The position numbers and the translations under genes were made by a program. 64,000 bases of DNA, taken from Alloascoidea africana (lineage: Eukaryota; Ascomycota; Alloascoideomycetes; Alloascoideales; Alloascoideaceae). Location of the stretch: contig JAKTTT010000036.1 in the NCBI GenBank assembly GCA_030581615.1, forward strand, positions 124,001-188,000, in the 5' to 3' direction. Below are positions 1 to 64,000 of this stretch, one piece after another (the first letter of the stretch is position 1; every line of letters starts with the position of its first letter). Below the pieces are notes generated by a model, which did no database searches, was not told where the DNA came from, and was given only the letters and a program-made list of their open reading frames with translations.

Positions 1-433
1 GAAATTACCGACGGTGGATTGGACCATCTTCAAGTTCAAAGACAGATGTTGAGGTATATTGTGTGTTCCTCATCACCAGATTCAAAACCCAGATCCAAGC
101 AGACTGATCCCCGTTATCCGGCGTGAAATCGTAATAATTCGCACTTCCCAGGTTTCCTCGGCCGCGGACTCCGCTCTACTCCATCCATCGCCATCGCCAT
201 CTCCATTTGCAAGGTCTGGTAGTCTGAACTATGGCACGGAGAGAAGGATCTTACTGAATAATTTGGGTATACCCCTCCTATGCAACTTTGAAGAGTTTTA
301 TCTATCTATCTCAAGGGCACGTGTAAGACAAAACGATCACCAGATAATGAGGCTGTTTCGTACCTTGGTTTTGCGTCTTGCTTTGCTTCTGGCGGTCATC
401 CTAGTAGCAGTCCAACTATCCAAATTCATGTAA
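1..433 (+). other. Left-edge stretch, possibly the 3' end of a gene cut by the window
   Basis: Frame 1 is open from the first base to a TGA at 124-126 (ending RSKQTDPRYPA), so an upstream gene may end here. A GTATAT at 54 and a CCCAG ending at 151 could also be splice sites that carry the reading further. Separately, an ATG at 347 opens 28 codons ending at 433 that encode one hydrophobic helix flanked by basic residues, starting MRLFRTLVLRLALLLAVIL. That could be a tail anchor of the upstream gene or a chance ORF. No family was recognised and no exon chain could be confirmed. Confidence 0.2.
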
Positions 434-657
434 CGTGTTGTACCAGACAGCACCTGAGCTGTCCTCGACTTTGGATACTGCTCTGTGCCGCACAAAATGA
501 AAAAACGGGTTGGTTAGGCGTTAGTAGACCGCACCAGGTTATCAGCCACTAGCATTACTAACCAAGACCAAAATACCGTTTAGATAGGCCCTGCCTTTTT
601 TCTCTTCATCAGCATCATCCTTTCAAAAAGTCTAGAGTACATACAGAGATAAAAATA

Positions 658-1197
658 ATGGATCCAAAGGTGGCTCTTCGACACTGGATAGCAGTGGGTC
701 TTATATCCTGTGTCCTGTTGCTGCTAGGGTTTATCAGGAAGTATAGGACTGAATCAAATCAAACCATCAACAAGCTGACGACAGTTTTTTATTGTTTGAC
801 CGCAACTTGTACTCTTATTGCGTTTTGGGTTAGTGAAGGGTCTAATACTCTCAAGGTCACACAAGTCAAGACAGAAAAGAAGAAATTGATCAGAAGCACA
901 AATGAAGAGAACATTGAGAGGCTCATTGTGACAGCTGAGCTTGAAATTGAGAGGGCGAAGAGCCATCTACTTTTAATTCGATGGCGCTATCTACAATCTA
1001 TCACTGTCCTGTTCTTATTTATTGAGCTGTTTATTATTCGATTGTCGCTCCCAAAGAGCAATTCTGCGATAGATTGGGTTCAAATTGGACTTGGAGGCGC
1101 TGGAATAATATCTAGTTGTCCGATGATTGTGTCATCTTTTGTACGACTAAGAAAACAAAAAGGCGTTTCGCTACAAGACGAAGTGCCATTGGGGTAG
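658..1197 (+). CDS. Four-helix membrane protein, unrecognised (first of a tandem pair)
   Basis: A 179-residue protein starting at ATG 658 behind an A-rich leader (gataaaaata). It has two hydrophobic helices near the N-terminus (about residues 12-28 and 43-59), a charged and probably helical loop (about 65-108, rich in K and E), then two more helices (about 110-130 and 140-160) and a short basic tail. No signal peptide or catalytic motif is visible. The next gene on the same strand has the same helix-helix-charged loop-helix-helix plan, with short matches around the third and fourth helices (FIIRLSL against FIIRIQLSV; GLGGAGIISSCP against GIAGMTISPA). The two therefore look like diverged tandem paralogues. 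No known family was recognised and the function is unknown. Confidence 0.6.
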   Translation: MDPKVALRHWIAVGLISCVLLLLGFIRKYRTESNQTINKLTTVFYCLTATCTLIAFWVSEGSNTLKVTQVKTEKKKLIRSTNEENIERLIVTAELEIERAKSHLLLIRWRYLQSITVLFLFIELFIIRLSLPKSNSAIDWVQIGLGGAGIISSCPMIVSSFVRLRKQKGVSLQDEVPLG

Positions 1198-1544
1198 CTA
1201 CTTGCTCAGATTTTACCGAATTTCTAATACTCTTTCTAATATGATTATGCTCTTGTGTTACTATGCAAGTCTCAAACTTAATTACATACACGAAGTGTTC
1301 CTCCGAACAAGATGTAAAAGTTGTAGAGTATCAATTCATCTCCCTGAAGCTTGGAGCTTGCGATCCGGAAAATTCAAAAGCTTACTCAAGATTCCAATAT
1401 ACCAAATCTGGCGCGTAAAACCCAACCTGCATGAGACTATCTTTTTAACTAGTCCTCCTTCTCCCTCCTTCTCGTTTTCTTTTTATTGTTCACTTTCCCT
1501 CACATTAAACAACATTTTTTTCCTTGAACGTTGACATACTGAAA

Positions 1545-2225
1545 ATGAAAAGAGCCGAAGACAAAATTACGCTGCAAATTATGGGCTGGTTCGTCATCTG
1601 GATCATTTCCCTTGTTCTCTACACTTCTGCTGCTGGGAGACAAATTAGCGGAGACCTGAACTCGGTGCTGAACGTGGTAGAAATCATATCCTTAATATTC
1701 TTTGGAATTCTAGGACTTGCATTTTGGAGAGCGTTCCATAATAGCTGGAGTATCAGTGTCCGTGTTGTGGAGGAAGAAGTGGAAGAGACAAAACTCTGCA
1801 CAGGCAGAGACACAAATGGTACGACAGAACAAGCACAAGAAGCACGGCACAAGCGAATGTCAATAATGAAAAAGATGGAAAGGATTAAAAGGCAGAGACT
1901 TGACAGTATTTGGAATGTTAGTAAAGTTTCCACTGCGTACTTGATAATTATGATAGTGTTTATCATTCGGATTCAGCTGAGTGTGTGGGATACTCCTCTC
2001 GATCGGGGTGAAAAAGCTATAGGCATTGCCGGTATGACCATATCTCCGGCAGTTATTCTGTTTTATTCATTTCTAGCGCAGGCAATTCGAGAAAGAAAGC
2101 ATATTGTAGGGGTTATGGAGCTCCTAAAACTGCCAAACTTCAAAAAGCCTAAAGTTCTGTCAACCGCCCGTACACTTTTCAAAAGGAAAAAGGAATCCAA
2201 AAGTGAATCGGAGTCGAATTTTTAA
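1545..2225 (+). CDS. Four-helix membrane protein, likely paralogue of the upstream gene
   Basis: A 226-residue protein. The start is taken at ATG 1545; the frame runs 21 bases further 5' but without an ATG. Helices lie at about residues 4-24 and 38-56. A long highly charged loop follows (about 65-125, several EEVEE and KKMER runs, likely coiled coil), then helices at about 127-147 and 158-180 and a Lys/Ser-rich tail ending SKSESESNF. It is 347 bp downstream of its neighbour on the same strand and shares its layout and scattered residues. It may sit in an organelle or ER membrane with the charged loop exposed. Function is unknown. Confidence 0.6.
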   Translation: MKRAEDKITLQIMGWFVIWIISLVLYTSAAGRQISGDLNSVLNVVEIISLIFFGILGLAFWRAFHNSWSISVRVVEEEVEETKLCTGRDTNGTTEQAQEARHKRMSIMKKMERIKRQRLDSIWNVSKVSTAYLIIMIVFIIRIQLSVWDTPLDRGEKAIGIAGMTISPAVILFYSFLAQAIRERKHIVGVMELLKLPNFKKPKVLSTARTLFKRKKESKSESESNF

Positions 2226-2337
2226 ATTACAGGATGTTCTGGGATTCAGTGTACAAGAATGGGCTAACTACAAAACTCAAATGTATTTTCCTTCATTTTA
2301 GTGCACCAAAGTTGGATCCGCCGTAATGCCAATTGTT

Positions 2338-4116
2338 TCATTTTTCCTCTTCCTCCTTATTTGAATAGAGATACTCAAAACCACGAGAGCTGATGCGTTC
2401 ATTCCATGTCTCCTCCTTCTTCTTACCCAGGTCTTCCAGATGAATCAAGTCGCCATCATCGTCATCGTCATCCAAGCCGGCCAATTTCACACTGGTCTGC
2501 TGTCCAGATTGTTTCTTAATTTCGTAGTGACCTCCAAGAACCAAATCCTTGGCAACAAGCTCCCTTGTTCGTCCCAATGATTCGATAGCAGAAACACGAT
2601 CACAAGTTTCTTCAAGTAGTTTATCAAATCCAGGCTGCGAGGCAATCTCATGAAAAGCCCTCATCATTGGGACAGAGTCTGCACGGACGTACGAACGCGA
2701 GCTAATCGTGAAAATGTTTAGATTGTCGTAGGACTGAATATAGTCTGGTCGTGTCATTACCTGTCTTGCTCTCCAAAGAGGCAGCTCGGGCAGCCTGTGA
2801 TCAAACGTTCTTAGGTCTTCTTCAGTGGCATTTGCCAGTCGCTCTTTGTCTATTCTCACAAACTCTCTCATCAAAAGCATCGCTGAGGTCGAAAACTTCC
2901 CACTTTCCATGACGTCGTCGTCCATGTCCATACCAAGAAGTCCACACTTGTTCAGCATCCATGTTTTCTCGCGATCGATAATCTGGTTGCACGCTTCAAT
3001 GACATTAGAATGTTTCGCTACCTGTGCCAGATGTTGTGGGCGGCCACCAATGAGGTCATAGACTTGGTTCGCCTGTTCATCTGACAAATCTTCGTTAAAA
3101 TATTTTTTCCTCGAGGATTTCAGGACGATTAGAGCCTGTTTCCTGTTGAAATCTCTAAAATGCACAACCTCTAACCTCGTGCCCAGCTTTTTCAGCCTTT
3201 CATAGAGCCAATAGTCATCAGAGTTGAAAATCATGGTTACCAACCCTGCACCACTAAGGGCTTCGGCCTTTTGCTGCAACAGCTCGATCAAGTCCGTTCC
3301 GATTTCATCGTCCCGTATCAAATGGGCGTTATTTATTATCAATACAAGAGGCTTTCCAGTAGTTTGTACTCTTTTCAATGCAACCTCTTCCAATTTGTTG
3401 AAAGCGCGCTCAATGTCCAAAAGGGCCGTCGTGTCCCTTGGACCTCGGATAGAAAACAGAGACCCAATGTAATCCTCAAAGTACGCAAAGTTCAAAGTTC
3501 TTCCCAGCCGTATTCTAAAAATCTCGGGGTCCGCGTGTGCACTAAGGTAAGTGCAGTTAGCGCCCTTGACTTTTTCCAAGCTGTTTAGCAGCATTGAGGT
3601 TTTCCCTGTGCCTTTTTCACCGATTAGCAAAAAGTAGCTGCCAACAATGTCCCCAGACACAATGCGATCCAAAAGCTGCTGTTGTGGTCTATCTATCCAG
3701 TCATCCCCTGTCGAGTCGTTATGCCTCGAAAGCTCAAAGGTAGTTGTACCATTCCCAAGCCCTTTTTCAAACTCTTGATCCATTTTGCTCAGCACATGAG
3801 ATTGGTACATTCTGTGATAGGTAATTCCAGCAGCCCCCAACACGAATAGCGTGGAAAAGGATATCGCGGCCGTTTCCAGACCTTTCAGAAAAATTGAGCG
3901 AAACTCGCTCTCTTTCTTTCCTTTAGACTGCTTCTTTGATCCATTCTCTTTCTCGTCTTTATGTTTTTCTTTGGAGTCTTCGTTGTCTTCAAGGACGTCG
4001 AATGGGAGCAAAGGGTTAAGTCTCCTGACAGCCGAAACCGTAAATGGGCGAGGACGGGGACTTAGTAGATGAGTCGGGATCCGTCTATTCTGACGTGAAA
4101 TACTTCTTATCAGCAT
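2338..4116 (-). CDS. Mitochondrial inner-membrane P-loop ATPase (ATPase_2/AAA type)
   Basis: A 592-residue protein starting at ATG 4116. The frame is open further upstream but has no ATG there. The N-terminus (MLIRSISRQNRRIPTHLLSP) is Arg/Ser-rich with no acidic residues, typical of a mitochondrial presequence. A Lys/Glu-rich stretch follows, then a transmembrane helix near residues 80-100 (AAISFSTLFVLGAAGITY). The ATPase domain has Walker A GEKGTGKTS near residue 168 and Walker B PLVLIINNAH, with the conserved SIRGPRDTTALLDIERA segment between them. This matches a conserved fungal family of mitochondrial proteins with an archaeal-type ATPase domain; its role is not established to my knowledge. 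The acidic stretch GLDDDDDDGD lies near the C-terminus. It is convergent with the 4-TM gene, with a 112 bp gap. Confidence 0.75.
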   Translation of the reverse strand: MLIRSISRQNRRIPTHLLSPRPRPFTVSAVRRLNPLLPFDVLEDNEDSKEKHKDEKENGSKKQSKGKKESEFRSIFLKGLETAAISFSTLFVLGAAGITYHRMYQSHVLSKMDQEFEKGLGNGTTTFELSRHNDSTGDDWIDRPQQQLLDRIVSGDIVGSYFLLIGEKGTGKTSMLLNSLEKVKGANCTYLSAHADPEIFRIRLGRTLNFAYFEDYIGSLFSIRGPRDTTALLDIERAFNKLEEVALKRVQTTGKPLVLIINNAHLIRDDEIGTDLIELLQQKAEALSGAGLVTMIFNSDDYWLYERLKKLGTRLEVVHFRDFNRKQALIVLKSSRKKYFNEDLSDEQANQVYDLIGGRPQHLAQVAKHSNVIEACNQIIDREKTWMLNKCGLLGMDMDDDVMESGKFSTSAMLLMREFVRIDKERLANATEEDLRTFDHRLPELPLWRARQVMTRPDYIQSYDNLNIFTISSRSYVRADSVPMMRAFHEIASQPGFDKLLEETCDRVSAIESLGRTRELVAKDLVLGGHYEIKKQSGQQTSVKLAGLDDDDDDGDLIHLEDLGKKKEETWNERISSRGFEYLYSNKEEEEK

Positions 4117-6379
4117 GTTCGATGAAGTACTGATCCTTATGTTTGCTTTGCGCGTTTGAAGACTTTTCGAAAGGACGGTGAAGAATATCAAACATATGTA
4201 ATTAATTTCAGCCCCAGACTAGATCCAACGGATTTCCTCGGGGCGGAGTTGAGCTCCACACCTTACCCGGATTTTCAGGCAAAGTATAACGATCTATCGG
4301 TTCTCCAGACAAGCCAATCCTGGTGTCGCATGAATAAATACATCAGTTTACTTTCTCTGTAATACATTGAAGGGGTGGCACGACGAACCCGCTGAATTGC
4401 GCATAGTAAAAAAACACCAAGTGCGTATTCCTGCTTGAATACTGTTGGAGTAACGTTCCAACTTCCTCTGCGTATTTTTGCTTCAAGCGAAAGGTTTTGG
4501 GTTTACCAGGCACTTCCATAAAAGACTCATGGAACGACTAGTTCTTTCCTGTAGAAACTTGGCACTCGACTGAGTGTATCTGGTGTAGAACTGAGAACTG
4601 GAGAGCCCGCATCTTGGAAGATCTTGTCACAATTAGGCTAGCAAATTAAGAAAGTGCTTAAAAACAAAGAGTTAGCAACTTCGTCGTCCTACGTCGATAC
4701 TGTCTTCATCAACAGACACAATAGATGTTTCAATGTGCCAACGGTGAACTTGTGATATATCAGGCTTTTGGACTCCCTTTATATCAGAAACTTAAAATAT
4801 ATGCGAATGTGACATATCGAGAAAAACAAAAAAGAGCGTAGTTGTGATTCTTAATGTGTCAAAGCCAAAGTCTTATCCTGTTTGAGACAGTGGGTGCTGG
4901 ACCTACCCATTTTATTAGGAACCATCTCTGTCTCAAGTTTTCAGCTGAAAGTTCTGCGTCCTGGCGATTACCGTGATATAATTGTCAATTTTACTGCAAA
5001 CTTTTCCTTAGAATAATGTTGCTTTGGGGTTTACTTCGTTTTATGTAAAAACGATTATGGATTATTGAGTTGCGCTTTGCGCTTTTACCATTTTTTACAA
5101 TGTTAACCTTTTTTCCCCTTGGCTTTAAGGTGACTGACATTCTGACGTCTGTTGTTCCTGCTTTGCTTGATAGGCTTCGATACATGCCATGTTCCTTACA
5201 AAGTTAGTTTTTGGTTGCTTTTTAGCTCAACTCAATTAAGCCTTCGTTCCCTACCTAGGAAACAAGGCTTGGAACGAATCCCGGGCGGTTAGAGAAAGCC
5301 AAAGCTTTCAATTGCAAGCAGTTTTCAGCTACTTTTTTCAAATCGATTGAAAAGAGTCAATTTCTTTTTAGAGCGGGTGAATGGTTGGTTAGACGTGTTT
5401 CCAACTTTTATTCATTATCGGCACAAATAAACAATATCTGCATTTTGTTTTCAACCGAAGACATGAAACTACCAAGGCCTTTAAGGCTTTGCCATCCTTG
5501 CAACACCGCTAAATTATAACGTTCTAATTCAGCAAGAAAGGAAGTAACAACTGCAATTTAAAAATAATGAACAAGTGAATTTTTATGGGTCGAAACTTAG
5601 TTCCTACGATGATCTATAGTTAGTGATCAAGCAAGTCAATTTTTTCTGAATCAATGCATGTCAGGGAAGCACCAAAACTTCAAGCAAACATGAATCAAGA
5701 GTGTGGTGATGTTTTTCAAGATGAAATTATTGGATTGAAATAATGAACATTGGGGGAAAAGTGAAAATGTAACAACTAGAGGCATGCGAGAGACAATTTA
5801 CGTGGAAAGAAATGCTTCAAAGGGCAAAGCACTACTGCATTAAACATTAAAGAGCTCACTTTTTTTTCAAGTTTCGAAGGTTTGGTTCAACAACCTGATT
5901 GCTGCTAAAGTATACAAAGGCAAGGATGCTGTCATGAATCGTATGTTTTGTAACTGACGGAAATCAAAAACGTCTACAGCTTCGAAAGTTGTAGGTCAAA
6001 TGCATATGCCAGAACAAAGGCAGATTATTTCCAAACAGACAAAAAGTTGTTCGAAACACCGACTTTTACCCGTCCCCACATCAAAGCCACTTCCAGCAAC
6101 TGAGCTTTTGCTTCTTCTTCTTTATGCTGCCCAGAAACCTGCTAAGGCAAGATGCCAAAAAAGGGAACCTCGGATTTGCACGTGACTTTCTCGTAAAGCA
6201 AGTGAAAAACGTTATCTGCTTGCATGCATCAGATGTTACCCGGTCGAAGATTATTAATGTTTGAAAGGGCAAAGAACTTAAATAACCTCTTTCTTCTCTG
6301 ATGAGTAGACCCATTTCCTATCCTTCTCATTTCTAGTTCTTCCTCACCCAAGAGTGCAAAAGGAAAAAGGACAAGAGTG
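4117..6379. other. Gene-free stretch of about 2.3 kb
   Basis: AT-rich spacer between two divergently transcribed genes, so it holds both promoters. I see only short spurious frames, no tRNA pattern and no convincing repeat. The last 300 bases before the PP1-subunit gene are richer in pyrimidines and probably hold its leader. Confidence 0.5.
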
Positions 6380-8227
6380 ATGCCATATACTCCTCCTTCA
6401 GCTTCTAGCGGGTCTAGCATTTCTTTGCCTTCTTCTCCGGTTTCTGAGGACTCCACTATTCCTTTGCTGAAAACCAACAGTCATACAGGAATAAACACAG
6501 CTCCAACTTCATTCATTTGCTCGCCACTTCGATCATCGCTCACCTCTCCAAGTCCAGAAACTAGCCCAATTAATCCCAGATGGTCTTCAACCTCTCAAAT
6601 AATAGCCATTATGTCAAAGAAGCCGCACTCTTCGCAGCCTATCAAGCCTCGTGAATCAGTGGTGCTATCGGAGAATACTCGCTATAACTCGAACCTATCT
6701 AACACCGATCTGGATAAAGGAAATATCGCCTCTGTTCGCTCACCATTAGATTCTGGGAACATATCGCCCTCAGATGAGGCTAACGAGGAAGATCTGTCGG
6801 TAACCAGAAGTTATACCACTTCACCTTTAATTCGCAAAAAATCGGGAGAGTTGGTTAGATCTTCTCTGAAGCTGAGTAGATTGCTTTCTCTACCATCACA
6901 TACAAAATCTGTGCATTTTGATACGCGGCACATGATCGACGTACGTCATTTTAATGAATCGGAAATGCCGACAGCAATTTCCGCAAACAATTCCCCAACT
7001 AGATTTGGCCGTGATGGCAAGGTCCGCTCTCGTTTGGGAAGCATGAACTGGTGCCTAGACGATGATGAGGATGATATGTACTCAAGTGATGAATCTTATT
7101 CATCAGATTCCAATGATAGCGAGAGTGAGGAAGAGCAGGAAATTAGAAGGAGATACAACTTGGCTCAGAGCCGTCGAAGACGGTCCCGAAGAAATCAATG
7201 GGAGCTTGAGCTTCCAAATTTTCCTGTTGTTGAATCTGCTACTAGAAGCAATGCGACGGTCTTCTTAGATCGTTGTTTCATAAACAATGACAGGAACACT
7301 ATAGTTGGCCATGTTGCAGTCAAGAATTTGGGTTACTCTAAGAATGTTTCAATCAGATATAGCTTTGACTATTGGAAAACAGTAACGGAGATAGCTGCCA
7401 GTTTTAACGAAGACAATCCCCGAATGTTGCACAATGCTGGTTATGATCGCTTTTCATTCACAATCGATCTTGACGCTTTACCACCTTTGACATTAAAGAC
7501 CAAAGCGATGTTCATGTGCATACGATACTCGGTCAATGGGCGTGAATATTGGGATAACAATAATAGTCTTAATTACGAGATGTTATTCAAACTCTCTGCT
7601 AATAGCAAGAAAGATGTGTCAGATTACAGAAGATTCAGTCACAAAGGTTTAAAGACCAAGGATCCGCTTCCTGGGAATTTTGAACCCTTGTCGTCGGTAA
7701 AAGATAAGCAGAATGAAACAAAGCTTACAACCAACAACAAGGATAACATTAGAAACAGTCCAATTGACCTAAAACCTGGTATTGGGGATTCTGAATCGCA
7801 GTATTCCGACCCTATGAGTGAGTACCTGAAGATAATCAGATCTCCTCGTACTCTTTCCTCGTCCCCTAATCTCATGCAGTACGAGACTTTTCATCCTATT
7901 ACAGCAAATAGCGACAACGTGTTTGAACTTTCAATGTTGGGACAAGAATACCAACCTCACACAGCCCAAGAAATCGCCGAGGAGTACTCTAAAGCAAATT
8001 CTTTCCAGAGACATTTAAATGGAAAAGAACGAGGGCGTAGTTTGCTTACAAAGCAATCTAACACAAATGGAAAAACTAAAGATATGACCACAAACCGGAA
8101 TTCAAATGAAAAAAGCATGAACCCACTCTATAAAGAAATCGAGCAAAAATCGTTAGGCGAAAAGCCATCTCTTGATTCTAGTACTTACAGGGATATTGTC
8201 GACAGCTATTGCTTTTACCGCAGCTGA
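6380..8227 (+). CDS. PP1 regulatory subunit with CBM21 domain (glycogen targeting, GAC1/PIG type)
   Basis: A 615-residue protein that should direct type-1 protein phosphatase (Glc7) to glycogen and glycogen synthase. The start is ATG 6380 (MPYTPPSASSGSSISLPSSP), a Ser/Pro-rich opening typical of the family. A PP1-docking RVxF-type motif lies in RKKSGELVRSSLKLSRL..KSVHFDTRHMIDVRHF (KSVHF near residue 178). The CBM21 carbohydrate-binding domain covers about residues 285-400, with VFLDRCFINNDRNTIVGHVAVKNLGYSKNVSIRYSFDYWK and the closing EYWDNNNSLNYEM signature. The rest is low-complexity and Ser/Asn-rich. The family includes S. cerevisiae GAC1, PIG1, PIG2 and GIP2; which orthologue this is cannot be decided by eye. 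No introns are seen. Confidence 0.88.
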   Translation: MPYTPPSASSGSSISLPSSPVSEDSTIPLLKTNSHTGINTAPTSFICSPLRSSLTSPSPETSPINPRWSSTSQIIAIMSKKPHSSQPIKPRESVVLSENTRYNSNLSNTDLDKGNIASVRSPLDSGNISPSDEANEEDLSVTRSYTTSPLIRKKSGELVRSSLKLSRLLSLPSHTKSVHFDTRHMIDVRHFNESEMPTAISANNSPTRFGRDGKVRSRLGSMNWCLDDDEDDMYSSDESYSSDSNDSESEEEQEIRRRYNLAQSRRRRSRRNQWELELPNFPVVESATRSNATVFLDRCFINNDRNTIVGHVAVKNLGYSKNVSIRYSFDYWKTVTEIAASFNEDNPRMLHNAGYDRFSFTIDLDALPPLTLKTKAMFMCIRYSVNGREYWDNNNSLNYEMLFKLSANSKKDVSDYRRFSHKGLKTKDPLPGNFEPLSSVKDKQNETKLTTNNKDNIRNSPIDLKPGIGDSESQYSDPMSEYLKIIRSPRTLSSSPNLMQYETFHPITANSDNVFELSMLGQEYQPHTAQEIAEEYSKANSFQRHLNGKERGRSLLTKQSNTNGKTKDMTTNRNSNEKSMNPLYKEIEQKSLGEKPSLDSSTYRDIVDSYCFYRS

Positions 8228-10358
8228 AAATTGATGCATTATCTTTTTGCTGAATCGGCATCCCGAGAGTTGAATAGTGGGAAGGTTGAGTTCCATTTTA
8301 GGGTTGTCTAAATGGAATTTTGTGTAAATACTATTAAAGCACCCTCTTTTATTTATTTATTTTTTGTTTTTGTTTTCACAACATGTTTACAACTAACCCG
8401 AATATTGGCTTCTGCTTCTGATGAAAGCATTCATGAAGCCCTTCTCTTCTTTATTTTAGTTTTGGCATTTTCAGCATTATTTTTATTTTGGATTTTTGGA
8501 TTTTGCGACATGGGTGTTCTTTCTTTTAACAAGCAAGCTGTTTCAGCGAACATATATTGATGTATCACTTTTTTTTACTGTCGGTGATTTTGATAGTTAA
8601 AATGAGTTACAATTAACTGAAGTTTTCATGCATTACACCTGTAAAACTTGTACTTGAGAAATCGGATTGTATTCGTTTACAAAGTCTTGAGCTATAAACA
8701 ATTAAAACTAGCATTTCAGGTTTTAGCGCTGGACAAGGAAGATAGAGTTATTTTTGGAGTTCTACTCTCAAGCAGCATAGATTTATTGCCTTTGTAAAGT
8801 GTTAGTGCAACTATTGACGTTGAGATGTCTCATGACTGCGAAGAATGAAAGAGCAGCCGTTTATTGTTTAATCCAAGACCAAATAGATAGAAGTGTAAGC
8901 GTAACTGGTGGTGGACATAGAGCTAAGTTACCACAAGAATTGTGGAGAAAGCAGTCGATATCATTTACAATGTCAGTTGTTTTCGAGGATAACTTCAATG
9001 ATTGCAAGGATTAAATTGTTCCAACCAAATTTACCCTGTGCATTCCTGACCTTAAGTATTAGTATCTTACGTCGGCTTGATATTTTCTTATGCTTGAAAA
9101 GGCACAAGCTGAACAAAACTATGAAAAGAAAAACGATTGAAAAGTCCAGTTGCTGATGATTAGAATAATGTTTAAAAATGCTTAATCTATTAAAATGTCA
9201 ATTGCAGAACCCATATATCTCAGGGAGGTCTGTGAACCCATTCATGTTTGCCGTTATGAGGATGGTTAGTTACTCCGTCCATTTTCTCATGAAAGATATA
9301 ACCATATGCAAAACTTATTCTTTTTGGCTAAATTTACTACCAATTTTTAATCTGTCTGGTGATCTCAACCTAATATGAAAAATGAAAAGTTTTAAATTGC
9401 ACCGGATTAAGTTTTCGATTCAAAGTCAATAATGCTTTGAGAAAGCTTGAGACGGTTGACTACATTTGATCAACATCAAACAGACTCTGACCTTTACAAG
9501 TGCCTAATGCAATTCTGATATGATTGATGTTCAAATTGGAATTCTATGTGAAATATAAACTCATCTCTACCATCGACCAGCAAGTCTCCTAACTCATTCA
9601 CCTTGTAAAGTTTTTGAACATCAAAGATATTTTCAAGAAGCAAAAAATGAAAACAGCTGTAAATGAATAAATTGATCCCTGTCTATTAGTTTCAATTTAT
9701 GCTCTTTTTTCATTCATGCCCCACTTAGAATGGGGTACAACTTTTGGTATATAGACGAGCCGCCTACTATGTTTAGTCAACCTTCATGTTCTTTTAATTG
9801 ATATTAAATAAATACGTTCTATATGTAAAGAGGCATTCCTGTTGATCCTGTTGGTTTTCATTGCAAAGCCATGAAATGCCGTAGAAAAAATTATTTTTCA
9901 GGGAGGTTTAAACTGATTTTGGAGTTTTGGTTAATATATTTTATTGTATTTCATGTTCTTATGGCGTCAGACTAAAAGCCGAAGGAAATTTGGAAGTTGG
10001 GCCATCATCGGCTTCATCAGACTAATTTGTTGGTTAAAATAGTTGGAAGCTTGAAAACCTTTTATAGTACACGTCCATAACGATAAACTTAGAAGATGAT
10101 TACATTCCACAAAAAATATAAGGTCATCACCGTATTAAGAAGATGGATTTTGTCGTCTGATCATTTAAACTATGGGCTGACACATTTTCTCAAGTAAATT
10201 CTAAGGTACGGGAAGAGTCTTTTTTGGCTGAAGATAAACTCAGAGGACAAATAAATATTGTTTCATTTTGGAGCTTCTACATAAATTAGATAGTCACAGA
10301 AAGATATATATGAGCAAATAGTGTACATGAGAATTGAATCTCCAGGAAAGAAAAATAA
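8228..10358. other. Gene-free stretch of about 2.1 kb
   Basis: AT-rich spacer after the PP1-subunit gene. An 82-codon frame at 8312-8560 with an ATG is hydrophobic, but it looks like a translated T-rich 3' untranslated region. Nothing else is convincing. Confidence 0.5.
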
Positions 10359-10438
10359 TGCCACCTAGCGGAATTGAACCGCCGACCTTTGCATCTCAAG
10401 TATACAAGTGCAACGCTCTACCACTAAGCTAAGGAGGC
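10359..10438 (-). tRNA. tRNA-Thr (anticodon UGU) with an 8 nt intron
   Basis: Reading the minus strand, an 80 nt tRNA gene folds with acceptor GCCTCCT/AGGTGGC, D arm GCTTAGTGGTAGAGC, anticodon stem TTGCA/TGCAA and T arm GGCGG-TTCAATT-CCGCT. The anticodon is TGT. An 8 nt intron (TACTTGAG) follows position 37, where nuclear tRNA introns sit. The acceptor has a T-T mismatch at position 4-69, also present, from memory, in the S. cerevisiae tRNA-Thr(UGU). A T5 terminator follows at once. An LTR-like element sits 13 bp upstream of its 5' end. Confidence 0.93.
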
Positions 10439-10451
10439 CCAGATCAGCATT

Positions 10452-10840
10452 TGTAAGAGTTCGGACGCTCTTACTAGGAATGACATCCTGTTGGAACCCG
10501 GTGTTGCCAGGTCTCCTCTCTGAGACTGGAATTACCGGTAAAACTGTAAGAGAACAGAGCCTCAGCTCTGAACTCTTAGGTGGTGGGTTTGGTTCGAAAA
10601 ACTTGTATTAAGGTAACTTGTAGAAAAGAACAAGGAAACTATAGAAACTAACTTTAAATACACAAAACAGTATTCATTATACACATGTGACCAAATGTGC
10701 CATCGAAACAAAGAGTGAGAATTATAATTCTTACAAAAACCAGATTTAGGTGGAGTGGTGCAGCAGTTAGCACACTCAGTTGCAACTTGGGCGATGTGGG
10801 TTCGATTCCCACCTCAACCATTTTTCTGATTTCTCTTACA
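10452..10840. mobile_element. Solo LTR-like element (Ty3 type), with target duplication, enclosing a tRNA-like unit
   Basis: A 389 bp unit starts TGTAAGAG and ends CTCTTACA, perfect 8 bp inverted ends of the TG..CA kind used by LTRs. It is flanked by the same 5 bp, GCATT, at 10447-10451 and 10841-10845, as left by an LTR-element integrase. It lies 13 bp upstream of the tRNA-Thr gene, where Ty3-class elements are known to integrate near the Pol III start. Internal sequence repeats the TGTAAGAG motif near 10546 and forms a strong imperfect hairpin (TAAGAG..AGAGC/GCTCT..CTCTTA). Its 3' part contains the tRNA-like unit at 10749-10820. The intact duplication suggests it is not very old. Strand and the link to the nearby integrase fossil are unclear. 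Confidence 0.6.
10749..10820 (+). tRNA. tRNA-like gene, anticodon GCA (Cys), with atypical A73
   Basis: A 72 nt cloverleaf can be drawn: acceptor GGTGGAG/CTCAACC (one mismatch, G4-A69), D arm GTGC..GCAC, anticodon stem CTCAG/TTGGG with loop TTGCAAC, a four-base variable loop, and a perfect T arm GTGGG-TTCGATT-CCCAC. TTTTT follows directly after the discriminator, a proper Pol III terminator. The anticodon GCA would read Cys codons, but tRNA-Cys is known to need U73 and this has A73. It also sits inside the LTR-like element. It could be a real tRNA of unclear charging, a pseudogene, or a Pol III unit carried by the element. Confidence 0.55.
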
Positions 10841-10894
10841 GCATTGTAAGGGAAACCACGGCAATGGACCAATGGAATCCAATGGAAGATTCCA

Positions 10895-11515
10895 TTGGCA
10901 ATGCCAAAAAGCGGTCATTTCATCCGCACAACGAAACAGGTAACAGGAGAGATAGCGGCTCTCCTCTTTGTCGAAAATGTTGTCAAGTTACACGAGCTGC
11001 CTCAAGTGTTAGTTTCGGATAAGGACCCAAGGTTTTTAGGAGCCTTTTGGAAAACTTTGCATACGAAGCTGGGCACGAAATTGAACTTTTCCACCACAAA
11101 CCACCCCGAAACGGACGGCAAGACGGAAAGACTTAACAAAATTTTAGGTGAAATTCTAAGATCCTATGTTCAAAACAACCCGAGAGCTTGGAGCCTCTAT
11201 ATTGGCCTTGCGGAGTTTGCGTACAACTCTAGCTTTCAGAAATCTATCGGCTGTTCACCTTTTTTTGCTGACCTTGGCTACGAACCAAGACACCCCTCAA
11301 TAAGTTCGGCAGCGCACTTACAGTTGTTCTCAAATCGCGCCGCCGAGTTTGCTACACGAATGAAAGTCATCTTAAGACAAATACAAGACAACATGGTGTA
11401 GGCACAGAGAACTCAAGAAAAGTATTACAACAAGAAACACCGAAATACACAATACGAAGTTGGTCAGTTTGTTTTGCTTCACAAAGATGCCTATATCGCG
11501 AGAGGAAGATTTCAC
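10895..11515 (+). mobile_element. Broken Ty3/gypsy integrase fossil
   Basis: The stretch matches the 3' part of a Ty3/gypsy-type pol gene: the integrase core (SDKDPRF, TDGKTERLN and the YNSS..GCSPF segment) and the start of the integrase C-terminal region (YYNKKHR, GQFVLL). Protease, reverse transcriptase and RNase H are absent nearby and no matching LTR pair encloses it, so only a fragment remains and it is broken. It starts about 50 bp after the tRNA-adjacent LTR-like element, which may be a remnant of the same family. Age cannot be judged from one copy. Confidence 0.8.
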
Positions 11516-11832
11516 CGCATTTCTTCACTATTTTGAAGGGACAAAAATAGATTCCCGGCGTCAACATCCGCATTTGGTAGTTTCTTCAGGAACATATCGC
11601 TCATTTCTGTCTTCTCTCTTCTCTCTTCAAGTCGAGTGAGTGTGCAAGTCCAAGTACTGGTACTGTATATACGCTGCACAGCGTACATCTGAGCACTAAG
11701 GCGGCTAGCGGTTTGTGCGTTTCGCGAATTAGCTTTCATGAAACGTTTTCTTTCCAGTCACAAACTCTCGTTTCTTCATCTATCTTACCCTTTGTTTCAG
11801 TCCATTCTTCGCTTCCTCTGCTTCTACTCGTG

Positions 11833-11877
11833 ATGGGTGCTGACCTTTCTGTTCGGTGTTTTTGTATTTGTAGATAG
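11833..11877 (+). promoter_or_regulatory. Short upstream ORF before the TDA11-like gene
   Basis: An ATG at 11833 opens 14 codons (MGADLSVRCFCICR) and stops 41 bp before the likely start of the main frame at 11918. If the transcript begins upstream it could lower translation of the main frame. Alternatively this region is an unrecognised leader intron. It is a small feature and could be chance. Confidence 0.25.
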
Positions 11878-11917
11878 CCCCTTCCCTAAAAGTCATTCTC
11901 TGGCCACCAAATTGCCC

Positions 11918-13270
11918 ATGCATCCGCATACCGATGATTCTCCTTCTACTTGTTCCAGCTCTGCAACCTCCTCTTATCATCATGGGAAAGTGGGCTTGAA
12001 TCTGAATCTGAACTTTAGTTCGCCTCCTTCGTCCTCTGCTCTGGGACATGCCAGGTCCGTTTCTGTCACATCCGGTAGGCCTCTGAGCCTGAATTTGAAT
12101 CCTAAAAGATCTAGGCCAAGGCCCTCTTCATTGGTGCATGGACATACCCACTCAGTTTCCGTCTCCAATGTTTCAACTATCGACCCCATTGTCACCTCAT
12201 CAATAGTAACGACTACAGCAACATCCGCTACATCGACAGCGACAGCGACGACAACGCCAACTGTCAGCACGCCTTTGGGCATAGTGGGATATTGGCCAAG
12301 CCCAGTGCGTTCAGGCGCTACAGGGAATCGCAGAAGGAAACTTTCACTTCTTGGAGCACCCCCATATAGTACACAGCCGCAAATTCAAGAAGAAAAGGAC
12401 AATGGCATAAAAGGCATGCAAGATAACATCCGAAAATTAGCGGTGAAGGAGATGCAAATACTAGAGATCAAAGAAGAAATTAAACGATTGAACTCTATTC
12501 TACAATCCAAGGAGACGGAGAGAGATACACTGGAGAAACAGGTTGAAAAATCTTTATTTACAAATCTCAATTTACAAAATGACGATTCCTTTCAGGACAA
12601 ACAAAAAGGTTCTGATGAGCAGCTAAAGCGAAAAGATTCTGACGACGACAATGAAGAAGATGACACTGACAGGGATAGCGATGATGCTACTCCTGAAACT
12701 TTGACTCCAAGTACGTCACTATCTTCTATTCAAAAGCCTTTCTGGGACACTCTTTTCACAGACATACCATCTGATCTATCACAACATGACATAGCAATTT
12801 TAATCTCCCAAGAAACTGATAAACATACCCCTTTACCACCAGTAGCCCATGTACCAGTGACACGGCTTCGTGACTTTCCAGGCGATTCAACAGGGAGTCC
12901 AGAGACAATCGACATCGAGAAGTTGGAGCAGATAGATTCATGCCCAAATTCAATTCCAAGCTCGATCCCTCTTTTGAATAGAACCATGTCAAGGGAGAGA
13001 CACAATATTGATCACGCTGGAGAGAGAATGCTTTCAAGGGATAAAAATAGCATCAAAGATAACGGTTCAATAATAAATGGATTTAAAAACCAATTATGGT
13101 CGCTATATTCTGATCTTAAGAGCATAACAAATGGGGACCCTGTTTTACTCGATAATCATAACAACCACGGGCATAAATTGAAAGCTTCTAGTTATTCAGC
13201 TGCGAGAATGGAAACCAAATCTCGGATATCACAAAATGACAGTGGACTACCCAGTTCTCTGGTACAATAA
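11918..13270 (+). CDS. TDA11-like protein, Ser/Thr-rich with short coiled coil
   Basis: A 450-residue protein from ATG 11918 (MHPHTDDSPSTC). The frame is open 27 codons further 5' but without an ATG. The N-terminal 160 residues are Ser/Thr-rich and disordered. A coiled coil (about residues 165-210, IRKLAVKEMQILEIKEEIKRLNSIL) resembles the LATKELELLECKQKIEDLK segment of S. cerevisiae Tda11, recalled from memory. Two later aromatic patches (KPFWDTLFTDI and KNQLWSLYSDLKSI) match the Tda11 SLWSKPLALFNQF and SLWSFVSDVKAG patches in order and spacing. Tda11 is a cytoplasmic protein of unknown function whose loss affects the response to topoisomerase I damage. Similarity is patchy, so orthology is probable rather than certain. 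Confidence 0.6.
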   Translation: MHPHTDDSPSTCSSSATSSYHHGKVGLNLNLNFSSPPSSSALGHARSVSVTSGRPLSLNLNPKRSRPRPSSLVHGHTHSVSVSNVSTIDPIVTSSIVTTTATSATSTATATTTPTVSTPLGIVGYWPSPVRSGATGNRRRKLSLLGAPPYSTQPQIQEEKDNGIKGMQDNIRKLAVKEMQILEIKEEIKRLNSILQSKETERDTLEKQVEKSLFTNLNLQNDDSFQDKQKGSDEQLKRKDSDDDNEEDDTDRDSDDATPETLTPSTSLSSIQKPFWDTLFTDIPSDLSQHDIAILISQETDKHTPLPPVAHVPVTRLRDFPGDSTGSPETIDIEKLEQIDSCPNSIPSSIPLLNRTMSRERHNIDHAGERMLSRDKNSIKDNGSIINGFKNQLWSLYSDLKSITNGDPVLLDNHNNHGHKLKASSYSAARMETKSRISQNDSGLPSSLVQ

Positions 13271-13553
13271 TTGTTTGAGGATTTTCACTTGTAAAACGGA
13301 TAATATGGACATAGCATTTTCTTGGCACTTTTGGAGTTCTTTTTTTCATTCATCAGGAAATTGGATACAAATAATTTTACACTCGGCATTTTTATTTATT
13401 TTTCAAGATTTTGGCGTTTTCATAACATGCAACAATGGCTTCTTTTTATGCCAGTTGCTTATTTCTTTGGTTTCCTTTCATTTAGATTACTGATTGGATT
13501 TAATACAGTAGTAATGGCCCATTTAACGCTAGTGTCAGTAAATGCTTTCTAAA

Positions 13554-14677
13554 TCATATCCGTGTAGGACTCGGACGCCCTTTCACAATGCTATGCTTTA
13601 AAATCTCTATAACGTCTGGATCAAGAACTTCACTCCATTGATTCTGACCAGAGTTCATTCCTAACTCCCATTTTGTCTTCTCCGAATTCATTTCCCCTTT
13701 TGCCAAAAGGCCTCGGATTATCAGTTCGTCTCCAATTAGACTCCGGTGATACGGCAACGATGGCGATGTTGCAAACGCAATTCGGCTGATATCCACCAAC
13801 ATGTTAGCTGTCAGGCCCCAAACCGTTCTTGTCACCGACGTCTTCCCAGATCTGTTGCCCGATCCAGGGTTCGGGTTCGAGGGAAGCTCATCCGAGGAAG
13901 ACGTGTCGCTCACATCAACTAGCCAGTCCACTTCGTCCTGACCCCTGGTTTGTACTGGGAAATTGTGTAGGGCCCAAGGGAGTTCAGCCCATCTCACTTT
14001 GCCCCCTTTATATCTATTTCTTTTGGATGACGATTGACCGGGGATATGTTGAGTCTCGCCTGTAAGAAATTGGCTTAATGGTGCAGAAAACACGCCGCTT
14101 GTTTCGTCAGGATTTAGAGTGATCTTTATGCTGCTTGCACTCGAGATCTGAGGATCCACATCCAGAAATCCAACACAGGGATAGGTACCGAGGAAGTTTC
14201 TAGACAGATAAGGAGGGAAAATGCACAACTTTCTAAAAGTAATACCTTTTGGCAGCTCGGAGTCCAGCTGGGGGAGACCAATCTCCTCAAAAGCCTCACG
14301 CCGAGAGATGTCCCAGGGTGACTCGTTCGGACTATCTGATTTACCTAGAGAGAGAATCTTGCTTGTTAGTTGATACTGACAGATGCAAGAGTTAGTCTTC
14401 CTCGAGATATAGAAACCGGCCCACCTCCAGGAAATGCGACATGGCCCGGGAAGCTCTTCAGCTTTCTGGATCTCACAGAGAGCAACACCCTCAACTCCCC
14501 AGACTTGCCGAGAAAGAGCAGAACGAGAACAGATGATCTCCTCTTTACGATCAGCTCTTCCCATGTTGAGTTGGGATTGCTAGGGATCTTATCGTTTGTT
14601 ATTGGTAAAGCTGGGGGCTTAAACTTGTAGAGCCTTGCGATGCACTCTCGGCTCACTGACAAGAGTGGTTTGGACAT
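13554..14677 (-). CDS. PCD1: PCD1-like CoA diphosphatase (Nudix hydrolase), one intron
   Basis: Exons 14677-14425 and 14344-13554 join to a 347-residue protein, close to the length of S. cerevisiae Pcd1. The 80 bp intron has donor GTGGGC, branch CAACTAAC and acceptor CTCTAG, and splits the Nudix motif: LLSVRSRKLKSFPGHVAFPGG before it and KSDSPNESPWDISRREAFEEIGL after it. The first piece is the CoA-pyrophosphatase (UPF0035) signature; the second holds the metal-binding REAFEEIG core. The enzyme cleaves CoA and its oxidised forms to 3',5'-ADP and phosphopantetheine derivatives, in the peroxisome in yeast. No PTS1 is seen at the C-terminus (SPTRI). The gene is divergent from ATG44. Confidence 0.88.
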
Positions 14678-15362
14678 TTCGTTGGGTCAATGATGGAGGA
14701 GGAAAAGAACATCCTACACCGAGGCATTTTAGCCTTTATGATTGAAACAGCAACCCCTATCACAAAAAATACAAAAGCTAGTCTTAGACCGGTCAAACGT
14801 GAGCAACTCAAAGATAGGAGATATTGGAACAAAAATATCTGCGGACCTAAATGCAAAGAGATGGTGGTGAGGTGCAAAAAGTAGGGAGCCAGATTGAATT
14901 AGAATGGAAAATAAAGTCAATCAGGAAAAGATCAAGCTATCCTAGCCTGGAATTTCTATTTTATCGCTGGAATTGGTCGGTTTATACCAGCTCAGGGGAA
15001 TGACGGCTCTGGCTGTATCCAAAGTGTTATCATATCCTCAGAAGCACAAGGGGTCTCGAAATTCCGATCTTTGCTATGCTCTCAATAACTTTGATGCTCT
15101 ACATCCAGCAAAAGACTTCAGAACAGGCATGGGCACTCAGTTGGAAAAGGGCTACTAATGAAAGACGAGAATCTCTCTTGCTGGGAAGCTTCTCTTGAAA
15201 CTGAGAATTGGGAGCTAGGGCGCGTGGTGGTCCGATCTTCGCTGCTCTTTTTCCCTTTTCTGAGTGTCTGGCAAGGAACACCTCCATTTCGAATCCAACT
15301 GCTCCTTTTTCCCTCTTTCTTTCCTGGCGACTTTTCTCTAAATATCAGATATTTATCATTAA
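14678..15362. other. Shared promoter region of PCD1-like gene and ATG44
   Basis: A 685 bp spacer between divergent starts. It holds only short spurious frames. A pyrimidine-rich tract at about 15290-15345 probably forms the ATG44 leader. Confidence 0.4.
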
Positions 15363-15781
15363 ATGGCTGGCACTGTAAGATTCGATACCTCTTGTTCTCA
15401 CTGTCATCATCTTCATCACTCCACTCTCTATCACGAAGTACAGAGCTAACTCTAAACCCTCTTTCTCACCGATATGCTATTAGCTTGGAAAACTACTTCA
15501 CTACGGATTCGACCTGGCTCTTTTGAGCACAACCCTGGCTGGCCTAAAAAGAACAACAGGACTGACGTGAGTGCGAATAGAGAAGACCTGGTTTACTCCT
15601 GTTGAGGGAATGAATACTAACTATTTTTTTCTTTTAATTCTCTTCCTATAGGCCCAAGGTCGATGAAATTTCGAATGAGCAATTCCGGTCCGCTGCTCAA
15701 AAATATATCAGCTTTGGAGAATGGTGTTTTGACACAAGCATTGCCTATTTCAGCTCTTCGGATTGGTTCACGCGCAAGTGA
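15363..15781 (+). CDS. ATG44: Mitofissin ATG44 (DUF1748), three exons
   Basis: Three short exons, 15363-15374, 15484-15566 and 15652-15781, encode 74 residues: MAGTLGKLLHYGFDLALLST, then TLAGLKRTTGLTP and a C-terminal FGEWCFDTSIAYFSSSDWFTRK. The introns have donors GTAAGA and GTGAGT, branches GCTAAC and TACTAAC, and acceptors TTAG and ATAG; both junctions keep frame. The LGKLxHYGxDLxLxSTxLAGxKRxTGL opening and GEWxFDxS end are the DUF1748/mitofissin signature, and the length matches S. cerevisiae Atg44 (73 residues). Mitofissin works in the mitochondrial intermembrane space, acts on the inner membrane, and is needed for fission during mitophagy. The first coding exon holds only four codons, so simple ORF searches miss the gene. 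Confidence 0.9.
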
Positions 15782-16220
15782 TTTTTCTTACAATTAGTTC
15801 AGCAGGATGTTTCTCTTATGATACTTTGATGAATGGTACTTCCGGTAAAGTAACCCAAGATTCCAATAACAAATCCGTAAGACGCGTACTCGTAGTACAA
15901 ACGGCTGTTTCAGAGTGAACTTAAGTTCAAAGAGTTACACAACTACAATCTTGGAAAGATATGCTTTTATTCATATGACACGGTTTTTGTGAATGTTTTA
16001 AATGTCGCCCAGGTTTTATTGTATGTGATACTCTGATTTGCCTGTTTACCACACAAATTCTCGTTTACACACTCTCTATGGACCTTCTGTTCTTTAGTTA
16101 AGAGATGAAATTTTGTTAGAGCTAGCGATATGGTTTATTGTTTATCTTCAATTTTGAATCCGAATCGCCTGTATGCGACATATGCTTAACGTAAGCTTTT
16201 GGTAGATACGCCAGTCTGAT

Positions 16221-17056
16221 CTATTGAAGAGAACAGCAAGTGCAATGACTTTTAGATTCACCTGTTGGTTGGGTGAGCGTGCTGCTCGTCACTGGTGATA
16301 ATGCTACCGTTCTGGTTTGAATTGCCTGAACGGTCTCTGGGATTGGGGTGATGTGAATACAATTGCCGGTCTTAACATTTTGCTCTAGAAAATAAAAGGC
16401 TGGCTGTTAGTCGTTAAATAGAGTCCGAGAGTTTTCCGTTGACTTGCCTTCTAATGTCCCTGAAGCCGACATCTGTTTACCTTGACTCAGTAAACGAATT
16501 TTTGAAGGGTCAATGGGAGGCGCTCCCCAATCTAGATCGTTAAACAAAAAGTTAGAACTTTGGGGCCAAACAATTAGACGTTGTACTTACGTTGTGGCCA
16601 ATCCTGTAGAATCGCCTTTTGAAGCTCACTAACTTGAAGCTCTGATATGGATTTAGGAAGGACCAAACTATGGGAATGGATATATTGTGAATCAAGGGTT
16701 ATGTTTAGCTCGGAGCCAGATACAGGTATCAATCGAAGATTTAGAGGTGCTCCAGGAATAGGTTGTTCCACTATGGGCATGATTTCCCGTTCTGCATCAG
16801 GAGCAGTCTGGGTATTGTCTGCTTCTTGCTCGGTATTGGAGACATCTATTGGCACGTTTTGGCTTGAAGATTTTGATAACTTGGACTTGAATTTGGATAG
16901 TACGTTCAAAGGCTTTTCACTATCTTTGGGTGGATTCTTGTTTACGTCGTTTGCCTCGGCGCTAGAAGATGAAGGTAAATCTTCCCGTCTTTGATCCGGT
17001 TTTGTGTTATTGTTGAGTTCTGGCGCTGCAATAATGTCTCCCAGTCTGGGTATCAT
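16221..17056 (-). CDS. Membrane-anchored ubiquitin-fold protein (UBL3/MUB type) with CaaX box, two introns
   Basis: Exons 17056-16591, 16531-16448 and 16384-16221 give 237 residues. The N-terminal 110 residues are disordered. The ubiquitin-like (Rad60-SLD_2) domain follows: APLNLRLIPVSGSELNITLD, SISELQVSELQKAILQDWPQ, PSKIRLLSQGKQMSASGTLEEQNV, CIHITP. The C-terminus is CTCCSLQ, so CSLQ is a CaaX box for prenylation, with two nearby Cys that could be palmitoylated as in MUB/UBL3. Intron 1 (59 bp) has donor GTAAGT. Intron 2 (63 bp) has donor GCAAGT, branch GACTAAC and acceptor TTCTAG. An in-frame GTAAAC donor 33 nt upstream would give an isoform lacking GKQMSASGTLE, a conserved part of the fold. 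The protein is likely on the plasma or endosomal membrane. Confidence 0.8.
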
Positions 17057-18416
17057 ATTTTCGAATTTTGTATTAGCTTGGAAGTAAAATTCACAACTTT
17101 ATCTTTATACAAATGAGGAAAAGAAAAGAAAAAGTACAAATGTGAATTCAACAATTGTTTGTACTTTGTAGCTGTTTGTGGAGCATGAAACTTAAAAGAG
17201 GAGAGAAGTTCATTAACGAGCGTCAAAATCAAAACTCCAAACAAACTGTCATCAAACAGATTCTAATCATTAACCTTACGGCGGTTGGGCCTACTTTTCA
17301 AAAGTTGCTTCTTTCAATCATTGGCAGATCTTCCCCAACAGCAGCAAGTACATTATACAAGATCAATGGTCAATGAATATTCGTTGGACAGGAACAATAC
17401 ATTTTCGATGTACAGAAAAATCAGTACAGTTCTTCCTTTGTACACTTTGACGATTTAGAAAAGAGGGGCAAATCTCCTAAAGCATTCGCTTTATGATAGT
17501 AGCGCGGCATCTGATATCATTGCTTTTTGACTTCTTATCTTCTAATAACAACGCATGACAAGTCTGTTTATTCAACTGTGGCCTTAAAATAATCAAGAGT
17601 GGCAATTTTGGAGAGCTGTAGTTGAGTAACTAGAATATTGTCCTTAATCCCCAAAAATCAATCGGGTTAACTAACAATATTTCAAGTATCAAAGCGTCTA
17701 CTCTTCATTTGATACTTGGCACTTTCTGATTAAACGATTATTTGAAATTACACCGTTTGATACTAATTAAGCTTTCTCTACGATTACTATCAATATGCAT
17801 ATCAGTGAAAAATCTAACGACCTCGTGATATAAAGCGTCATTTTCTACAAGACAAAATAGCCAGAAGGAGTAAATTACTTGGTCACTGGTTGTTTCACAG
17901 GCTTCTACCAAACATGCTTCCAATTCTTACTAAATACTAATATCTTGGTTTGAAGTATTTTCATTTTAATGGATTGATAGATCCATATGTTCTTTTAAAA
18001 GTTCGACCCTAGAACCTCAAAATAGTGATCATTTGGCAATTGACAAAATGACAAACCTGTCATGCAGCACTTGGTATAGATCGACTAAATAAAACTCAAT
18101 AAAACTTGAGATTGAGTTTAAGAATAAATTTGGTACCAAACCTGCCACTTGAGTGATAATGAAAAGAGTGTTAAAACTTACGACTATGAATTAAAAGCTT
18201 AAGATGCCCCACAATTTGCGAATAAAGTTGGGTAACATTAAACTAATCATTCAAATCACGTGAATATGGTAGGGCTTTGTTGTAACCCAAACAAAGTAAT
18301 GCTTGGTCTAGAGCTCCAGTAGGCGTAATTTTGGGCACGCATCTTCGCCAGCGCTAGGAGAACATTTGACACAATATTGAAATTCAGGTTGGTTCAACAC
18401 ATTCAAGATCACAAAG
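17057..18416. other. Spacer of about 1.4 kb, promoters of the UBL gene and RPL16
   Basis: AT-rich, between divergent genes. No frame longer than about 70 codons looks coding and no RNA gene was recognised. Confidence 0.4.
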
Positions 18417-19410
18417 ATGAGCACATTCGAGCCTGTTGTTGTCATTGACGGTATGCATTAGGAACATTGATGAATAAAAAGTTTCTGGAAAATGAGGGAA
18501 ATGGTTTTGGAATCTATCAGTCTAGAAGATGATCAAGTGAACCGACTACTTTACATTCGATTGTTCACCCATGATTGAAACGATAATGATGTATTTTAGC
18601 TATCATGGCAAGCAAAGTTTTGAAATGTCAACTAGGAATGCCAAATTCGCTTTATGGAATTGACGATTGAAATAATTGCTTTCGACGGAGGCATATGAAG
18701 TTAGGTCATTCAGTCAAAAGCTAACAGAACTGTCAATACCGCGAAATACCTACCATTTGAAGAATCAGCTACCATACCATTTCCTTCTTTTCGGTCAAAT
18801 TTCTATTTAATATGATAGATCGCTAACACATCTGTTATTAGGAAAGGGTCACCTTCTTGGTCGTCTTGCCAGTATTGTTGCCAAGCAAATTCTGGATGGA
18901 CAGCATATTGTCATCGTCAGAGCTGAGGCCTTGAACATTTCTGGAGAGTTCTTCCGCAACAAGCTCAAGTACCATGCTTACCTTCGCAAGGGAACTAGAT
19001 ATAACAAAGCTCGAGGTCCTTTCCACTTCCGTGCCCCATCTCGCATTTTCTACAAGGCCATCAGAGGTATGGTTTCCCATAAGACTGCCCGTGGAAAGGC
19101 CGCTCTGGAGCGCCTCAAGGTCTTTGAAGGCATCCCACAGCCTTATGACAGGAAGAAGAGAGTTGTTGTTCCCCAGGCTCTCAGAGTTCTCAGGCTAAAG
19201 CCAGGCAGAAAGTACACCACTGTTGGACGATTGTCCCATGAGGTGGGCTGGAAATACCAGGATGTTGTTAGCAGTCTGGAGGAGAAGAGAAAGGTTAAAT
19301 CTGCTGCCTACTACGCACAAAAGAAGGCATTTACAAAGAGACTTGTTGCTGCTGAAGCCTCAGCTGCTAACACCGATGCAGCAAAGGCTTTGGCTGCTTT
19401 TGGTTATTAA
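18417..19410 (+). CDS. RPL16: Ribosomal protein uL13 (RPL16/L13a), one long intron
   Basis: Exons 18417-18450 and 18842-19410 give a 200-residue protein of the 60S subunit: [20 protein letters not shown], then AGRLAS-type uL13 core with [44 protein letters not shown] and the C-terminal eukaryotic extension ending AKALAAFGY. The length is normal for yeast L16. The intron is 391 bp (donor GTATGC, branch GCTAAC, acceptor TTAG), far longer than the 59-123 bp introns around it, as is common for yeast ribosomal protein genes. The short first exon, ending within codon 12, is also typical. No snoRNA could be supported inside the intron. Confidence 0.96.
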
Positions 19411-20610
19411 TTTATGGTGTCAATGAGAAGGAACGGATCTGTCAATTATATACGTTAGATGATGGCTTTTGTCTCCTTTAGTGATGAGATATTAATAAGG
19501 TTGATGTCATTTTGTACTAGTGCACTTGGCTGGCTTATAGTTGTAACTAATATGTTCAGAGGAAAGGATCATGAATAGAGTAGCCAACTTGAACGATCTA
19601 CAGCATGTACGAGTCTATATCTGAGGAGTCTCCTAATTTAGCCCTTTGATCTGAGATATCTCTCGTTTAGGTGTGTCAATAGACGAAGAATTACGACCAT
19701 AATATAATATTTGTGTCACCATTATGGAGCGGAAAACGGCTTTGGCGATCACATAGATCTTCTTTTTTTTTTTTTTGCTGCGGCTCGGTTTTGATGGACA
19801 GGTTTTCTGTAATCAGTTCAGTGCATCCTCCCACAGCTTTGAATATTGTTGAACGGCTGGACAAAATCGGTCGTCCGAGTCAGATTTGGTCAGTGAAAAC
19901 GGGACAAAACTGGTGACCTTGGCATGATTAGATTAGGGATCGAGGCTGAAAGCGCAAATGCCGCTTCCTATTCCTTCGGATGGTGAAGATGGAAAGAGCA
20001 TAGCACCCTATAACCCTAGTAATACCACTTCCTTGATAGGCTAGCGGACTTAGGAAAAGCGAGGCGAGAGTGCATACGGCGTTCTGGTCCAACGGACAGA
20101 AAACGCAGATTTTGTCCCTGCAATATGAAGAGTCGCCGAACGGAGATCTTTTGCTTGTTCCTCCAAGTGTCAAATTTGCGTGCTTCATGGCCCCGAAGAT
20201 AAAGTTCGCCATGTGTTCTCTTCGAAAGGAGACGAAAAAAACACGCCTAAACGCGATCAGTACGGAGATAGTGCAATAGCAGCATCAGTTCGGTCATTTA
20301 CCATGTGAAAATGTCCTCAACTTCTGTATGATGTTTCAGACAAATAGATTGGACCCTAAATTCATATTTATGTCTCCCCAGGTCAAATGCGATATAGAAA
20401 TAAAAAGAGTTTCTCCCCCAAAAAAATTATGCTCCAACGGTACAGCATAAAATTCGCCCAAATTTTTCTCTTCCTCGAACGCTTTTTATTCTCGCTTTCT
20501 CTCCTTCATTTCCTTTCTTGCTCCTTTTTTCCCTTCCTAGCTCTCCCCCCTTCTTCTCTTTCGCCCTTCCTCTCCCTCACGTCTTTGTCCTTTGGGGGTC
20601 TACCAGAACC
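19411..20610. other. Spacer of 1.2 kb upstream of FAD2
   Basis: Holds the RPL16 3' region and the FAD2 promoter. There is a T15-18 tract near 19762-19778 and a long CT-rich tract from about 20460 to the FAD2 start, probably its leader. Frames at 19928-20279 lack ATG starts or resemblance to a family. Confidence 0.4.
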
Positions 20611-21867
20611 ATGGCCTCAGCAACAGTAGTATCTGAAGAGTCAAACCTTCGCCAAATCAATGTCAAGAGTGCTCCTGGAACGAGCGAAGGCTCTGAGCCA
20701 CATATGGATCTTCACGGAACTGTCTTTGAAGTTCCGGATTACACAATAAAGGATATTCTCTCTGCTATACCTGCTGAGTGCTACAAGCGAAGCGCTATCC
20801 GGTCTTTGGGATACGTCGCAAGAGACGTTACCGCGATCATCACCATTGGTTATCTGGCTGCCACTTACATTCCCTTGGTCCCTTACAAAAGTGCTAGATT
20901 TGTGCTCTGGACCGCCTATTCCATCGTCCAGAGTCTTTTTGGAACAGGGCTCTGGATTTTGGCCCATGAATGTGGACACGGTGCGTTCTCGGACTATAGA
21001 CATCTGAACGACTTTGTTGGGTGGGTTCTTCACTCGTTTGAGCTGTTGCCTTATTTTTCATGGAAGTTTAGCCATGCAAAACATCATAAAGCCACCGGCC
21101 ACATCCATAGAGATATGGCTTTCGTCCCTAAAACTCGAGAGGAGTGGATGGACGCGAGAGGCGCCAGTTTTATTGAAGAGATTACACAGGACACACCGTT
21201 GGCTTCTATTAGAGTTCTCCTCATTCAGCAAATCATTGGATTCCAAATCTACCTGCTGACCGATGCTACCGGAGGGCCTGCAACGAAGTATCCTGGTGTC
21301 CCAGCTTGGAAGAGAAACCACTTCTTGCCAACTTCTCCAATTTTTGACAAAAAGGATTTCTGGTATGTCATTATCACTGATATTGGCATTTTAATTCAAC
21401 TTACTCTGGTCTACATGGGAATCAAAAAGTTTGGGTGGTTGACTATGTTCATCCACTATATTGTGCCATGGCTTGGCGTCCACCATTGGATCGTTATGCT
21501 CACCTTCCTTCAGCACACAGACCCAACCATGCCACACTACGAACCTGAAAAATGGACATTTGCTCTTGGTGCCTCTGCAACAATTGACAGAAACTTTGGA
21601 TTTGTAGGCCAGCATATTTTCCATGATATCATCGAGACCCATGTGTTGCACCACTTTGTCTCCAGAATTCCTTTCTACAACGCTAGAAAGGCAACAGAGT
21701 GTATCAAGAAGGTAATGGGCAAGCACTACAGATATTCTGATGAAAACATGTTTGTATCACTATGGAAGGTCTTGCGAAGCTGCCAGTTTGTAGAAGGTCA
21801 TGACCATGTGTTGATGTTCAGGAACACCAATGGAATTGGTGTCCCTCCGGCTCCAAGCAAAAAATAA
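20611..21867 (+). CDS. FAD2: Delta-12 fatty acid desaturase (FAD2)
   Basis: A 418-residue ER membrane enzyme that puts the second double bond into oleate on phospholipids to give linoleate. The start is ATG 20611 (MASATVVSEESN); the longer open frame upstream has no better ATG. Three histidine boxes are present: HECGH (residues 119-123), HAKHH (155-159) and HVLHH near residue 350, which bind the di-iron centre. Hydrophobic segments at about 65-115 and 235-300 make the usual four membrane spans. The FVGQHIFHDIIETHVLHHFVSRIPFYNA stretch is characteristic of fungal delta-12 and omega-3 enzymes; the two cannot be told apart with certainty by eye. Its presence rules out an S. cerevisiae-like lipid repertoire. 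No introns. Confidence 0.92.
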   Translation: MASATVVSEESNLRQINVKSAPGTSEGSEPHMDLHGTVFEVPDYTIKDILSAIPAECYKRSAIRSLGYVARDVTAIITIGYLAATYIPLVPYKSARFVLWTAYSIVQSLFGTGLWILAHECGHGAFSDYRHLNDFVGWVLHSFELLPYFSWKFSHAKHHKATGHIHRDMAFVPKTREEWMDARGASFIEEITQDTPLASIRVLLIQQIIGFQIYLLTDATGGPATKYPGVPAWKRNHFLPTSPIFDKKDFWYVIITDIGILIQLTLVYMGIKKFGWLTMFIHYIVPWLGVHHWIVMLTFLQHTDPTMPHYEPEKWTFALGASATIDRNFGFVGQHIFHDIIETHVLHHFVSRIPFYNARKATECIKKVMGKHYRYSDENMFVSLWKVLRSCQFVEGHDHVLMFRNTNGIGVPPAPSKK

Positions 21868-22809
21868 GGTTGATTTCCAGGCTATAGATTGATTTTGGAA
21901 TATATGCATGTATATGCGACAAGTCAATAGACCTAGTTACTTTATGATAAACAAATCTCTTCTTAAAATGGCTTGAACATATTAGAATGCGTATTGAAGA
22001 CCGCACCTATTGGTTTGAAGAGCTCAAGTTAGATTGAATTTGGAAACTTCTCCTCAGATTGTAAAGTCCATTCCTTGTTAGAACGTCTCTCGTTGACTCC
22101 TAAAAGGTCATACCTAGTGTCGGCGAGTGCCTGAAAAAGATTCACATGAGAGCTTTCTTATCCCCAACCTGTTGGTTCGATCTCCGAGGGAATTGTGGTT
22201 TGCAAGAATATAGATATGAATTTTTACAGTTGACTTGACTTCTTGCGTTCTTGTTTGCGATCTAAAGAGTCCTTTCGGTTCAACCTCAGCGGATAGTGTA
22301 GAACTGATGGTATTAAGTTGTGGCTCAAAGTTGTATACGATCTTTCCTCGAAAAAGGTCCTGAGAGTTTATTTTCCAACTCCAGCCACGAAGTGAAAGAG
22401 GGATAAGATAGCAACAATATCTGTTATGGAAACCTAGCAGCTCAAACAGGTCGTTTCAAGGAAATGCAAGAGTATATCATAAAAGGCCATCCAGTGGTAC
22501 TGCCCTTGTTGCCTATTCAGTAGGAAAGAAAAAACAAATCAGAACAAACAATCTACGTGTTTACTTTAATAGCTATGGTGTTTGAATGTCATCAAACAAA
22601 GCTGGGAGAAGACAGTGAAATTGTATCTATTGCAGTCTACTTGTTAATAGAGCACCTTGTTCTAAACATAAATTTCAAGCATTCAGAACTAAGGAGATTT
22701 CTTCAACTCACTTAAACGTATTCCCTAAAATCCTTCTCTCTGTGCTTAATAGTTGTCTCAATTTCTTTATAGTTCTTAATTTCCAGTGATAAAAATAATC
22801 AAAAAATAA
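21868..22809. other. Spacer of 0.94 kb between FAD2 and tRNA-Ser
   Basis: No coding frame is convincing. A GGTTCGATCTCC near 22172 resembles a Pol III B box, but no tRNA folds around it. Confidence 0.4.
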
Positions 22810-22902
22810 CGACACCAGCAGGATTTGAACCTGCGCGGGCAGAGCCCAAAAGATCACTTAGTAGATTCGAGTCTTTCGCCTTAACCACTCGGCCATAGTG
22901 CC
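22810..22902 (-). tRNA. tRNA-Ser (anticodon CGA) with an 11 nt intron
   Basis: The minus strand reads GGCACTATGGCCGAGTGGTT at the 5' end, with a long class II variable arm (TGGGCTCTGCCCGC) and T arm GCAGG-TTCAAAT-CCTGC. The anticodon loop is CTCGAA plus an 11 nt intron (TCTACTAAGTG) after position 37, with stem AAAGA/TCTTT. It is very like the S. cerevisiae tRNA-Ser(CGA), which also has an intron. A T6 terminator follows shortly after the 3' end. It reads UCG codons. Confidence 0.95.
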
Positions 22903-25061
22903 TTAATTTATGCTTTGAAAAGTTGAGCTAAAGCACTTTCCTAATTAGTACCCTTAGATATCCTCAATTTTTCAAATTTTTATTCACTCATTCTTTACTT
23001 CGTGGTCCCTTTTTCTTTCACAAACACTAGGCTTCTTTTATATTGCTAAAATTTATAAATTAAGTATTTATTTATTGACAATTCTAAATACTGCTGAGGC
23101 AACATTAACATACTTCACTTTGAATATTTCTGTGCTGCTAATGATCCACTGGAATTCAGAATACCTTTCAACAGAACATGCATTTATAAAACATAACTAC
23201 ATTTTCAAAAGCATTTTCAGCTTCTGAAGTCTGGGAATGTAAGATATCACTCCTGTTTAAACCGTTTTGAGAAAAGCAAAGTTCTTTCTGTGTTTCATAC
23301 CGACCTTAATGTAAATCCTATAGACTAATCTAAATCATTCGGGGGTTGGTTAGTTTTTATTCAAAAACAATAGATATGCCCAGCAATACTTACGTTGTCT
23401 GTGTATAGGAGTGTAAGTCAGTGGCTTATTCTTTGGTGTTATGGTAAAGTCTAGCAGTTTGGTTTAAAACCGCCGAAAACATCTGTACTAGTTTAATTCT
23501 TAACCATTGACTAATGGCAATTATAAAAGCGGGAAGGAAAAGACTTCAAAAACTGCTATGAAAGTGTGTAGGTGGTTGTAAAAAAAGGGAGTGGGTTAGT
23601 TAGATGGTAGATGATGATTGATGATTAGCATGTAAAGGTTTGGATGCAAGCTAGCTAAAGAATGGGTTACTTTCTTTTCATGCCTTTACTTGAAACTTGG
23701 GTTGATAATCTGGCTACCATAAGCTGGATATTAGGGATCTTTGGACATATATTCACTGGTCCTTTATGTTGTCTTTTGCAGATCTAGCGTTCACCTAAAG
23801 TCATAGATCATAGGCTAAAGATGAGAGAAAACAGAAGTAGTTGTCAGCGTTCTGGTGGATTAGAAGGTACACCTGCTGATCCAAAAATTCGCAACCACAC
23901 TTAGTAAAAGGCTTTGGACCGCAAAGCTTAAAGGACACCTTCTTCTTCGATCTGATCCTGGGCGTAGAGATATTTGACGTTTGTATGTGATTCCGATCGA
24001 CAATTGTTACATGACCGGAATAATCAAATGATTAACGGGCCGACATGATTGAAACAGTGATATGAAACTAGAAGATAATTTAGATTCCGACTACACGCAG
24101 TGTGAACTGGGTATACTATCCTATAAGGGTAGGGACTCGGAGAGAATAGTCAGCCTGTTAAGAGATTATACCTGTGACATACCAGGAACAGAGAGACGAG
24201 GGCGGGGGAAGAGAGTACTAGATTTGTATTAGGCTTATTGGTAGAGACCCATACAAGCTTAGCTAGAGAATCCATAGGAAACTTTTGACTATGGTATATT
24301 TTGACCTGTTGGCTTTTCTAGACAGCTATTCCTCCATCTAGCTAGTATTGACCTGACTAGATGAGCTCATCAACCAAACTGAATATACCCATGAACCAAC
24401 AATCACCAGAGTGCTCAAGCTCATTTCAAGTTCAGTTCAGCCTGAGGTATTTTTGCCCTGAATATATTTCATTCTGAGTCTGAGTCTCGGCCCGCCACAG
24501 TTTGAGCAGAGCAATTTGAGCTGAATTTAAGACCAGTACAACATACTAGAACATCAATCTAAAGATCAGCGTTCAAAGAAGAGGGTCAATATCTCAGATG
24601 ATTCACCAGCGTTTACCAGTATATTGTTTCCAAAGGCAAAAAAGTAATAGTAAAATTATTCAATTCATTGTAGAGCTTGCATTATCTCTAACACAAATGT
24701 GATCTGGTTATTTGACATTAAAGCTTTAATGGAGTTCTCTATGACATAAAGCGCATATCTTCATAAGTAGACTATTCAATGTCTACTTTGAAAATAATCT
24801 AATAAAAACTATATTATACTTTGGTTATCGAACTTATTAAAACCATAAAAAAGTTTATGTTTAGTGATTTGATGTGTTTGTATGGAAATTTCATAGCACA
24901 CGTGAATCTACGAGCAAACATTCAAACTAATAACATCACTTCATTAAATTTCTTAAAAGTTGATTCTTGCTTTTCCAAACTGGTTTATCTAGAAAGATTG
25001 GTAATATCTTGGAAGTTGTAGTATGACTGATAACGCATTGACGCTTCAATTCAAAACTACG

Positions 25062-25137
25062 CAAAACCCCAGAATAACCACAAAACCCCAGAATAACCAC
25101 AAAACCCCAGAATAACCACAAAACCCCAGAATAACCA
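25062..25137. repeat. Minisatellite, four exact copies of a 19 bp unit
   Basis: The unit CAAAACCCCAGAATAACCA occurs four times head to tail with no differences (25062, 25081, 25100, 25119). It lies between genes, 27 bp from the end of the doubtful ORF at 25164-25529. Exact copies suggest recent expansion. Confidence 0.95.
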
Positions 25138-25163
25138 CTACAGTCTTTCCTTTGTAGTTTTAC

Positions 25164-25529
25164 TCAATCTCGCATTTGCGACCTTGTATCATCCCAAAAT
25201 ATAGCTCCACTTAAATAGTATTCACTAGATAGTAAAAGAACAAGTTTGAATCCTCTTATGTCCATTATCATGACCATTATCTCACTGTCTCTCCTCGCGC
25301 GCACTCGATACATGGACACCGAGCTGAATCCTGCGATATTCACGCTTCTGCTCATCTCGATGATCTCATACACCAGAGACTGCTGCTGATGTAAATGTGT
25401 TGGTGAGGCCACCAAGGCGGCCAACTTGACATTGAGCCTTTGGTAACCCAATGCAACGACGGTTGCGCCTAACACATGTACCACGGACGCATCTTTCTGA
25501 GAAGTCGGGCTTTTGAAGATAAAGGACAT
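25164..25529 (-). CDS. Doubtful ORF of 121 codons, unrecognised
   Basis: A frame with an ATG (MSFIFKSPTSQKDASVV) in a stretch visibly richer in GC than its surroundings. It has an alternating hydrophobic pattern (VVHVLGATVVALGYQRLNVKLAALVAS) and SLVYEIIEMSRSVNIAGFSSVSMYRVRARR, which look protein-like. The last 40 residues look like run-on into non-coding DNA, so the true gene may be spliced or a relic. No family recognised. Confidence 0.3.
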   Translation of the reverse strand: MSFIFKSPTSQKDASVVHVLGATVVALGYQRLNVKLAALVASPTHLHQQQSLVYEIIEMSRSVNIAGFSSVSMYRVRARRDSEIMVMIMDIRGFKLVLLLSSEYYLSGAIFWDDTRSQMRD

Positions 25530-26110
25530 TGAATCTATTGCGATCTCTAGGGCTTATGTTTCGGCGCCTGCCCCCGGAAAAGCATCAAAGCCTAAGTGCT
25601 ATCGATATGGTTATACCTTTCAATAAGATCGGCAAGATGTACGCCATCTTTGCCACTGTGTTGCTTAATAAAACAGAGATGATAATCAAAACAGTTAAAG
25701 ATTAGGCACATAATAGTTTTGAAATTCCTGTAAGATAACAATAATTGACTATATGATCATCAACTGGTGACAAACTGCTTTGATTAGAATATGGCCCTGG
25801 CCCTTACAAATCTAACTCAGCTTACTTCCTTGCTTAATCAAGAATCTTGCTTGATTTTCTTACTTTAAAAAAACAGTGCTAAAATCAATAAATCTTTCAA
25901 AACATACATAAATTTATCTTTATAGCGTCATTCATAATTTTTTTATTAGATTAGATGTGTTACGTTAGAATTTCATGAGAGTTGCAAAGAAACGGAAACA
26001 TAATGCTCTTAAATGAATGGGAGATTCAGACAAACAATCTTAGAACACATACAATGTATCTTCATTGAACCAAAAAAGTTTGCGTTTTATTGCCAATTTT
26101 TATGGCGTTC

Positions 26111-27571
26111 TTAAACCGTCTTTTTAGCTCCCACAGACTTGCCTGCAGCGAGCCTTTTGGCAGTAAGAGCTGCTACAACTGCAGCACCAACACCTGAACC
26201 ATCTTCCGAAGTAACAATCTTGATAGGATGCTGATCCATTGGCAAGTTCCATTCGAATATTTCTTCTAATGCCTCTGCAGCGCGCTCTTTAAACTCTGGG
26301 TACTTGTTGTACACTGAGCCATCGGCGGCAGCATGCGCAACATCTGTTTTTGCCTTCCTTGCCAAAGCAGCAACGCCGCAAACGGATAGTCTTGCGGCTC
26401 TAGTTCCAATCAATTCTGCTAAACGGCGAATAAGACGACGTTCTGGATCAGTTGTTGGAATCCCCAGTACCTGAAGGAAAATATCTTCAACTTCGTTCAA
26501 GTTTTCAAAAGGATCCTCTTCAATAGAGGCAAGGAAAGAGGCATCCAATTTGAAGGGCTCTTCCAAATCCCGAACATCCTGACCTTCAAAAATGAGCCCC
26601 TGCCTATAGAGGTCGATTAGGACTTGTCTGAATACCTCACCAATGTAGTAGCCAGAAATCATCTTTTCAAAGGCCTGTTGACCCGGTCTTGGAGACTCTT
26701 CGTCGATGGTGATGTCATACTTTGTCCTTGGTAGAACTAGGTGCTCATTATCAAAGGAGCCATACTCGCAATTTATAGCCATTGGCCCATTGTGATCGAC
26801 AGTCTCATCAAGTATGCCTTCAAGTTTGGGAATCTCAGAGATTTTTTCATAGTAGGCTCCATTGCAACCAGTCCCAAAAATCAGGCCCATACCTGCTAAA
26901 GGATCAGCATATCGTGAAGCCACAAGTGTGCCAATGGTATCATTAATGAGTGCAAACACTTCAATCGGAAGGCCGTGCTTTTTAAGAGATTGATTCAGCA
27001 TAGGAACCACGTCATGTCCTTCCACCCCAGGAATGTCGAAGCCTTTTGTCCATGTTTGTAACACTCCAGAGTTGATGCGATCTTGAGTACAAGGATATGA
27101 GAAGGTGAAACCGAGAGGCAAGGTTTCTGTTGTTCCATCGGGGAAAGTCTCTTCATAGAATTTGGATAAACAGACTGCAATAAAATCCCATAGCTGGTTA
27201 TGATCCCTTGTTGTTCGAAGGTGGGAGGGCAACCTGTACTTGGACTGCGAGACATCAAACTTCCCATCGCCGATCAGAGTTACGAGGACGACCCGGAGAT
27301 TCGTTCCTCCCAGGTCGATAGCAAGATACTCTCCTCTTTCAGAGCCATCAGGGTAATCCATAACCCAAGCTGGAATCATTGGAATATTCCCGCCTTTTTT
27401 GGTCAGACCCTTTGTGAGCTCGGATACAAAGTGGTCTGTGACAGCCTTGAGCGTAGAACCATCCACAGTGAAGAGCGACTCAAGCTTTGCAATCTCCTGC
27501 ATTAAACTGACAGGGACGTCAGCCATGGATCCTTTTCGAGATGGGGGCTTCTTTGGACCTAGATGAACCAT
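26111..27571 (-). CDS. HXK: Hexokinase (Hxk1/Hxk2 type)
   Basis: A 486-residue glycolytic enzyme that phosphorylates glucose and other hexoses with ATP. The start is ATG 27571, giving MVHLGPKKPPSRKGSMADVP, nearly the same as the S. cerevisiae Hxk1/Hxk2 N-terminus, including the RKGS serine whose phosphorylation in Hxk2 controls dimerisation and nuclear entry. The phosphate-binding LAIDLGGTNLRV, the sugar-binding LGFTFSYPC and GFDIPGVEGHDVV, the catalytic NDTIGTLVASRY and the adenosine-binding EDGSGVGAAVVAAL are all present. The KKGSMADVP-like leader suggests a role in glucose signalling as well. No intron. A T-rich leader (T13) precedes the start. Confidence 0.96.
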   Translation of the reverse strand: MVHLGPKKPPSRKGSMADVPVSLMQEIAKLESLFTVDGSTLKAVTDHFVSELTKGLTKKGGNIPMIPAWVMDYPDGSERGEYLAIDLGGTNLRVVLVTLIGDGKFDVSQSKYRLPSHLRTTRDHNQLWDFIAVCLSKFYEETFPDGTTETLPLGFTFSYPCTQDRINSGVLQTWTKGFDIPGVEGHDVVPMLNQSLKKHGLPIEVFALINDTIGTLVASRYADPLAGMGLIFGTGCNGAYYEKISEIPKLEGILDETVDHNGPMAINCEYGSFDNEHLVLPRTKYDITIDEESPRPGQQAFEKMISGYYIGEVFRQVLIDLYRQGLIFEGQDVRDLEEPFKLDASFLASIEEDPFENLNEVEDIFLQVLGIPTTDPERRLIRRLAELIGTRAARLSVCGVAALARKAKTDVAHAAADGSVYNKYPEFKERAAEALEEIFEWNLPMDQHPIKIVTSEDGSGVGAAVVAALTAKRLAAGKSVGAKKTV

Positions 27572-28953
27572 TTTGCTGTTATCTTTTTTTTTTTTTTGTT
27601 GTCGTTGGAGACAGTTGCCGAGATCAAGAGGTTGACTAGGGAGTGGCTGTTTTATATAGCTAAAATTAACAAACAGCCCGATGTCAACCGTTCTGAAGCA
27701 AACATCCGGACTGTAATCACGAGTTGCCAAAATCATTCTTTGTGATGATGCATGGACAAACTCTTTGTCATTTGGATCTGTTTTTTATAGCAGATTCTGT
27801 AACGCACCTACTGCGTTCTACAGAGGAGAGCATGTCTATTACTGTCGTATAACGGTTCTATATTCTGATTGCTCACTTTGCTTGTGGGGTGAACTTTTGC
27901 TCTCCCCACAAAGACGAAAGCTTAGCCTGTCACAGTTCAAATATAGCCCACTTGCGAACATCCATTTCAAGAAACCATACTTCCAATTTCTTTTCTGCCG
28001 ATGAATTCTGTGTGTATTACTTTGCATTTTTGAATGCATTCTGAATTTTCTAGTATTTAAAAGAAACCAATTTCTTGTGTATCTGGTGATTCTTTTAGAC
28101 CCTAGCTTTACGCGCCCACTTCTTCGTATCTGCTAGTAACAAAAGAATTTGCCCTACAACTGTGGCATTGCACTTTTTTATTCTTTTGAATACACATCCA
28201 ATGGTGCCGATCCAAGCAAAGCTATCATCAAAGAAGTTCATTTGTTGAACTATTGTTTTTGTGTGTGGGTTGAATCAGAGTCTGCCGACAACTCTAAATA
28301 CTAAATTACATGACATCGGAAAAACTGTTCATGCGCGGTTTTTCCGAACTGTCTCTCAGCTTGAAAGGCCCTGACGTCCGCATCCTATCCCCCATATCTT
28401 AAACACTTAAAATCCTGGAAACAACTTGATTCTTTATTATTAAATTTTTTAGTAGAGGAATGTAAACTGTCCAAGATCCACTCGTAGTGTGCACACAACC
28501 TGACGATTTGAGGTTTATGTAACTACTTCGTCTTTAGGGTCCCACTATACATGCTCATCCGATCGTTTTAGGTTGGAAGGGCTTTGTCAGTCATAAGAAT
28601 GACGTTGAAAATTATATGCCCAAACTTAGACACAAAAGACTATGAGGCCTCGGCATTGTGGCCTTTGGAATCTTGGAGTAAGGTTTGCAAATGCACACTG
28701 AAAGCTTCTACAATAACATTGTATTGCTACTGTGCAACCAGGATAAAAGCATGAATTTATTATAACAGACAAACATGAAATAATCAGGATACTTAAAAAC
28801 CCTTCTCCTAAAGGCCATAGGTAGTATTCTCCTTTGACCCTCATGAACTACTGAAAGATACTTCAATCACCATCATCCTTAGAGGTTACCCTGCCGCGCT
28901 ACCGAAAATCTTCTTAGTAGTTTATAGGCATTGCCATCTCAAGAACTATATTC
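27572..28953. other. Spacer of 1.4 kb, hexokinase and DRN1 promoters
   Basis: Divergent promoter region. Only short frames without conserved features. No RNA gene recognised. Confidence 0.4.
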
Positions 28954-30682
28954 ATGGTGGTGATGGAAAACAAAAAGCTCAAGTTGTAAGAAAGTGTTTT
29001 TTTTTTGATTAATCGAGCTAAGAGAATTCAACATTACTAATTAAACCAGTCTGTTTTTGAACCCAGCTCCTTCTCAGCTACCGGTAGTCCTTTCTAAGGC
29101 TAACAAGATTAATGAAAAGTCTGGTCCCTTTGATTCTGTATTCCTGCTTGGGGACGTCATCGAGAAAGATTCGACAGCGAACGACGGTGCTGAGCCCTTG
29201 CAGCAATTGAAGGAAAAGCTGGTTGCATCAAAGACAAGTATAGAACCGGCAACATATTTTACAGAAGGCCTATGCACAGCGTCAAAGGATCTAAATGCGC
29301 AGTTGATTGACGTGATAGACAATTTGACGTTTTTAGGGTCCGCAGGATTAATAAAACTGATTTCTGGAGTTAGAGTGGCATTTATTAGTGGGACGCTGCT
29401 TAAGGATGATACTGTTACGACAGAAACGGTGAAGGAGAAGCTGAAGCTTGGGGGAGGTGGAGACAAACTTTTTAACACACAACAGAAAGTTGACATTCTA
29501 ATAACGTATCAATGGCCATCCGTAATATTCAACAAAAACGAAACAAATCACCCATTCAAATCTAAAATTCTCGATGAAATTGTTTACCTGCTTCGACCAC
29601 AATACCATTTTGCCGTTTCACCCACAGGCGGGCAATTCTTTGAATTGCACCCTTTCAAATGGGATTCTTCTTCAACAACGCGTTTCATAAGCTTGGCCCA
29701 GTCAGATAGCGAACCGAAACAAAAGTGGTTCTATGCGTTCAACTTAGAATTGACACCAAATGATTCTATCGACTCACAAACACAATACATCCGGAACCCG
29801 TTTTATAGAGCCCGAAAACGTGAAGAGAGACCAGCAGACAGCTTTGAGCGTTTTGATCGTAACAATGATCAACATGACCACCTTAGGAAGCGACAAAGGC
29901 ATGACGGCCGTAACGGCAAACAACATAAACCCATAGACAATAGCACTTGCTTTTTCTGCCTTTCAAATCCCAAAATTGAGACTCATTTGATAGTTTCGAT
30001 TGGCGACTCTTGCTATCTGACAACGGCAAAAGGCCCAGTTACCAATTGGTCGCAATTCAAAAACACAGGGAATTATCAGTTGCCTGAATTTTGTGGACAT
30101 GTCATCATTCTTCCTATAGCTCATATTCCCACTTTTTCAACTTTGGCAGGCGAACTTACGAAAGACCAGGACATCACCCATCTGGCGCTGTGGAAAGAGA
30201 TGGAATCATACGAGTCTTCTCTGATAAAAATGTATAGGGAACTCTATCCTTGCTTTGGAATCATCACCTGGCAGATAAGTACCACCAGCGGTATCCACCT
30301 CCACACCCAGTTTGTACCCGTTCCTATTGACGTTTTGGGTTCCATAGAAGAGTTTATTACTTTGCGTGAGGAGTCAGCTCATCTCAAGTTCTCAAAGGTT
30401 GCTGACGAAGAGGATGAGCAATCGCGTTATAAGAGCCTGCTTTTTCAAGGAAACTACTTTCAGATATGCCTCATCAACCCGCACGACGGCTCCAGGACAA
30501 TCCTGGTCTCTGAAATTTCCGGCAACTTTGACATGCAGTTCATCAGAAAAATCATCGCACATAAGCTGCTACTCCCGGAAAGACAGGACTGGAGAAAGTG
30601 CGCGCAGACGGTCCAGGAAGAGACCAGCGACCGGGAGCTCTTCCAAGCGGCCTACAAACCGTTTGATCCTTCCTCAGAGTAG
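28954..30682 (+). CDS. DRN1: DRN1 / CWF19-like protein (lariat debranching factor), one intron
   Basis: Exons 28954-28985 and 29050-30682 give 554 residues. The 64 bp intron (donor GTAAGA, branch TACTAAT, acceptor CCAG) restores the first beta strand, MVVMENKKLKFLFLNPAP, ahead of KANKINEKSGPFDSVFLLGD, the conserved opening of Drn1/CWF19L1. The N-terminal 250 residues have the metallophosphoesterase-like fold related to Dbr1. A Lys/Arg/His-rich linker follows, then the CwfJ C1 domain starting CFFCLSNPKIETHLIVSIGD and containing the HIT-like SGIHLHTQFVPVP, then the CwfJ C2 domain. The protein works with Dbr1 in turning over intron lariats in the nucleus, a fitting gene for an intron-rich genome. 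Confidence 0.92.
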
Positions 30683-30885
30683 GCGCTGGGGTCACCCGGC
30701 CGCCCTGCCCAATACGTCGAACTGTAAACAAGATGCAAACTCTAATGCGGCCGAGATCGTTCGGTGCAGCGCGTATTGTTTACTTGCTGTCTCCCCGTAT
30801 TTTGTGTTGTTTTCTGCTTCTCTCCCATATATAGAAAAGAAAGCCATATTCCTCGTTCTTGTTTTTGTTTTCACCCTCATTCACA

Positions 30886-32613
30886 ATGTCAAGCTTTGCT
30901 AAAGTGGCTTTGCTGAGATCCAGACAGGCGCAGCCTCAGCAGGACCTTGAGAAGCTGACCGCTGAAATCGACAGTCTCACACTTTCCAGCAAAAAAGTCT
31001 CTGACCTCAACATTGACCAGTACCTGCCGAATAGAGTAAACAACTGGGCATCTCCTTTGGCGACTGTGGACGAATCTAGCGATTTCAATTTTCATCCAGC
31101 CAAGGAGAACCATAACTCGAATGTCTCTCCAATCAATGGTGCTCCCAATGCGGGAACCCTTTCGCGAGATTTTTACATCAAGGCCAATGTTCCCAAAACC
31201 AAAAGATTGGTGACGGTGTGCCAAATGTACTTTTTGGATTACTATTACGACTTTTTTGACTACGTCATCAACCGAAGACAACGGCTAGAGAGCTTTAAGG
31301 AAACCACAAAAGCCTTGCCTGTTGAAGAACAAGAGCATAGCTGGAAATCTTACATAGGAAGGGAGAGAGTTGCTTTGAGAAAGAGGAGAATCAAGCCAAA
31401 ACATAAAGATTTTAACATTATTACCCAGGTTGGCCAAGGTGGCTATGGTCAAGTTTACCTAGCCCGAAAGGCAGACACAAGAGAACTTTGTGCTTTGAAA
31501 GTCTTGAACAAGAAGCTGTTGATGAAGCTGGATGAAACTCGACACGTTCTTACTGAGAGGGACATTTTAACAAATACCAGAAGCGATTGGCTTGTCAAGT
31601 TATTGTATGCTTTTCAGGACGCAGGCAGCGTGTATTTAGCCATGGAATTCGTACCTGGTGGGGACTATCGCACTTTGCTAAATAACACTCGTGTGTTGCG
31701 ACCTGTTCATGCTCGCTTTTACATAAGTGAGATGTTCGCTGCCGTAAATGCTTTGCATGAACTGGGCTATACCCATAGGGATCTGAAGCCTGAGAACTTT
31801 CTCATTGACTCGAAGGGACACATCAAGCTGACAGATTTTGGGCTTGCAGCTGGAACGGTTTCCCACGAGCGAATAGAGAGCATGAAAGTAAAGCTCAGCA
31901 ACGTCAAAGATTTGAAGCTTCCCTCCCATTCGGTCAAAGAGCGTCAGCAAATGTACCGATCTCTTCGGTTGAAAGAAGTTCATCTTGCAAATTCAATCGT
32001 TGGCTCTCCCGATTACATGGCTCTTGAGGTCCTTGAAGGGAGACACTACGATTACACTATTGATTACTGGTCTTTAGGTTGCATGCTTTTTGAAACACTT
32101 GTAGGCTATCCTCCTTTTGCAGGGAGAAGCCCTGAGGATACCTATACAAACTTGAATCGGTGGAAAGAGGTATTTAGGAGACCCCAATTTGAAGATGGAA
32201 GATACGTTTTCAGCGATCGTACTTGGGATTTGATTTCCAGGCTAATTGCCAGTCCTCGGGACCGCATAAGATCTTTTGAAGAGATTAAAAGGTCTCATTA
32301 TTTCCAAGATGTGGATTGGGACAACCTAAGAAAGTTGAACGCTCCGTTCACCCCACAACTTGATGACGAAGAGGATGCTGGTTATTTTGACGATTTCACC
32401 AATGAGAAGGATATGGAGAAATACAAAGATGTCCTAAACAGGAGAAATCAACTGGAAGATTTGGCTGATATGGGCGGCTTGCCAAAGAGATTTATTGGTT
32501 TCACCTTTAAACACAAACAAGCCACTCCAAATGTTTTGGGCGAGGCCGCCAACAGCATTAACAAAGATCCCAGAGCATACCGCAAGAACGAGATCTTTGC
32601 TGCTCTTTATTAA
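30886..32613 (+). CDS. DBF2: DBF2-type NDR kinase (mitotic exit / septation)
   Basis: A 575-residue Ser/Thr kinase of the NDR/LATS group (S. cerevisiae Dbf2/Dbf20, S. pombe Sid2). The start is ATG 30886 (MSSFAKVALLRSR). The Mob1-binding N-terminal region is KRLVTVCQMYFLDYYYDFFDYVINRRQRLESF (about residues 105-140). Kinase motifs: GQGGYGQVYLA, ALKVLNK, YTHRDLKPENF, LTDFGLAAGT, and the NDR insert before the activation serine in HLANSIVGSPDYMALEVLEG. The C-terminal hydrophobic motif is FIGFTFKH. The kinase acts at the spindle pole body and bud neck, after Cdc15, to release Cdc14 and drive cytokinesis. No intron. Confidence 0.94.
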   Translation: MSSFAKVALLRSRQAQPQQDLEKLTAEIDSLTLSSKKVSDLNIDQYLPNRVNNWASPLATVDESSDFNFHPAKENHNSNVSPINGAPNAGTLSRDFYIKANVPKTKRLVTVCQMYFLDYYYDFFDYVINRRQRLESFKETTKALPVEEQEHSWKSYIGRERVALRKRRIKPKHKDFNIITQVGQGGYGQVYLARKADTRELCALKVLNKKLLMKLDETRHVLTERDILTNTRSDWLVKLLYAFQDAGSVYLAMEFVPGGDYRTLLNNTRVLRPVHARFYISEMFAAVNALHELGYTHRDLKPENFLIDSKGHIKLTDFGLAAGTVSHERIESMKVKLSNVKDLKLPSHSVKERQQMYRSLRLKEVHLANSIVGSPDYMALEVLEGRHYDYTIDYWSLGCMLFETLVGYPPFAGRSPEDTYTNLNRWKEVFRRPQFEDGRYVFSDRTWDLISRLIASPRDRIRSFEEIKRSHYFQDVDWDNLRKLNAPFTPQLDDEEDAGYFDDFTNEKDMEKYKDVLNRRNQLEDLADMGGLPKRFIGFTFKHKQATPNVLGEAANSINKDPRAYRKNEIFAALY

Positions 32614-32840
32614 AGCGACAATGTTTTATTTCTATTTTACAGGGTTTCATATATTTATAACTAATGGAGAGCATCTTACTTGTTAAAGCAAATCCACTTT
32701 TTATGCGCTTAGAATACAAAAATGTTACCCTGCTCCCAGTTTTCAACCACATCTTCCAGTCACGTGACTCTCAAACCTTCACACTATTCAAACCATGCTC
32801 TTCGCGATCTTGTGCAAAGGAACAAATTGAAAATTTCAAG

Positions 32841-33572
32841 ATGGCAACGAAGGACATTGCTGAGATGTCAACACTGAACCAGGTAGATGGTTCAGCTACT
32901 GTTCAGCAAGGGTTGACAACTGTTGTGTGTTCGGTAACGGGTCCTATTGAAGCCAAGAGTCGAATGGAGATTCCAACTGCTTGCGCTTTAGAGGTTATTG
33001 TTCGACCTGCGGTGGGTCCTTCTGGTAAGAAAACTTGAAAATTAAGTATTTCGTCTTTTGTTTTATTAATTAAGATTTGTTTAGCGACACGTGAACGACT
33101 GCTGGAAGACAAAATCAGTGCAGTTATCTCGCCATTAGTTCTACGACATCTTTTTCCACGGATGCTGATTCAGATAGTAATCCAGGTCCTTCAATCAGGG
33201 GAATCAGCAAACTATACAGTAAGAGAGGTTTCGACTGCGATAAACGCTGCATATCTCGCTCTGATTGATGGTGGGGTTCCACTACGGATGTCGTTTGCAT
33301 CTACATGTTTGGCCATCACACAGGACAATAAGGTAGTGGTAGAACCTACTGGAGAAGAATTAGAGAGTGCACAGTCAGTTCATTTAGCAGCATTCAAAAT
33401 TGAACAAGGCAAAAGCACAAAATTGATACTGGCGGAGAGCAATGGCAGCTTTACAGAGGAGCAGTTTTTCAAAGTCTTAAGCATTGCAACAGAGAAATGT
33501 GAAGAGGTTCATCAAAACCATAAGACAGTAATTGCGGAAAAGTTACATAAAGACTATAGCTGGAAAGTTTAA
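32841..33572 (+). CDS. RRP46: RRP46, exosome RNase PH-like subunit, one intron
   Basis: Exons 32841-33024 and 33085-33572 give 223 residues, the same length as S. cerevisiae Rrp46. The 60 bp intron has donor GTAAGA and acceptor TTTAG, with no classic branch site. Across the junction the protein reads EVIVRPAVGPSATRERLLEDK, which matches the yeast EIIVRPAKG..TTREKLLEDK. Further matches: GSATVQQGLTTVVCSVTGPIE at the start and STAINAAYLALIDGGVPL later. It is one of six ring subunits of the nuclear and cytoplasmic RNA exosome, structural in eukaryotes. It is convergent with the synthetase gene, with 86 bp between the stops. Confidence 0.94.
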
Positions 33573-33658
33573 CAGAGGGGAAGAAAGCGATTTATATACA
33601 CTTGTATTATTAGCATGTCATCTATTTACAGAACAAGAGTTTTCTTTTTTTGTCCTTA

Positions 33659-36600
33659 TCACTCCTCTAGCAACTGTTTGTAGTTGTCTATCAAGCCTTG
33701 GATTCCAGAGATCTCTGCGTTATAATTCGTCAGCCTTTTTGAGTTTGACTCCTTTGCCTTCTCACTAGCTTTCGCAGCATAGTCTTCACGATTAACTGCT
33801 TTGCTCAATTGGTCCCTTGTTGTTACAAGCTTTGCCAGTTTCCGCTCTTGCTTTGCGATCTCAACGGCCAGATCAACAACATCTTTCACAAGAACATGCA
33901 CTGTACACGTTGGAGATATAACAGTTGAAGAGCAACCAGATCTGATTTCCTCATTTTCTTTTTTGATTTCCACAGTATCAGAAGCCCTAACTAAAGTCTT
34001 AATGCTTGTTGCTTGATCAAGCAAAGTTGAATATTGGTCCTCATTCGAAGTCTGGACAAACACTTGACCCTTCTTCAAAATGTTAAACTGAGAGAGGATA
34101 GATCGGGCTCCCTTCACAACGTCCAGAACAAACTCGTAGTCCCGCTCGGCCTTTGCATTGTCAAACTGCTTGTCGTAGACAGGATACGCCGCCTTCACGA
34201 TCGAGGCTGTCTCGTCGCCCGGTCGGCGAGGAATCCGCTGCCACAGCTCCTCCGTCACGTACGGCATGAACGGGTGGATGAACCTCAGTCCGGCATCGAT
34301 ACACGCGTACAGCGTGTCCTTCGCGGACTTGCTCTCCTCCGGCGTGCCGTCGATGAGCGCCTTGGAGTTCTCGATGTACACGTCGCACACATGGTACCAG
34401 AAGTTGTAGATCGAGCTGGTCGCCGTGAGGAAGTCTCGCTCCTCGAACGCCTTCTCCACGGTCTCTGCCGTCTTCGCCAGCTTGTGGAGAATCCACTGCT
34501 CCACGAGCGTCTCGCGGCCGCCAAGCACAAACTTGCCGGGCGGCACGTAGTCCTCGCCCAGTCTCCCCAGCACAAACTTGGTGGCCTGGTAGATCTTGTT
34601 GCAGAACTTGCGGTATCCCTCCACGCGCAGAATGTCGAGGTTGATGTCTCGTCCTCCCGTCGTGTAGGCACACAGCGCGAACCGGAGCGCGTCCGTCCCG
34701 CACTCGGGAATGCCGTTGGGATAGCTGATCCGCTGGCCCTCCGTGGCCTTCGCGATCTCGCGGGGGTCCAGGTTCCCGACCGCGAGCTTCGCGTGGAGCT
34801 TCTCCAGCGAGATCCCGCTGATCACGTCCAGCGGGTCCACCACGTTCCCCAGCGACTTGGACATTTTGCGGCCCTGCGCGTCGCGGACCAGCGAGTGGCA
34901 GAACACCTCCGTGAACGGGATGTCGCCCGTCATCTTGATGCCCAGCATGATCATCCGCGCGACCCAGAAGAACAGAATGTCCCACCCGGTCTCGAGCACC
35001 GACATGGGGTAGAAGTCCGCCATGTCCTTGGTCTTGTCGGGCCAGCCCAGCGTGGAGAACGGCCACAGCCCGGACGAGAACCACGTATCCAGCACGTCCT
35101 CGTCCTGCTCCAGCGTGAACGTGCTGTCCGGGAACGCCTTCTCGGCCTTGGCCTGGGCCTCGTCCTCGGTGCGTCCGGAGATCCACCACTTGGCCTCGTC
35201 CCTGTCCTGCTCCAGCCCTTCGATGTTGACAAAGTAGACCGGGCATCTGTGGCCCCACCAGAGCTGGCGCGAAATGCACCAGTCCTGGATGTGCTCCAGC
35301 CAGTGGAAAAACTCCTGCTCGGAGGACTTGGGGGTGATTGTGATCCTGCCCGATCTGACAGCCTTGATGGCCTCGTCAGCCATCTCCTTCTGAGCAACCC
35401 ACCATTGCGGCTTCAGCAACGGCTCGATAACGTCTCCGGACTTGGCACACATGGGAACAGTCATCGCATTGTCCTCCTCGCCAACATACAGCCCCTTCTC
35501 CTTCAGCTTCTCGACGACGAGCTTGCGGGCATCAAATCGCTTCACTCCCTGCCATTCGGGCCCGCAGTTCTCGTTGAGCAGCCCGTCGTCGGTCAGGATG
35601 TTGATGAACTCTAGACTGTGGCGTTTCCCTGTGTTGTAATCGTTGTTGTCGTGCGCAGGAGTGATCTTGACCGCACCAGTTCCAAACTCCATGTCCACGG
35701 CCTCCTCGTCGGTGATGATGGGCAGTTTCCGGTCCAGGAACGGGTGCACCACAAACTTCCCATGGAGGTGAGCGTATCGCGGGTCCTTGGGATGCACCGC
35801 GACCGCTGTGTCGCCAAACAGCGTCTCGGGACGCGTGGTCGAGATCTCGAGCGCCTCGCTCGAGTTCTCCACAGGGTATCTGAAGGTGAAGAGCGTGCCG
35901 AACTGGACGGGCTCCTTGTAGTTGGGCACAGACAGGAACGTCTTGCCCGGCACCTCCTTGTTGTCGACCTCGAGGTTCGAGAGCGTCGTGTTCAGGTGCA
36001 CGCACCAGTTCACCAACCGGTTGGCCCTGTAGATGATGCCTTCCTCGTGGAGAGTCACAAACGTCTCGACGACCGCCTTCGACAGCTTGGGGTTCAGCGT
36101 GAACGCCTCCTTGGTCCAGTCGTACGACGACCCCAGGCTCTTGAGCTGGTTCTTGATGCGCTGGTGGTACTCCTCCTTCCATTCCCACACCTTGTCGACG
36201 AACGCTTCTCGGCCCAGATCATGGCGTGTTAGCTTCATGCTGTTCCACAGCTGTTTCTCGACCACGGACTGCGTAGAGATGCCCGCGTGGTCAAACCCGG
36301 GCAGGAAGAGCACGGTCTTGCCTTTCATTCTGTTGTACCTGATCAGCGAGTCCTGGATCGCAATTGTCAGCCCGTGTCCAATGTGGAGGGCTCCAGTGAC
36401 GTTCGGCGGAGGAGCAGGAATCACAAACGATCCCTCTGGCTTGATCTTGCCATCACTGGTGAACTCTGGCTCGAAGAAGCCCTGCTTTTCCCACCACTCG
36501 TACCACGAGGACTCAACATTCTTGGGATTGTAAGCTTTAAGCGAGGGCTCCTCCAAAGAAAGCAAAATCTTCTTCTCTCCCTTTACAGTCTTATCCACAA

Positions 36601-36832
36601 ACTCGGGGATAGGCTCTATAGGCTTTTTCTGTTTCTTTTTCTTCTTTGGTTTGCTGTCTCTGTTGTGCACATTACTACTAGAAGTTGCATGGTTGTGTCC
36701 TGAAGAAGAAGTCAGATATCGAGCAGTGGCTTGCCAAACCTGTAAGTTTTTTCCTCGAGGTAGTTGTCTTATTCTGGCTATATTTGAGAAACATCTGTAT
36801 ATGCTGGAACCGGCACAATTGCCCAGATTCAT
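33659..36832 (-). CDS. Valyl-tRNA synthetase, mitochondrial-type copy
   Basis: A 1057-residue class I synthetase without introns. The N-terminus (MNLGNCAGSSIYRCFSNIAR..RYLTSSSG) is basic, Ser/Arg-rich and free of acidic residues, a mitochondrial presequence. A Lys-rich stretch (KPKKKKKQKK) then resembles a remnant of the eukaryotic cytosolic extension. The catalytic core has HIGH (GALHIGHGLT) and KMSKS (GRKMSKSLGNV), the editing domain between them (FGTGAVKITPAHDNNDY), and the anticodon domain. A coiled coil closes it. Residues about 72-925 are identical to the cytosolic copy at 56837-60080, while both ends differ. In S. cerevisiae one VAS1 gene serves both compartments through two starts; here the roles seem split. 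Only 82 bp separate its start from the CLP1 stop upstream. Confidence 0.93.
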   Translation of the reverse strand: MNLGNCAGSSIYRCFSNIARIRQLPRGKNLQVWQATARYLTSSSGHNHATSSSNVHNRDSKPKKKKKQKKPIEPIPEFVDKTVKGEKKILLSLEEPSLKAYNPKNVESSWYEWWEKQGFFEPEFTSDGKIKPEGSFVIPAPPPNVTGALHIGHGLTIAIQDSLIRYNRMKGKTVLFLPGFDHAGISTQSVVEKQLWNSMKLTRHDLGREAFVDKVWEWKEEYHQRIKNQLKSLGSSYDWTKEAFTLNPKLSKAVVETFVTLHEEGIIYRANRLVNWCVHLNTTLSNLEVDNKEVPGKTFLSVPNYKEPVQFGTLFTFRYPVENSSEALEISTTRPETLFGDTAVAVHPKDPRYAHLHGKFVVHPFLDRKLPIITDEEAVDMEFGTGAVKITPAHDNNDYNTGKRHSLEFINILTDDGLLNENCGPEWQGVKRFDARKLVVEKLKEKGLYVGEEDNAMTVPMCAKSGDVIEPLLKPQWWVAQKEMADEAIKAVRSGRITITPKSSEQEFFHWLEHIQDWCISRQLWWGHRCPVYFVNIEGLEQDRDEAKWWISGRTEDEAQAKAEKAFPDSTFTLEQDEDVLDTWFSSGLWPFSTLGWPDKTKDMADFYPMSVLETGWDILFFWVARMIMLGIKMTGDIPFTEVFCHSLVRDAQGRKMSKSLGNVVDPLDVISGISLEKLHAKLAVGNLDPREIAKATEGQRISYPNGIPECGTDALRFALCAYTTGGRDINLDILRVEGYRKFCNKIYQATKFVLGRLGEDYVPPGKFVLGGRETLVEQWILHKLAKTAETVEKAFEERDFLTATSSIYNFWYHVCDVYIENSKALIDGTPEESKSAKDTLYACIDAGLRFIHPFMPYVTEELWQRIPRRPGDETASIVKAAYPVYDKQFDNAKAERDYEFVLDVVKGARSILSQFNILKKGQVFVQTSNEDQYSTLLDQATSIKTLVRASDTVEIKKENEEIRSGCSSTVISPTCTVHVLVKDVVDLAVEIAKQERKLAKLVTTRDQLSKAVNREDYAAKASEKAKESNSKRLTNYNAEISGIQGLIDNYKQLLEE
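34056..36617. repeat. Near-identical 2,562 bp block, copy A (valyl-tRNA synthetase core)
   Basis: Matches 57231-59792 at a constant offset of 23,175 bp in direct orientation. The only differences I found are at 36518 (a, against g at 59693) and 36578 (t, against c at 59753), both synonymous and near one end. Translations of both copies agree in every frame checked, which implies base-level identity. The block begins and ends abruptly inside the two genes. Confidence 0.93.
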
Positions 36833-36914
36833 TCTATTAAACCTATGCTGGGGTTTGAACTACAACTAACTGTATCATGGGCTTTTCTGGTCAAGACCTC
36901 CATACACCTACACG

Positions 36915-38280
36915 TTACTCGTGGTAGCGGTAACCGCCCAACATGAGAACGCGGTTAGGGAGCCTGCCAGGAATCGGGAGAAGCACTTTTAGCTTCCGTT
37001 TCGTGTCGTCCGCCTCGACCCTTAAGCGAGAGAAAAGTTAGAAGAAACGATGATGGTGCAACGAATACAATCATAAAAGAACTTACACATGAATATAGCC
37101 CATCACGCAGCTTCGCTGGATGACTTCTTTAGAGTCGCCTACTTCAGCATGTAGAACAGCTAAAACGGCATTGGAAAGAGCAGCAGAGGATGGCTCTACC
37201 AGAGAGATAAGGTCAGAGTCGCCTGTTTCATCCGAGCCTTCTCCAATTGGTAAAACTGAAGACATTACGAGATTTGAACCTGTTCAGTCACAGGTTAGTA
37301 AAAATCTCATAGAAGCTGGTATGGTTTTAAAAAACTCACTTTCTGATGCTTTATAAATAGTGACAATTGAGTAATCAATTGTAATTGTGTAAGGCGAAAG
37401 GCTCATTTTTGGTGTACCGTAGAAATGTTCTTTTATTGCCTTTTGTTGAACAGATCTGAGAAATTTTTCATCTCGATCAACACAACCGCCTGATTTAGGC
37501 AGTTTCAATGCTTTAATCTGGGATTTATCTTTGAATCTTTTTTTCAGATCAACGTATAACCGTTCGTTTCCCATAACGAAAATCACGTTTACTAGAAAAC
37601 AACAAAAAAAAAAAACAGGATTGGGTAAGATGATGCTGACGGAGATAAAAGAGAAGCTTGTAGGAGTACTCACTTTCGAAATCAGATACGATTTCTGATA
37701 TCAGTCCATATCCAGTATCTCTATCGACAATTCCTGAAGTGTCAACAATCAAACCAGAGTCTCTCACTAGGAGTAGAATTGAGTTAGATTTAGTCTCGGA
37801 ATTTCAATAGCCTGAGGTGTATGCTTACCTCGTTTGTCCTCCTCTATTCTAGAATTCACAACAACAGCCATTTGTGAAACCAGGTATTTGTAATATTTGA
37901 GATTATCTAGTGGAGATTCATATCCATAGTAATACACCAACGGTTGCTTTTGGTGTAATGAAGAAACACCAGTTGTCCAACTGTCACCCCAGCCTTGTTC
38001 AACATCCAATATGTCCGAGATGGGAGTTGCTGAAAGACCTCCAGGTATCGTATATACACCCTTTACAGAAACAAAAAAAAATCGTTAGCTCAATGTTCTG
38101 TGCTTCTGATTTCTATCAACTTGGCATACCTCTTGTGGGTCGAGATTCACATATAAAGGCTGTCTCCCTAGTTTATTTGCATAAGCTGATAGAATTTTAG
38201 ACAGAGAGGATTTCCCAGAATCCTTGCCACCAACAATGAGAACTCTTGGTGGTTTACTCCCAATACCAATACCATTTTCA

Positions 38281-38311
<31 letters not shown>

Positions 38312-38791
38312 CAGATTGACATCGAAGAGTCTCCAGTGAAAAGTGGGCATTAAGGTATACAAACATTGGGGTTTCCATTGATAAATATTCCGAACTGAGT
38401 TGACCCGAATATTGAATTTTGGATCCTGTCCATGAAAAAATGCTGCTTTTTGTTGCTGTGAATCGAAATTCAACATCGTTTGGTAATTCTGTTCCAAATA
38501 TTTCTGCTAAACCTTCTACAACCTAAACATGTCAATGCGGGGGGGAAAAAAAGGGCAATTTGTTAGAATTAGAAGCCATTTCTATCTATATACTTATTTA
38601 CCTTTATCGTTACAGTTTCGTCGAGTCCAGCCTCGAATCGCCATTCAGATCCAGGTAAAAGTGTTACTGTTACTGGTTCAGCAGCATTCTGCCAGAAAGA
38701 AGAAAAACAAAAGGTTAGCCATATCATACGCCTTGAACAAGAGCAACCAGCATACCGGTCTATCCGTAGCAGAAAACCCAGGCAATGACAT
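36915..38791 (-). CDS. CLP1: CLP1, mRNA cleavage factor IA subunit, eight exons
   Basis: Eight exons (38791-38756, 38688-38602, 38522-38130, 38060-37829, 37766-37674, 37591-37340, 37279-37087, 37020-36915) join in frame to 463 residues. Key parts: WRFEAGLDETVTIKVVEGLAEIFGTELP (N-terminal domain), Walker A GGKDSGKSSL, PLYVNLDPQEGVYTIPGGLSATPISD, the RDSGLIVDTSG strand, and the end KLKVLLPIPGRLPNRVLMLGGYRYHE, as in S. cerevisiae Clp1. The P-loop binds ATP; Clp1 with Pcf11 acts in 3' end cleavage and polyadenylation. A run of about ten Gln sits just before the P-loop domain. All donors are GT and most introns have CTAAC-type branches (62-82 bp). It diverges from the LETM1-domain gene over about 207 bp. 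Confidence 0.93.
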
Positions 38792-38998
38792 ATTTTGGGC
38801 TTTGAAACCAGTTTCTTTCTACTATTTGCTTGTGTAGAAGACGCGAAGAAAAAAACCAGTGTACTGCGCAATGCAGTTCCGGGTAACCGCATCTCAGGTT
38901 CACAAATGAAGCAAGACCAAAAGAAAAGGCAGGAGGAGTACGGGTGTTTTTCCTTAGTGCCCAATGAACCAAAAGCGTTGGAAAAAAAAGATGGAAAC

Positions 38999-40348
38999 AT
39001 GAAATTTGTAATGTCTATAAAGACAAGAGCTTTTTCACCATGGAAAACAGCTTTAGTATATCAATCTCCGAATTTCTCACCTTTGAGACAACTTTTATTA
39101 GCACGCTATGCATCCACTGCAACAACCAGTGAAGCAATTAAGGGTTCTAATAGTTGTGGCAATGATAAATTTGAATTTGAATGTGAATTTGAATTGCCAC
39201 AATCAACAGCTAAGCAGAAGCATTTTCAAAAGTTGATATCTGCAGAGAAGGTATATCGTAAGAGATATGGTGAAATTATGACTGGTAAAGATTCTCTCAA
39301 TTGTCCACTCACGCTGCCACAGCCTTGGACAAGACCTGCAAAGTCTGTTGATACCAGGGGTCTAGGTCCCAAACTCAAGGGACTTTGGACACTTGCCAAA
39401 TCCTATCTTTTTTTTTACAAAACTGGGATAGTTAACGTTTGGCGAAATTGGAAAGAGACTCGGGCATTAAAGCATCAACATGGGTTGAAAAATGTAGATT
39501 TGTTCACTGAGGCTATACTTACTGGTAATCAAACAACTGGGGTTATTTCAAGAAGTGAATATCAACTTTTGTTACGTACGAGGAAAGATATTGTGAAATT
39601 GCCTGTTTTTGCACTTGTTTTGTTTTTGTTTGAAGAGCTTACGGTGTTTATCGCTGCATATGTACCGAACGTTGTTCCTTCAACCTGTTATTTGCCACGG
39701 ATGGTAGAGAGCAATCTGAAAAATTATAGACGAAATCTTGGGAGCCTAAAGGAGACCAAAACTGGTATATATGTTGAGAATATGGCCGATTTGGAAAAAA
39801 TTGCAAGGAAAGAGCTAGGTGGAGTTGCTAAAAATGAGCTAATCCAATTGATCAAAACGCTTGAGTTGAAGAGTCATTTGAATCCTATTCCTCTGCCCTT
39901 GTGGCGGCATTCCAAATTAGAAAGGCTTGTAAAGCACTGGGAGGATCAGATAAAAGCGGATAATCTGTTGATTGAGCAATGTGGGGGAGTTTGGAATTTG
40001 AGCAAAGAAGAAGTGATTCTCGCGTGTCGATTACGTGGTCTAGACATTTTTGAGCAAGTCCCAGCAGATGGATTTGAAAAGGACAGGACGACAAAAAATG
40101 TTTCTCTAATTTCTTTGGACATGATGAGGTTGAAACTTTTAATCTTCATTACAAACTTTCACATGGGTTCTGGATATGGGACAGAGTACGTTGGACTTGA
40201 CCAGTTTACAATTTCCGAATTGGGATTATCAAAGTCCAAGATTGACGACAAGGTGAAGAGTTTTTTGTTGGAGCGGTATGGAATTGGATTAACTAGACAG
40301 GTTACTGAGGAGTTTATGGATGAGTTTGGAAAACTGGATGCATTGTAA
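38999..40348 (+). CDS. LETM1-domain mitochondrial protein
   Basis: A 449-residue protein. The start is taken at ATG 38999 (MKFVMSIKTRAFSPWKTALV..LLARYASTATTS), which gives a clear mitochondrial presequence; the frame is open further up (an ATG at 38906) but overlaps the CLP1 start region. The LETM1-like ribosome-binding domain covers about residues 160-430: SRSEYQLLLRTRKDIVKLPVFALVLFLFEELTVFIAAYVPNVVPSTC contains the single membrane span and the conserved FPxxLPST-like turn, followed by helical repeats. It lacks the long coiled coils of Mdm38/Ylh47, so it is a divergent member, perhaps nearer LETMD1. Family proteins sit in the inner membrane and affect K+/H+ exchange and mitoribosome binding. 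Confidence 0.72.
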   Translation: MKFVMSIKTRAFSPWKTALVYQSPNFSPLRQLLLARYASTATTSEAIKGSNSCGNDKFEFECEFELPQSTAKQKHFQKLISAEKVYRKRYGEIMTGKDSLNCPLTLPQPWTRPAKSVDTRGLGPKLKGLWTLAKSYLFFYKTGIVNVWRNWKETRALKHQHGLKNVDLFTEAILTGNQTTGVISRSEYQLLLRTRKDIVKLPVFALVLFLFEELTVFIAAYVPNVVPSTCYLPRMVESNLKNYRRNLGSLKETKTGIYVENMADLEKIARKELGGVAKNELIQLIKTLELKSHLNPIPLPLWRHSKLERLVKHWEDQIKADNLLIEQCGGVWNLSKEEVILACRLRGLDIFEQVPADGFEKDRTTKNVSLISLDMMRLKLLIFITNFHMGSGYGTEYVGLDQFTISELGLSKSKIDDKVKSFLLERYGIGLTRQVTEEFMDEFGKLDAL

Positions 40349-40799
40349 ATAGGGTACAAACAGACATGTTGGTATAGTTGTAGATAGACATAGAATTTGC
40401 ATACATGAGGTTTTGTTTGAGGATGATGAATTAAAAAGGCAGAATTGGGCTTATAGTAAGTATGCTAAGCTAATAGAAAGTGGAACAATGATCGGTAGGT
40501 AGAATTTGTTTAGGTATACCTAGATGTCATAATAGAGAATACAAGACGATGACGGCAACAGCAAAGTATAATGAGAATGATGAAGGGGATACCACTCCCG
40601 ACAATTGTTTCCAACACAGGCTCAAATGCAAATGTAGGCCTGTGTTGAAATTTTCATAAATGACTAAATACGATATGGTGAATTAATGAGAAATCAAAGA
40701 AAATGGAAAACAGGAATGGAGGTGTGAGACAAAGTCAAAATCAAAATCAAAATCAAAATGATACGGCAATGACAACATGAGGTGCAAGGAGATGCGCAA
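40349..40799. other. Convergent spacer with a short A-rich repeat
   Basis: A 451 bp stretch between the 3' ends of two convergent genes. A (TCAAAA)n tract of about four to five units lies near 40735-40759. Nothing else seen. Confidence 0.6.
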
Positions 40800-42833
40800 T
40801 CAGACAACACGAGGAGACGGAGACGGAGCCGGAGCAGCAGCAGCAGGAGCAGCAGCAGTGGTGGTGGTCTTTACCTCTTCTTTCCGCTTGTAGCTTTCCA
40901 GATGGGCGTCTTCCTCTGCGACGATGGTATGGGTATGGCCCTCAGCGGGACAAAACAGGGTTCCTCCTCTGGATATGGTGCACATGGGGATGGATTGGAA
41001 CCAGGGGTCGTTGAAAATGTGTTTGAGAGTGGCTCTTTGGCCAGGATCAATCCTCAGCATTTGGCCGATCAGCGGTCTGGAAGAGTGCGGCAAGAGACGA
41101 AGCAGGCGGTACGGGCCCTTAGCAGAACGGTGATGGCCCGTGCTGGCCTTGACGTGGGGGCTGCTGCTCTGGACTGCTGGCTTTGCCTGTGCTGGCTTTG
41201 CTGGAGGGTCTGCGGCCGGGAGCTCTGGCGACTCGGGCGGCGGCGTCACCTCCTGCGTGGCCACGACGGCCTCGTCCGGCGACACGGCCGGTCGCGTGTC
41301 CGGCGCGTCCGGCTCGTCTACGGCGGAAAACAGCCGGAACGAGTTGTCCGCGAGCTTTGGGGCCTTCCAGGGAAAGCGCCTCAGGCTCATACAGCAGAAG
41401 ATGATGGCCACGGACCAGATGTCGGTGGGCTGGGGGTCGTAGCGGCGGCTGCCCAGAACCTCCGGGGCCAGGTACGGGTCCGAGCCCACGACGCCGTGGG
41501 TCAGCACCAGCTGGTCCTCGAACGGGTAGCGGAACACGGTCGCAGAGCCAAAGTCGATGATCTTGATGATTCCCTGCTGGGTCACCACGCAGTTGTCCAG
41601 CTTCAAGTCCCGATGAGCCAGTCCCATTGAGTGCAAGTACTGGACCCCGGACACAATCTGCTTGAAGCAGCACCAGATCTCGCCGCGCGACATCTGGCCC
41701 GACATGACGATCGCGAAAAAGTCGAACGGACAGTACTCCATCACCTCGAAGTACTTGCCGTCCTCGTGGATCATGTCCAGCGTCTCGATGATGTTGACGT
41801 GCTGCAGCGTGGACCCGATGCAAAACTCCGCGGTGACCTTTTTCGCGTAGTCTTTTTCGGACTCGTTCGAGTGTCGCGGCCGGAACTCTTTGACCGCGAA
41901 CATTCGAGAGTCCGAGTCCCGTTGCAGCAGTCGCACAGACCCTCCCGCGCCCGAGCCCAGAATCTTGCCGATTTTGCCATACTTGGATGCCAGCCCATCC
42001 TCGGAAAACGGCGCAGCGGCTGACGCGGGCGACACGGGCTCCACGGGCGAGCGTGGGAACACAGAGTGCTGGGGCGTGTAGGGCAGCGAGTAGCTGGAGG
42101 CCGTCGTGGCCGTCGTGGCGGATGTGGAGCCGCTGGAGGCAGAGAAGAAGCCAGATGAAGGAGACCGGCCCTGATTATGGCCTTGATGGCCCTGGTAGCC
42201 GTTGGCACCGCCATTGGGGCTGTAGAGCAGGCTGGACTGGGAGGCCTTTGCGGAAACCGTCTTGGGCTGCGGCTGGCGAGGGCTGGAGAAGAGCGACGAC
42301 TTTTTCTTGGCCAGCTTTGCACTCTTGAGGTTGGACGAGGACGACTTCCGGCTGCTGGGGCGGAAAAACCGTCTCAGCTCGAGAAACGACTGGTAAGACG
42401 ACCTGGAGCTGAGCGAAGACGAGATGGAGATGGACTCCTTGTCGGAGATGCCGTCCATGGCGTACGAGCAGTCTGGTCCAGTTCCTACGGAGCTGGCCCC
42501 AGCTCCATTGTGGCCAGAGCCAGAGCCAGGGCCAGAGCCAGGGCCCGTGTGCCCTCGCTTCGCCGTCCGGATCCGCGACATGGGCGAAGCCAGCCCCAGG
42601 CTGTACAACGAGGCCGAGGACCTGGGCGAGCGGATGGCACGCTGGGGCGAGTCCTGGGGTCGGTGGTCGGGATCTGCGACCGCGATGGAGGGCCTGAAGG
42701 GCAGGTCGAATTTGGGGGTTCTGGGGTCGCAGGTTTCGTCCCTGACGATGGAGATGGCCGGCGGCACATGGGCCGTGGAGGCCGGGCGCCGGGACCTGGA
42801 CCTGGACCTGGATCGCGAACCGAGAAAGGGCAT
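40800..42833 (-). CDS. SAT4/HAL5-type protein kinase (NPR/HAL5 fungal group)
   Basis: A 677-residue kinase from ATG 42833. The N-terminal 280 residues are low-complexity ([10 protein letters not shown], Ser-, Gly- and Ala-rich). The kinase domain starts at about 285: [58 protein letters not shown] (diagnostic for this group), [24 protein letters not shown], and [11 protein letters not shown]. An insert of about 90 Pro/Ala/Glu-rich residues splits the C-lobe before [17 protein letters not shown]. cerevisiae Sat4 (Hal4) and Hal5 stabilise the Trk K+ transporters and nutrient permeases at the plasma membrane and give salt tolerance. The gene is strikingly GC-rich, unlike most neighbours, and its reverse strand is therefore full of spurious open frames. 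Confidence 0.88.
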
Positions 42834-43010
42834 GGCAGGGGAGAGCTAGAGAAAGAGAAAGGGATAGAGGAAGAAGAAGAAGAGGAAGAAAAAGCTGCGG
42901 ACGAAAAGAAAAGAAGGAAGCTAGATGTAAACACGAAGAGCGTCGAATTGTGAAATTTGGGATTGGGCTGCCGGCCTACAGAATATGGAAATGGTACATT
43001 TACACCGTAC

Positions 43011-45320
43011 TTAGTCGCTGTCGTCGCTGTCGCTCGCCAGGTCCAGCTCGGGAATCGACACGTCGTCGTCGTCCTGGTCGTCCTGGTCGTCGAGGTTGTT
43101 GTTGAGACCGTAGTTGTTGGTGCTGGTGCTGGTGCCGGTGCCGGTGTTATTGTTATTGTTGGTGGCATTATTGTTATTGTTATTGCTGCTCTCGTTCTGT
43201 TCCTGGGGGTGCACAGACCCTTCTCGAACTGCTTCGCCAGAAACAAACAAGTCGCCCTTCGGATGTTCTTCCACCAGCTCGACCTCTGTAGACTGGACGG
43301 CCTCCAGGGAAGCCCCGAGGTCTGTTCGAGGTCTCTTTGAATCTCGCACCGTCCCGTCCTCGTCCTCCCGTGTGCGTGCCTTGGGCATGGTCGCGGTACG
43401 AAACCCATCGCCGACATTGTCCATTTCCATTTCCATTTCCACTTCCATATCCATATCCTCTTTTTCTTGTTCCTCTTCCACTGTCTTCTCGGTTGCGGTC
43501 TGGTCCTTCAGCCGGTGTATGTTCACAACGTAAAGCCCGTTGTCCGTGTCATATGTCCTGGGCATCGGGGGCAGTCGCGGGTGGATCAGCGTGGACATCA
43601 AAGCGGTATCCGAAACCAACGACGAAACCATAGGTGCTATGCTGAATCTATCGTTAAGTCCAGGATACAGAGCACACGCTTCCATCAGCTCCCGCAGACT
43701 CGCCGATAATTGCTTCCTACCCGTGCTTGCGTTCTTGGTCTCGGATGCACTGATCAGAGCATACCGGTATATCGATGCTCTTGATTGAGTGCTCAACATT
43801 GGACATGTCGAAACAACAACCGTGAAAAATCTCTCCACTGTCTCCAAAATGCCCACAGGCGTGTCTTCAACAAACTTTGGCAAATGCGATAACAGATCCG
43901 CCAAAGCAGAATCCCCAGTTTTCGAACCCCCAGTCGCCTTACTGTTCACACCTGGAGGTTCCGGAGGCTGGGCCAAATATGTACTCTGTGTAATAAGCTT
44001 GTCCAAAAACGGATTAAAACTAGCAGATGCAATTGAAACGAGATCAAGCAGTTCAGAAACAAGTGCCAGTATCTTTACCAACACCTCTTTATTCGCATCA
44101 ACACTTGTCTTATTCGTCTCGGGCAAATAACACACCTGTTCTAAACACCCGAAAATCTCATAAATATGGGGTAACATTTCTCGTTCCAATTTCAAAACCA
44201 ACTCTTGTAAAAATTCAACAGCAAGAATGTGAAGTTTGGATATCCGATACACAACAATCTGTTTGATATTCCCTGTTCGTGAATTTATAGAGAAATGTGA
44301 ATAGTGTTTATTTAAAGAAAATAGAAACTTGATCAAAAGTACCAGTTTGCCAATCGGTACCTTCACAACGGTTTGTGTAGGTGTGGATAAAAACGCAGAA
44401 AGAAGCGAAAAATAGATGCCAAAAAGCTTGTTGCTCTCACTGGACAACAAATCATCTGGATCAATCTCGGAAAGTGGTTTCATTGTTGTTGTTGATATCA
44501 CCAATGGATTACTATCAATAAGAGACTTGAAAATCACATTGTACTCCTCATCATCTGAAAAATCGATATATTTTTCAATCGACTCTTTAACTGTTGTCGT
44601 GATACCGGAAAGTACAGAGTTGAGAAGTTTCCTCCATTCCTGATGTTCAGAACCTTTCGGTGCCGTAAGGTGCAAAGACACAAAGCCTATGCCGATATTA
44701 CGCTTCATCTCTTCCGATAAGCCCACAAATTTGTTTGGTTGCAGCGAATCGATCAGAAATGCGTGGTATCTTTTCGCAAACGGCCGGAATGTCGTGGAGT
44801 GCGATTGTAATACTCTGTTAATCTCTGGTATAGTGTACTCCACAACCTCTTCATCACGTCGAGACAACTCCAACAGCGCACTGATATATGCAGAAAGCCT
44901 TGGTGTCAAAATCTCTCTCGTGAAAGTCGGCTTACCTCGAACTTGTTTGCATATGGACGAAATGGCCTCAATCACAACAGACTGGGTCACCAGTGGATCT
45001 GGAGCCGAGCTTTCCAGCATTTTTATCAGCATTGTAAGCCAGGTAGCGCCTTCCGAAGCCAAACACACAACATTCCTCTCGATCGTGGCTTTGCACAACT
45101 GAACGCCGCAGAATCGCAAAACCAATTGGTGGGATCTCATCAGCGCCGAGATCCGTGAGCTCAGCTTTGTCAGTGTGGACTTTGAAATGTCACCAGAGGA
45201 AAGCACCCGCGTATTGTAAAACACTGCCAGCACATGCTCCAGGTTCTGAGCAAGCTTGTCCGCCTGCGCGGGGCTTAGAAGCACCGACACGAGCGTGTCC
45301 AGCGAGATATCCGAAGACAT
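43011..45320 (-). CDS. RIX1: RIX1/IPI2, pre-60S ribosome assembly factor
   Basis: A 769-residue nuclear protein; start taken at ATG 45320 (MSSDISLDTLVSVLLSP), since the open frame upstream lacks a fitting sequence. The first 550 residues form an alpha-helical repeat of the RIX1/PELP1 type (ATIERNVVCLASEGATWLTMLIKML early on, followed by SRRDEEVVEYTIPEINRVLQ and HLTAPKGSEHQEWRKLLNSVLSG). The C-terminus is disordered with Met/Glu repeats, Asn and Thr runs, and the acidic end SIPELDLASDSDDSD, much as in other Rix1 proteins. Rix1 works with Ipi1 and Ipi3 and with Rea1 on late pre-60S particles, in ITS2 processing and nuclear export. The coding ends are more GC-rich than the middle. Confidence 0.8.
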   Translation of the reverse strand: MSSDISLDTLVSVLLSPAQADKLAQNLEHVLAVFYNTRVLSSGDISKSTLTKLSSRISALMRSHQLVLRFCGVQLCKATIERNVVCLASEGATWLTMLIKMLESSAPDPLVTQSVVIEAISSICKQVRGKPTFTREILTPRLSAYISALLELSRRDEEVVEYTIPEINRVLQSHSTTFRPFAKRYHAFLIDSLQPNKFVGLSEEMKRNIGIGFVSLHLTAPKGSEHQEWRKLLNSVLSGITTTVKESIEKYIDFSDDEEYNVIFKSLIDSNPLVISTTTMKPLSEIDPDDLLSSESNKLFGIYFSLLSAFLSTPTQTVVKVPIGKLVLLIKFLFSLNKHYSHFSINSRTGNIKQIVVYRISKLHILAVEFLQELVLKLEREMLPHIYEIFGCLEQVCYLPETNKTSVDANKEVLVKILALVSELLDLVSIASASFNPFLDKLITQSTYLAQPPEPPGVNSKATGGSKTGDSALADLLSHLPKFVEDTPVGILETVERFFTVVVSTCPMLSTQSRASIYRYALISASETKNASTGRKQLSASLRELMEACALYPGLNDRFSIAPMVSSLVSDTALMSTLIHPRLPPMPRTYDTDNGLYVVNIHRLKDQTATEKTVEEEQEKEDMDMEVEMEMEMDNVGDGFRTATMPKARTREDEDGTVRDSKRPRTDLGASLEAVQSTEVELVEEHPKGDLFVSGEAVREGSVHPQEQNESSNNNNNNATNNNNNTGTGTSTSTNNYGLNNNLDDQDDQDDDDVSIPELDLASDSDDSD

Positions 45321-45640
45321 GGAGATGAAAAGAAGGCTCTTCCTCAGATGCTCTGGGGTGAAAAAAACAAAAAAATTATGGCAAATATTCAAGGTTCGGA
45401 AAAACATGTTGGTGCCTGTAGTTACGCGCGTGCGCGTACATCTGGGTCCTTTCAGAACGAGGTGATTCCGCATTATCTCCCTCCATCTCTCTATCTTCCA
45501 TCCCCATCCCCATCCGCATCCTCTCACGTCTGCTTCGTTGCCAATCCGCTGCTGGGCCTTCCGTGCGCTGGGTATAGTCCTCATCTGAGTCCGAGAGTTC
45601 CTGAACCGATAATCGCCGGCGTCGACAAGTACACACACAG

Positions 45641-46421
45641 ATGATTAAGCAACTGACTCCTGTTACGACAGGCACAATCTTTCTCTATATACCGAACCTG
45701 ATCGGGTACTCGAGGGTCATCTTTGCCCTCAGTTCTCTATTCTATATGCAGTGGCACCCAAAGTATTGCACAATTCTCTACTGTCTCTCCTGTTTTCTGG
45801 ATGCTCTTGACGGTGCCGCTGCGAGAAGATATAATCAGTCCTCGCAGTTTGGAGCGATTCTCGATATGGTCACGGATCGGTGCACCACAAGCTGTTTGAT
45901 CTGCTTTCTCTGCGTGGCATATCCCAAGTACGCCGTTGCGTTCCAAGTTCTGATATCTCTGGGTAAGTTTGCCAACTTTTTGAATTTTTTTTTTCTTTTT
46001 TTTTTCTTTTTTGGTGGCCCGGACCTAACGGTAGATAGACCTGGCTTCTCACTACATGCACATGTATGCCATGATGGCAACTGGCCACACCCATAAGAAT
46101 GTGAGCGAGAAGGACAACTGGATATTGTATCTCTACTACACAAACAAAAAGGTTCTATTCACGTTCTGTGCGTTCAATGAGCTTTTCTTCGTGGCTCTAT
46201 ATCTCTACTCTTTCCCCTTGAAGACTCCTCCTCATCTCGGCTACTTTGGTGAGATTCCGCTCTCCTATGCCACCATAATTGGACTCGTGACGTTCCCGCT
46301 CTGGTTAGGAAAGCAAATCATTAATGTAATTCAGCTGTACCGTGCTGCAATTGTGCTCGCGGAAAGTGACGTGGAATTGAAAAATGCCCAACTTGTTGCA
46401 AACACAACAAAAGCAGAGTAA
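45641..46421 (+). CDS. PIS1: Phosphatidylinositol synthase PIS1, one intron
   Basis: Exons 45641-45962 and 46039-46421 give 234 residues (S. cerevisiae Pis1 has 220). The 76 bp intron has donor GTAAGT, branch CCTAAC, and acceptor ATAG after a long T tract. The CDP-alcohol phosphotransferase signature is complete: DALDGAAARRYNQSSQFGAILDMVTDR, with all the Asp and Arg/Gly of D-G-x2-A-R-x8-G-x3-D-x3-D. Several hydrophobic helices follow. It joins CDP-diacylglycerol and inositol in the ER to make phosphatidylinositol, an essential step. It diverges from RIX1 over 320 bp. Confidence 0.95.
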
Positions 46422-47197
46422 ACGGGAGGGAAAATGAAATCAACAAGTGTAAGTACAAGTACAAGCACAAGTACCAGCACAACGTGTGGAAGTGGTTGAA
46501 TGGAGTGGAAAAGGGTTTTGTTGACTACTAGCAAGATAGTGCTGTCACGTCTGTTTGGAATCAGAAACGTAGCCATAATCATAATCATAATCATAATCAT
46601 AATACACATCAAAATGACTTTAAAATCTACTTTGAATCCAGTTTGTATCTTTCACTGGTTCGTCTTTTCCTACTTGTAAAAACCTGCATACATTTGGTTA
46701 TGTATGATGGCGTTTTAACCGCTATAGAATCAATGATCCTCATCCACTTTTTCCATTCCCGCAACACACAACTACGCCAAAAAAAAAAAAAAGCTTCTAA
46801 ATACGTGTAATGGCTTTAATGTCTCGTTCGGATCGGGTATGCCAGCTCATACTACCCTGGCATATTCATTCACACTGATGATGCCAGGTCGCGATCTTCA
46901 ATTCTTTATTATTATTATGCACCTCTCCATACTAAGCGTAGGCCGTTCCATAGGAAAGGGCAGTGCCCAAGTCGTACAATCTTTTTTTTTTTGGCTTATC
47001 TTGTCTGTCGCATAGTTATAATTCTCATTCTCGTCAAAGCCGAGATAATGAAAGGATGTGCAGTGTGGGAAAATCAAATTAGATCAAATACTCGGACAAA
47101 CGCAAAATACTTGGCGCTAAAATGGTTTGCATCTATCGGTAATGCAAAGCCAGTGAAAATCTCTTCTTTTTATCACCGTAAAAAGCTTGGGCTTGAA
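46422..47197. other. Convergent spacer between PIS1 and REV3, with simple repeats
   Basis: A 776 bp stretch with three simple tracts: AAGTACAAGTACAAGCACAAG near 46450, (TCATAA) x 5 near 46574-46605, and poly-A and poly-T runs near 46780 and 46983. No gene seen. Confidence 0.6.
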
Positions 47198-50100
47198 CTA
47201 CCAATCTTTCAGTGTCTTCAACAGAGGCATATCTATTGCCCGAGAACTTTTTAGTGCCTCCGTGGCTTTGAGTCGGGAGTAGTAAATAGGACAATCCTGG
47301 GAGACGCACTCATTGCCACCCGATTTTTCGCCATTTGCGCACTGACGACAGATCATTTCGAGCTCTTGCAACTTGTTCTCTCGTTGCTTGATTCTCGTGG
47401 TCAACACGCCGATTGCATTGTCGTTGTCAGTAGAGCACGTTTCGCACACTTTTAAGCGGCCTTGGCCAGGTCGTCGGAGACAAACAGGACACAGATTGGA
47501 TTCTCCATAAACACGAAGATTGCCAAACTCTCCTTTATTCGTTAATCCAACAGGCTGCACAGAATCGTATTTTGGCATTTCTTCATACCATTGTCGAACA
47601 TCAACTCCCATTACATTAAAAATTCGTTCTAATGGCGGTAAGATATTCTTGTTGATGTAATATTCGCTATCCAACTCCAGATTGTGATTGTTCAAAAGCG
47701 TATCGGGGAAAACACACCGATCTCGTAATCGAGTTCCATGCCGCTTCTTGATCACAACATACCGGACCCTTTCCTTGTATTGTGGCTCCGCCCTGCTGTC
47801 TTTCTCCATGTGTCGAGCAGCAAGTAATGCTCCTGGTGGAACACTACCACTCTCTTTATAAGATCCCAGCTTGACTTCTTTCGCAAAGCAAAAATCTTGA
47901 ACTGATACATTCCCGAGCATGATGTTTCTCCACTGGTCCTGTAAATACTTTTTAATTTGGGATAGATCACACGTTTCAAACAGCACCTTTAAGGCCTTCT
48001 CTTCAATCTTTTGTTGTGCAGGTGTGCCATCCCGGCGAACCGTCTCAATTCCTTTCGCATCAAAAATCGGCTCTTTCTGATTTTCATCTTCATAGGAATA
48101 TCCAACGTATCTTTTCTTTGCAAGTAAAACACAAGGATGATACACTTTTTCAAGCTTCAACTTTATGGGACTGGGATTCATATTCGTAACCTGTTTGCTG
48201 ATTTCTCTACCAATTGCAAATGCCTGTTCTCGGCTTTTATGCGGTAAGTAAACAAATAAAGAATCCGTGTCTCCGTATACAACCTCAGCCCCCCATTCTT
48301 GGTTAGAATGGATTAGATCAATGGCCCTTTCCAAAGTTTCCCGCCCAGTTTGAACAATACTGTCTGCAATTTCCGCACATGGCATACGTCCGGAAAACGT
48401 TGCTGAGGTGTATCCATAAGTGACATTCGCAATAAGTTTGAGGGCCAATTGCCGATTATTACAAAGTTTTTGTAATGCAATGTCAGATTTTGGAAAAACT
48501 CCCATCGCATCCTTGACCATGACTCTGGTTTCCAAAATTTCGCTCAACATTTTGGATAGAAGAGATTTCCTAATTGACGGTTTGACAAACATGAGGCCAT
48601 TTGGTGATATTGTTATGTCTTTCTGTAACAAATCGAGTATTCCTGGCTTCAAGTCAAGATGTGTAACCCCAATCTTGTTCTTACTCGTTTTACTGGATAG
48701 CCCAATGTTGTTCCTTAGCCGTCCCAGCAATGTTGAATAGCAGTAATTGTAAGCAATCATCACTGAAGGATACAGCGACTGGAAATCCAAAACGACAAGC
48801 GGGCTATTGTAAAATTTGGATTCCGGTTCCATGACCAGTGGAAGACACTCCAGAGCATCTTGTTTCGCCACCTGTTTCTTTGACGGCGATATAAGCATAA
48901 AGTTTTCCGCTTTGGTTAAGCGGGTCATTAGAGACTCAATCTTGTATTGAGAACCTCGCGTGAATACAGAATAAAAATTGATCCCAATAAGTCTTGCCTG
49001 CTCTGCAGTTCTGGATATCAATTCTTGCATTTCAATGAGTTGTAGATTCAACTTTATCCTCCTCGTAAAATATTCAAAAACCACTTTTTGATTGCTTGGT
49101 TCCTTAGAATTGAAAAATCTTGTTAAAGTTTGGTGCGAATAATGAGGAATTCGTATATGGAGCACATGAAAGACAACATTCTCAAAAGAGTAGCCTAGCA
49201 AGTTTAGATATGACCTTAACGGTCGCCAAATGTTCAGCATGTGTCTTCCTGTGATTCTGATTGCAGAGGCCTGTGTATATCCCCATCTGTCATTCGTCTT
49301 TCCAAAGCTTTTGCTCTTAGTTCTTGATAGCCTACGACAAAAATCCAATGAGTATTTTTTGCGACATCGGTCAATTAGATAACCCCAAGAAGCGTTATGG
49401 ATCTCATAACCACATAAAACATCAGGATCTGTTACATTCACCAGATCAGCAAAACATTTTAGCATGTCGAGTTCATTTAGAAATAGTTCCAACTTGGTTC
49501 GAGTGAGTACTCGAAACCTTTGGAGATCCTTTTCTGATTCTCCAACGACCAGAATTCCGGACTCGGTGCCTACTCCAAACCGGTCTTCCAACTGTTCGGA
49601 TTCGATTTTCCAAAACATTGCAGTGATCTCATCTTTTTCAGGATCGGGATAAAATTTGCCTCTTGTCTTGATGAAAAGTTCAAGGGTAAGGATTCCCAGA
49701 CTGTTGTACGTTTTACTCTTTGATTGCGAACGGAGCTTTTGTGTAGGATATCTAAATCCGTACTTACTTTTCGGCGTCGCCATCTCAATTTGAGTGAAAA
49801 ATTTGTCTTTGTTAAATTTTGATTTTAGATTTGTCCTTTGCGTACTCGTCTTTTGTTTTTGAACTTCAACCCATTTGGCAACACTTTCATAGGATGGCGG
49901 TTGAGGGAGATAGGCCAGTTTTGCCTTTGCCAACTGTTTGCTCTCTTTATTTACACCTTCGTCATTCATATTCTTCAATATGTTCAACTCTTGGTTTAAA
50001 TTACGTAGCTTCTCTAACTCGTTCATAATCGAATATCCCTTTTTAAAGACAAAGTCGGGCAGGAACTCTGTTGAATCCCCTTTAATGTTCCCCTTGACCC

Positions 50101-52000
50101 CAGCATATACCATCTGCTTCTTTGGGAGATCACTATCCTTACTGTAATAAGGATCTCGATAGATGATTCTCGGTAGACCAAGAGCTTCTAAATCGTCGAG
50201 TATTGTGCGAGGCTCTGGAGGTACAACTCGATATTCAAGAAGTCGACTAGCCATATCAAAACTGTCTGTCGCTTTTCGAACGGCAATGTCAGATGATGAT
50301 GATGATGGTTTGTTTAGAGGGGTAGAGGTGACACCGTCAACATTATGCCTGCTCACGGCGACAGCAGCATTGGAGCCTTCTGGTTTGTTTCCCCTGATGC
50401 CTACATCTTCAGCATGTCTCTAAACAAACAAAAAAACTTTGTTAATACATAATTGTCAACATTAAATCATTCATGTACTTGCCTTTCGTTTTCGAGAAAG
50501 AGCCAACACTTGTGAATCGCTTTTGGTCATGTCTCTGGTCACATTCTGAGAGCTGCGATCGTCTAGTTTGAAGCTGTTCTTTTCTTCATTGACATCAGTT
50601 TCTTCTTCTTCTTCTTCATCGTCAATGTACTCTCTGTTTTCGCTCTCGTCCTCTTTCTCCTCATCAATACGCAGCTCATCTTCGATCGCAGCTAGAACAT
50701 CAAATCCATCATCCTCCAAAATCTCTTTTTCCAGCTCCATAAACGTATCATTTGCTTCTTCATCAACAAAACCACTATGATCGCCATCACCTTCTTCTTC
50801 AATCTCCGGAACCAAATATAATACTGTCTCCAAGGCTGTTGGTACCAAATGCTCGAACGGCGCTTTTTTCACAAACGTTTCAAACTTGACCTTTTGTTTG
50901 CATTTGCGCTTGCTCTCTTCAATGCATAGAGAGAATTGCTCGTTCAAATCCTCGTTCGCAAGCCATGCATTATCACGATAGTGCCTATCTTGGGCGCCAG
51001 TCCCCTGAGCCGCGTATGGCTTACACCCTTTCGAGGCTCTTTGACTCTGAATGTCGCTCCATATTTCTTTTGTTGAATGGAGAAAGATTAACTCTGGATT
51101 AAGGGGTTTGATTCTTTCGACAAAATCATGGTGTAGATTTCTATTTTCAAGGTCAAATCTGTTCTCGATCCAAAGAGGGCTAATGTCGACTTCCAATGGA
51201 CATTTGCCCATCTTTGGAAATGATCTAGGATCAAGAAGGAGGCTCGGAGTTACTTTACTGGCAATCCACACTGCCAATGACTTTGACGCTTCGTAATCAT
51301 CTTCTGTATTCTCATCGTCGTCTTCTTGATCTACTTCCGTCTCATTGTCTTGATTCTTGCGTGCCTGTCTAAACAAGGCTTTTGATAGCTTTAACCAGCC
51401 ACATCCAAACAAATTAAAGTCCACAAAGAATTGTAAAATATAAGGGATATGCGATTCAAAGGTTTGCCATCGACGTCCCAGAATCTCTCCCTTCTGGAGC
51501 AGGTCCACTATTCGATGCAGCAATGACGGATTTAAAAAGTAGATCTTGAAATAGTATTCCCACCCAACATGAAAGCCGTAGAACGGAACCGCTTTGCAAA
51601 CCGTTACTCCTGCGATATAGCGAGCAACGTTTTTCTGGCTGGCTCTAGCCGGCAAAGTCTTGTTCTCATCGCGCTTGAACGATCGCGCGACGGCATCTTC
51701 GAGAGCCTGGAAAAGACGCGCCGACTCGCTCACAAAATCGTCCGGATTCTTCGCGCCCCTGTACTCGACATAAACATAGGGGAAGACGTTGTGGACATGG
51801 GCCAGCACGGCGTGGCCGCCATCTGTTGTGCCAAAAACGCGACAGATCGGGACCTGGGCGTAGTGTCTCGGACAAGCGAAACCCTGGCCGGGATGGGTCG
51901 CCGAGCGGTCCAAGGACGACGGCAGAGCCAGATACGAGTCGAAATCGTTCAGCTGGATGCTCAGAAAGCTCCCCGGTCTGTCTGGGCTGGCGCTGGCCAT
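47198..52000 (-). CDS. REV3: REV3, catalytic subunit of DNA polymerase zeta, one GC-AG intron
   Basis: Exons 52000-50483 and 50419-47198 give 1579 residues (S. cerevisiae Rev3 has 1504). The 63 bp intron has donor GCAAGT, branch TATTAAC and acceptor TTTAG; using a nearby GTACAT donor would break the frame, so a GC-AG intron is needed. The N-terminal B-family domain starts MASASPDRPGSFLSIQLNDFDSY. Polymerase motif A is DFQSLYPSVMIAYNYC, motif B KLIANVTYGYTSATFSGRMPC, motif C YGDTDSLFVYL. Two Cys clusters close the protein (CPVCLRRPGQGRLKVCETC and CRQC..CVSQDC), the second binding 4Fe-4S. Pol zeta extends past DNA lesions in translesion synthesis with Rev7. The first 600 bases are GC-rich. Confidence 0.95.
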
Positions 52001-52108
52001 GATGATAGGCGATGAGGTTGGAGGCGATTACAGTTGCGCGGTCGGTCGCAAGCGATTCAGTCACCGCTTCCACCAGCGACTCCAGCAAGACCGCCACCGC
52101 CGCCAGCC

Positions 52109-53463
52109 ATGCCGGAGCAGAACAAGTTCGTGGTCTATCTGCGATTCCCGTTCCCGCGGAACGGGTTCGTGGACCCCAAGCCGGTGGGTGATTGCTCTCG
52201 TGGGCCTGGGCCGTTTCGCACTGCTCTGCCGCTAACCAGACAGGTACTAGATGCACTGGGACTCATCCAAAGAGAAGAGCCTCTGGGAGATAGTTTCTCG
52301 AACGCCGAGGTCTGCGGTGATGGACTGTATGTATCCCAGTATATCCGTATAATGCTATTAATTGAACAGTGTAGTAACCTCAGCATTGCCTTTCTAGGGA
52401 ATGTAATGTATGGGATAGATCATGGAGCTGAGAGGCAAACATGTCACTAACTGGCGAAACAGTGCAAAGAAGTTCGATGTTAGCGTTCCTTTCATTCTCC
52501 AGCAGGCAGCATGGCTATACGAGAAAGAGCTCCAGCAGGTGCAAACCCATATGAGACGGATATCGTCCATGTCGGACACCGTGTCTGGTGGAGGCCTCCC
52601 TGCGAACCAAGGCTCGCCTGCCTCTGGGGGAAGTTTCAAGAAAGAAGAAGGGCCGATAAGATCGTCGTTTGCTAATCTACGGCACTTGATTAGCCATAAT
52701 CAGCAGTCTTCTTCGTCCTCGTCCTCGGGAACGTCGAGGCCGCTTCACATCGCTGTCAAGTCATCGGACGGCCTGCCTGGGCCTCGAGAAGCCAGCGTGG
52801 ACACGGCTTTGCGTGACAAGTCCAAGGCCCAGGACGCTGGCAATGCTTCTTTTTACAAGGAAATGAGTGCTGCGTTCACGGCTGGAACGGCTAATAAGGG
52901 GATTATGGCTGAGCCCGATACATTCTACTACGATGGACTGGATGAAGAAGCAGACGAAGAGAGCGGATTTGACTCCAGCGACAGCGAGATGCTAGGCACA
53001 GACTACCAAGACACAAAGAAGCTGTTAAGTATTTCTAGGATTCTACCCTCTGGAAGAAAGCCGGAACATTTGAGCACCAGAAATGGGAATGATGCCAGCA
53101 TTGAAGAGGGCGAAGAGGACGATCAGGAGGACTTTGATGATGTTGACGAGGGCTTTGACAATGCCTTTGTTCCATTTGACGAGCAAGAGATTGAGCTCGT
53201 TACAGCGCGGGACGCAATAACTTCGGGTAGTGTAAAGGGCTCTGATCTAGGAAAGAAGAGCGAGGAGCTGGATAGCTTTAATTCTTCCTTTAGTGATTTG
53301 GCAGGTATGAGACAACTCCAACATTTTGTTCTCCTCATTTGATCTTGTGCTGGAAGTCTAACATTTGTATGTTATAGCTGCCGGATTGAGTAAGTCGGCA
53401 TTAGAAGAAGAGATTCTACTGATGAAGAATAATAAGTCATCGGGATCCTCAGACAGATACTAG
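52109..53463 (+). CDS. ATG29: ATG29, autophagy scaffold protein, four exons
   Basis: Exon 1 52109-52183 (MPEQNKFVVYLRFPFPRNGFVDPKP), exon 2 from 52251 (MHWDSSKEKSLWEIVSRTP), exon 3 to 53304, exon 4 53378-53463. The order FVVYLRFP, GFVDPKP, WDSSKEKSLW, then NWRNSAKKFDVSVPFILQQAAWLYEKEL matches the Atg29 N-terminal domain, and the end LSKSALEEEIL matches SKSALEEAL of S. cerevisiae Atg29. Intron 1 has donor GTGGGT and branch GCTAAC; intron 3 has donor GTATGA. The exon 2-3 junction is uncertain: donor 52310 with acceptor before 52433 gives SRTPRGKHVTNW in frame (363 residues in all). Atg29 with Atg17 and Atg31 builds the phagophore assembly site under starvation. Its start lies 108 bp from that of REV3. 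Confidence 0.85.
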
Positions 53464-54236
53464 GTTGATCTTTATGATTTGAGAAGCTATGAGTGTAGAT
53501 AACCCGTTTCTTTAATCATCATGTTGGCACATTTCGGTGATGACGGGAAAGTGAATTTCTATATTGGGCGGTTTAAGTTACAGAAAAGACTTTTTATACT
53601 CTCTGTTGCTTTCGACCTTTAATGGGCAGTTATTTTTATGGAAAATGATGGTGGTAGTATTAATATAAATGGGTTGATTTGAAAATTGACTGATACTGAT
53701 CAACATTTGTTTGATTTCATGGTCTCTTGGATGGAAAATGTTAACTAGACAAGATCGAATTGTAGCGTAAGTAGCACAGCTCTTTTGGATATATTTTGAC
53801 TAGTTTATGTGATTTAAGCGGCAATTAGTAAATACAAAGATGCTTAAAAGTGAAATGCTGATACATTTATGTTTCTGTACAGCAACAATGCTTAAACAAT
53901 TGGCTATCAAACAATACGGAGTGCCAAACCTTACGATTGCTTATTACTAGTCCATCAAACATTACAATAAGAGCACTATAAAATCCACACTGATTACAAG
54001 CCACCGAGCCTTATAAATCTATTTTGGGGCATTCATTGTGGCGGAAAACCGTCAAAGTTCCTTTTGACCTTGATTCTGATAGCCACGTGAGGAACATCTC
54101 CTCCACTTTAGCTCTCCGGGGATCAGGAGTGACTTTGATTTATCAACAAGGAAACCTGTTTCTCTGACTTAAACTATAGGTAAAATTGCTCGGTAACGCG
54201 GAAAGCTCTCAATCTTCACGAATTGTCTGATACATA
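53464..54236. other. Spacer of 0.77 kb before TUM1
   Basis: AT-rich, with no coding frame or RNA gene recognised. The last 250 bases hold the TUM1 promoter. Confidence 0.4.
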
Positions 54237-55275
54237 ATGCTTTTGGAACGCCGACCCTCATTCAAAAGTCTGGTTGTTCTGCCAAGATTCTACTCCACTC
54301 GTCCTCCGAGAGTCTCCATCATATCCCCCGTCTCTTTCAGAGTACTACAAGACCGGGCTCAAGAATCCGTAGATGGGGGAAAGCTGGTAACTGTTGATGC
54401 CAGCTGGTATCTCCCAAACTCGCCACGCAATGCTATCAAGGAATACATTGAAGAGCGAATCCCAGGATCAGTCTTCTTTGACGTGGATGCTGTCAAAGAT
54501 GAGGCTAGCCCTTATCCACACATGCTACCCTCAAAGGAAAAGTTTGGAGAAGAAATTGGTAAGCTGGGGATTTCGCCTGAAGATACTGTTGTGATTTACG
54601 ATAAAGATGGCAACTTTTCAGCTCCTAGGGTGGCATGGACATTCTCCGTATTCAAACACCCAAGAACTTACATCTTGAACACCTATGCCATTTATAAAGA
54701 AATGGGGTATCCTCTGGAAAGAGGTATCAAGGGGACTCCAAAACCGATAACCTATGAAGCCCAAGGGTTTGAGGTTGATGAAGTAATTTCATACGAAGCA
54801 CTTCTCAAGATTGTCCAAGACGCCAAGGAACTGTCAGGATATACAATTATCGATGCAAGACCTACTGGAAGATGGGAAGGAATTGATCCAGAGCCTAGAG
54901 AAGGATTATCAAGTGGACATATTCCCAATTCTATCTCAATTCCATTTTCTTCTGTTCTTAACCCAGAAACCAAAACTTATAAAGAGAAAGATCAACTGGT
55001 TTCACTATTTGAGGAAAAAGGTGTCACCCCTGATAAACCTATCATTGTCATGTGTGGAACTGGAGTCACTGCTTGTGTTGTAAAGACAGCACTTGACGTT
55101 GCCGGCCTTGGTGGAAAAGGAGTAAAAGTTTATGATGGCAGTTGGACGTGAGTATATCTATATCTTGATGCGGTTAAGTTGAGGACCTTTTTTTTACTAA
55201 CTGGTGCTATTTTTGTGCTAAAGCGAATGGGCTCTGAGAGCAGATCCCGGACTTATTGTGAAAAGCAAGGATTAA
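54237..55275 (+). CDS. TUM1: TUM1, rhodanese-type sulfurtransferase, one intron
   Basis: Exons 54237-55147 and 55224-55275 give 320 residues (S. cerevisiae Tum1 has 304). The 76 bp intron (donor GTGAGT, branch TACTAAC, acceptor AAAG) joins VYDGSW to TEWALRADPGLIVKSKD. Two rhodanese domains are present; the first has LVTVDASWYLPNSPRNA and the second TIIDARPTGRWEG with the active loop CGTGVTA, of the mercaptopyruvate sulfurtransferase type. The N-terminus (MLLERRPSFKSLVVLPRFYSTRPP) looks like a mitochondrial presequence; yeast Tum1 is found in mitochondria and cytosol. It passes sulfur from Nfs1 to Uba4 for the 2-thiolation of tRNA wobble uridines. Confidence 0.93.
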
Positions 55276-55349
55276 TAGCATGAGGGTCATAAAAGATATA
55301 ACTGATATTTATCGCCACCAAACTCAGTTTTCTGTTTCTTTTCTGTATT

Positions 55350-56204
55350 TCACTGAGGGCCTGAATACACAGTCCCTTCAATTCCGTTTTTGTGATACTT
55401 TTTGGGCGCAGTATCTCCTTGTGAACTGGCGCTAAGGTCAGACTCTTTAACAGGAATAGATCTTACCTGTTGATCAGCATTTGCATGAGCATCACCTTTA
55501 GCACCTTCCCAGGTAAACTCATCGTATAGATGATCGTTTTTAATGTCAGTAGGAGAATGGGGTTCCATACCATCGTCAACAGCCTCGGCGTAATTGGGTA
55601 GAACATCTCCGTATTCATTTGAACGCTTCGCATAGTACTGTTCTCTCTTCTCCAAGAAAACTTGCTTGCCCTTTAAGTAACCTTCCCCAAGTATCCGTTT
55701 CAAATCCTCCTGAAGCTTTGCGCTATCTCCTGATTTGACGGACTCCAATAGCTTGTCAATCTGTTGTAACATGTAGCTTTTCTCCTGGCTCTCTGGGAGC
55801 GGATCTCCAACAGCCCGTTGTTTGGAAATGCCATCTGGAGCGGTAGACTGTCCTGTCGAGTTCAAATTAAGAGCTCGTTCTACTCCTGCCACAAATTTAG
55901 ATCTATTCTCCCAAATTTCTTTTGCTGTTGCCTGGAGCTCCACACTGTTTTTACATTTCAACAGTTTCATTAACATCTGAGTAAGCTCATTATAGGAAGA
56001 GCTGTTTGCTGGATCATTAGATCTTGCCACGTTCAGCGTTTTCTCTACTTCTTTTCTCTGACTTCGTTCAATCAAGTACTTCAAGGTTTGAGTCAGATAG
56101 GCGAGATCTTTATGGTTCTTGGATTTCGAAATGAGATACAAAACCTTCAACAGGTATACTGAAACGGTGTGAGAAGAAGCAGAGGCAGTAGTAGCAGGTG
56201 TCAT
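55350..56204 (-). CDS. Unrecognised protein of 284 residues
   Basis: A clear frame from ATG 56204 (MTPATTASASSHTVSVYLLKVLY) to 55350, convergent with TUM1 (74 bp gap). Residues 10-110 are predicted helical with many Leu, Lys and Glu (LISKSKNHKDLAYLTQTLKYLIERSQRKEVEKTLNV). A second helical part at about 140-190 ends YAKRSNEYGDVLPNYAEAV, and the C-terminal 80 residues are polar and acidic. No signal peptide, membrane span or catalytic motif is visible. Codon use looks like that of the neighbours. I do not recognise the family. Confidence 0.65.
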   Translation of the reverse strand: MTPATTASASSHTVSVYLLKVLYLISKSKNHKDLAYLTQTLKYLIERSQRKEVEKTLNVARSNDPANSSSYNELTQMLMKLLKCKNSVELQATAKEIWENRSKFVAGVERALNLNSTGQSTAPDGISKQRAVGDPLPESQEKSYMLQQIDKLLESVKSGDSAKLQEDLKRILGEGYLKGKQVFLEKREQYYAKRSNEYGDVLPNYAEAVDDGMEPHSPTDIKNDHLYDEFTWEGAKGDAHANADQQVRSIPVKESDLSASSQGDTAPKKYHKNGIEGTVYSGPQ

Positions 56205-56836
56205 ATTGCGATAAAGTTATCCTTTCCTTCAAAATTAGAAACATCTAAACTGGAAACCGATTTATATACCAAACCATTAAAGATCAAACGCCCTTTGATA
56301 ACTTTCCGTCCATCAACTATATTCTTTGTCTTTGTCTTTGTCGCTTGCATGAGTCTAGTCCAATCTTTTACAATCAACATGAAACTGGATGGTGTGAAAT
56401 GAACATTAACATCAATAGAGTGCTCGTCAATCGAATATTCCAAGCATTGAGGTGTATAATGGATTCTTCTTCATCAAGTGGAGGAGAAAGAGCAAACCTA
56501 GTAGCTTCCGTTGATCCACCAGCTCTCATACTATGATACTTCAAAGAATGAAACGGTACAAGCTCCTAGGCTGGTTGGTTCTAACAGAAGATATGCTTTT
56601 GTTATCAGGCCCAAATGAAGAATGTGAATTGATATAGCTAACAATCACGACTCAACACCTTTGCCTCAACACGACCAGCTCCAGAACCTCGTGTGAGAAG
56701 AGTTTGGATCAAAAGATTACAGGAATAGTTCAATGCTGTATCCACTCATCATAGATCTATTAACTTTATAAACTTTATCAACACAAGGGCTTTGTCGATC
56801 CTATACACCACCACTAGATTAAATATTCCAAATGAA
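56205..56836. other. Spacer of 0.63 kb with doubtful short frames
   Basis: On the minus strand a frame without its own ATG runs to 56201 (FMLIVKDWTRLMQATKTKTKNI..GKDNFIAI), overlapping the start of the next gene, and a separate frame starts at ATG 56530 (MRAGGSTEATRFALSPPLDEEE). They are in different frames and no intron joins them convincingly. They could be a small spliced gene that I cannot resolve. Confidence 0.25.
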
Positions 56837-59800
56837 TTACAATTTCAAATTTTCAAAGTTTGCAATCATAGACTTGATGCCTGCAATTTCAGCATCATAA
56901 TCCTTCAGCTTCTTCTCATTAGATTCTTTTGCTTGCTCGCTGGCCTTCACTGCATAATCAGCCTTTGTCACAACCTTTTCAAGTTGCTCTTTAGCCCTTT
57001 CAATCTTGGTAAGCTTCTTTTCTTGCTTGCCAATCTCCGCATCCAAATCAACGAGACCCTTGACCAAAACATGAACGGTACAATGAGGTGAAATAACTTC
57101 GAGAGAACAGCCTGTTGGAATAGCATCTGTCTGCTTGAGCACATTAACATCCTCAACAGCCTTGATCAAAGATATAATGCTTGACTTTTGAGCCCAAATT
57201 GTTTCATAGTCTGCATCATTGTCAATTTGTACAAACACTTGACCCTTCTTCAAAATGTTAAACTGAGAGAGGATAGATCGGGCTCCCTTCACAACGTCCA
57301 GAACAAACTCGTAGTCCCGCTCGGCCTTTGCATTGTCAAACTGCTTGTCGTAGACAGGATACGCCGCCTTCACGATCGAGGCTGTCTCGTCGCCCGGTCG
57401 GCGAGGAATCCGCTGCCACAGCTCCTCCGTCACGTACGGCATGAACGGGTGGATGAACCTCAGTCCGGCATCGATACACGCGTACAGCGTGTCCTTCGCG
57501 GACTTGCTCTCCTCCGGCGTGCCGTCGATGAGCGCCTTGGAGTTCTCGATGTACACGTCGCACACATGGTACCAGAAGTTGTAGATCGAGCTGGTCGCCG
57601 TGAGGAAGTCTCGCTCCTCGAACGCCTTCTCCACGGTCTCTGCCGTCTTCGCCAGCTTGTGGAGAATCCACTGCTCCACGAGCGTCTCGCGGCCGCCAAG
57701 CACAAACTTGCCGGGCGGCACGTAGTCCTCGCCCAGTCTCCCCAGCACAAACTTGGTGGCCTGGTAGATCTTGTTGCAGAACTTGCGGTATCCCTCCACG
57801 CGCAGAATGTCGAGGTTGATGTCTCGTCCTCCCGTCGTGTAGGCACACAGCGCGAACCGGAGCGCGTCCGTCCCGCACTCGGGAATGCCGTTGGGATAGC
57901 TGATCCGCTGGCCCTCCGTGGCCTTCGCGATCTCGCGGGGGTCCAGGTTCCCGACCGCGAGCTTCGCGTGGAGCTTCTCCAGCGAGATCCCGCTGATCAC
58001 GTCCAGCGGGTCCACCACGTTCCCCAGCGACTTGGACATTTTGCGGCCCTGCGCGTCGCGGACCAGCGAGTGGCAGAACACCTCCGTGAACGGGATGTCG
58101 CCCGTCATCTTGATGCCCAGCATGATCATCCGCGCGACCCAGAAGAACAGAATGTCCCACCCGGTCTCGAGCACCGACATGGGGTAGAAGTCCGCCATGT
58201 CCTTGGTCTTGTCGGGCCAGCCCAGCGTGGAGAACGGCCACAGCCCGGACGAGAACCACGTATCCAGCACGTCCTCGTCCTGCTCCAGCGTGAACGTGCT
58301 GTCCGGGAACGCCTTCTCGGCCTTGGCCTGGGCCTCGTCCTCGGTGCGTCCGGAGATCCACCACTTGGCCTCGTCCCTGTCCTGCTCCAGCCCTTCGATG
58401 TTGACAAAGTAGACCGGGCATCTGTGGCCCCACCAGAGCTGGCGCGAAATGCACCAGTCCTGGATGTGCTCCAGCCAGTGGAAAAACTCCTGCTCGGAGG
58501 ACTTGGGGGTGATTGTGATCCTGCCCGATCTGACAGCCTTGATGGCCTCGTCAGCCATCTCCTTCTGAGCAACCCACCATTGCGGCTTCAGCAACGGCTC
58601 GATAACGTCTCCGGACTTGGCACACATGGGAACAGTCATCGCATTGTCCTCCTCGCCAACATACAGCCCCTTCTCCTTCAGCTTCTCGACGACGAGCTTG
58701 CGGGCATCAAATCGCTTCACTCCCTGCCATTCGGGCCCGCAGTTCTCGTTGAGCAGCCCGTCGTCGGTCAGGATGTTGATGAACTCTAGACTGTGGCGTT
58801 TCCCTGTGTTGTAATCGTTGTTGTCGTGCGCAGGAGTGATCTTGACCGCACCAGTTCCAAACTCCATGTCCACGGCCTCCTCGTCGGTGATGATGGGCAG
58901 TTTCCGGTCCAGGAACGGGTGCACCACAAACTTCCCATGGAGGTGAGCGTATCGCGGGTCCTTGGGATGCACCGCGACCGCTGTGTCGCCAAACAGCGTC
59001 TCGGGACGCGTGGTCGAGATCTCGAGCGCCTCGCTCGAGTTCTCCACAGGGTATCTGAAGGTGAAGAGCGTGCCGAACTGGACGGGCTCCTTGTAGTTGG
59101 GCACAGACAGGAACGTCTTGCCCGGCACCTCCTTGTTGTCGACCTCGAGGTTCGAGAGCGTCGTGTTCAGGTGCACGCACCAGTTCACCAACCGGTTGGC
59201 CCTGTAGATGATGCCTTCCTCGTGGAGAGTCACAAACGTCTCGACGACCGCCTTCGACAGCTTGGGGTTCAGCGTGAACGCCTCCTTGGTCCAGTCGTAC
59301 GACGACCCCAGGCTCTTGAGCTGGTTCTTGATGCGCTGGTGGTACTCCTCCTTCCATTCCCACACCTTGTCGACGAACGCTTCTCGGCCCAGATCATGGC
59401 GTGTTAGCTTCATGCTGTTCCACAGCTGTTTCTCGACCACGGACTGCGTAGAGATGCCCGCGTGGTCAAACCCGGGCAGGAAGAGCACGGTCTTGCCTTT
59501 CATTCTGTTGTACCTGATCAGCGAGTCCTGGATCGCAATTGTCAGCCCGTGTCCAATGTGGAGGGCTCCAGTGACGTTCGGCGGAGGAGCAGGAATCACA
59601 AACGATCCCTCTGGCTTGATCTTGCCATCACTGGTGAACTCTGGCTCGAAGAAGCCCTGCTTTTCCCACCACTCGTACCACGAGGACTCAACGTTCTTGG
59701 GATTGTAAGCTTTAAGCGAGGGCTCCTCCAAAGAAAGCAAAATCTTCTTCTCCCCCTTTACAGTCTTATCCACAAACTCGGGGATAGGCTCTGCCTCCTT

Positions 59801-60080
59801 CTTGACCTTCTTGGGCTTTTTCGAGGCATTGGCCTTCTGAGCAGCGGCATTCTTTTGTTGTTTAGCAGCAAACTTGGCGAGCTTTTCAGCCTTCTTTCTC
59901 TCCTTTTCGAGTTCCTTGGCGGTTTTCACCTTTGGTGGGTTAGAACCACCAGCAGCTTCCTGGTTGGCTTGAGCGTTAAGCTTGGAAGGTTCTAAAGTTA
60001 TTTTTGAACACGTATTAGTCAATCCGCAAGCGTTGTTCCATAACAAATCCAACTAAGCACATACCTTCGGTGTTCGACAT
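56837..60080 (-). CDS. VAS1: Valyl-tRNA synthetase VAS1, cytosolic copy, one intron
   Basis: Exons 60080-60065 and 59991-56837 give 1056 residues. The 73 bp intron (donor GTATGT, branch TTGACTAAT, acceptor TTTAG) follows only five codons: MSNTE, then EPSKLNAQANQEAAGG. The N-terminus lacks a mitochondrial presequence and carries the Lys/Ala-rich helix KELEKERKKAEKLAKFAAKQQKN typical of cytosolic synthetases. The core has HIGH, KMSKS, editing and anticodon domains as in the other copy, identical over residues about 72-925. The C-terminal coiled coil (IGKQEKKLTKIERAKEQLEKVVTK) has diverged to roughly half identity. It charges tRNA-Val in the cytosol. It is divergent from ESA1. Confidence 0.94.
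57231..59792. repeat. Near-identical 2,562 bp block, copy B (valyl-tRNA synthetase core)
   Basis: Partner of 34056-36617. Line 34801 of copy A is 39/60 GC (65%), while flanking lines of both genes at 33661 and 57001 are 27/60 (45%). The GC-rich part coincides with the identical block. Confidence 0.93.
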
Positions 60081-60512
60081 CTGCGATAGAGAAGTGAAAA
60101 GAGAAGAGTAGTACTGTAACAAGATTCTTGTGGTATTTTATGACTCAAAGATTTTTCATCTCCAAATATATTACTCATAATATCTGAATGATGAATCAGC
60201 TTGTCACAAAGAGTTACTAATCACTCTTCATTCCAACGAAACCAAAGCATTTTAGCCAGAAAAACTAAGAAAAATAAGATCAGTACTCGGATATTTGGAA
60301 CAAGTGCGTTTCCAAACGAGATTTGGACTTATCCATATATATTGACCTTTTGGATCCAGTTGTTGAAGGCTTTTCATTTTCCAATTGCTGGCAGCTCTGG
60401 CAAACTACTCACGTTCAAACTTTGCACTTCAACAAAACAAAGACGGTGGCGACACCTAAAAAAAGCACAACAAATATAGAAAAACACAACACAGACGTCT
60501 AGCGCACACCAA
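60081..60512. other. Shared promoter of VAS1 and ESA1
   Basis: A 432 bp spacer between divergent starts. No frame is convincing. A 92-codon frame at 60201-60479 has no family resemblance. Confidence 0.4.
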
Positions 60513-62103
60513 ATGTCCAAGAAAAACTCAACTAATAGCAATACTCCGACTCCTGGTGCTGGAAACAATGTCGGGAAAGCCGGCAGGGGGGTGGCAACGA
60601 AAAAAGTTGCTAATGGTAATGGACACGCCAACGCAAACACCCCGACGAGGACAAATTCTCCAAGTGTACAACCACAGCCTATCCAAGACAAGATTTCTGG
60701 GCCTGAGGAATTAATAATAGGTTGTAAATGCTTGGTTAAGAAAGATGATACGTTTCGCCGTGCCGAAATTCTTTCCAAACACGAGAGGAAGGGCCGTCTA
60801 GTGTTTTATGTCCACTACCAGGAGTTCAATAAGGTAAGCAACTGATTATGTTTTTTTCATATTGTTGATTTTTGCTCTAACTGGTTTTGGGTAGCGTCTT
60901 GATGAATGGGTAGAAGCTGATCGAATCAACTATTCGGAGCCTGTTGAGTTCCCCAAGCCTGAACCAGTTAAGAAAGCTTCTGGAGCAGCCGCGAGAGGCA
61001 AGTCCAAGAATGACAAGAAGAAAAACAGGAAGACAGATTCGTCTAGAGCTAGTTCGGCTACGGCATCCAGTACGCCCGCTGGTACGGGAATCAATACTCC
61101 TGTGAAAGGACAGGGCAATGATATTATGGACCTGGACAATCTGAACGTCCAAGGAACAATACCTGTTGGAGAAGAGTTGTCTCGTGAGGAGGAGATCAAA
61201 AGGCTGAAGACAGGTGGGTCCATGGCCCAAAGCTCACATGAAGTTTCCAGAGTTCGTAATCTCATGAAGGTTATCCTTGGGGATCATGAAATCGAGCCCT
61301 GGTATTTTAGTCCTTATCCGGTGGAACTAACAGAGAATGATGTTATCTACATATGTGACTTTTCGCTTTCCTATTTTGGTTCGCGGAAGCAATTCGAGAG
61401 GTTTCGAGCCAAATCCACGTTAAAACATCCTCCAGGAAACGAGATATATCGAGATGAAAACGTTTCATTTTTCGAAATTGATGGCCGAAAGCAAAGAGTT
61501 TGGTGTCGAAATCTTTGTCTTCTTTCTAAACTGTTTTTGGATCATAAAACGCTGTACTATGATGTCGACCCTTTTCTTTTCTACTGCATGACCCGCAGAG
61601 ATGAAATGGGCCACCACCTGGTTGGATATTTCTCAAAGGAGAAAGAATCTGCAGAAGGTTACAATGTTGCCTGTATTTTGACTCTGCCGCAATATCAGCG
61701 GCATGGATATGGGAAACTTTTGATTTCTTTCTCGTATGAGTTGTCCAAGAGAGAGGGCAAAGTGGGATCTCCGGAAAAGCCATTATCGGATTTGGGTTTG
61801 CTCAGTTACAGAGCATTTTGGGCCGAGACGATAACAGCAATGTTGATGGAGAGTGGCAAAACAGACATTACGATTGAGGAGGTATCTTCAGCAACTGCAA
61901 TGACAACAACGGATATTTTACACACTTTACAAACGCTCAACATTTTGAAGTACTACAAAGGGCAACACATTATATGCATCACTGAAGCGGTACAGGAGAG
62001 CTACGCCAAGCAAAAGATGAAAAAGAAGAAGAGAATTGATGCTTCAAAATTGGTTTGGAAACCACCTGTTTTCACCGCTTCGCAGCTGAGATTTGGGTGG
62101 TGA
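60513..62103 (+). CDS. ESA1: ESA1, MYST histone acetyltransferase of NuA4, one intron
   Basis: Exons 60513-60833 and 60895-62103 give 509 residues. The 61 bp intron (donor GTAAGC, branch CTCTAAC, acceptor GTAG) splits the Tudor-knot/chromo domain: VFYVHYQEFNK then RLDEWVEADRI. A basic linker follows, then the MYST domain: LMKVILGDHEIEPWYFSPYP with the zinc-finger region, LCLLSKLFLDHKTLYYDVDPFLFY with the autoacetylated Lys, YNVACILTLPQYQRHGYGKLLI with the catalytic Cys and acetyl-CoA loop, and EKPLSDLGLLSYRAFW with the catalytic Glu. It ends TASQLRFGW. Esa1 acetylates H4 and H2A and is essential in yeast. The N-terminal 60 residues are Asn/Thr-rich and longer than in S. cerevisiae (445 residues). 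Confidence 0.96.
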
Positions 62104-62796
62104 AGACAAAAATAATAAAAGAAATTCCCATTGTAATGTTTGTTTGTTCTATTTTCATTTGATTGTTTCTTCTTTTCTTTTTTTTTGTTTATTTTGGAAT
62201 CAGGAATGTTTTGTACAATAGTTAGTTTCTGAATAGGCATTGGTTGGCTATTAACAATAGCTACGAAAAGACTACTCTTTTTTTTGGGGAAATCCATGTA
62301 CAAAGAAAACCGGAACAAGCTGTTACTCTAGAACTACAAAATCGGTAACTTAACTAGAACTGGGGTTTGGATTGAAATTACAACCCATAGGTTGTTTGTT
62401 TTTTGCATATAGCTTATGAAAGTTCTAAATTGTCGGTAGTAATAATAACATTAACATTAATAGAAAATATAGGTGTTTTTTGTATGATGAGGCAGCCCGC
62501 CATTAATTATTTTGTTTTCTTTCTCTCGTATGTTGGTTGTTTTTTTAGTATCCAAAGTCATTAAAAAAAAGCAAAATCAAAAACAGAAAAAATCAAAATA
62601 AACAGAAATGAACAACTGTGATAAAGCAACCCGAAATCTTGTGACATTAACAGCAAGTAAAGACAAAACAATAAAACAAAGTTTTTTCAAGGATGATTTG
62701 TAAGTAGAGAGAGAGAGCGCTAGCTCTTCAAACCGAGTGAAGTGTTTGATTGTGGGTGTACGTGAGTGGGTTTATTTTTTGCTTGGGAATATGTTA
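62104..62796. other. Convergent spacer of 0.69 kb
   Basis: AT-rich 3' regions of ESA1 and the right-edge gene, with several T and A runs. A short GAGAGAGAG tract lies near 62707. No gene seen. Confidence 0.5.
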
Positions 62797-64000
62797 TTAG
62801 CTCATGACTATGAGGTTTTGTTTGGCAAAATCAACTTCGGCTACAGTAACCAGCTTTGGATTTGTTTTCTCTTGTAAAACAGAGCTTGGGAACGTGGTTG
62901 TTATGGCATCTTTGTCCTTCTCAACATTGCTGTCATCTTCTTGTTCACATACAAGACCTGAAACTGGGAGGCGATGACCCTTGTCTATGCCGTTTGTCTC
63001 CATGGTTTCATTATTATCATGTTCATCAGTAACGACAGATATCTTGGGTCGTTTGGGGACTCGGCGACTAGATAGGACTCTTTTCAAATATACGCTCAGT
63101 GTCCTCACAAGCTTTTCTTTTTCAACTTGCCCAGGGGACGAGCATTCCGATATACTGAACTCCGATTCTTCTTGATTAGGAGTGGTGATCCCCCCTACAG
63201 AATTGGATGTTTTGGAACAGGCACACGTATCTTCTTCTTCCTCTTGCTCTCTGTCACTCGTTTCCACATCCCTATCGCTTGCATTGTCAAGAATGCTCTT
63301 ATTACTGGCATGGATCGAAACGTTGTCCAAAGGGCTCAAGTTGACGCATCTTAGTGGCATGTTCCAATTGTATTTGCCATACTCGGCAACAGATTCATTA
63401 CTGCCTCTTCCCTCGCCATAAAAGTTTTGCACAGCATCGATATTATAGTCGCAATAAACCTTGTGTATACTGGAGTTCTTTTCATAAGAGTTAACCAAGG
63501 GGTATTCGTCCATAAACTCTTGTTGGGTTTGGGTTTGAGTTTCGGTTTGAGTTTGCACCTCAACATAGACCTTTGCCATATCCTTATCCGCCTCCTGGTT
63601 TTCGTCATAACTGAATGCATCATCCTCATCTTCAAAAAAACTATAGGGTCCGTAGGGATAGTTTGGTGAAGTGCCGAAAGTGACTTGTTTCTTGTTTATT
63701 ACGGAACCAGCTCCGGATCCGGATTCAGACTGAGATTCTGGGTCTGATTCAGGCTGTGGATTGATTGGAAACTCGTGCTCCTGGCCCAGCTCTAGCTCAG
63801 GAGATGGTAGGCCATGTGTTGTCGCTATCGACGCACTTGCAGACAAGTGGTTTATTTCAGAACTGGGGGAAGACATTGGTCTAGCAGAATCTAAAGAGCA
63901 TGCGGCGCTAAGAGAATCACTAGAAACAGCTGATGAGGGTTCGGTAGATCTTCGCCCACTCTTCTCGGCAGCATCATAAATGTAGCCACGAGCGGTGGAA
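62797..64000 (-). CDS. Unrecognised acidic protein, cut by the right edge
   Basis: The frame is open from the window edge to the stop at 62797, about 400 codons. An internal ATG at 63876 (MSSPSSEINHLSAS) could be taken as a start, but the codons before it (TARGYIYDAAEKSGRRSTEPSSAVSSDS) look coding, so the gene probably begins beyond 64000. The protein is Ser/Glu/Asp-rich and largely disordered. It has a possible PP1-docking RVxF motif (NKKQVTFGTSP), a Thr/Gln repeat (TQTETQTQTQ) and a basic patch (LKRVLSSRRVPKRPKISVV). No domain was recognised. Confidence 0.6.
   Translation of the reverse strand, partial: STARGYIYDAAEKSGRRSTEPSSAVSSDSLSAACSLDSARPMSSPSSEINHLSASASIATTHGLPSPELELGQEHEFPINPQPESDPESQSESGSGAGSVINKKQVTFGTSPNYPYGPYSFFEDEDDAFSYDENQEADKDMAKVYVEVQTQTETQTQTQQEFMDEYPLVNSYEKNSSIHKVYCDYNIDAVQNFYGEGRGSNESVAEYGKYNWNMPLRCVNLSPLDNVSIHASNKSILDNASDRDVETSDREQEEEEDTCACSKTSNSVGGITTPNQEESEFSISECSSPGQVEKEKLVRTLSVYLKRVLSSRRVPKRPKISVVTDEHDNNETMETNGIDKGHRLPVSGLVCEQEDDSNVEKDKDAITTTFPSSVLQEKTNPKLVTVAEVDFAKQNLIVMS

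Follow-up and report, generated by a model that had tools for sequence, protein, structure and literature searches.

Two valyl-tRNA synthetase (ValRS) genes of Alloascoidea africana have a nearly identical core of about 2.5 kb, set between ends that have drifted far apart; the C-terminal ends are old and homologous, and a plateau of high silent-site GC with matching edges lies over the core. The pair adds a clear further example to a known phenomenon, long-running mosaic concerted evolution, which is defined by a homogenised segment inside otherwise diverged homologous genes. What is new here is the GC-rich scar over the apparently converted core of a ValRS pair. We consider it likely that the two genes are a compartment-split pair duplicated long ago, whose core has been kept alike by repeated GC-biased ectopic conversion while the ends escaped it. 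The evidence comes from one gene pair in one genome. The window analysed is a stretch of 64,000 nucleotides (GCA_030581615.1, contig JAKTTT010000036.1, positions 124,001 to 188,000 of the forward strand), and all coordinates below are window positions, position 1 being its first letter.

Both genes lie on the minus strand. Gene 1, probably the mitochondrial form, is a single open reading frame (ORF) of 1057 amino acids (33659..36832) that comprises an N-terminal end (36618..36832), presequence-like and devoid of acidic residues before a short Lys-rich patch, the core with the catalytic, editing and anticodon-binding domains (34056..36617) and a C-terminal end that has diverged and holds a putative tRNA-binding arm (33659..34055). 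Gene 2, probably the cytosolic form (56837..60080, 1056 amino acids), is likewise made up of an N-terminal end with a Lys-rich extension and a predicted intron (59793..60080), the second core copy (57231..59792) and a diverged C-terminal end with its putative tRNA-binding arm (56837..57230). It is not one ORF: from the ATG at 60080, a predicted exon 1 (60080-60065) is followed by a predicted 73-nt intron (59992..60064) and by exon 2 (59991-56837). The intron, which joins two open frames and interrupts the sixth codon behind its first base, was read from the sequence by its GTATGT donor, GACTAAT branch site and TTTAG acceptor.

The identity of the enzymes is well supported. A class I catalytic domain is present in both genes (Pfam tRNA-synt_1, E 4.6e-160 for gene 1 and 3.9e-160 for gene 2, the latter for exon 2 only), both translations contain the class I signatures HIGH and KMSKS, and Anticodon_1 is found in gene 1 with an E of 1.4e-33. 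In a search of the PDB with gene 1, whose core is identical in protein to that of gene 2, the best match was the ValRS 1gax (594 bits) and the next an IleRS (178 bits), which places the enzyme closer to ValRS than to IleRS or LeuRS. On the C-terminal ends, Val_tRNA-synt_C scores 22.9 bits in gene 1 (E 1.1e-4) and 21.0 bits in gene 2 (E 4.1e-4), both below the curated 25.9 bits. A scan of genome contigs for relatives returned 94 pattern matches, with no fungal relative among them and 13 bacterial loci; when these were used to see if either C-terminal end is nearer to bacterial ValRS, the matches were weak and mixed. A scan of viral contigs gave 23 pattern matches, none of which was confirmed.

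The original prediction of a 2,562 bp block with two silent differences was borne out. The two cores, 23 kb apart and on the same strand, align without gaps and with two mismatches, at 36518/59693 and 36578/59753, which lie some 100 and 40 bp inside the N-terminal edge and are both silent third-position changes (Asn AAT/AAC and Gly GGA/GGG). All 853 whole codons specify the same amino acid; dN is 0 and dS 0.0034. A 2.5-kb match of such quality is beyond the reach of chance, and comparison of the window with itself shows that the two loci diverge immediately past the block edges. Apart from this block and an array at 25062-25138, the same self-comparison (blastn, E up to 1e-5) found no further duplicated segment in the window; the array is a 19-bp tandem repeat.

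Near-identity of this sort might also arise in assembly, if both loci are real but short reads were pooled into a single consensus core that flattened true differences, or if one core was pasted twice. The position of the two surviving differences, no more than about 100 bp from unique flank where reads can be placed, speaks for such an artefact. However, neither gene is broken, and in both the ends join the core in frame at the same alignment column. Moreover, collapse presupposes near-identical cores: it might hide some silent differences, but would hardly replace a diverged core, and it leaves the GC plateau unexplained. We regard an assembly artefact as quite improbable.

Outside the core the two genes are, to judge from their alignments, old paralogues. 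The C-terminal ends, announced as about half identical, do share 65 of 130 aligned residues, and 164 of 390 nucleotides differ. Their silent sites are saturated (pS 0.80, dN 0.40): fourfold sites differ at 15 of 22 positions (0.68, where 0.70 is expected at full saturation) as against 1 of 394 in the core (p 2e-21). The N-terminal ends have 15 of 67 aligned residues in common. The alignment of the C-termini is colinear apart from one single-residue gap close to the end, so they are homologous rather than acquired, and for this end of the protein an origin from unrelated genes is rejected. Likewise rejected, as in the original prediction, is a plain duplication of the entire gene at a recent date; what excludes it here is that the silent sites of the homologous C-terminal ends are saturated. 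The contrast in silent divergence between core (dS 0.003) and flank supports, together with the GC3 plateau, the proposed old duplication with later homogenisation of the core.

Silent-site GC (GC3s) is 0.83 in the core (676/815) and 0.41 in the ends (165/402; p ~1e-48), with C-terminal values of 53/132 in gene 1 and 49/129 in gene 2, and the fourfold sites behave in the same manner (324/394 versus 53/166, p 5e-30). In copy 1 the best-fit change points of GC fall within the block, at 256 and 76 bp from its edges, and those of copy 2 are at about equal positions. Towards its edges the block has a lower GC3 (93/146) than in its interior (583/669; p 3e-10), for edge zones that were picked after inspection of the profile. 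When GC contrast is computed for blocks of core length, the two maxima of the window, at 57267 and 33956, are the two cores. Elsewhere, 47,192 overlapping blocks were scored and none attains their contrast, the highest being 0.128 in a kinase ORF as compared with 0.139 and 0.175 for the cores. This ORF (40800-42833) has a GC3s of 0.78 and no second copy in the window. The 5' region of REV3 is GC-rich as well, with 300-bp windows up to 0.63.

The raised silent-site GC coincides with the homogenised segment and thus provides an independent pointer to conversion, and to many rounds of it rather than one. On its own, a single recent copying would not produce such a plateau; repeated GC-biased ectopic conversion would. 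A local GC-rich stretch alone is nevertheless no proof of ectopic conversion, because the kinase ORF is GC-rich without a partner in the window. In two old paralogues with independent histories, one core could have been overwritten once by the other, from a donor that was GC-rich beforehand, for example through an allelic recombination hotspot; one event would account for cores this alike and for the abrupt limits of the block, and GC-rich tracts lacking a second copy do exist in the window, in the kinase ORF and 5' of REV3. The GC tract of the donor would, however, have had to stop by chance some 75-260 bp from the later tract end on both sides, and the two blocks happen to hold the top two positions of GC contrast. 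We therefore think a single conversion unlikely, though less so than the artefact considered above.

Repeated biased conversion has also to be weighed against two further explanations of the base composition. As a matter of general knowledge, ValRS is a well-expressed enzyme, and selection could favour GC-ending codons in its core. However, GC3s is 0.34-0.55 in the four end segments of these reading frames, and 0.40 and 0.46 in a hexokinase ORF and an ORF that is presumably a desaturase. The core prefers GCG, ACG, TCG and CTG, none of which is preferred by these two ORFs. The shares in the core, the ends and a background of 18 further window ORFs are, respectively, 0.53, 0.05 and 0.15 for GCG, 0.49, 0.09 and 0.17 for ACG, and 0.42, 0.09 and 0.13 for TCG, the kinase at 40800 and an ORF at 43011 being excluded from this background. 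Codon selection, which does not address the near-identity of the cores either, is very improbable. Replacement of both native cores by a GC-rich core from another lineage, by introgression or horizontal transfer, seems just as remote. It would fit a core composition that differs from 19 of the 20 other window ORFs examined, but GC drops inside the block, which is unexpected of a foreign piece, and two replacements with shared end points, or one followed by conversion, would be needed.

The sequences of the N-termini are consistent with a compartment split. In the first 58 amino acids, gene 1 has 7 Lys/Arg and no Asp/Glu, whereas gene 2 is Lys-rich with 13 Lys/Arg and 7 Asp/Glu; the hydrophobic moment, calculated from the sequence, is 0.61 for gene 1 and 0.49 for gene 2. 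A point against the split is that gene 2 may yield a second, mitochondrial form from a non-AUG start, because immediately upstream of its ATG lies an open stretch of 19 codons (60081..60137, minus strand), free of ATG and of acidic residues, which is a candidate presequence.

Under repeated GC-biased conversion, an ancestral fungal ValRS gene would have duplicated long ago, and the copies would have shared out the work, gene 1 with a mitochondrial presequence and gene 2 with a cytosolic Lys-rich extension. Non-allelic conversion would then have recopied the 2.5-kb core between them repeatedly, the last round being fairly recent, with repair favouring G and C each time and thereby driving silent-site GC from about 0.4 to above 0.8; a simple equilibrium estimate puts the bias at about B = 2. 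The ends may have been spared because selection holds the targeting signals, and perhaps the tRNA arms, apart, and once diverged they would pair too poorly for conversion to extend into them.

Among the papers listed on these subjects in one open-access library, no converted synthetase pair or mosaic pair with mitochondrial targeting came up, nor any comparable case in the literature on ectopic or GC-biased conversion and budding-yeast GC3; work there on ValRS and gene conversion was, by title, bacterial only. The nearest parallel is the mosaic concerted evolution of the mammalian pairs BMP8A/B, DDX19A/B and TUBG1/2 (PMC2720389), where two copies are also homogenised in part and diverged in the remainder, and where elevated GC3 in the concerted part, significant in two of the three pairs, is a published sign of conversion. 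In the fungus, however, the split runs between an enzyme core and the targeting and tRNA-arm ends, and the mammalian proof draws on several species as against one genome. Schizosaccharomyces pombe similarly has two nuclear ValRS genes, one per compartment and both mitochondrial in origin (Chiu et al. 2010, via PMC3306390), but the accessible text of the citing source makes no mention of core conversion, and the likeness is one of description. In contrast, Saccharomyces cerevisiae serves both compartments from the two start sites of a single gene, VAS1 (PMC3306390, PMC3990555), and the same is stated for nearly every yeast studied (PMC3990555), whereas A. africana has two genes with almost one core sequence. 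A review describes conversion with selection preserving key differences for the red/green opsin pair and cites heat-shock genes of yeast alongside it (PMC3924837). Here too selection opposes conversion where copies need to differ, but opsin divergence peaks near two sites of one exon and in the ValRS pair entire protein ends differ. Pairs from the yeast genome duplication, including ribosomal protein genes, also evolve in concert, conversion being limited to coding sequence and the surroundings left to diverge (PMC3924837); the ribosomal ones have the same product, whereas the ValRS copies, 23 kb apart on one contig, are apparently split between compartments.

More tentatively, and at somewhat less than even chances in our judgement, the compartment forms might be viewed as effectively one gene body at two addresses, with continuing GC-biased conversion holding the core and leaving only the targeting sequence and the tRNA arm free to evolve towards the tRNA-Val of mitochondria or cytosol; the edge of conversion would then set the functional border of the enzyme, and the bias would override codon preference. 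A duplication dated from the core would be given a falsely very recent age, which is a warning for this pair. With converting and non-converting segments in the same two frames, the pair is a natural experiment with an internal control. In these two genes one could measure how strongly conversion favours GC, what it does to codon use and how homogenisation is balanced against functional divergence. The pair also suggests that the compartment split of a synthetase is achievable through its ends alone.

Two valyl-tRNA synthetase (ValRS) genes lie on the minus strand of the window, 23 kb from each other. Gene 1 (33659-36832, -) consists of one ORF coding for 1057 amino acids. In gene 2 (-), with its ATG at 60080 and exon 2 at 59991-56837, a 73-nt intron is predicted whose signals look normal; the gene encodes 1056 amino acids. 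Both match the Pfam domains tRNA-synt_1 and Anticodon_1, gene 2 via exon 2. Gene 1, the sole query in a PDB comparison, gave ValRS 1gax as the best match (594 bits) by a wide margin over the next (178 bits). Within the LPG-DHAGI stretch, a CTG codon sits at a leucine that the Thermus enzyme also has, so CTG is decoded as leucine in the host of these genes.

As originally noted, a 2,562-bp core is almost the same in both genes: the two blocks, 34056-36617 and 57231-59792, show two mismatches, both at silent third positions, and the same residue is encoded at 853 of 853 whole codons. Silent divergence is 0.0034 in the core vs. a pS of 0.80 in the C-terminal ends, where silent sites are saturated (15 of 22 fourfold sites differ; saturation predicts 0.70). 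The claim that these ends are about half identical also holds (65 of 130 aligned residues). Amino-acid change in them (dN 0.40) is much lower than silent change, so they appear to be under selection. The combination of a near-identical core with saturated ends indicates that the duplication is old and that the core is young in appearance only. The exact count of two core differences is uncertain, as both lie close to unique flanking sequence, in which short reads can be anchored, and assembly might have flattened differences deeper inside the core. The GC plateau described below is nevertheless independent of any such flattening.

The block ends at gene 1 residue 927 (close to residue 747 in the alignment with the Thermus enzyme), directly after the gene 1 anticodon-binding match (residues 778-924). 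The region past this C-terminal border shows a weak match to the tRNA-binding arm of ValRS in both genes (E 1.1e-4 and 4.1e-4, below the curated cut-off), and on the N-terminal side the block begins just past the Lys-rich stretches of both genes. These borders suggest that conversion covers the body of the enzyme, whereas the two copies differ in the address label and in the tRNA-arm region.

The first 58 residues contain 7 basic and no acidic residues in gene 1 vs. 13 basic and 7 acidic in gene 2. Lys-rich extensions of yeast cytosolic synthetases, including ValRS, bind tRNA, according to PMC3306390. Judged from these termini, it is plausible that gene 1 is mitochondrial and gene 2 cytosolic. 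The division may not be clean: directly upstream of the gene 2 ATG, the frame stays open over 60081-60137, a run of 19 codons that lacks an ATG and encodes one basic residue but none that is acidic. PMC3306390 also describes S. cerevisiae VAS1, which yields both forms via alternative starts, and cites another yeast synthetase that starts at a non-AUG codon. Given these precedents and the open codons, gene 2 could also yield a mitochondrial form, 60081-60137 being a possible non-AUG-started presequence; with its pyrimidine-rich end, it could equally be plain leader sequence.

The core also stands out in composition. Excluding Met, Trp and stop codons, third positions are G or C at 676 of 815 core codons vs. 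165 of 402 codons when the four ends are pooled, while first and second positions shift little (GC 0.47 vs. 0.42). Among the 20 other ORFs taken as genes in the window, GC at silent third positions (GC3s) is 0.34-0.53 in 19 and 0.78 in one, a kinase ORF (40800-42833; Pkinase E 1.2e-48), over most of its length. When a 2,562-bp block was slid along the window and its GC contrasted with 400-bp flanks, the two highest contrasts fell at 57267 and 33956, i.e., on the two cores. Among 47,192 other positions, which overlap and are therefore not independent, none reached the contrasts observed at the cores, 0.139 and 0.175; the best outside the cores was 0.128 at the kinase. The best GC change points fall within the block, approximately 256 and 76 bp from its edges: copy 1 has them at 36361 and 34132, copy 2 at about 59535 and 57306. 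Third-position GC is 93/146 at the block edges, in zones chosen after inspection of the profile, vs. 583/669 in the interior. GC-rich 300-bp windows, up to 0.63, also occur at 51601-53000, where they span the 5' region of REV3 (DNA polymerase zeta) together with part of a divergently transcribed ORF. REV3 itself is divided between two ORFs, one at 47198-50254 and the other at 50471-52000, which jointly contain the expected polymerase domains and are separated by an intron or a frame break.

During conversion between copies, heteroduplex mismatches arise, and repair favouring G and C raises GC where conversion occurs. PMC2720389 likewise states this GC rise, and adds that conversion is not proved by homogenisation on its own or by raised GC on its own; it is their combination that counts. 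Both are found over the same block here, which supports the proposed conversion of the shared core, on the evidence of this one gene pair in one genome. Biased repair would have lifted the GC content of the core over many rounds, and the near-identity of the cores shows that the latest round was recent. Because a composition shift of such size takes many substitutions, we infer that conversion has been repeated over a long time. A simple equilibrium estimate, assuming the ends to represent the unbiased state, gives a GC bias B of about 1.9-2.3. Translation preference for the core's codons is a poor explanation, since the enriched codons, which include GCG, ACG, TCG and CTG, are not preferred in the ends, in the hexokinase gene or in what we take to be a desaturase gene. 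The kinase weakens the case for conversion, since it shows that a gene can be GC-rich here with no partner in the window; its GC-richness may reflect conversion with a close paralogue located elsewhere, a recombination hotspot or some other cause.

Elsewhere, the window encodes an AAA protein with a fungal winged-helix domain, which marks the DNA as fungal. A perfect 19-bp tandem repeat of 4.1 copies (25062-25138) overlaps no ORF of at least 150 aa. At 10749-11401, a tRNA-Cys gene lies about 80 bp upstream of an ORF without a Pfam match, even at E 10; this ORF appears to resemble a piece of Ty3/gypsy integrase and is possibly a retroelement remnant.

S. pombe has two ValRS genes for two compartments (PMC3306390), as proposed here, whereas in almost all yeasts studied one dual-function gene is the rule (PMC3990555). 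Mosaic conversion with a GC rise, like that proposed for the core, is known in mammals (PMC2720389), and conversion confined to coding sequence in yeasts (PMC3924837). Compartment-paired ValRS genes combined with mosaic GC-raising conversion were not found in the part of the open-access literature searched. The ValRS pair of A. africana is a new and unusually clean case of an already known phenomenon.
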